IMG/VR virus record: IMGVR_UViG_3300042197_001836
Location: 1 to 22,551 of that record
Strand: one strand, 5' to 3'
Source of the DNA: a virus
Length of the DNA: 22,551 nt
Shown here: piece after piece, positions 1-22,551 of the stretch
Layout: the number at the start of each line of letters is the position of its first letter
How positions within the stretch are numbered: the first letter of the stretch is position 1
Made by a program: the position numbers and the translations under genes
Notes under the pieces: generated by a model
What the model saw: the letters and a program-made list of their open reading frames with translations, nothing else
What the model was told of the DNA's origin: nothing
The model's database searches: none

Positions 1-3000
1 AGCAGTGCTCTGATCGGCAGCAGTAGCAGCCTCAGGGTCTGTTTCATCATCATCTGCATGAGCCTCCATTGGCTGATGTAGATCGAGCTGGTCTTGCAAG
101 CGATCTGAAATCCAATTGATTGGATCACCATCGCGGGCCTTGGCAACACCATAGGGCATTTCGTCAAAATAGTATTCATAAAGTGCATCATAGAAATCTG
201 GAAAATCTGAAAGGTCTTCGCCCTCCTTAAAGGCTTTAACCGCTTCGGGGTAAGCATCAAGAATGGCGTCAAGACCTGAGCTGTTGCTTTCCTTGATTTC
301 AACCCCGGCTTTTTTCAATGCCGCAATAGCTGTGTCATCAAGTTCTGCAGAATCTAATTCTAGTTGTCCCTTGTTGTTGAATTTGACATCAGTGGTAGTG
401 CCAGTTTTGGCAAATTTAGTTTTGCCAGCAGTACCAGCCGCTGTAATAGTTCCCACAGTACCAATGTCTTCGCTGAATTGACTTTGGCGGAGAGTATTGG
501 CTGCATGGCGCACATAGTACACTGAGCCGTTGCGTGTGATATAGTGTGGTAAACGCTGACTGTCACCGCTCATGAATTCTGTGCCTGCCACTGGAATACG
601 AGTTACACGATTTTCCATGTCATATAAAATATAGCTCTTACCGTCTTGACTGACTCTTGCTTGGTCATAGATCTTGACGCTGCTGGCACCTACTTGTTGA
701 CGAGCACTTTGACGAGCAGCATCTATACGAGCTTGACGATCTACATTGGCCTGTGCGTCCCATGTTCTGCGCTGTGTTTCGCGCTCAAAGTCACGCTGGC
801 GAACACGCTCGCGATAGTTGGGACTAAAGATATCACTGAGCACTGAACCCACGCTGTGATTAAGTCCTGGATAGTGTGGATTTGCACCACCTTGTGCTTG
901 TGCTGAAGCACCGCCCATGGCAATACCAGCTGCCATTGCGGCTGGAATAATCTTCTTGGCCACATGTCCAAGAATGCTTTTGGCGTCCTCGCTGAGCCGA
1001 CCTTCTACAATGACGATAGCGTCAATGGGGTCTTGGTAGCGTTTTACCTGCTCAAGGATAACGCTTTCATGCAGGCTACTGCTAATCTGCTTGACTACGC
1101 GGCCTTCATGTACTAGTTGGATTCGAATCATGATTTCTTTTTCCTGTTTTAAATTGTTTAAGATTGTGTTGCGACCATTTTCTGCAATGTAACGCTGTGT
1201 CCATTGCTCGGCGATAGCCAAGCATTCTCTAATGAAATTTGCATCCTCATCAGTGATGCCTCTGCTGCCGCGGCCTCCGCGGCTGCGAATACGCTTGAGT
1301 TCATTGTAGGCAGCAACAATGGTATTTAGAGTATTGGTCAACTGTTTGATATTATGAGCAGCACCACGAAAAGCACCACCATGATTGCCTTCAAGGTCTG
1401 CTGCCAATGCGCGAGCTTCTCTGCGAGCCTTGTCTCTTAGACCTGCAAGACTATAACGACCTGCACCGCCCAGAACCAACACTTCAGAAGCATTCATTGG
1501 ATCTTCACGATCCAAACGATAGATAACGCTATCACTGTTTAGGGTGTGTGCCTCCGCTATACCTTTTGCTCGTGCTTCTTTTTCCAAGTCTAGTTTACGT
1601 TGACGAATTGCCTCTTGGTCATGACCTGGTTCGCGTTCTAAGTCTTGCAATACTCGGCGCTTTGCATCTAGGTCTTCTTTGCCTTGAAGTGCTGTTTCCG
1701 CCACACCTTCCTGCAGACCCGGAATAGGATGTAGCCCTTTGGGGATCTCGCCTGTCCAGTGTTGTGTTCCAGGGTGCTCTGGCAAATCGCGCATGGCATT
1801 GGGTTCGGCTAAGTCACATGACTTTGTGTGATGTAAAAAGATTGTACTGCCGCAATCGTAGCAAGGATAGGCATCAAAAGGATCTTGGCCGTCATCTCCG
1901 CCCGTTGAAAATTCATTCAAGGAGCCTTTCGCTAGACCTTTGTTTATTCTATTCAATTCATAGTGAACTTTATTACCAGCATCGGCCCTAAATGCTTTAA
2001 ACCCTAATGCTTTAGCATAACGCTGAACCAATCTATCATACAAATTAGCACGACTTTGTGTTTTTTGTCCAGGTTCAACTTCTTTGCTGGCTGAAAAGAT
2101 TACGCGGTTAGGTTTATATTTCTTAATAAATGTTCGAATAGCAACTAATACTGTAGCAAATATTCTCTGTGCGTCACCTTCGCCTGTTACTGCTTGACTG
2201 TCATTTCTATAAAATTCAACACTCCAGGCTTCTTCCCCTTCTTCATTTGCGTCTAGGTTAAACATGATACTTAGATCATCACCATTGGGTATTTCAGCGT
2301 AGGCTGTTACCTCATCCATGTCTAGTTCTGGATACCATTTTAGTTTGTAGGGTTGGTCAAAGGCTTCTTCTAACTCTTGTGCTTCCGCCACACCTTCCTT
2401 GTAAAATTGTTTTGCAGTATAGTGTCCTTCAATTTTTTTTGTTCTGGTATTGACAATATGATATTCTGTGTTTGAGTTTACTTCTTCTGACGCTAAGTCT
2501 TCTACAACTTTTAATGCTTCTCTCTTAGACAACATTTTAGTAGACACATCTTTTCCATTGATAAAGACCTTATAAACTCGACGATCGTATAACATTAGAT
2601 CTTCATCGCCTGCCATTGAATCTTTCCAATTTCCATCTTGCGTTTTGGTTTCCTTGCCATCCAATGATTTAGATTTACTCCCACCTAATTTGTCGCCTAT
2701 TGTTGAACCTACTATTCCGCCTGCAATCGCACCAGCGGCTGGCATTCCTATCATTGCTCCTAATTTAGCACCTGCCAAACTGCCCACGGTCGCTCCGGCA
2801 ATACCAGATTTCCAGCCCTCCGCCACAGCATGGCTTTCATAAACTCCGCGCCCAATATAGCTGGCACCCGAATCTGCTCGTTGCCCAACAGCACGACGAG
2901 CATTTTTTCTTCGAGCTCTGCGTGTACGGCCTGCAACAAACAAAGGATAGGCTACAGACGCAATATCCCCAGATGTAGTGGAGGCAGCGTCGGCTTCTTC

Positions 3001-3027
3001 GGTGGTAATGATCTGTCTAACTCGCAT
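1..3027 (-). CDS. Giant mosaic phage protein with GVAE repeats, 3' end outside window
   Basis: Uninterrupted frame of 1009 codons from ATG at 3027 to the window edge; no stop is seen, so the protein is longer. It begins with the tag MRVRQII. A glycine-zipper hydrophobic stretch lies at about residues 72-113. A module at about 224-345 ends in a YELNR-like segment; I recall similar modules in uncultured marine phages. A CxxC...HH...C cluster near residues 385-405 could bind zinc, and a charged helical stretch covers about 446-488. GVAE-type repeats sit at residues 67-71, 212-216, 441-445 and 489-493, mostly at module boundaries. Met633 (ATG at 1131, with AGGA upstream) starts a stretch that looks like its own protein: an amphipathic start, a small-residue hydrophobic segment near 690-710, a Gln/Arg-rich helix, then an acidic tail. 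Translation may therefore also begin there, but the frame is continuous. Function unknown; packaged virion or effector polyprotein is my inference. Confidence 0.8.
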   Translation of the reverse strand, partial: MRVRQIITTEEADAASTTSGDIASVAYPLFVAGRTRRARRKNARRAVGQRADSGASYIGRGVYESHAVAEGWKSGIAGATVGSLAGAKLGAMIGMPAAGAIAGGIVGSTIGDKLGGSKSKSLDGKETKTQDGNWKDSMAGDEDLMLYDRRVYKVFINGKDVSTKMLSKREALKVVEDLASEEVNSNTEYHIVNTRTKKIEGHYTAKQFYKEGVAEAQELEEAFDQPYKLKWYPELDMDEVTAYAEIPNGDDLSIMFNLDANEEGEEAWSVEFYRNDSQAVTGEGDAQRIFATVLVAIRTFIKKYKPNRVIFSASKEVEPGQKTQSRANLYDRLVQRYAKALGFKAFRADAGNKVHYELNRINKGLAKGSLNEFSTGGDDGQDPFDAYPCYDCGSTIFLHHTKSCDLAEPNAMRDLPEHPGTQHWTGEIPKGLHPIPGLQEGVAETALQGKEDLDAKRRVLQDLEREPGHDQEAIRQRKLDLEKEARAKGIAEAHTLNSDSVIYRLDREDPMNASEVLVLGGAGRYSLAGLRDKARREARALAADLEGNHGGAFRGAAHNIKQLTNTLNTIVAAYNELKRIRSRGGRGSRGITDEDANFIRECLAIAEQWTQRYIAENGRNTILNNLKQEKEIMIRIQLVHEGRVVKQISSSLHESVILEQVKRYQDPIDAIVIVEGRLSEDAKSILGHVAKKIIPAAMAAGIAMGGASAQAQGGANPHYPGLNHSVGSVLSDIFSPNYRERVRQRDFERETQRRTWDAQANVDRQARIDAARQSARQQVGASSVKIYDQARVSQDGKSYILYDMENRVTRIPVAGTEFMSGDSQRLPHYITRNGSVYYVRHAANTLRQSQFSEDIGTVGTITAAGTAGKTKFAKTGTTTDVKFNNKGQLELDSAELDDTAIAALKKAGVEIKESNSSGLDAILDAYPEAVKAFKEGEDLSDFPDFYDALYEYYFDEMPYGVAKARDGDPINWISDRLQDQLDLHQPMEAHADDDETDPEAATAADQSTA
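1550..1563 (-). repeat. GVAEG-family in-frame repeat, divergent copy (GIAEA)
   Basis: Minus-strand GGTATAGCGGAGGC, read as GIAEA at residues 489-493. It ends the charged helical segment and starts the next module. The peptide is conserved although the bases have drifted. Confidence 0.6.
1695..1707 (-). repeat. GVAEG-family in-frame repeat (GVAET)
   Basis: Minus-strand GGTGTGGCGGAAA, read as GVAET at residues 441-445. It is preceded by LQE and sits between the putative zinc-binding segment and a charged helical segment. Confidence 0.8.
2381..2394 (-). repeat. GVAEG-family in-frame repeat (GVAEA)
   Basis: Minus-strand GGTGTGGCGGAAGC, read as GVAEA at residues 212-216 and followed by QELEEA. 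The following bases continue nearly identical to the copy at 22018-22031, making a block of about 34 nt shared by the two end ORFs. Confidence 0.85.
2815..2829 (-). repeat. GVAEG-family in-frame repeat, divergent copy (AVAEG)
   Basis: Minus-strand GCTGTGGCGGAGGGC, read as AVAEG at residues 67-71 of the left mosaic ORF, just before the glycine-zipper module. It differs from the consensus GGTGTGGCGGAAGGC at two positions. Confidence 0.6.
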
Positions 3028-3047
3028 GAAGTATTTATTCTTTTGGC

Positions 3048-3088
3048 AACACTAACTGACTACTTTACTTATCATAATCGTTAGTGTT
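3048..3088. promoter_or_regulatory. 9-bp inverted repeat in the divergent control region
   Basis: AACACTAAC (3048-3056) and GTTAGTGTT (3080-3088) are perfect reverse complements separated by 23 nt, so the arm centres are 32 bp apart, about three helical turns. They lie in the 113-bp gap between the leftward mosaic ORF and the rightward small-gene operon. The spacing suits a dimeric or looping regulator serving both directions; a hairpin with a 23-nt loop is also possible. Apart from this repeat and the AT-rich promoter candidate at 3107-3115 I see nothing else in the gap. Confidence 0.5.
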
Positions 3089-3106
3089 AATATTCCGGGC
3101 CAATGG

Positions 3107-3115
3107 TTTTAAATA
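3107..3115 (+). promoter_or_regulatory. Candidate late-type promoter of the plus-strand operon
   Basis: TTTTAAATA followed by an AT-rich run, 26 bp before the first plus-strand gene. It resembles the TATAAATA-like late promoters of T4-type phages but is one base short and lacks a second element. Weak support; AT-rich sequence matches by chance. Confidence 0.3.
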
Positions 3116-3140
3116 TATGTATATTATCAACAGGAGACCC

Positions 3141-3425
3141 ATGATGGGAGAATTTCTAAAATTAGTAGCCGAAGTTGGCTTTCCTATTGCGGCTGCTATT
3201 GCCGCAGGCTATTTTGTATTTTTAACACTGAAATTTATTCTAGCTGGTGTCACCAGTAGTGTCAATGGCATCAAAGGCATCATTGGTGCCCTGGACAATC
3301 GTGTTAAAACCATGAATCATGATGTGATTCGCATTGACACAGTGGTTTCAAATGCACTGGGTCTCAAACCCGATGTAGACCGTATTGCAAGAGCAGACGG
3401 TAAAAATGACGCTCGTCGCGACTAA
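3141..3425 (+). CDS. Small single-span membrane protein, holin-like candidate
   Basis: 94 aa from ATG at 3141 (or the adjacent ATG at 3144). I chose this start, not the in-frame upstream ATG at 3084, because AGGAG lies just before it and no ribosome site precedes 3084. A hydrophobic helix covers about residues 9-35, followed by a helical region with NRVKTMNHDVIRIDTVV and a charged tail (RADGKNDARRD). The family feels familiar from marine T4-like phages, where such proteins are usually hypothetical or called holin-like; I cannot confirm that. It shares the pattern GFP(I/V)-AA-GY-LDR-DLIR with the gene at 4179, so the two are probably paralogues. It starts the plus-strand operon. Confidence 0.8.
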   Translation: MMGEFLKLVAEVGFPIAAAIAAGYFVFLTLKFILAGVTSSVNGIKGIIGALDNRVKTMNHDVIRIDTVVSNALGLKPDVDRIARADGKNDARRD

Positions 3426-3428
3426 CAC

Positions 3429-3581
3429 ATGAACACCAGTCTGCTGTTTGAAGCATTTATGGTGTTTTATTTGATTGAGTGTGCTGTATTGATTTCAGTT
3501 GCTTATTGGTATTATCAAGAGCCCAAGACAATTGAAAAGAAAATATGGGATCCTTGGGGTGTTTGGAAAGAAATAAAATGA
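3429..3581 (+). CDS. 50-aa membrane protein
   Basis: ATG at 3429, four bases after the previous stop, reading 50 codons to TGA at 3579-3581. Residues 4-29 form a hydrophobic helix (LLFEAFMVFYLIECAVLISV), followed by a short polar tail rich in Trp and Lys. The stop overlaps the next start as ATGA, so the two are translationally coupled. No clear Shine-Dalgarno precedes it; translation probably continues from the upstream gene. Function unknown. Confidence 0.65.
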   Translation: MNTSLLFEAFMVFYLIECAVLISVAYWYYQEPKTIEKKIWDPWGVWKEIK

Positions 3582-3748
3582 AATTATTTGAAAACAAATA
3601 TGACAAATATGACCAGTGGTGGAATAATTTGCCCAATCACACACAGGAATATTTAAAATCGCAGCCAATTTGGCATAACAATGATTTACTCAGAGCTGGA
3701 TTAATGGGCTTGGCCATGGGATTTTTTCTTGGGGCGGTGATATTCTAA
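3578..3748 (+). CDS. 56-aa tail-anchored small membrane protein
   Basis: ATG at 3578 overlaps the previous stop by four bases (ATGA); I prefer it to an upstream in-frame ATG at 3545, which would run 37 bases into the preceding ORF. The N-terminal two thirds is polar (DQWWNNLPNHTQEYLKSQP, then IWHNNDL), and the last ~17 residues (GLMGLAMGFFLGAVIF) form a glycine-rich membrane anchor at the very C terminus. The LP-TQ-YL-QPIWH-DL pattern looks like a recurrent small membrane protein of marine T4-like phages, from memory. Function unknown. Confidence 0.75.
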   Translation: MKLFENKYDKYDQWWNNLPNHTQEYLKSQPIWHNNDLLRAGLMGLAMGFFLGAVIF

Positions 3749-4167
3749 TGCTGTACGTTGACTACAACTGGGACCTAACACCCACTGCCATGATACCCGA
3801 CCCTGAGTTAAATACCGACAGGCTGCATTGGCAAACTGGAGACTTTTGGAAAGTGGTTGAAATTGCCGACGATCGCAAGGCCTTGGTAAAAGTTGATTCA
3901 CTTACAGCCATGGTCACTGAACAGGCTGTTGAAATAAAAGAAAATGTCAACAAACTCTATCAATTTGCTGTGTACACACGCAGTGACGAGTTTGTTGAAA
4001 TAATCGATTGGATCAGACGAAATAATATTCGTGCTGAAGTGCATTTAAATCGCACAAGATTTTGGATTCCCTATGGTCCAGAATTACTGGAATTTTTATT
4101 AACCTGGGGATCTGTTTGTCCACGAGTCGACGATGAAACTGATCATGCGCTAGGTACCAGGTATTAA
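3748..4167 (+). CDS. Hypothetical 139-aa phage protein
   Basis: ATG at 3748 overlaps the previous stop by one base (TAATG). No signal peptide or membrane segment. The sequence alternates hydrophobic strands and short helices (FVEIIDWIRRNNIRAEVHL, then FWIPYG), suggesting a small alpha/beta soluble protein; the C-terminal half could be a small binding domain. I do not recognise the family. Its position inside a cassette of membrane proteins, with stop-start overlap, implies joint expression with them. Confidence 0.75.
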   Translation: MLYVDYNWDLTPTAMIPDPELNTDRLHWQTGDFWKVVEIADDRKALVKVDSLTAMVTEQAVEIKENVNKLYQFAVYTRSDEFVEIIDWIRRNNIRAEVHLNRTRFWIPYGPELLEFLLTWGSVCPRVDDETDHALGTRY

Positions 4168-4178
4168 GGAGCAATAAA

Positions 4179-4526
4179 ATGGATGTAGGCAATATTGCTG
4201 AAATGATTAACAAGTACGGATTTCCTGTGATCGCCGCCGGCGGCATGGGCTATCTGGTATACTATGTGTGGATTTGGGCCACCAAGGAAATCAAGCCCGT
4301 GTTGGGAGAAGCCAACACCACGCTGATCGCTCTCATTGACCGCATTCGCATGTTGGACAACGATCTTATTCGTCTGCAACAAAAGGTCAACACTACCCTG
4401 CACCTGCGTGGCAAGATCATTGAAAGTGAGCGTGTGCTAGAAGCTCAGAAAGTGGACAGCGAAGCCGACGCCAAATTCAAGCGAGCTGTCAGCGAAGAAG
4501 ACAAAAAGACTGCCGGCGAAGGTTAA
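4179..4526 (+). CDS. Single-span membrane protein, paralogue of the gene at 3141
   Basis: 115 aa from ATG at 4179, with a strong AAGGAG at 4166-4171. A hydrophobic segment at about residues 13-34 (GFPVIAAGGMGYLVYYVWIW) is followed by a helical stretch (LIALIDRIRMLDNDLIRLQ) and a charged, Glu/Lys-rich C terminus likely to form a coiled coil. It aligns without obvious gaps to the 3141 gene over the GFP...GY membrane segment and the LDR...DLIR helix. The two copies flank the three other small genes. Holin, spanin-like or membrane-scaffold roles are all possible; none is proven. Confidence 0.8.
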   Translation: MDVGNIAEMINKYGFPVIAAGGMGYLVYYVWIWATKEIKPVLGEANTTLIALIDRIRMLDNDLIRLQQKVNTTLHLRGKIIESERVLEAQKVDSEADAKFKRAVSEEDKKTAGEG

Positions 4527-4539
4527 CCGACTACACTCA

Positions 4540-5247
4540 ATGGGCCCGATAATCTACACCCTTCTCGTCACGCATCTTACCATAATTTGTGTTACACTTT
4601 ACCTACATCGCAGCCAAGCACACAGGGGAGTCACATTCAATCCTGTAGTAGCACACTTCATGCGCTTTTGGCTATGGCTAACAACTGGCATGGTTACTTG
4701 CCAATGGGTGGCAGTACACCGCAAACATCACAGATTCACTGAAGCCAATGGCGACCCACACAGCCCACACGTGTATGGCTTGTGGCAGGTGTTGTTTGGT
4801 GGTGCATTTTTATATCACACAGCCAGCAAAGACTTGGCGATGGTCGAACAATATAGTGCCGGCACTCCTGCGGATTGGATAGAACAAAAACTATATACTC
4901 CGCACAGTCGCATAGGTATCATGCTTATGTTGCTGATTGACATTCTGCTATTTGGTGCCTGGGGCTTTGTAGTTTGGGGTATTCAAATGATATGGATACC
5001 ATTTTGGGCCGCTGGTGTCATCAACGGCCTAGGACACTGGTGGGGATATCGAAATGGCGAAACTCGAGATCAAAGCAGGAACATTAGTCCCTGGGGCATT
5101 CTTATTGGCGGTGAATGTCTGCACAATAATCATCACCTTGAACCCGGCAATCCTCGTCTCAGTCGCCGCTGGTTTGAATTTGATATAGGCTGGCTTTATA
5201 TACGCCTGTTATGCATTTTCAAATTGGCTCGGCTTCGAGTCCAATAA
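4540..5247 (+). CDS. Fatty-acid desaturase, delta-9 (acyl-CoA/acyl-lipid) type
   Basis: 235 aa, integral membrane di-iron desaturase. The three histidine boxes are present: HRSQAH near residue 23, HRKHH near residue 60 and HNNHH near residue 196. Two hydrophobic hairpins lie in the expected places (residues 3-20 with 38-60, and about 127-165). Known family members use O2 and electrons to place a cis double bond in an acyl chain. At 235 aa it is short for the family; the C-terminal cytoplasmic tail is reduced but the catalytic boxes are intact. The start has no strong ribosome site. It is the last gene of the plus-strand operon and its 3' end overlaps the convergent oxygenase gene by 39 bp. 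Likely an auxiliary gene altering host membrane fluidity, together with the nearby ACP; exact substrate unknown. Confidence 0.9.
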   Translation: MGPIIYTLLVTHLTIICVTLYLHRSQAHRGVTFNPVVAHFMRFWLWLTTGMVTCQWVAVHRKHHRFTEANGDPHSPHVYGLWQVLFGGAFLYHTASKDLAMVEQYSAGTPADWIEQKLYTPHSRIGIMLMLLIDILLFGAWGFVVWGIQMIWIPFWAAGVINGLGHWWGYRNGETRDQSRNISPWGILIGGECLHNNHHLEPGNPRLSRRWFEFDIGWLYIRLLCIFKLARLRVQ

Positions 5248-5946
5248 AGAAAAATTATCCGCAATGTGCTGCCACACGCCCTGTGGGCTTTTTGTGTGTG
5301 ACCATACCAGCTGAGCACTCACAGTAATTCTCCTGCCGGGCCCTTGCAATACCAAGTGTGGTCTATTTGTTCGCAACAACGCACTGGGCACAGAACTAGC
5401 AGTTTCAAAGTCAAAATCTGGACATTCTGCCCAGGTTTTTCGTCCTTCTGCTAGATCTTGATACCAAGGCACATTCCACTGATTGTGATAAACGCCAGCG
5501 GCTTCTCGTTTGTATGGTACAAGATCTGTTACCGGCACATTCCACCAGCGAATAATGCCAGGACTGCTGGCCAACTCGTAGTAGCTTAGTCGAGCTTCTA
5601 ACATGACACTTTCGCCTGACGGTAAACGAGTACCGTCCACATGCGGACTTAGATTTTCACCATTGGCTCCGCTGACAAATAAAGTAAAATTACGGCATTC
5701 AATGCCCAATGGTTTTAGAAATTCATTGGTATTTTGGTGCGTGAGCGGGAAAAATCGTTTAACATCAGCCGCTGGGCTCATTAATTCACGATTGCGAGCT
5801 GTTTGTTCTTGAAAATTCTGATCTACATATTGAAGGAATTTCTGTTTTTCACTGAGCTCAATGCGTAGGCTCACAGGATAAAAGTATTCCTGGTGAGCCA
5901 CTGCCGCGCTGTAAGGGTCCGGTCTTGACAGATTCTTTGTGCCCAT
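5209..5946 (-). CDS. 2-oxoglutarate/Fe(II) oxygenase-like protein
   Basis: 245 aa. The cupin-type facial triad pattern is visible: SPHVDGTRLPSG (H-x-D) near residue 121, a distal His in NRPHLVLQG near residue 204, and an Arg in GRRITVSAQ near residue 215 that would bind the 2OG carboxylate. SYYELASSPGIIRWWN between them fits the double-stranded beta-helix core. This is the arrangement of small phage Fe(II)/2OG dioxygenases; the substrate (protein side chain, nucleic acid or lipid) cannot be told. ATG directly abuts the stop of the ACP gene, so the two are coupled. Its 3' end overlaps the convergent desaturase. The similarity is from motifs only. Confidence 0.7.
   Translation of the reverse strand: MGTKNLSRPDPYSAAVAHQEYFYPVSLRIELSEKQKFLQYVDQNFQEQTARNRELMSPAADVKRFFPLTHQNTNEFLKPLGIECRNFTLFVSGANGENLSPHVDGTRLPSGESVMLEARLSYYELASSPGIIRWWNVPVTDLVPYKREAAGVYHNQWNVPWYQDLAEGRKTWAECPDFDFETASSVPSALLRTNRPHLVLQGPGRRITVSAQLVWSHTKSPQGVWQHIADNFSLLDSKPSQFENA
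5278..5293 (+). terminator. Candidate intrinsic terminator of the plus-strand operon
   Basis: GCCC-TGT-GGGC followed by TTTTT, 30 bp after the desaturase stop, inside the antisense coding sequence of the oxygenase gene. The stem is only 4 bp though GC-only, so support is moderate at best. Confidence 0.35.
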
Positions 5947-6189
5947 TTAATTTTGAATTTTACTTGTCAATACTTTATAAGCCCGTTCCATGTTAGTAAT
6001 ATATTCAGCCTCGTCGTCGGTTATTTCAATTCCAAATGCTTCTTCCCAGGCCATGATTAATTCCGCTACATCCAGGCTGTCAATGTCCAATTCTCTAAAT
6101 TCAGTGTGAATATTGTCAACTTCGACGCCAAAGCATTCATGTACTATCTTATTGATACGAATTTCTACATCAGTAAACTGTTGTGGCAT
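5947..6189 (-). CDS. acpP: Acyl carrier protein
   Basis: 80 aa, small and acidic, matching ACP length. The phosphopantetheine attachment motif DSLDVAEL is intact (Ser at about residue 38), preceded by FRELDID and followed by helix III (FGIEITDDEAEYITNMERAYKVL), as in bacterial ACPs. Holo-ACP carries acyl chains as thioesters for fatty-acid synthesis. It lies nine bases after the cyclase stop and immediately before the oxygenase. AGTGAGA upstream of ATG is a passable ribosome site. Phage ACPs are known from large marine phages; here it may supply or divert acyl chains for the desaturase, or bind a host ACP partner. The symbol denotes family resemblance. Confidence 0.9.
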   Translation of the reverse strand: MPQQFTDVEIRINKIVHECFGVEVDNIHTEFRELDIDSLDVAELIMAWEEAFGIEITDDEAEYITNMERAYKVLTSKIQN

Positions 6190-6198
6190 AGATTTATC

Positions 6199-8244
6199 TC
6201 ACTTGCTTGTGGCTCTATAAGTACCGTCCCAGTTAGGCGGGAGGCCTTCATTCATGCGTTCCAGCATATTTTCATAATAGTGGCGCAATTCGTTGTCTTC
6301 TTTGATCAGCTTTTCACAGGCTCGAATGGCTCGTGTCCAGTCGCCTCTGTAGTATGCTGTCAAATATATATCGTGCTGAGTGGGGTTTGTCTTGCCCAAG
6401 GTGTAGATTTTCACGCCCTGTGTTTTGCCTTTTACAGCAATGCAATCCAGCTCGACCACAGGATATTCATCTCGCACCAACTCTGCTGTGCGCTGTCCTA
6501 GAACAATTTTGACACCATACGGCTTAGACTGGCCCTCGAGTCTTGACGCCAAATTAACACCGTCGCCAAGGCAAGTGTAATCAAAACGCTGATCGCTACC
6601 CATATTACCCACAACAACGGAGGCAGTATTAATGCCAAGACCCATACCAAATGCTGGTATACCTTCTGCTGTAACTTCTCGATTAAATTCATCCAGGCTT
6701 TCCATCATTTCTAAAGCAGTCTTTACTGCCATGTGTGCATGACGAGCTTCATCAAGCGGCGCATTCCAAAATGCCATTTGTGCGTCACCAATATATTTGT
6801 CCAGTGTTCCGTTGTTTTCAATGATCTTGGCTGTCATTGCTGTCATATAACGGTTCATAATCCGAGTAAGGCCTTGTACATCTCGGCCATAGTGTTCGGA
6901 GATTGTGGTAAACCCACGCACATCGGTGAACATGATTGACAGCTCGCGCTCATCACCGCCTAGTTGTAGCAGTTCAGGATTCTTTTGCAATTTGGCAACC
7001 AAGGCTGGACTTAGGTAAGTGCCAAACTGTTTCTTGATCTGTTGCTTTTGCTTAAATTCAATCACAAACCTAGCAAACAATGCATGTCCATACAGCAACA
7101 CCGCCGCAAATACCAGATAGTACATGTCCCAGAGCTGACTGTAACTGGACCACAGATACAGTCCGCCCTGCACAATGACAGTGACCAGACCAGCCAAGAC
7201 CAGGATGGCCGCCCAGAACGGTACACGGGGTATGGCAAAAATAACAATGGCTGCAATCAGCACAATGCCCAAGAGTTCTGCAATGTTTGACCAAGCAGGA
7301 CGAGTTGGACTTTCGCCGTCAATAAGAGTTTGGATAGCCTGTGCTTGTAGATTGTGTGCCCAGGTTTCACCACGCGGCGTAGCAATGATACCGCCAAGTC
7401 CTTCCACAGCCAGTCCCAGCACTACAATTTTACCTTTGAGGTCAAGGTCTCTGCGACTGAGATCTCCAAGCTCGTAGCTTTGAAATTCTTTGTTCCAGCG
7501 TAGCCATATGCGACCATTGGCATCAGTGTCTATAATAGGCTGTCCGGCAATGCGTACTTTTTCTACTCCGGCTTCAGTCATCTTCATTTGATAGCTTTGC
7601 TCGCCAGTGTAAACACGAAGTGCTTCAAGCGGCAAACTTGGGTAGTATTCTTTGTTGACTGTGACAACAAGCGGCATACGGCGCACAACTCCATCCACTT
7701 CAGGGGCCGCAACAGTGGTGCCAACACCACGAGCACTTGTAGCCAGTTCGGGTCGTGGACTCAGTGCGCCTGGCCAGTTGTACAACCAAATATAAGGATC
7801 ACCGCCCATGACAGCAACGCCGCGACGAACAGCGTCGGGCTTTTTGTTTTGTGTAGTTGGAGTTTGTGCAATAACACTGGGGGCTTTATTCAAAGCCTGT
7901 GCTAGTTCAGTGTCACCGCCTAACCTGTCTTTTTCTGTCATGAGAATGGGAACAACAATGGCGCCTGCATCAAGTTCTTGTATGCGCTCGATGACCTGTG
8001 CTATTTCTCTGCGGTCCCAAGGCCATTGACCAAGTCGTACCATACTGGGCTCGCCAATGTCAATGATCACAACTTCGTCACTGGCCGTGACTGTTTCACT
8101 GCTTAACAAAGTATCAAAGCCCTTGAGCTGTAGACTCTGTACTGCGGCTGGATTATAGACCTTGAGCCAAATTAACAAAGCGGCAGTAACAGCCACCCAG
8201 ACCACGCTCCATACACTGGGTATCATTTTTAAATACTTTTTCAT
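6199..8244 (-). CDS. CHASE2-domain class III adenylate cyclase
   Basis: 681 aa from ATG at 8244; GAGGTGA lies 6 bases before it, which decides against the TTG one codon upstream. Order: N-terminal membrane helix (about 10-29); extracytoplasmic CHASE2 sensor (about 40-310; IIDIGEPSMVRLGQWPWDR, then GDTELAQAL); three membrane helices (about 320-395); class III cyclase domain (about 430-615); and a short tetratricopeptide-like helical tail. Catalytic residues look complete: metal-binding Asp in FTDVRGF and in YIGD, the adenine-specifying Lys in LDKYIGD, Asp in FDYTCLGD, and Asn/Arg in GVNLASRL. It should make cAMP from ATP in response to a periplasmic signal. Such full-length receptors are typical of bacteria, so it is probably host-derived. 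It heads a coupled block with ACP and the oxygenase. Confidence 0.93.
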   Translation of the reverse strand: MKKYLKMIPSVWSVVWVAVTAALLIWLKVYNPAAVQSLQLKGFDTLLSSETVTASDEVVIIDIGEPSMVRLGQWPWDRREIAQVIERIQELDAGAIVVPILMTEKDRLGGDTELAQALNKAPSVIAQTPTTQNKKPDAVRRGVAVMGGDPYIWLYNWPGALSPRPELATSARGVGTTVAAPEVDGVVRRMPLVVTVNKEYYPSLPLEALRVYTGEQSYQMKMTEAGVEKVRIAGQPIIDTDANGRIWLRWNKEFQSYELGDLSRRDLDLKGKIVVLGLAVEGLGGIIATPRGETWAHNLQAQAIQTLIDGESPTRPAWSNIAELLGIVLIAAIVIFAIPRVPFWAAILVLAGLVTVIVQGGLYLWSSYSQLWDMYYLVFAAVLLYGHALFARFVIEFKQKQQIKKQFGTYLSPALVAKLQKNPELLQLGGDERELSIMFTDVRGFTTISEHYGRDVQGLTRIMNRYMTAMTAKIIENNGTLDKYIGDAQMAFWNAPLDEARHAHMAVKTALEMMESLDEFNREVTAEGIPAFGMGLGINTASVVVGNMGSDQRFDYTCLGDGVNLASRLEGQSKPYGVKIVLGQRTAELVRDEYPVVELDCIAVKGKTQGVKIYTLGKTNPTQHDIYLTAYYRGDWTRAIRACEKLIKEDNELRHYYENMLERMNEGLPPNWDGTYRATSK

Positions 8245-8266
8245 CAATATTCACCTCGCTAGAATA

Positions 8267-8295
8267 ATTGTAACGGAACTACTTAGCGAAGTCAA
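8267..8295 (-). promoter_or_regulatory. Sigma70-type promoter of the adenylate cyclase gene
   Basis: Minus strand reads TTGACT (8290-8295), exactly 17 bp, then TACAAT (8267-8272), 22 bp before the ATG. Both hexamers match consensus at 5 of 6, with ideal spacing. It falls in a 59-bp gap, one of the few in the window, so it probably drives cyclase-ACP-oxygenase from host RNA polymerase. Confidence 0.75.
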
Positions 8296-8303
8296 ATCTA
8301 GGA

Positions 8304-10013
8304 TCACTGGCCTTGGTTCACAGTGATTTTGGCACAGCCTCCAGCAGTGGCACAGTTGCTGGTAATAGAGTAGAACTGTTGGGTGCTGCCACTTTGGGTC
8401 AGACTTAGTTCCTGGGCCAAACCGCTTAGGTTAACTTGGGCCATGTGACTGGCGCTGCCTTGTTGAAGTATATCAACATTTTTGTTGCCACCACTGAGTG
8501 CGACTTCGGCATAATGGCTACCAGAATCTTTTTGTTGAATGGTCAGAGTGTTGTTGCTGTTGTTAACTGTGGCAAACACTCCCTTGGATCCGCCTGTGCT
8601 TTGCTGAGTTATGTTCACTGAGTTGTTGCTGCCAAATACATTCAACTCAGTGTAGTTTACCTGTGTGTTGACTGTACCGCTTTGTGTGATGTTTATGGTG
8701 TTTGAAGAACCATTGCCATAGTATTCGGCATAGTTCTGACGAGTACCTGTTTGCTGTACAGTGATGGTGTTCATGTTGCCAATCTGTTCAACATAGACCT
8801 TGCTGTCGTTGGTTGTGCGTCCGGTAAATGCCGAGACCTTTGATACATTGGTTGCATTGGCACTGAATGGTGCAGAACTGCCGCCACAGCACAAACTGCC
8901 TGGGTTGCTGACTACGGTACCAGAAGAAGTAGATGTGGTTGTGTCATTGGCATCGTAGATGAATGTGATTTCAGCTATCTGCATACTGTCACAGTTTAAT
9001 CCGCAACCGTCACCAGATTTAGTGGTTGGAAAGAAGATGTAGTAGAAAGCATAGGCTGCTGAATTGGTAACAGGTATTGTTGGGCTGGTCCAAAATCTAG
9101 TTTCACTGAGACTTAGAGCGCCATCTTGTATCAGTGTCCAGTTGACGCCGTCATTGCTGCCATATAACTTGTAGCTGGTGGGATCGCGACCACTGAAGTC
9201 ATTGGCAGTGGTAAGAGTAAAACCTGTGACCGCGCGACCAGCGTTGAGTTTTACAGTTACACCAGCGTTCTTTTTATCAAAGTTAAGGTACTTGGTATTG
9301 GGATTATTATCAAAGGCATTGGCAGCACCTTCTCCGGCTGGGCTGTTATTGCTGGTTGGATAATGATTAGTGATATACACAGGCGCATTTGCTGTAACGC
9401 CGCTGTTGTAGATCTTGGTTGGCGTGGGCGGTAGAGGCCCAGCAGTTTGTCCTGCTGCCAATGGTGTTGTAGACCCGTGGCTAGCGGCGAAGGTGTTTAC
9501 TTGTGTGGTAGTGGGATTAAGTGTACCAGTCCAGGTATAACCGCCAGTGCCTGACATTCCAAAGTTTGAACTGAATAGTTGTCCTGTGTTGTTATCATTG
9601 CCTACAAAGAAAAATAATGCTTTGCCATTGGCGTCAACACCCATATTAATAATATGACCTGTTCCAATGGTGCCTGCTACTGAGCCATCGCTGTTGTAAA
9701 CTTTGCCTTCGTAGGGGTCGGCTGCGTCACTGGTTAAATTAAACTGAACATATTGTCCGGTTTGCCAAGACCATTGTCCCGAGGTCCAAGGAATCTTATA
9801 CATGGTGCCCGGCTGGGTACTGTAGATTTGACAAGTGGTCGTGTACATACAAGCACTGACATTCCATTGGCTGTCAGCAATCTGATAACGACCAAATTTT
9901 AAATCTGTGAATGTCTGAGCATAAGCGCATTTACTGACAGCCAGCAAAAATACAGCTACAATTAGCCATGCCCAAAATTTTGGTCTAGCAGCATTTATTA
10001 TGTCTTTAATCAT
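8304..10013 (-). CDS. Secreted discoidin (F5/8 type C)-curlin repeat fusion
   Basis: 569 aa from ATG at 10013, which overlaps the stop of the 59-aa gene by 8 bases; an upstream TTG at 10043 is less likely. A signal peptide is clear (MIKDIINAARPK, hydrophobic FWAWLIVAVFLLAV, then CAYA). Residues ~30-205 are a beta-rich region with little similarity I can name. Residues ~225-365 resemble an F5/8 C (discoidin) galactose-binding-like domain (AFDNNPNTKYLNF; SYKLYGSNDGVNWTLI). From about residue 405 there are six or so curlin-like repeats, each with N-x-[IV]-x-[IV]-x-Q-x-G spacing and often Y-A-E. The protein could join an amyloid fibre and bring a carbohydrate- or lipid-binding head. Fusion of these parts is unusual. 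It ends the curli block. Confidence 0.85.
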   Translation of the reverse strand: MIKDIINAARPKFWAWLIVAVFLLAVSKCAYAQTFTDLKFGRYQIADSQWNVSACMYTTTCQIYSTQPGTMYKIPWTSGQWSWQTGQYVQFNLTSDAADPYEGKVYNSDGSVAGTIGTGHIINMGVDANGKALFFFVGNDNNTGQLFSSNFGMSGTGGYTWTGTLNPTTTQVNTFAASHGSTTPLAAGQTAGPLPPTPTKIYNSGVTANAPVYITNHYPTSNNSPAGEGAANAFDNNPNTKYLNFDKKNAGVTVKLNAGRAVTGFTLTTANDFSGRDPTSYKLYGSNDGVNWTLIQDGALSLSETRFWTSPTIPVTNSAAYAFYYIFFPTTKSGDGCGLNCDSMQIAEITFIYDANDTTTSTSSGTVVSNPGSLCCGGSSAPFSANATNVSKVSAFTGRTTNDSKVYVEQIGNMNTITVQQTGTRQNYAEYYGNGSSNTINITQSGTVNTQVNYTELNVFGSNNSVNITQQSTGGSKGVFATVNNSNNTLTIQQKDSGSHYAEVALSGGNKNVDILQQGSASHMAQVNLSGLAQELSLTQSGSTQQFYSITSNCATAGGCAKITVNQGQ

Positions 10014-10185
10014 GTGTTCTTTTAAACCAAGTTGTTTTGTCAAGCTCGGTTAGAATCACTGCGGCAGTGACTCCAGTCTCTCTGACAGCAAGCTCAACGA
10101 AGTCTTGCCAGCGAGCAATGTAAGAGTTGTTTTCTTGAATCCATTGTTGATACATTAGTTCTAGTTGTTTGACATTGGCCATCAT
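10006..10185 (-). CDS. Hypothetical 59-aa protein between FecR and discoidin-curlin genes
   Basis: ATGATG at 10185 overlaps the FecR stop (ATGA), and its own TAA lies inside the start of the next gene (8-base overlap). Both junctions indicate translational coupling, which is the main support for this ORF. The protein is soluble, without signal peptide, mostly helical (VKQLELMYQQWIQENNSYIA, then RWQDFVELAVRETGVTAAVI). No family recognised. A cytoplasmic factor for expression or chaperoning of the secreted neighbour is only a guess. Confidence 0.65.
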   Translation of the reverse strand: MMANVKQLELMYQQWIQENNSYIARWQDFVELAVRETGVTAAVILTELDKTTWFKRTHD

Positions 10186-11282
10186 CTTCGCAATACTCCG
10201 CCGTTTTGTTTAATGTAAATGTTATTACCACCACCGCCACCTGTGCCAATCACTTCAGTGGCACTTTGATCGTTGTGTACAATAGTAACGGTTGTGTTAC
10301 TGCTGTATCCTTGTGTTTTTACTTCGGCATAATGATCTTCGTTTGAACGAAATGCGATGCCGCGACCCTTTAGCTGTATGTCACTGGCTTCTGGATTGGT
10401 CCATGACACACAAACACTGGTGCTGGCATTACATCCGGTGGCACCTGCGCTTATTTGCATGGCTAAAATTCTGTCACGCTCAAGTTCTTCGTTGGTGTCT
10501 TGTACTCGTTGAGCAAGTCTTCTTTGTGCTTCGGCTTCAATTTCAGCTTCAATTTCTTCTCTTCTTGTGCGAGTGTGACTTCTTATTGCCTGAGCAACTT
10601 CTGGTGGTTTAGAAATAATTAATAGATTGTTGATCTTGCTTTCAACAATGTTGAGAATCACTGGTGGTGTAGGTTTAATGTCAAAAGAAATAATGTAAGT
10701 GAATTCAAATGCTTTGTCAAGCACTACAGTACCAGCGTCATTGGAGACCTCAATTCTACCTACTCTGCAACGGTTTTCTTCTAATTCATACTGCTTGACA
10801 TCTTTTTCATCTTTACAGCTGGGCAGTAGCACCACAAGACTTTGTCCTGTTTCATCCACAGTCATTGAAAAATCTGTGCCACGCACAGCAATGTTTGCTG
10901 TGGGAGTATTAACAGCAACCTGTTGCGGATTATTCTTGGCAATTTGTCCACTGGCATAGCGCACAGTGCCCATGCCAACTTTCATAGCAAGACGACCTGC
11001 ATCTGACTTGCGAGGGTCAAACACAAAGTCATCAATGACCAGCTTGGAATTTTCGGTAATCTTGACCTTGGTATCATCTCGGAATGTGATGGAACTAGCA
11101 CAAGCTTGGGTTCTGTATGTGTCCATGCTTTCAATGCTGGCGCCCTTGACTCCAGAAGTCACTGTGCGGCCTCGTTGCACTTCACACTGAGTACCTTTGT
11201 TTTCAGCAACCACACCAATGGGTGAGGCTAACACAGTACTCAGTTGAAGTGTCAGCACCAATATAAATGGTGACTTCCACAT
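10182..11282 (-). CDS. Secreted FecR-domain protein with C-terminal curlin-like repeats
   Basis: 366 aa with a signal peptide (WKSPFILVLTLQLSTVLAS). Residues ~30-150 match a FecR domain: GASIES, TFRDDTKVKITENSKLVIDD, then VAVNTPTANIAVRGTDFSM. A charged coiled-coil stretch (REEIEAEIEAEAQRRLAQRV) covers about 238-275. The C terminus (from about 305) holds curlin-like segments: DHYAEVKTQG, NNTTVTIVHN-type and NNIYIKQNG. FecR domains of this kind are often found in secreted or periplasmic proteins, not only in iron signalling. The combination suggests an accessory curli subunit or anchoring protein. It starts 3 bp after the curlin gene stop, and its stop overlaps the 59-aa ORF. Confidence 0.82.
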   Translation of the reverse strand: MWKSPFILVLTLQLSTVLASPIGVVAENKGTQCEVQRGRTVTSGVKGASIESMDTYRTQACASSITFRDDTKVKITENSKLVIDDFVFDPRKSDAGRLAMKVGMGTVRYASGQIAKNNPQQVAVNTPTANIAVRGTDFSMTVDETGQSLVVLLPSCKDEKDVKQYELEENRCRVGRIEVSNDAGTVVLDKAFEFTYIISFDIKPTPPVILNIVESKINNLLIISKPPEVAQAIRSHTRTRREEIEAEIEAEAQRRLAQRVQDTNEELERDRILAMQISAGATGCNASTSVCVSWTNPEASDIQLKGRGIAFRSNEDHYAEVKTQGYSSNTTVTIVHNDQSATEVIGTGGGGGNNIYIKQNGGVLRR

Positions 11283-11285
11283 TGT

Positions 11286-12104
11286 TTATCTCGAAATAGC
11301 AGTTACTGGATTAACAATGCTAGTACTACTTGTTCTAACAGTAATAGTATTATTGCTTCCTGTTGCTTGGATATTCACTGTGGTATCATTGGTGCCTTGC
11401 TGTTGTGTGGTAATGCTGTTGGTATTACCTGTCACGGAAGCAATTAACACATGTCCATTGGCGCCAGCCGAATCAGTTTGTTGAATATTAAAGATGTTGC
11501 TGTTGCCACTGACGGTCACTGTGCTACTACCATTGGAACTCATAAGTTCTTTGGTAATTTGGTTAGTGTCACCAGTTAAAACTGTTGTACTAGTAATATC
11601 ACTGCCAACAATTTCTTGTAGCATCAGGTTGTTGTCGCCGGTGATAGTTTCTGTCACAGTATTACGAAGGTTTAACGCATTGTTAGCATCGCCAATTATC
11701 AGGTTAGTAAGATTACTATTACCTGTAACTGTGCTGTTGTAAACGTTGTCGTTGCCTTGGATGTTGTATCTGGTAGCGTTGCCGTTACCGGTTTGTGTTA
11801 CACCAACTGTGTTTGAGCTACCTGTGATAGTAGCATAGTTTGACGAACTAGGTGCAGATGGGTTGAAAGTGGTTACACCTGTGGCATCAACGGTGGTAGC
11901 AGCCGTAGTGGCCACACCACCAATGTTGTTGCTGCCACCAACTTGTTGAAGTGTCACGGTATTGGCATTACCCACTTGTTCAATATAAACCTTGTTAGGT
12001 CCGGTAGCAGAAGCTTGCGCGAATGCACTATTGACACTTATGATACCAAGTCCGACTACCAAGGCCTGAAGCACAAGGTTTTTGTTTTCTTTAAAAAATG
12101 TCAT
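11286..12104 (-). CDS. Curlin-repeat secreted fibre subunit
   Basis: 272 aa. Signal peptide ending NSAFAQA, then a first repeat VYIEQVGNANTVTLQQVG that is close to the CsgA/CsgB repeat in its N and Q positions. Eight or nine further repeats of about 20-25 residues follow, rich in Asn, Thr, Ser and Val, many ending T-G-[ND]-x-N, but with fewer Gln than classic CsgA. Known curlins form beta-solenoid amyloid strands secreted through CsgG. At 272 aa it is longer than E. coli CsgA (151 aa). GGA lies only 5 bases before ATG. It follows csgG after an unusual 162-bp leader. Could be the fibre subunit or the nucleator. Confidence 0.88.
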   Translation of the reverse strand: MTFFKENKNLVLQALVVGLGIISVNSAFAQASATGPNKVYIEQVGNANTVTLQQVGGSNNIGGVATTAATTVDATGVTTFNPSAPSSSNYATITGSSNTVGVTQTGNGNATRYNIQGNDNVYNSTVTGNSNLTNLIIGDANNALNLRNTVTETITGDNNLMLQEIVGSDITSTTVLTGDTNQITKELMSSNGSSTVTVSGNSNIFNIQQTDSAGANGHVLIASVTGNTNSITTQQQGTNDTTVNIQATGSNNTITVRTSSTSIVNPVTAISR

Positions 12105-12266
12105 TTTTCCAATGGGCAGATTATTGTTCTCTACCTACTCTCCTGGGCGCTTTGCCCTCTGTACCGGAATTCTTATCCGGATTTGTAAGTCCTACTACTC
12201 TTGGACTTTTTTAAATTACTATCTAAGTATTTTTCTTCATCCTTTGCTAGATTCTTAGAATCCTTT
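12105..12266 (-). promoter_or_regulatory. 162-bp leader with four short hairpins before the curlin gene
   Basis: The longest gap in the window, otherwise densely packed. Four stem-loops follow in series on the minus strand: GATTC-TAA-GAATC (12250-12262), AAGTCC with GGACTT around a 10-nt loop (12187-12208), CCGGA with TCCGG around 7 nt (12164-12180), and GGGC with GCCC (12145-12157). No obvious sigma70 hexamer pair was found. It could stabilise or restrict the curlin message, making subunit levels differ from csgG/csgF. Confidence 0.45.
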
Positions 12267-13184
12267 TCATTCCACCGTTGTTCCTGCATCAGCTGCTGGT
12301 ACCTGGGGTGGCGTATTGGCTTGTGGCGGAACCAACTCATCTTTCTTTACCTCCGATGCTGGCAGAGCTGAAACTTGTTCTTTAAAAGACCAGTGTCCTT
12401 TGCGGGCACCTTCGCGAATAGTTTGCACGACTGCTGCCTGAACTGCCATGTTTATAGCCTTGTTAACACTTTCATTGATGTCAACACCGGTTTCAGCTTC
12501 TACTGCCATTGTACCGCTGTCAACGAATTTCAACACACCTGCTTTGTCTAAGTAGCTTAATACCGTTTTAGTAATGGTAACGCTGGTCAGTACTTCACCA
12601 GTGGCCACACTTACAGTACGCAAGTTGACTGTAACTGTGTCGCTTTGATACTGTGTTTGAGCTCCAATACCAAACAAGCGCACACCTGTACCACCGGTGA
12701 GTTGGTTTGTGTCGTAACCAACGATTCCGCCTTCAACAATAATACCAGCAAACACCATTGGCGGCAAAGGTCTAGCATCCTTGCCTTGATATAGTTCTCT
12801 GGCCTGACGAATCATCTGCCGCTCTTTGATGAGATTGTCTAGGCCTACTCGTTCCAGTACTGTGAACCAACGAGCTTCGCCGGCATCTTGCAACGCCTTG
12901 ATCAAATAGCTTTCTGCACCCTGTGTCACTGCGCTACTCAAGCTGGCCACATTGGGCAAGCTTTTACGCTGTCCTGTTTTGTCCATGAATCCATAGACTG
13001 CCACAGGGATTGGACCACCTGCAGGTGGTCCTAATGTTTCAGACTGTTTCTTTAGATAAGCGCCTTGATCAATCACAGGTTCTTCGTATTGATCTCCACT
13101 TATTCGTTCACGCAGGAATTCTCCTGTGGCGCAACCTGACAGTAGTAGTGTTAATGCCGTAGCAGTAAGTAGTCGAGTATTCAT
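12267..13184 (-). CDS. csgG: Curli secretion channel CsgG
   Basis: 305 aa outer-membrane lipoprotein: N terminus MNTRLLTATALTLLLSGCAT with lipobox LSGC. Conserved CsgG features are present: LERVGLDNLIKERQMIRQAR, VEGGIVGYDTNQLTGGTGV, LFGIGAQTQYQSDTVTVNLR and TITKTVLSY, colinear with E. coli CsgG (277 aa). CsgG oligomers form the channel for curlin export. The constriction loop differs from E. coli (SLPNVASLSSAV instead of a Tyr/Asn/Phe ring, with one extra residue). The C terminus carries a Pro/Ala-rich tail (about residues 265-305) absent from E. coli. Start has AAGGA upstream; 10 bp after csgF. CsgE is not visible here. Confidence 0.95.
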   Translation of the reverse strand: MNTRLLTATALTLLLSGCATGEFLRERISGDQYEEPVIDQGAYLKKQSETLGPPAGGPIPVAVYGFMDKTGQRKSLPNVASLSSAVTQGAESYLIKALQDAGEARWFTVLERVGLDNLIKERQMIRQARELYQGKDARPLPPMVFAGIIVEGGIVGYDTNQLTGGTGVRLFGIGAQTQYQSDTVTVNLRTVSVATGEVLTSVTITKTVLSYLDKAGVLKFVDSGTMAVEAETGVDINESVNKAINMAVQAAVVQTIREGARKGHWSFKEQVSALPASEVKKDELVPPQANTPPQVPAADAGTTVE

Positions 13185-13194
13185 ATGTCAATCC

Positions 13195-13683
13195 TTAAAT
13201 TCTAAATGCTGCATATGGCATTACTAGTTCGGTAAAGTTGTTGGGGTTACCAATTTCTTCAATGCGTACAATGATATTGTTACCAGAAATACGCCAGGTT
13301 ATGTTCTGTCCGCCAATGTCAATGTCACCACAAGGTCCACCCGAAGACAATGGAGTACATGTTGGAGTGCCTGTAGATGAACCAAACAAGCTGTCAGTGA
13401 TGCGTTTTGCTAGTTCACTGTAGATTCGTGTTTCCATGCTGGCTTGGAATCTAGCCTGTGGTGTGTTGGCTGCGGCTCTTTCTGCAGCCTGCTTGATTGC
13501 ATCTGCGGCAGCTTTGTTTTTGTCTTTTTGCTGATCTTCTAATTGTTTTAGTGTCAGCACATGACTACTCCATCCCAAGCCTGAGAATGAAGGACTGTTG
13601 AAGTTATGTTGAAGTTCAGCGGCAGCAACGGAACTAATCGCACACATTGCCGCGGCAGTAACAAGACAATTTTTAATTTTCAT
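13195..13683 (-). CDS. csgF: Curli assembly factor CsgF
   Basis: 162 aa with a signal peptide (MKIKNCLVTAAAMCAISSVA-A). The mature N terminus LQHNFNSPSFSGLGW matches the CsgF region that inserts in the CsgG pore (NP-F-G type), and the C-terminal part (FQASMETRIYSELAKRITDS, then GDIDIGGQNITWRISGNNII) matches the CsgF core. An extra Lys/Ala/Gln-rich helical stretch lies in the middle (about residues 52-80). Known CsgF binds CsgG at the cell surface and couples secretion to nucleation. csgF-csgG is co-transcribed with csgF first. The ribosome site is weak (TTAGGGTTAG). Confidence 0.9.
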   Translation of the reverse strand: MKIKNCLVTAAAMCAISSVAAAELQHNFNSPSFSGLGWSSHVLTLKQLEDQQKDKNKAAADAIKQAAERAAANTPQARFQASMETRIYSELAKRITDSLFGSSTGTPTCTPLSSGGPCGDIDIGGQNITWRISGNNIIVRIEEIGNPNNFTELVMPYAAFRI

Positions 13684-13701
13684 ACAAACTAACCCTAAGT
13701 T

Positions 13702-13724
13702 TATAGTGGGGTCATACCACTATA
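13702..13724. promoter_or_regulatory. 8-bp inverted repeat upstream of csgF
   Basis: TATAGTGG (13702-13709), seven-base loop, CCACTATA (13717-13724): perfect arms ending 19 bp before the csgF start. Could be an operator or a leader hairpin that covers the ribosome site. It lies next to the shared TAGTGTTATTT motif (13728-13738). Confidence 0.5.
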
Positions 13725-13727
13725 GTA

Positions 13728-13738
13728 TAGTGTTATTT
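13728..13738 (-). promoter_or_regulatory. Shared upstream motif AAATAACACTA before csgF
   Basis: Minus-strand AAATAACACTA, identical to the sequence upstream of the gene at 16309 (16364-16374) and related to TAACACTA at 3082-3089 upstream of the left ORF. Likely a promoter or activator element of the leftward transcription units. The csgF copy is followed by CTATACT, which could act as a -10. Confidence 0.45.
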
Positions 13739-13761
13739 AAAAGGAAAGTATAAAAAATTAA

Positions 13762-13778
13762 AAAGGTGCTTAACCTTT
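13762..13778 (-). terminator. Intrinsic terminator after the 484-aa gene
   Basis: On the minus strand, AAAGGT-TAAGC-ACCTTT followed by TTAATTTTTT, 5 bp after the stop. A 6-bp stem and U-rich tail fit Rho-independent termination and separate this gene from the curli unit. Confidence 0.6.
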
Positions 13779-13783
13779 AACTG

Positions 13784-15238
13784 TTATTTTAATTCTCTAG
13801 TAGTAGAGGTCACGGTCTTGGATACACCACTGGGTGTGGTTTCCGTGTCTGCAGGAGTGTTTACTGCGGTCAAGGCCTCAAGCATTGGGCCTGATTCAAA
13901 GTAATTGCGAGCATATCCGCCCATCTTGGTAGTACGGAATTGGCAAAGCTTATTGCTGCCTTTGGCAACCTGTTCGCCTTCAGCTGGCACAGTCCATATT
14001 TGAATGGTACGACTGTTGCCCTTGTTGATATATTTTACATCTAGATCCAGATGTTTCATGACATCTTGCAAGTTATCACTGAATCTAAGTATCTTGTAGC
14101 TACCTGAACTGATCTTGTCATCTAGTTTAACTACTTCAACATCTTCCAAGGTGTCGCCACGAGCATAGATATTGGCAGCACGAGCCAGCTGTTTGACAAT
14201 GGCAGCTTCGGCACCAGGCTTTTGATTTTCAATGTGTTCTTCCACATAAGGATACACCACATCGTCGTAGAACTTTAGCAGGTTGTTGTAGACAGTTTCT
14301 TCGCCTTGTGCAGGATCAAATTGATCTTTGTGTGCATTGATGTTGAGATCAAAATTGGTTTTAAACCACTTGCTTAGGTTTTCAAAGCTCAATCCTGATG
14401 CCTGTCCTAGTGTATCACTGCTATAGGTCTTTAAGCTTAGTAGATTTACTTTGGTGCCATCTACTTTGAGTGTTAGGTCGGCCTTGGTGCCTTTGGCATC
14501 GCTGGTGCCGTCGCTGACAACATCAATGTGATTGTTATTTTTATCGTTGCGAACTCGTTGAGTACTTTGCTTGACACTGGCCGAGTCATTGGCATACTTG
14601 ATGGTACTGGACAGCACAGCCTGTAGATCGGAGTCAAATTTTCCTGCCGAGGCCTGCTTTAAAAATGCTTCGGCACTACGAGCCGGAACACGAGCAAGGA
14701 AATTTAGTGTGTCAGTTTTTGCACCCTGGTCTGGATATTGAATAGATGAGCTAACAGTAAAAACATAATTCTTACCGTCAATTTCAGCATTGACATGACC
14801 CAGCATGTCCATGATTTGGTCAGCTCTGATCTTTTCACCAATGGCAAAGAACTTGGCAGCAACACAGAGTCCCATGAACAGTTCTGCTAAGTGCCCGGCA
14901 TTATAGTCTTTTTTCTGTTCTAGGCTGGTAAATTCAGTACCTTTAAATAAAAGACTAAGTGGTTGTTCTTGTTCTTCACCGTCAATGGTCATGCGTACCT
15001 TTTTAGGCAACGCAGACTTGATATCTGGATTATCTAACGCAGCCTGCAACAGTGGAATTTGATCCTTATCAATTATCGCATAGGGTTCTGTGAAACGGCT
15101 GCGATACTCAGGATCTATTGGCAAGGATTTATCAGCATCCACCAAATCAATAAGAGTGCGTAGATATTTGCCCCCATGCTTGATTAACTCGCTGGCGGTC
15201 AAGTTCTTTTCAACAACTATGATATCTCGCAGTATCAT
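13784..15238 (-). CDS. Hypothetical 484-aa protein with N-terminal tag, nuclease-like motif possible
   Basis: ATG at 15238 overlaps the nucleotidyltransferase stop by one base (TAATG). It begins MILRDII, like other tagged proteins here. The N-terminal 120 residues read as helices. A central stretch (KADLTLKVDGTKVNLLSLKT, about residues 253-272) resembles the D...(x)-x-K core of PD-(D/E)XK nucleases, but the acidic residue before the Lys is Ser, so catalysis is doubtful. The C-terminal half carries another helical section and a basic end. I do not recognise the family; the nuclease suggestion is weak. Coupling to a nucleotidyltransferase could hint at a two-gene module. Confidence 0.75.
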   Translation of the reverse strand: MILRDIIVVEKNLTASELIKHGGKYLRTLIDLVDADKSLPIDPEYRSRFTEPYAIIDKDQIPLLQAALDNPDIKSALPKKVRMTIDGEEQEQPLSLLFKGTEFTSLEQKKDYNAGHLAELFMGLCVAAKFFAIGEKIRADQIMDMLGHVNAEIDGKNYVFTVSSSIQYPDQGAKTDTLNFLARVPARSAEAFLKQASAGKFDSDLQAVLSSTIKYANDSASVKQSTQRVRNDKNNNHIDVVSDGTSDAKGTKADLTLKVDGTKVNLLSLKTYSSDTLGQASGLSFENLSKWFKTNFDLNINAHKDQFDPAQGEETVYNNLLKFYDDVVYPYVEEHIENQKPGAEAAIVKQLARAANIYARGDTLEDVEVVKLDDKISSGSYKILRFSDNLQDVMKHLDLDVKYINKGNSRTIQIWTVPAEGEQVAKGSNKLCQFRTTKMGGYARNYFESGPMLEALTAVNTPADTETTPSGVSKTVTSTTRELK

Positions 15239-15954
15239 TAGATTGTAATACCCTGCTTGCCCAATGTTTCTCTAGCATCGGCCAAGATTGCGTCGGCATT
15301 TGGATTATTTTCAAGTGCGGAGAGTGCTGCCTCCACGCTGGTCAATGCCGACCTATCATGTTCTTCACCAAAAATCATGTGAGCAATTTCATCTGGTTGA
15401 TCAGTGACCAGCTCGTTGGTTTCTCTGCTGAGCAGTCCGTTAGTGGGACTCCATTTATAACCAGCATGTTTGGCCACTGAACTTAGTACAACATGTTTGC
15501 TGGCATCTTTGTGTTGGCTGTTAGGATCAGCAGCCATACTAAACTTTGCAAACTTTAGGTTTGGCAAAAACATAAAATCTGTCTGTACAAATCCACGATC
15601 TGTTGAGCCGCCAATGGGAGTTTTAAAATGTACACTGACGCCGCTTTTCTTAATACAGTCCTTGGCATCCATGTTGTTTTTACCACACCATGCTGTGAGT
15701 TTGGCAATTAATTCGTCTTTGCCAACACCCGGCGGCATACCAATGTCTAGGTCACCACTGGTGGGTTTTTTACCAGTGGTGCCTAGCATGTGTGGTACAT
15801 GTTCGTAGCTGGTGATTTTTTCCAGCCAGCGAACAGTGGGTTCTACATCTGCTTGATTAATGCGTTGCGTGAGAATTTCACCGTCTTTGCTTTTAAAGAC
15901 ATTGCCACCTTCTTTGACAACACGAAGCGTTGTTGTAATTTCACGCAATAACAT
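15238..15954 (-). CDS. Phage nucleotidyltransferase-like protein
   Basis: 238 aa from ATG at 15954, four bases after the previous stop; the longer frame extending upstream is a Leu/Lys-rich shadow of the repeat in the neighbouring gene. It starts MLLREITTTLRVV. The core motif LGTTGKKPTSGDLDIG (about residues 57-72) is the G-S/T...D-x-D signature of pol-beta-type nucleotidyltransferases; a third acid is plausible in FVQTDFMFLPN (about 124). Known relatives transfer NMP to tRNA or proteins, or are antitoxin partners; the substrate here is unknown. Coupled to the 484-aa gene. Another such fold sits in the 1116-aa protein. Confidence 0.75.
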   Translation of the reverse strand: MLLREITTTLRVVKEGGNVFKSKDGEILTQRINQADVEPTVRWLEKITSYEHVPHMLGTTGKKPTSGDLDIGMPPGVGKDELIAKLTAWCGKNNMDAKDCIKKSGVSVHFKTPIGGSTDRGFVQTDFMFLPNLKFAKFSMAADPNSQHKDASKHVVLSSVAKHAGYKWSPTNGLLSRETNELVTDQPDEIAHMIFGEEHDRSALTSVEAALSALENNPNADAILADARETLGKQGITI

Positions 15955-15958
15955 TATA

Positions 15959-16309
15959 TCAAACTGCCTTTTTCTTACGACGAGTAGCTGTCTTCTTCTT
16001 AGGCTTGGCTTCTTCTGCAACAGGAGCAGGAGCAGGAGCCGCTTCATCAGGAGCAGGAGCCGCTTCATCAGGAGCAGGAGCCGCTGCAACAGGAGCAGGA
16101 GCAGGAGCCGCTTCATCAGGAGCAGGAGCAACAGGCACAGTATCTAAAACAGTTAGACCAGCAACATTGTGTGCCACTGTTGTGGTCTCAGCTGATGCTT
16201 CTACCTTGTATGGTGCAGCCTCTTCGGCCACTGCTGACTTTTCTTCTTTGTTCCTAAAGAAGAAAAACCAAACTCCAACGGCTACGGCGGCTATGATAAG
16301 GATTTCCAT
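15959..16309 (-). CDS. N-terminally anchored Pro/Ala-rich repeat protein with basic tail
   Basis: 116 aa. Hydrophobic anchor at residues 2-18 (EILIIAAVAVGVWFFFF) followed by Arg-Asn-Lys, then an acidic/polar stretch, then tandem PAPDEAA / PAPAPVA units (about residues 60-97), and a strongly basic end (KPKKKTATRRKKKAV). The layout, a membrane helix, extended Pro/Ala rod and basic tip, resembles TonB-like or nucleic-acid-tethering proteins, but no TonB motif is present. AAGGAAATTAAAATG gives a good ribosome site. It starts the unit that continues with the nucleotidyltransferase. Function unknown. Confidence 0.75.
   Translation of the reverse strand: MEILIIAAVAVGVWFFFFRNKEEKSAVAEEAAPYKVEASAETTTVAHNVAGLTVLDTVPVAPAPDEAAPAPAPVAAAPAPDEAAPAPDEAAPAPAPVAEEAKPKKKTATRRKKKAV
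16022..16135 (-). repeat. Tandem ~21-nt repeats encoding PAPDEAA units
   Basis: GGAGCAGGAGCCGCTTCATC-like units recur about four times, with shorter GGAGCA units between. They encode the Pro/Ala/Asp/Glu rod. Copy number could change by replication slippage; all units keep the frame. Confidence 0.8.
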
Positions 16310-16358
16310 TTTAATTTCCTTTTTGTATTCAGGACGAATCTATTCGGCCCATTGTGAT

Positions 16359-16374
16359 ATATTTAGTGTTATTT
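16359..16374 (-). promoter_or_regulatory. Candidate promoter of the 16309 unit (AACACTAAATAT)
   Basis: Minus strand reads AAATAACACTAAATAT, about 50 bp before the start. It contains the shared AAATAACACTA motif and CTAAATA, resembling late promoters of T4-like marine phages. Two TAATTTAAT copies flank TCCGGCC just upstream (16375-16399), partly inside the end of the preceding gene. Confidence 0.4.
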
Positions 16375-16389
16375 TAATTTAATTCCGGC

Positions 16390-19300
16390 CTAATTTAATA
16401 GCAGTTTTGTTATTTCATTGCGGTATTTGGCCAACATAAGCTTGGTTTTATTGGCCTTTTCTAAGGCGGCTGGTGTAGCTGCCTTGTCAAATTTACTGGA
16501 ATTAATGACCTTTTCCAGTTTGCTGTCAAGTACACGAGCAATTTGTTGCATCATGTCTTGTTTGTTGGCAACATGATCCAGCGCACCTGTGCCAAGCAAT
16601 TTGGCCTGCTCTAGGTCTGTGACCAATGCTTTAATGGTCAACACAATGTCGCTGATGCGCTGTTCGTCCTTGAGTCCACCGTGCTTGGCCAAATTACCTG
16701 GAATTTTGGGTTTGGCACCATGTGCCAGTTCATAGTAGTAAGCATAGATATCTGCACCCCAATTTTCTGGGTCCAGGCTTACTGTGGCAAGTTCAGTGTC
16801 CTTGCTTTGACGGAAATTCACCGGGCGGCCTGCACGAGTCTTGACTTGTACACCCTGTACACCTATGCTGAGGTTTAGCACTTCGGCAAGACTACTGACC
16901 AAGCTGGTGTTGATTACACCCTTGACACGATATTCAGGTGCCAGCATTCTAGCCCAGTTGGCATGTTCATGATAGGTATAGATTAGGTCAACCTGTACGG
17001 GTCCAGCTGAAGTATCCATGATAACATTGGTACCGTTGCTGGTACTGTACTTGGAATGGCCTTGTGTGAATTCTTCAACGGCTGCGGCATATTCACTGGT
17101 ACGACGAGCAGCACCTATGCCTTCTCTGCTGTGAATATAGCACATGACATCTACATCACCGTATTCTCTTTCAGGATCCTGTACAAGATCACGCTTGTAG
17201 TATGTGCCAGACCCAACAGGTCTACCCATCTTGATTTCAACATCAAGGCCCTTTTCTGCTTGCCACTGATTGAATTCAGTTTCAAATTCTTTTAGTATGC
17301 CCACTGCTTCTTCAATTACCGCAGGTGTAATCTTGGTGTTTTGTGTAGCAGTACTGGCCCAGCCACCTTCGTCCAGCAAGGAATGTCCACCTTCCATGAT
17401 GGCCATTTGCATGGGTGTAAAAGATTCATTTCTGCCGCTTTTCATGTTGGCACACCAGTGTGCCATTCGTTGTCGTTCGCCCGAGCTGGCTGCTGCCAAA
17501 CGGCGTAATTCAGCAACACTCTTACTGCAATCTACACCCATGCGTTTGGCCAAGCCCTTGCGTCCGGGCTTTCGGCCATCAGCAAAGTTTTCGCCAACTT
17601 CTTTGGTTGATTCAGATAACAGTGATGCATCAGCAAACCAAGGATCGATGATTACCAGTTGTCCATTGGCTCTACGCATGACATTTTCTGTGTGCAGGTC
17701 CCAGCCCATCTTGTTGATCCGTCCAGTCTTGTACAGCATGGCCATAACAGAATACAACAAGTTCCAAGCAGCCTCGTTGGCACCTGACAAACTAGAGACC
17801 TTGGCAGCTAGTTGATCTGCATGACGCGGCCAGTGAGAATTAATCCAAGGATGCGGATCTGACAGTTCTTGTTTGACTTGAGGCCAGGGCGTGCCGCGAG
17901 CAACATAGTCGCTGAGATACCAGATCATGGCTTCTTCAAAGGTGTTTTTCTTGACGGGATACAAGCGTTCCATATCAATTTGAATGTATTCTTTGTCTAG
18001 GACATCAATGGTGTTGTATTCATTGAACACAGGCAAACAAGGAATATCAGTCCGCTCTTGGCAGAACTCGTAGAACTTTTTAAAAACTTCTACAGCCTGA
18101 CTGCCCTCATCTTCGGGCATGAGAATCTTGATTACATGACTGTCGTCTTTGGCCCATATTGTACTGTCAGCGCCGCTGCCAATTTTGGAATATCCCAGTT
18201 TGCGGAATTCTCGGGAAATGTCTCTAGCATAGGCTGTGCCTGTTTCTGCTTCTCTTACACCCACTTCCGGACGCCATATCATGTTCTTGGCACCTTTTAC
18301 CGTGGGCTGAAAGCCATGTCCGCGATAAAACTTCATCAGCTTGGCTTGGCTGACACGACCCTTGTCCCAAGGGAACAATGTCAATGCCACACCATGTTCT
18401 TTTGCCATGCCTTGCAGTTCTTTCATGGCACGACTGCCTACGCCCTTTCGTAATGGATAAGCTTGAATCCATTTGATTTCTACAGCATTGGGTCTACCAA
18501 AGCTGGGAACTAGCTCAAACATGGCAACTTGTTGCTCTTCGCCTGACCCCCAGCTTATCACATGATTGTTTTGAAAGGTGTAGGGATAACGAGCATAAAC
18601 TGCATCAATAAACTCTCGAGCGCGGCCAGCGTCTTGACTTTTTAGTTTTATAGGTTCTTCGTTCATGACCACAGTAGTGCCAGTTTCAGCAACAGCCTCT
18701 GATGTATGGTGCTTGGAAAGATCAAATGTGACTTCACCATAAGAACCACCTGATTTGACTTTTACTGGGCCTTTAAAAACTTCATTGGGTTTGACACTTG
18801 TTCTAAAGATATTATTAGCAACAGAAAGGTTGGCATGAGTGTGTAATTCGCCATCTTTGTCATACACCACAACCAGAGGGTTTTCATCTGTTTCGCGCGA
18901 ATTTTCTACTTCACCCAAGCCAATTTTACCTGGATATAGTAGTCCTGATCTAATTCGTTCGCCACCGTCAAAGTATTTTAGTTCAACTGGCAAAGTGTCC
19001 CAGCCCAGGCGATCTGCTGCCATGATTCTGTGATTGCCTTCCATGACCCAGGGTTCGCCATTCCATGCCACACAGACAAACGGCTTGTATTCTTCGCCGC
19101 GGCTGGTTAGTGGCAGCTTGCCTGTGTCTTTCATGATTTTCATAATGGCTGCAAGGTCTTCCTGACGAACATTTTTTTGTTCGCCACGAGCACCAGGTAT
19201 GCGAGCCAATAAGCTGACAGGTAACACCACATGTGAAGGCTGTCTCACATACGCAGTTGTACTGCCCATGTAAGGAACACCAAAGCTGTCGCGACCACGC

Positions 19301-19740
19301 TTTTTAGCATAGGCAATTTTGTCTTCCAGCCATTCTTCTCTAGGCACATCGGTTACTAATGAGGCTTCATTTACAGGAAGACCACGATCGGCTGCCGCCG
19401 CGGAATTGATATCCCACCACTCGCCGGGGAAATATTCCACTTCCAGCATGTCAGCAGGTACTGTGTTGGATACTATGATTTCTTGATCGTCGCGCTGAAT
19501 GCCATTGGGGTTTTTGGGATAGACACCAAATTTGTCAACCAGATCTAGCCAGCGCACACGAAACATAGTGGCATCAGCAGCATCAACATGATAGAAACCT
19601 TCATCAGGCTCGTAGGCAAAATACACGCCGGAGCCTGCGTAACCGTGCTTGCTGGGAATCAACCCTTTGTGTTTTACACTTTCTAGCCCGCGTGGCAAAT
19701 AGCCTGCATGATAAACATATTCGCCTGGTGTTCTTGTCAT
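16390..19740 (-). CDS. 1116-aa five-module effector: ART-like, ParB-like, GNAT, kinase-like, nucleotidyltransferase
   Basis: Modules by motif: (1) residues ~1-110, ADP-ribosyltransferase-like (YHAG..., GLIPSKHGYAGSGVYFA, then DQEIIVSN). (2) ~165-270, ParB/sulfiredoxin-like (KPFVCVAW, EGNHRIMAADRLG). (3) ~370-490, GNAT acetyltransferase (RKGVGSRAMKELQ; LMKFYRGHGF). (4) ~505-705, kinase-like: Gly loop KIGSGADSTIW, Lys in HVIKIL, catalytic GWDLHTENVM and DPW in the DFG place. (5) ~722-770, RKGLAKRMGVDC...RMAHWCANMKSG module, which I recall from other phage proteins. (6) ~835-1030, nucleotidyltransferase with VGSGTYY, YGDVDVM and QVDLIY, giving three acids. Linkers AVAETGT and REAETGT separate modules 2/3 and 3/4. 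No signal peptide. It starts 6 bases after the zincin-like gene. Probably a packaged multi-enzyme effector, by analogy with T4 Alt; no activity is proven. Confidence 0.85.
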   Translation of the reverse strand: MTRTPGEYVYHAGYLPRGLESVKHKGLIPSKHGYAGSGVYFAYEPDEGFYHVDAADATMFRVRWLDLVDKFGVYPKNPNGIQRDDQEIIVSNTVPADMLEVEYFPGEWWDINSAAAADRGLPVNEASLVTDVPREEWLEDKIAYAKKRGRDSFGVPYMGSTTAYVRQPSHVVLPVSLLARIPGARGEQKNVRQEDLAAIMKIMKDTGKLPLTSRGEEYKPFVCVAWNGEPWVMEGNHRIMAADRLGWDTLPVELKYFDGGERIRSGLLYPGKIGLGEVENSRETDENPLVVVYDKDGELHTHANLSVANNIFRTSVKPNEVFKGPVKVKSGGSYGEVTFDLSKHHTSEAVAETGTTVVMNEEPIKLKSQDAGRAREFIDAVYARYPYTFQNNHVISWGSGEEQQVAMFELVPSFGRPNAVEIKWIQAYPLRKGVGSRAMKELQGMAKEHGVALTLFPWDKGRVSQAKLMKFYRGHGFQPTVKGAKNMIWRPEVGVREAETGTAYARDISREFRKLGYSKIGSGADSTIWAKDDSHVIKILMPEDEGSQAVEVFKKFYEFCQERTDIPCLPVFNEYNTIDVLDKEYIQIDMERLYPVKKNTFEEAMIWYLSDYVARGTPWPQVKQELSDPHPWINSHWPRHADQLAAKVSSLSGANEAAWNLLYSVMAMLYKTGRINKMGWDLHTENVMRRANGQLVIIDPWFADASLLSESTKEVGENFADGRKPGRKGLAKRMGVDCSKSVAELRRLAAASSGERQRMAHWCANMKSGRNESFTPMQMAIMEGGHSLLDEGGWASTATQNTKITPAVIEEAVGILKEFETEFNQWQAEKGLDVEIKMGRPVGSGTYYKRDLVQDPEREYGDVDVMCYIHSREGIGAARRTSEYAAAVEEFTQGHSKYSTSNGTNVIMDTSAGPVQVDLIYTYHEHANWARMLAPEYRVKGVINTSLVSSLAEVLNLSIGVQGVQVKTRAGRPVNFRQSKDTELATVSLDPENWGADIYAYYYELAHGAKPKIPGNLAKHGGLKDEQRISDIVLTIKALVTDLEQAKLLGTGALDHVANKQDMMQQIARVLDSKLEKVINSSKFDKAATPAALEKANKTKLMLAKYRNEITKLLLN

Positions 19741-19746
19741 GGTTCT

Positions 19747-20589
19747 TTACATCACATAAATCTTGCCAACAGCTTCGCTGAGCACATCGCTGAACATGAT
19801 TTCCATGTCTCTGGCCAGCAATTCTGTGGCATGTTGTCTTTCTGTTTCATCTCTAAGCTCTGCTGATCGCACAGACATAACTCTAGTAGGTCGACCCCAG
19901 GCTTGTCGACCATACCCAATGCTCACTGGCAGAGGATTAAGTTCGATTCGGCCTTTGCCCAAGTATTGTGCAAACAGTTCATAGAGGAATTCATAGGGTC
20001 TGCGTATTTCGCCTTCTCTACTGCTACGCTGTGTACCAATGGCATTGAATAAAGCATTGTATTCTTTGCTGAGTTCATATTTTAATTCGCCACCAGGCTG
20101 GCCAGCCTTGCCGTAGAAGGCTTGTAGTATTTGATTGATGTTGCTGAAAAAGTGTCGTTCGGCTTCTTGCCAAGTGTTGCTGGTAGCTTTCTTGCCTCTT
20201 CCACCGGCCACAATGGCATGACCAAATCTATGTGCCATAACCCAAGGAGTAAGCATACGCTTGGCATCTCCCTTGTTGCCCACAAACACTATGGTAATGG
20301 CATCTTCATGCCCGCGAACAATTTCTTCGCCATCCTCGCCAAAAATAATTTTCACAGTTGCCGGATCCATTGGGCCATATTCGCTGTAGCGTCCAGTGCC
20401 AGATACATTGCTGAAAAACAAGCGAAAATCATAAGGAGTTTGTTCAAAGAATCTTTCGGCCTTGATGCGATTCCGTGGATGCGGAACCAGCTTTTTATCA
20501 GGCCCTCTAAAAGGACCGGGTTTATCGAAGTTACCAATGGGCTGATAATCAGCCATGGGTACTTCGCTGATTATGTCACGCAATCTCAT
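19747..20589 (-). CDS. 280-aa phage protein, degenerate zincin-like
   Basis: ATG at 20589 overlaps the previous stop (TGATG). N terminus MRLRDIISEV is the best form of the tag shared in this window. Residues ~122-133 (TPWVMAHRFGHAI) look like an HExxH metalloprotease helix with the catalytic Glu replaced by Arg, and PYEFLYELFAQYLG (about 203-216) sits where a third zinc ligand is usual. If zinc still binds, protease activity is unlikely because the general base is lost. The C terminus ends LSEAVGKIYVM. It may be a structural or packaged relative of zincins. Family not recognised with certainty. Confidence 0.75.
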   Translation of the reverse strand: MRLRDIISEVPMADYQPIGNFDKPGPFRGPDKKLVPHPRNRIKAERFFEQTPYDFRLFFSNVSGTGRYSEYGPMDPATVKIIFGEDGEEIVRGHEDAITIVFVGNKGDAKRMLTPWVMAHRFGHAIVAGGRGKKATSNTWQEAERHFFSNINQILQAFYGKAGQPGGELKYELSKEYNALFNAIGTQRSSREGEIRRPYEFLYELFAQYLGKGRIELNPLPVSIGYGRQAWGRPTRVMSVRSAELRDETERQHATELLARDMEIMFSDVLSEAVGKIYVM

Positions 20590-22551
20590 CAGTGGAACAG
20601 GAGATAACTGCCAATGACATCATTACGATTGGCCGAATTATCACCGTCTCCTGGCATTACAATCACATTCCACTTTGGCGTGTCACCCACTGGTGTGTCC
20701 ATCATTTGGTCATATGTGAGAATACTGGCTTTGTCAATGGCATAGTGTTTGGCCATGCGTGTTTTAAAATCCTCAAGATTTTCTGGACTGACAAACTGCA
20801 TACGGCCTTTGGCATCCTTGATTAGATTCAAGCCCTTGCGAGCAACTAGATCAAAGAACATGTCCTTGGGCACTACCTTGCTGTGCTTGACTCGATTGAA
20901 GTCTACTTTCTTTTCCTGTCCGCTGAGTGCGCCTTGACTGAAGTTCATGTTGAAGTTCTTGGGGCGATCACCAGTGGCCACATCAGCAATCTTGGTATAT
21001 GCATAAAAACCCACATCAGGATTGTCTCTGGCAACACCATAGGCCATGTCCAAGTACTCTGGGCTAAAGAAATCTCCAGCATCATGCCAACGCACAACAA
21101 CGCGAGCACCCTTCTTGGCCATCTTGGATCTTGCGGCAGCAATTTCTGCATTCAGCTTGTTGGCAAATCCTTCGGGGTCATTGAGCAAGAAGTTGAGCAT
21201 ACGAGCTAGACCCATGCTCACAGCCTTAAACATCACATAGCTGCCTTTCATGGCATAGCAGTAGGTCTTGCAAGCACCGGCTCCGGGGCAAGTATCTACC
21301 ACAACAAACTGCCCGGTCTTTTCATTCACAGCAAGACCCTTCAATGCTGGTAGACCGATATCAAAGATTGCTTCTGTTCCAGTTTCGCTGTGTTGCATCT
21401 TGGCGTTTTGCCCCAGGATGCTGGCAGGTCTGGTCATGATTTCTTTTCTTAGGCTGTCAAGGTCATATTTGCGACCTTCTTCGTTTTTGATTTGAATACT
21501 GGAAGCATGTACATAAGGGTAATCATACTTGTCGCGCTTGGTCTTTTCTTTGCTCTTGGTACGATCCAAGAACGCTTGCATTTCATCGTCGGGTATGTCG
21601 CGATAGTTTGCGCCAAGTCCAAAGTCGCCAGGTGCTTCGTTTACAGATTCATTGGCAGCAATGTCAGCACCTTTGTTGAAACTATTGCTGTGTGAATTTG
21701 GAACACGACCTTTGCGCTGATACCAGTTGTAACCGGCTTCGTGTCCACTGCAATCCCTGGTGCAGGTACTGCCTTTGAAAGTCAATTCATCGACACGACT
21801 GTAGTGTTCATCGTGGCCGGAAATTTCCATTTCGGCATGGTCTTCGGCATCGGCCAAACTGTAAAACCATTCTGGCTGAATTTGACCTCTCCACTCACCT
21901 ACGCCGCGAGCAGTATAAGCATCTCTGTTGAAACTGTGATAGATGATGTATCCTTTGCCCTGTCCGGCAATGGTAATTCTGTCGGGATTTTCTGTGTTGG
22001 CTTCTTCTAAATCTTGTGCTTCCGCCACACCTTGTTGACCTGTAAGTTCTGCATATTCGTCCCAATAAAAATCTAAACTATCTTGCAAAACTGACTGTGC
22101 AAATTTGGAACCATACTTTTGATCCAATAGGCTCCATAGTTCTTCACCAAACTCATCACGGTCGTAATCCGACACTTCGCCGGCTATGCGTTTGACAACG
22201 GGCAGCACACGGTTGTATTCTCTGTCGCCTAAAAAGCCTTCCGCCACACCTTGCTTCTTATAATAGAAACTATGAACATCAGACTCTGGATTATACTTGA
22301 CAACTAAATCACCAACAGTAAATTCATCTCCATATTCTTCTACTGCTTGAGCAAAACCGGTAGCATCACCAAAGATGTGTTCAATCACATCATCATCGGT
22401 GCAGTTACCAATGTAGTTTAGATTGTCCGAGCCTTCTGCCACACCTTCTTCTTTGACGCTGACAACCTTGGCCATGGAGTAATGTCGAGCAAATTTTTCT
22501 CGAGCTACTCGCTCGCTTTGTGCTTGCACACGGTATGTTTTACGGCCGCCT
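20589..22551 (-). CDS. GVAEG-repeat mosaic protein with C-terminal GP88 domain, 5' end outside window
   Basis: Open to the right edge; the first usable start inside is GTG at 22529, but the frame continues upstream (first full codon at 22550), so it is truncated by the window. Counting from 22529, GVAE(G/A) repeats are at 29-33, 94-98 and 167-171, bounding two small modules of about 60-70 residues. A Cys/His segment STCTRDCSGHEAGYNWYQRK (~254-273) precedes SFNKGADIAANESVNEAPG. The C-terminal half (~385-646) resembles phage GP88-type proteins: CPGAGACKTYCYAM, VRWHDAGDFFSPEYL, AYTKIAD. GP88 function is unknown; the Cys cluster may bind a metal or cluster. It is followed at once by the tagged zincin-like gene (TGATG). 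Confidence 0.85.
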   Translation of the reverse strand, partial: GGRKTYRVQAQSERVAREKFARHYSMAKVVSVKEEGVAEGSDNLNYIGNCTDDDVIEHIFGDATGFAQAVEEYGDEFTVGDLVVKYNPESDVHSFYYKKQGVAEGFLGDREYNRVLPVVKRIAGEVSDYDRDEFGEELWSLLDQKYGSKFAQSVLQDSLDFYWDEYAELTGQQGVAEAQDLEEANTENPDRITIAGQGKGYIIYHSFNRDAYTARGVGEWRGQIQPEWFYSLADAEDHAEMEISGHDEHYSRVDELTFKGSTCTRDCSGHEAGYNWYQRKGRVPNSHSNSFNKGADIAANESVNEAPGDFGLGANYRDIPDDEMQAFLDRTKSKEKTKRDKYDYPYVHASSIQIKNEEGRKYDLDSLRKEIMTRPASILGQNAKMQHSETGTEAIFDIGLPALKGLAVNEKTGQFVVVDTCPGAGACKTYCYAMKGSYVMFKAVSMGLARMLNFLLNDPEGFANKLNAEIAAARSKMAKKGARVVVRWHDAGDFFSPEYLDMAYGVARDNPDVGFYAYTKIADVATGDRPKNFNMNFSQGALSGQEKKVDFNRVKHSKVVPKDMFFDLVARKGLNLIKDAKGRMQFVSPENLEDFKTRMAKHYAIDKASILTYDQMMDTPVGDTPKWNVIVMPGDGDNSANRNDVIGSYLLFH
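22018..22031 (-). repeat. GVAEG-family in-frame repeat (GVAEA)
   Basis: Minus-strand GGTGTGGCGGAAGC, read as GVAEA at residues 167-171 and followed by QDLEEA. Near-identical to the left-ORF copy at 2381-2394 and its flank. Confidence 0.85.
22236..22250 (-). repeat. GVAEG-family in-frame repeat (GVAEG, consensus copy)
   Basis: Minus-strand GGTGTGGCGGAAGGC, read as GVAEG at residues 94-98, preceded by KKQ. This is the copy used as consensus. Confidence 0.85.
22431..22445 (-). repeat. GVAEG-family in-frame repeat (GVAEG)
   Basis: Minus-strand GGTGTGGCAGAAGGC, read as GVAEG at residues 29-33 of the right mosaic ORF, after KEE. One base (A for G) differs from the consensus. Confidence 0.8.

Follow-up and report, generated by a model that had tools for sequence, protein, structure and literature searches.

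An in-frame DNA seam at the joints of exchanged phage protein modules and its possible role as a prohead-protease site

Seam copies and module joints in the window

The window, defined here as the whole 22,551-nucleotide stretch of viral DNA that was analysed, carries a mosaic ORF at each end. Both of these ORFs contain copies of a short sequence, called the seam here, and both are truncated by the contig ends. The ORFs, seam copies, modules, other joints, and N-termini are listed in Table 1.

A sequence-only reading of this DNA had reported seven seam copies in one reading phase of the minus strand, four of them sharing an exact 12-mer. Both statements were confirmed: all seven copies are on the minus strand, in frame and in a single phase, and the 12-mer GGTGTGGCGGAA is present in four exact copies. 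With at most one mismatch, the 12-mer has five matches in the window (four exact), compared with a mean of 0.07 and a maximum of 1 in shuffled sequence. A count no higher than in shuffled sequence would have refuted the reading, and an excess was seen instead. The GIAEA copy (1549-1563) has five differences from the 15-mer and does not appear in the window's three-mismatch list. That list includes a site at 1924 that encodes GLAKG and is not a seam. The 35-bp stretch at 2362-2396, which holds a GVAE/A copy, is 97% identical to 21999-22033.

The same reading found no copies in the 18 kb between the end ORFs. This holds for the DNA sequence but not for the peptide, as an AVAE/T joint is present at 18682-18696. 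Ordinary peptide matches such as SVAEL occur beside this joint in ORF 16390-19740. A seam lies close to a contig end in 11 of 36 other contigs, with 3.2 expected. Because seams are over-represented near contig ends, their presence at both window ends probably reflects where the assembly broke.

Table 1. Mosaic ORFs, seam copies, modules, other joints, and N-termini of the window. A slash marks the joint.
Feature	Coordinates	Strand	Remarks
Mosaic ORF 1	1..3027	-	3' end lost at contig end; N-terminus MRVRQIITTE, capsid-targeting-like
Drifted seam GIAE/A	1549..1563	-	left module shared with L134, there ending GVAE/G
Seam copy GVAE/T	1693..1707	-	downstream module recurs in L134 behind GMTE
Joint-like SLNE/FSTG	1912..1923	-	based only on resemblance to LNE/FAPG of relatives
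Joint ELEE/AFDQPY	2365..2376	-	not the DNA seam; module elsewhere behind LSE, LDE, VNE
Seam copy GVAE/A	2380..2394	-	
Drifted seam AVAE/G	2815..2829	-	
N-terminus MILRDIIVVE, capsid-targeting-like	15209..15238	-	ORF 13784-15238; based on resemblance
N-terminus MLLREITTT, possibly capsid-targeting-like	15928..15954	-	internal to ORF 15238-16131; weakest of four
Mosaic ORF 4	16390..19740	-	weak PHROG matches (kinase-like, ParB-like); module insertions relative to L005 and L009
Joint LLDE/GGWAS	17368..17379	-	LAE/GGWAS in L005; ITE/GGWAS in L009
Joint EVGE/NFADGRKPGRKG	17590..17601	-	module elsewhere behind AKE, MAE, ISE, LFE, MSE, VDE
Joint GVRE/AETGTAYA	18250..18261	-	extra 91 aa in L005, extra 514 aa in L009
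Joint AVAE/T	18682..18696	-	ordinary codons; borders 73-aa stretch missing from L005
N-terminus MRLRDIISE, capsid-targeting-like	20563..20589	-	ORF 19747-20589; counterpart in G003 begins MKIRDLINE
Mosaic ORF 2	20589..22550	-	C-terminal GP88 domain; 5' end lost at contig end
Joint SVNE/APGDFGLGANY	21636..21647	-	IAE/APGDFGLG in L007 and L009
Seam copy GVAE/A	22017..22031	-	follows helical FLGDREY module
Helical module FLGDREY..GQQ	22032..22235	-	seam on each side; different left neighbour in L120
Seam copy GVAE/G	22236..22250	-	exact 15-mer; follows DSNLSY-type module
Mobile module DSNL..FYYKKQ	22251..22430	-	relatives share 71-82% protein identity with it
Seam copy GVAE/G	22431..22445	-	separates AQSERV module from DSNLSY-type module

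The relatives of the mobile module in ORF 2 are 97-100% identical in DNA among themselves and occur in six contigs with other left flanks. Structure prediction for ORF 2 was of low overall quality (mean pLDDT 49). In this weak model, blocks 43-98 and 110-172 are better predicted, and the three seams of the ORF fall in the low-confidence stretches that bound them. In ORF 4, the 514-aa extra stretch that L009 has at the counterpart of the GVRE/AETGTAYA joint ends in GVAE/AETGTAHA. Comparison with the phage collection gave no match for the window DNA, and none for ORF 4 at the protein level.

The seam as a DNA family and the exchange of modules

The window copies belong to a phage seam family, [CGA]AAGGTGTGGCGGAAGGC. 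The 15-mer is present in at least 120 stretches of the viral collection, and at 148 of the 162 15-mer sites in the listed stretches the GVAEG frame is the longest open frame. Collection totals for the canonical and the synonymous 15-mer are both only lower bounds and cannot be compared. The Ala codon of the seam is GCG in 85-88% of cases, compared with 9-11% in the background. In loci fetched by protein, the exact 12-mer is present at 25 of 34 GVAE sites, whereas background codon use (GGT.45, GTG.26, GCG.09, GAA.84) predicts it at less than 1% of them. The codon preceding the seam is CAA, GAA, or AAA at 147 of 171 sites in loci fetched with the 15-mer, and CAG once; a control 15-mer, synonymous with commoner codons, has no such preference. 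The seam 14-mer occurs 125 times in 724 kb of seam loci, once in 691 kb around the synonymous control (80 loci), and not at all in 574 kb around scrambled 15-mer loci. Replication gave 65 versus 3. As the codon choice of the seam is fixed, the seam has spread as DNA. The sequence-only reading had inferred copying at the DNA level, drifted copies that retain the peptide, and a location at module joints; all three are supported by the codon tally, the synonymous and scrambled controls, and the exchange test with its replication and the module insertions described below.

Uniformity of the seam is incomplete, since among pairs whose homologous flanks have diverged to 50-80% identity the seam is identical in only 4 of 21 with left-only homology and 15 of 32 with right-only homology. 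Two seams from one contig resemble each other no more (12.42 of 14) than two from different contigs (12.35 of 14), and no homogenising within genomes is therefore seen.

Thirteen records chosen for having the seam contain one to six copies each, mostly clustered. Three records that are complete or almost so have 12-mer counts of 3, 1, and 1, equal to the GVAE[GA] counts in their mosaic ORFs. Over whole records, GVAE[GA] occurs three times in G003 and once each in G009 and G004, with shuffle means of 0.27, 0.28, and 0.23 and largest shuffle values of 3, 3, and 2, respectively. The whole-genome count that had been suggested earlier is above the shuffle means but not above the largest shuffle, and the shuffles were not codon-matched genomes. 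A broader peptide class exceeds the shuffles in G003 only (14 versus 5.9, largest 13). Whole-genome enrichment of the peptide is weak, and what supports the seam is its identity at the DNA level, module exchange, and the kinds of change seen in its codons. The seam is absent from S-SM2, Bellamy, and P-SSM2, and we know of no isolated phage that carries it. In the collection of bacterial and archaeal genomes, 26 stretches contain a single copy of the 18-mer, in sequence with a GC content of 53-74%, the seam frame being the longest in 9 of the 26. These occurrences are taken as chance, and a host origin was rejected. A Chi-like signal spread irrespective of frame was rejected, since there are few copies and these lie in mosaic ORFs.

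In 176 of 187 related pairs, only one side of the seam has flanking homology, as is also the case in 116 of 117 pairs from held-out loci used as a replication. Control points are one-sided in 31-52% of pairs. Random points gave 34 of 90, 34 of 97, and 29 of 94, points at fixed offsets gave 26 of 87 and 43 of 119, and the held-out loci gave 43 of 82. Where the replication set is compared with the first set, control points are themselves one-sided in 35 of 52. The pairs share sequences and are not independent. One-sided flanking homology at the seam indicates that modules are exchanged there. Across the six contigs with the 180-nucleotide module, upstream identity stops within the seam or at its edge in 10 of 15 pairs, and downstream identity stops within the seam in 6 of 15. 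Module insertions are also seen between relatives (ORF 4 of the window compared with L005 and L009). Spacing between seam sites in one chain ranges from 22 to 318 aa.

The exchange test, its held-out replication, and the insertions between relatives agree with the earlier suggestion that the seam marks module joints. Orthologous joints at fixed positions, which would have spoken for a conserved motif of a single domain, are almost absent. Only 11 of the 187 pairs are two-sided; seven of these come from two pairs of contigs and are almost identical copies, and four are not canonical seams. A constraint test on orthologous joints gave nothing because almost no such joints exist. The earlier likening to a "mini protein-coding repeat element" needs one change: the repeat is less an inserted element than a seam where modules swap.

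Selection on the encoded peptide

At sites where the remaining three codons are intact, changes in the Glu codon are silent in 12 cases and replace the residue in 2 (P about 1e-7 at kappa 2), and those in the Ala codon are silent in 9 and replacing in 16. The Val codon has 7 silent changes, 5 to M, L, or I, and 1 to A. Replication gave silent and replacing counts of 2 and 0 for Glu, 4 and 0 for Val, and 2 and 5 for Ala. The silent excess at Val is not significant alone (P 0.066), and the comparison of Glu with Ala using single-base changes only has a P of 0.06. The Gly codon GGT has no silent and 15 replacing changes in both sets combined. Tolerated changes spare the Glu (P1) and mostly the aliphatic residue two before it (P3); the residue between them (P2) is not spared.

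Complete collection scans for second-base mutants that are in frame and have another seam in the locus returned 33 P2 mutants from 20 distinct contexts, 7 P3 mutants from 6, and 4 P1 mutants from 4. This filter also counts GVxE-type seams and may favour P2 slightly; without it, the in-frame counts are 43, 13, and 9, respectively. The same modules were found in 118 non-redundant other contexts. Glu directly precedes the module in 76 of them (background 6.9%), with V, L, M, or I at P3 in 67 of the 76 (background 19%). The [LIVM]xE pattern is present in 67 of the 118 contexts overall, and 42 of the 118 lack Glu at P1. L or I at P3, the strict T4 motif, is present in 28 of the 76 Glu joints, and the seam itself has V. 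The Glu is under selection at the seam, and so, less firmly, is the aliphatic P3. The seam is one DNA-level, in-frame family with module exchange and with selection for [LIVM]xE.

As far as the available part of the published account goes, T4 gp21 cleaves after L/I-X-E, and the T4 internal protein IPIII requires an N-terminal targeting peptide of 10 residues (PMC9026906). Judged from sequence, the seam pattern matches this prohead-protease motif, widened to V or M. A caveat is that P3 of the seam is V while the published T4 motif has L or I, and no gp21 site with V at P3 was found in the accessible portions of the literature on gp21 processing.

A targeting-like N-terminus was identified in 25 of 54 seam ORFs compared with 76 of 775 genes, using a pattern written after the N-termini had been viewed; the other 29 seam ORFs do not fit it. 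Homologues of gp21 and gp23 are present in 9 of 14 searched seam-bearing records of at least 100 kb. The capsid proteins of these records have LTE/T, LSE/S, LKE/N, LLE/N, or LAE/S near the T4 cut place. Of the five large records without a gp21 match, one is a contig that ends in the portal gene. Four large records without gp21 or gp23 (G008, G012, G021, and G022) gave no gp20 match either. The window is too short to show whether its phage encodes gp21 or gp23.

Proposed function and alternative explanations

We consider it likely that the seam joins swappable modules of head-packaged effector polyproteins in large T4-like phages and that these are cut by a gp21-type protease. Cleavage, packaging, injection, and the seam itself as the recombining sequence are inferred, and there are no virion data. 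Long chains of modules would be packed into the phage head, with GVAE/G as the cutting site for the phage's own gp21-type prohead protease. By such cutting, one long gene would supply the mature head with a number of small, separate proteins, which would be injected along with the DNA. Recombination via the 12-17 bp that seams have in common would move modules among genes and phages and would keep the DNA, beyond the peptide, uniform. Since modules start directly after the cutting site, two seams would be interchangeable in frame.

A job as a prohead-protease site, likely for the seam peptide, was not part of the sequence-only reading. On the further claim that a 17-bp in-frame adaptor common to many phages is both recombination joint and prohead-protease release site, our judgement is evenly balanced; if it is, one swap would directly yield a working, cut, and injectable protein. 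The proposal, if true, would explain how phages assemble and re-mix the proteins that enter the cell along with their DNA, and would tie the shuffling of protein domains to one short, testable sequence. With the chain cut after each seam, every piece would be a candidate injected effector among many unknown proteins. The absence of silent change at GGT is not explained by the protease idea.

The seam could instead be primarily a DNA signal for a putative site-specific endonuclease or recombinase that moves cassettes in an integron-like manner, the peptide being a by-product. The silent sites of the seam are held, the preceding codon retains AA regardless of the residue, GGT has no silent change among 15, and exchange at the seam is precise and in part recent. 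However, the Ala codon accepts replacing changes and the Glu codon almost none, which is an amino-acid pattern, and where these modules have other joints, it is often [LIVM]xE alone that is shared and not the DNA. This account is possible but unlikely. A plain flexible linker that hitch-hikes with modules, with a Glu present for solubility or by chance and no cutting, would agree with the low predicted order of the seams (weak model) and with their spread together with modules. We regard it as improbable, because Glu and a mostly aliphatic P3 are kept yet P2 and P4 vary, and because [LIVM]xE recurs at other joints and directly behind targeting-like N-termini.

Cutting could also be carried out after injection by another Glu-specific protease of the phage or host, rather than in the head by the prohead protease. 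The lack of a gp21 match in 5 of the 14 large records leaves room for this, and no protease test data are available to decide the enzyme. The targeting-like N-termini, the cleavage contexts resembling those of capsid proteins, and the gp21 homologues in the remaining nine records oppose it, and we give it little credence. That the seam is an ordinary conserved motif of a single domain, or a chance excess, is barely tenable. The loci do contain some ordinary GVAE-like peptides, such as KAVAEEL, and whole-genome peptide counts are small, but at the canonical seam one flank is retained when the other is replaced, and the frame and codon controls are against it.

The proposed head-packaged polyproteins share features with several known systems. 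The internal proteins of T4 (IPI-III and Alt, with gp21 processing), as far as the sources were available, lose terminal propeptides (PMC9026906, PMC9958956). Seam proteins resemble them in the short targeting-like N-terminus that part of the seam ORFs have, and are likely also injected and cut behind a Glu that has an aliphatic residue at P3. The likeness to T4 extends to the gp21 and gp23 homologues in many seam-bearing genomes. Unlike the T4 internal proteins, seam chains have several inter-module sites, V at P3, and a site conserved as DNA. In phiKZ and SPN3US, distant relatives of gp21 cleave head proteins behind a Glu, and some of these proteins are ejected; of the 14 cuts known in SPN3US, 13 take off N-terminal propeptides, at SXE or AXE motifs (PMC5694885, PMC10052503). 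Cutting after Glu is shared with the seam proposal, but a chain of swappable modules is not described there in the parts available.

Polyvalent proteins are long, mosaic, multidomain proteins with effector-like domains that are thought to be packaged and injected, and peptidase domains within the chain are credited with their release (Iyer et al. 2017, PMC5512222). The accessible portion of that paper describes no inter-domain prohead sites and no DNA-conserved seam. Seam proteins resemble them as long multidomain mosaics, although packaging and injection are inferred here from the N-termini only. The criterion of at least two distinct domains in one phage polypeptide is met by the L017 ORF, with amidoligase and nucleotidyltransferase domains both over the cut-off, and by ORF 4 on its weak matches.

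PeSL cassettes of T4-type phages and boundary linkers of lambdoid phages are short shared exchange sequences located between genes. Unlike these, the seam is an in-frame part of genes, and the peptide that it encodes is under selection. Palindromic elements of Rickettsia are dispersed repeats within open frames, but are longer, inserted palindromes; the seam has a length of only 12-17 bp and is located where modules have been exchanged.

Seam copies in the window and the parent phage

Seven copies of the seam, a 12–17 bp in-frame DNA repeat encoding a GVAE|G-type peptide at module joints (| marks the joint), had been reported by the sequence-only reading, and all seven were confirmed, in a single reading phase. 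The exact 12-mer of the seam is present in four copies, and a fifth has one base off, against a mean of 0.07 such matches in shuffled windows. The copies are confined to two mosaic ORFs, each of which is cut by a contig end.

The window, a 22,551-base IMG/VR fragment, matches none of 50,697 phage records at the DNA level, and its relatives were fetched by protein. Of 18 ORFs in the comparison, from which ORF 1 was absent, 15 have counterparts in a 285-kb phage record (G003), nearly all within two adjoining 20-kb pieces. This record, like G004, G005, and G009, encodes the T4-type prohead protease and capsid protein, gp21 (PF03420) and gp23 (PF07068). The window comes from a large T4-like phage.

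An in-frame DNA family at which modules are exchanged

The seam is a family at the DNA level and is kept in frame. The exact sequence GGTGTGGCGGAA is found at 25 of 34 GVAE sites in loci that were fetched by protein and so were not chosen for their DNA. The codons at these sites are GGT (34 of 34), GTG (30), GCG (29), and GAA (33); overall use in these ORFs is 45%, 26%, 9%, and 84%, respectively. Immediately before the seam, most codons are CAA, GAA, or AAA (for Q, E, or K), with the G-ending synonym hardly ever used, which extends the shared DNA by two bases.

The seam 15-mer occurs in at least 120 stretches of the viral collection. Among the matches listed (80 loci), the GVAEG frame is the longest of six at 94 of 102 sites and the longest of the three forward frames at 96; in a held-out replication set of 40 loci it is the longest at 54 of 60 sites. 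A control 15-mer, synonymous with the seam and built of commoner codons, also occurs in at least 120 stretches, and the GVAEG frame accounts for 64 of its 84 sites. Its loci show no preceding-codon bias, and their 691 kb contain only one seam 14-mer. For a scrambled 15-mer there are 65 stretches without a clear preference for any frame, and 574 kb of its loci contain no seam.

Modules are exchanged at the seam. The 30-residue flanks of 294 sites in 132 ORFs were compared (at most three mismatches, with Glu and V or I required). The 187 homologous pairs comprise 87 alike in the left flank only, 89 in the right only, and 11 in both. At random points in the same ORFs, at least 40 residues from any seam, three draws gave ratios of both-sided to one-sided pairs of 56/34, 63/34, and 65/29, and control points at a fixed offset of 36 residues from the seam gave 61/26 and 76/43. 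Among the held-out loci, and between them and the first set, 116 of 117 seam pairs are one-sided; control points give 8 of 30 and, against the first set, 35 of 52. The pairs are not independent. A match in the codon just before the seam tends to go with a matching left neighbor, and a match in the codon just after it with a matching right neighbor, which confines the change-over to about 12 bases.

Relatives of the DSNLSY-type module, a mobile module near the right end of the window, are 97–100% identical to each other over 180 nt in six contigs. Upstream, 10 of the 15 pairs lose identity within the seam or at its edge, and the five pairs with L395 lose it after two bases. Downstream, identity stops inside the seam in six pairs among L390, L392, L393, and L394; L391 and L395 share a different joint (SLSE|T) together with the module after it. 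Comparison of ORF 4 between the window and its relative L005 (88% aligned identity) shows differing stretches of 73, 91, and approximately 157 residues that lie at or close to [VLI]xE joints; gap placement was set by the aligner and is approximate. Strong recombination is characteristic of T4-like phages, and the exchange may have come about by recombination running through the seam.

Selection on the seam peptide and its possible relation to the phage head

Residues of the seam are designated P4 to P1 (Gly-Val-Ala-Glu), with the putative cut after P1. Codon changes were counted with three seam codons held and the fourth free to encode any residue. In the first set, the Glu codon is GAA in 147 cases, GAG in 12, and AAA in 2. 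The Val codon has seven silent changes, five to M, L, or I, and one to Ala; the Ala codon has nine silent and 16 replacing changes, and the Gly codon zero and 11. The silent excess has P ~1e-7 at Glu (kappa 2) and is not significant at Val (P 0.066) or Ala (P 0.11). Glu differs from Ala by Fisher's test at P 0.006 for all changes and P 0.06 for single-base changes only. Silent/replacing counts in the held-out loci are 2/0 for Glu, 4/0 for Val, 2/5 for Ala, and 0/4 for Gly.

Three complete scans for second-base mutants found 54 sites at P2, 19 at P3, and 40 at P1, of which 43, 13, and 9 are in frame. Another seam is present in the locus for 33, 7, and 4 of these, in 20, 6, and 4 distinct contexts (P 0.0005 vs equal; P2 vs P3, P 0.009; P2 vs P1, P 0.0015). 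Selection acts on the seam peptide as [LIVM]xE, less firmly at the aliphatic P3 than at Glu.

The Gly codon GGT shows 0 silent changes among 15 changed codons over both sets, in seams of L005–L020 and L079–L198, where the other three codons are canonical. This result, which does not fit into the present explanation, hints at some DNA-level demand on GGT.

The same modules also follow other joints. When 195 seam-following modules were sought in ORFs of at least 60 aa in 96 loci and three records, they were located at 326 places, 193 of them after [VI]AE. The remaining 133 places (118 non-redundant) have Glu directly before the module in 76 of 118 contexts, with V, L, M, or I at P3 in 67 of the 76 and L or I in 28. 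Drifted seams (GVEE, GVTE) are among these 76. Several modules stand directly after an N-terminus resembling a capsid targeting peptide (for example, RSQEFITE, RATEFITE, RAKEFISE, and KVREIISE), and an AFDQPY-type module follows LTE in Vibrio phage nt-1. The other 42 contexts lack Glu; in some, the match starts a few residues off.

Of the 54 seam ORFs whose start could be read, 25 have a targeting-like N-terminus; among the genes of three records the count is 76 of 775. The pattern was of our own making and was defined after the N-termini had been seen. A 91-aa protein of L079 is made up of a targeting-like peptide, GVAE, and a single module; the L111 ORF has a similar start but carries more seams.

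The protease gp21 was detected in 4 of the 10 records of one searched set and in 6 of the 18 of another. It is present in 9 of the 14 seam-bearing records of at least 100 kb searched, and gp23 in the same nine. G017 has gp21 and was excluded from the 14 because its one 15-mer lacks the usual context. G020 stops inside the portal gene, so the absence of gp21 and gp23 there is uninformative. Four seam-bearing records of at least 100 kb (G008, G012, G021, and G022) have no gp20, gp21, or gp23 match, which is unexplained. The likely cut in the capsid proteins, placed by resemblance to T4, is LTE|T, LSE|S, LKE|N, LLE|N, or LAE|S. T4 gp21 cleaves after L/I-X-E, and Asp at position 10 of the internal protein IPIII targeting peptide inhibits processing (PMC9026906). 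By inference, gp21 would cut at the seam, and the seam proteins may be packaged in the head and injected.

Seam ORFs of L085, L109, and L141 have an N-terminal stretch resembling the capsid protein cleavage region (RYVLES-ASGGGTSAG vs KYLTE-TATAGGTASG).

Few modules have matches: GP88, kinase-like and ParB-like PHROGs, and, in five ORFs scanned (one without a match), ParB_N, amidoligase, nucleotidyltransferase, and GNAT. These matches fit injected effectors of the polyvalent kind (PMC5512222), but most modules match nothing. A literature search, with subscription papers and preprints mostly outside it, found no paper on GVAEG in phage. Within that scope, titles and opening abstracts that pair the prohead protease with polyproteins or polyvalent proteins, or that deal with modular shuffling, targeting, or virion proteomes, describe no such seams.

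Contig ends and other genes of the window

Contig ends tend to fall at or near a seam, with a seam at most 300 nt from an end in 11 of 36 whole-contig loci against 3.2 expected. Examples are G024:C1:260134-260147 of 260148, and L107, L127, and L139; the same is seen in G012, G019, and G025. The pattern suggests a module order that differs within populations and interrupts assembly.

The window also carries a curli-type cluster. Counterparts exist in G003 (cyclase 82%, CsgG 61%) and in L005/L010 (CsgG 92%). Curli and CsgG are mentioned in papers on marine phages (PMC9599517, PMC9004378, PMC7029224).

Features located in the window
Feature	Position	Basis or description
Fatty acid desaturase	4540-5247	74-78% identical in four related records
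Curli-type cluster	5209-13683	
CsgG	within 5209-13683	PF03783, 2.6e-51
CsgF	within 5209-13683	PF10614
Two curlin-repeat-like ORFs	within 5209-13683	by eye; no Pfam curlin match
FecR-domain protein	within 5209-13683	
CHASE2 and nucleotidyl cyclase protein	within 5209-13683	
Acyl carrier protein	within 5209-13683	
116-aa ORF	15959-16309	tandem APAPDEAAP-type repeats, hydrophobic N-terminal segment
DSNLSY-type module	22251..22430 (-)

Follow-up and report, generated by a model that had tools for sequence, protein, structure and literature searches.

The curli genes of phages have been a puzzle so far: do they make a bare pore, a lysis timer, a nutrient channel or a fibre? csgF, csgG and their partners were described in pelagimyophages, where "sibling capture" was proposed (PMC7029224), and the full module, with CsgA/B repeats, FecR and cyclase in podo- and myophages, was reported in 2022 and assigned an alphaproteobacterial origin (PMC9599517). 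We considered this question for one stretch of DNA (the window), which is a whole virus record of 22,551 bases and contains the following features.

13720..13770, minus strand: leader of csgF and probable promoter of the module, marked by a TAAATA box that is conserved (TTTTAAATA in the window)
13195..13683, minus strand: csgF, secreted pore partner (PF10614, 1.3e-7)
12267..13184, minus strand: csgG, outer-membrane pore lipoprotein (PF03783, 2.6e-51)
11286..12104, minus strand: cur1, undecorated curlin and presumed main fibre subunit (period 22, conserved G/N/Q columns)
10182..11282, minus strand: FecR-domain protein, presumed periplasmic (PF04773, 1.6e-9)
8304..10043, minus strand: cur2, decorated curlin (PF00754, 2.7e-11; AlphaFold2 model, CBM32-type fold, modularity)
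6199..8247, minus strand: CHASE2-adenylate/guanylate cyclase (PF05226, 5.9e-44; PF00211, 6.9e-20)

A preliminary description of this DNA had listed csgF, csgG, a curlin, a FecR protein and a discoidin-curlin protein as a five-gene set. Open reading frames and family matches agreed with all five genes and their positions, but the set as described had overlooked a sixth gene, the CHASE2-adenylate cyclase at 6199-8247. From csgF to the cyclase gene the intergenic gaps measure 10, 82 to 162 (depending on the start chosen; 162 by the listed start), 3, 138 and 56 nt, and such short gaps are consistent with a single operon. An Rfam scan of the window gave no match. Scanning viral contigs with CsgG and Cur2 yielded 154 loci, with some contigs counted twice. 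Of these, 98 reach from csgF to the cyclase gene; the order csgF-csgG-cur1-fecR-cur2-cyclase was exact in 95 of them, and the remaining three deviated through split frames. The same order, that of the pelagiphage-type T8SS module, was found in HTVC008M and in the Methylophilales phage Melnitz, so that the search for the set in other phages, which the preliminary description had proposed as a check, turned out positive. That description had also cited HTVC008M as a contrasting case with a bare pore. This contrast falls away, because HTVC008M carries csgF-csgG-curlin-FecR-curlin-cyclase, both subunits included.

The six-gene set of the window is therefore a variant of a known phage module and not a new kind of system. 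It differs from the module of pelagiphages (HTVC008M, pelagimyophages and HTVC023P-type podophages; PMC7029224, PMC9599517) in its CsgG, which is about 50% identical, and in the head of Cur2, a PA14 domain in HTVC008M and domain N plus a discoidin domain in the window; the window further differs in that its relatives include jumbo genomes, and in a GC content of about 45%. Melnitz shares the six-gene order, but its Cur2 has no recognised head. The dedicated subunits that the preliminary description had singled out belong to a module already published for pelagiphages and Melnitz, whereas an exchange of Cur2 heads was not found in the papers searched.

A phage origin of the locus, as supposed earlier, is supported by the window being a whole virus record and by its large relatives, which carry the T4-type major capsid protein gp23 and terminase. 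Among 50 related contigs, gp23 scored above the family cut-off in 8 and terminase in 9; the contigs bearing either gene span 202-372 kb, which points to jumbo T4-superfamily phages. Large freshwater viruses of bacteria carry a six-gene curli set that was known in outline from ocean phages. The smaller related contigs simply miss the gp23 and terminase genes. The contigs most closely related to the window (CsgG 92-93% identical) are 7.7-33 kb long; no whole-window near match was found among deposited phages, and the desaturase of the window had no relative in phage records (tblastn). Several loci from bacterial MAGs (L162-L165, L167, L168 and L238) are probably mis-binned phage contigs, judging from their phage-like CsgF scores and mostly short contigs.

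CsgG belongs to its family by PF03783 (E 2.6e-51), has the lipobox LSGC and matches a solved CsgG structure (2.7e-50). CsgF scores above the Pfam cut-off (PF10614, 1.3e-7), and the N-terminal segment F..P.F.G, the part by which proteins of this family bind CsgG, is present in 80/80 homologues. Conversely, the enterobacterial-type accessories CsgE, CsgC and CsgD were absent among the window proteins scanned. For CsgE and CsgD this agrees with what had been noticed before: neither family gave a match among these proteins, and the operon interior leaves no room for CsgE. The same three accessories were reported absent from phage and alphaproteobacterial curli modules (PMC9599517), and they therefore do not define that branch. 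The absence of the CsgE gate is also a point in favour of an ungated CsgG serving as a pore through which the infected cell takes up macromolecules, cofactors or siderophores, a role discussed in PMC7029224 and PMC9599517 and seemingly echoed by a FecR named after an iron regulator. However, the FecR domain present here belongs to a broad envelope family and is not evidence of iron sensing, and CsgF, two curlins and swappable heads would all be superfluous to uptake, which makes this role most improbable.

A fibre needs subunits, and in both candidates the Pfam curlin repeat stayed under its cut-off (14.9 and 15.2 versus 20.7 bits). Self-similarity nevertheless peaked at lag 22 in Cur1 and, for the C-terminus of Cur2, at lag 23; in both, G..N...Q motifs were more frequent than in composition shuffles (P 0.0002 and 0.014, respectively). 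Regularly spaced G/N/Q columns were conserved across 29 Cur1 homologues and across 80 Cur2 homologues, and in the AlphaFold2 model the Cur2 C-terminus is a solenoid of regular strand-turn-strand units, with pLDDT between 80 and 94 over most of it. Given this periodicity, the conserved columns and the Cur2 solenoid model, the curlin repeats of Cur1 and Cur2 are genuine despite their sub-threshold score. A bare pore would not need such columns in its subunits, and their conservation favours a fibre.

We next consider Cur2, which in the window consists of a signal/TM segment followed by domain N (residues ~26-205), the discoidin domain D (~207-369) and the curlin solenoid C (~396-579). In related loci its length ranges from 147 to 796 residues. 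The C-terminal curlin domain occurred in every complete Cur2 copy from a curli locus, preceded by combinations of N, D, PA14 (PA), X10 and X7. Architectures were counted in loci ascertained by CsgG, and hence chosen independently of Cur2: the 58 complete copies comprised N-D-C (14), PA-C (12), X10-D-C (9), N-C (8), X7-C (7), C alone (6), D-C (1) and X10-C (1), so that a head was present in 52/58. Over 79 labelled CsgG rows there were 11 architectures, requiring at least 38 changes on the CsgG tree versus 47.6 with shuffled labels (lowest 44); Cur2 architecture is therefore only loosely tied to descent. The tree was built quickly and many of its forks are weak, and it thus serves for counting changes and not for origins. 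A clear case is the pair L009 and L015, in which CsgF, CsgG, Cur1 and FecR are 94-96% identical and the Cur2 C-terminus 81%, while the heads differ (N versus X10-D). In Cur2, then, the C-terminal curlin solenoid is conserved and the N-terminal modules are exchangeable.

What these heads might bind is suggested by their folds. Domain D is a member of the F5/8C (discoidin)/CBM32-like group (F5_F8_type_C, PF00754, 2.7e-11) and resembles CBM32-type galactose-binding folds with Z scores of about 15-19, up to 19.3, over about 125-145 residues. In several adhesins the PA14 fold serves to bind glycans. Domain N was modelled confidently (pLDDT 89) and had no match in PDB or BFVD at E <=0.001, which is not evidence of a new fold. 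The Cur2 head is probably sugar-binding, and since heads are exchanged much like receptor-binding parts, glycan binding would be their likeliest job. Fibres with an exchangeable, probably sugar-binding head resemble adhesins, not a bare pore. Loci retrieved by N or D alone were curli loci in 147/150 cases; in two of the three exceptions, at loci that lack csgG, N-D sits on an autotransporter-type protein, an independent hint at surface display. Because these scans returned curli loci almost exclusively, the heads do not seem to derive from tail fibres. A sharing of heads with tail fibres found no support in scans whose reach was limited to fairly close relatives.

The remaining two genes could form a sensor pair. 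The FecR protein had been described as a FecR-curlin protein; the FecR domain holds (PF04773, 1.6e-9), but its curlin part was overstated and amounts to a single C-terminal curlin-like strand, whose Q359 is invariant in 27 homologues. In the cyclase of the window the class III nucleotide cyclase set is complete (D442, K484, D488, D562, N565 and R569). Ser replaces the transition-state Asn in 37/50 aligned cyclases, which makes cAMP output uncertain in most relatives. We rejected the idea that the cyclases of most relatives are dead, as the catalytic-set columns vary only at this Asn (to Ser). Nearly every locus retains the FecR-cyclase pair. It also accompanies curli on the chromosome of Hyphomonas sp. 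TMED17, which has the nearest chromosomal layout (csgF-csgG-curlin-FecR-CHASE2-cyclase, on a 705 kb contig with metabolic genes around it) and a CsgG 45% identical to that of the window, but lacks Cur2. This was the sole cellular operon found with curlin-FecR-CHASE2-cyclase. Among 289 genomes from the class of the Hyphomonas MAG, examined with short flanks, 59 had FecR-domain matches, and only the Hyphomonas seed had a long FecR match beside curlin and cyclase; no FecR or cyclase of this type was found near the sphingomonad and similar curli operons examined. Judging from this one MAG, a cellular module may have brought the sensor pair along, and phages may have added the decorated subunit. 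The retention of the pair, in phages and in Hyphomonas alike, could mean that FecR-CHASE2-cyclase signalling is the point of the locus, with pore and subunits as a sensor surface and the fibre of minor importance. We regard this as very unlikely, because most homologues have lost the transition-state Asn to Ser and because head swapping would go unexplained.

When the locus is expressed bears on two further explanations. TAAATA occurred in 70/77 csgF leaders, where 11 were expected, mostly 20-45 nt ahead of the csgF start, and in 0/75 csgG leaders. The consensus of the csgF box is TTTAAATACTA, and the late promoters of T4 and cyanophages are TATAAATA/NATAAATA (PMC2984593); an exact TATAAATA does not occur in the window. 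In one jumbo contig, boxes of this late type lie ahead of genes for tail sheath, terminase, virion-structural proteins and tail fibres. The base 5' of the csgF box was A in 0/68 leaders, and in that jumbo contig the same base was A in 18/34 boxes at 14-60 nt. The conserved csgF box is probably a late-type or a dedicated promoter, and late timing of the module is likely. A hairpin common to all csgF leaders was also considered and rejected, since it was confined to the subclade of the window (mean z -0.55 over 66 leaders).

The resemblance of this box to T4-type late promoters would suit a repurposed CsgGF pore or pinholin that times lysis, with the subunits secondary, and a lysis role was indeed put forward for Melnitz (PMC9004378). 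The premise of that proposal was that fibre subunits are missing, yet Melnitz has them, and a lysis device leaves the conserved curlin columns, the exchangeable heads, FecR and the cyclase unexplained; we consider it quite unlikely. Somewhat less unlikely, though still improbable, is a curli coat that acts in superinfection exclusion or defence by hiding receptors from competing phages, as suggested in PMC9599517. Surface glycans could be masked by a coat that varies and binds glycans, but such a coat would come late should the csgF box be a promoter of the late type.

We therefore return to the fibre. Considering the parts of the module, their order, their conservation and the modularity of Cur2, we put the probability that the infected cell secretes a curli fibre bearing an exchangeable adhesin at roughly 60%. 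In this scheme the phage would encode a type VIII (curli) secretion system that acts on the infected cell, with the CsgG lipoprotein as outer-membrane pore and CsgF, by homology, seated in it. Cur1 would be exported and form the fibre; Cur2 would pass through the same pore and join the fibre by its C-terminal curlin solenoid, displaying its N-terminal head (here N and the CBM32-like discoidin) outside as an adhesin. FecR, presumably periplasmic and ending in its curlin-like strand, would probably report the state of secretion or of the fibre to the CHASE2 domain, and the cyclase would make cAMP. The targets of the head may be glycans carried by neighbouring cells, by particles or by matrix, and the predicted benefit would be that hosts are held near the burst or that the infected cell is masked. 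The preference of the preliminary description for fibre display over a bare pore is thus strengthened by the conserved curlin subunits, the gene order in 95/98 loci and the exchangeable lectin-like head. Several points count against this reading: Melnitz gave no clumping (PMC9004378), although its Cur2 has no recognised head; CsgE is absent; the curlin repeats of the window are below the Pfam threshold; Cur2 is bare in 6/58 phages; and Ser stands for Asn in 37/50 cyclases. More tentatively, and with the balance of our judgement slightly against it, the curlin solenoid could be a universal plug into the amyloid fibre for exchangeable glycan-binding heads, amounting to a reshuffled receptor-binding fibre of the infected cell, not of the virion, that chooses the cells or particles it sticks to.

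Lectin-like heads that are exchanged on a conserved fibre subunit suggest that the fibres have a specific binding partner. If this is true, infected cells wear adhesins chosen by the phage, which bears on aggregation, particle attachment and the spread of phages in dilute waters. Apparently new here are the module in jumbo T4-type phages, the modular Cur2, the near-confinement of N and D to curli loci, and the TAAATA box. Neither adhesin domains on Cur2 nor curli in jumbo phages turned up in a literature search that had most subscription journals outside its reach, and neither the box nor the restriction of N and D was found in the papers searched. A partial parallel is the holdfast anchor HfaABD of Caulobacter (PMC6707917), in which the curlin-like HfaA and the adhesin-like HfaD probably leave the cell through a CsgG-like pore; this system is chromosomal and differently organised as an operon, and its adhesin is not a curlin fusion.

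L400-L411 together sample 240 kb of the related jumbo phage contig G026 (353 kb) and contain 247 ORFs. In 20 of these 247 ORFs a TAAATA box started 10-13 nt upstream of the ATG, and in 11 of the 20 it started at exactly 11 nt, against a background of about one box per position at other distances. A Shine-Dalgarno motif was absent from 17/20 ORFs of this set versus 109/227 of the others (Fisher P 0.002). If the box is a T4-type late promoter, this spacing would place the transcription start on the ATG, and the corresponding transcripts would be leaderless late mRNAs. One ORF in this set encodes the large subunit of the terminase, and another the cyclase of the curli module.

The csgF leaders of the window's subclade (window 13684-13783; related loci L007, L011 and L020) could fold into a hairpin located downstream of the TAAATA box and ahead of the start codon; comparison of relatives showed apparently compensatory changes.

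The transition-state residue of class III cyclases is Asn. In our alignment of phage CHASE2-cyclases, 37 of 50 sequences had Ser at this position (residue 565 of the window's cyclase).

The N-D adhesin module, which combines two of the N-terminal head modules of the decorated curlin Cur2, was also found at two loci without csgG, L127/L299 and L131/L286, on phage proteins of 783-784 aa; the contigs measure 24.8 and 367 kb. The L127/L299 protein joins the module to a beta-domain of the autotransporter type (PF03797, 3.7e-9).

The window also encodes the following:

1-3027, minus strand: long ORF with repeated GVAE[A/G/T] motifs
3084-3425, plus strand: small protein, phrog_18771
4179-4526, plus strand: its paralogue, phrog_18771
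4540-5247, plus strand: DesA-type fatty-acid desaturase
5209-5946, minus strand: protein without a match in Pfam or PHROG
5947-6189, minus strand: acyl carrier protein, immediately after the cyclase gene
20589-22551, minus strand: long ORF with repeated GVAE[A/G/T] motifs

The desaturase, the acyl carrier protein and the protein between them are possible lipid-modification genes adjoining the curli operon. In the end ORFs the GVAE[A/G/T] motifs separate unrelated domains; because these motifs resemble T4 prohead-protease sites, the products may be polyproteins that are processed in the capsid and injected. The phrog_18771 paralogues, with a single hydrophobic segment each, are possibly holin-like. 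A similar-looking ORF occurs in G026 at position 49814, ~9.5 kb beyond csgF.
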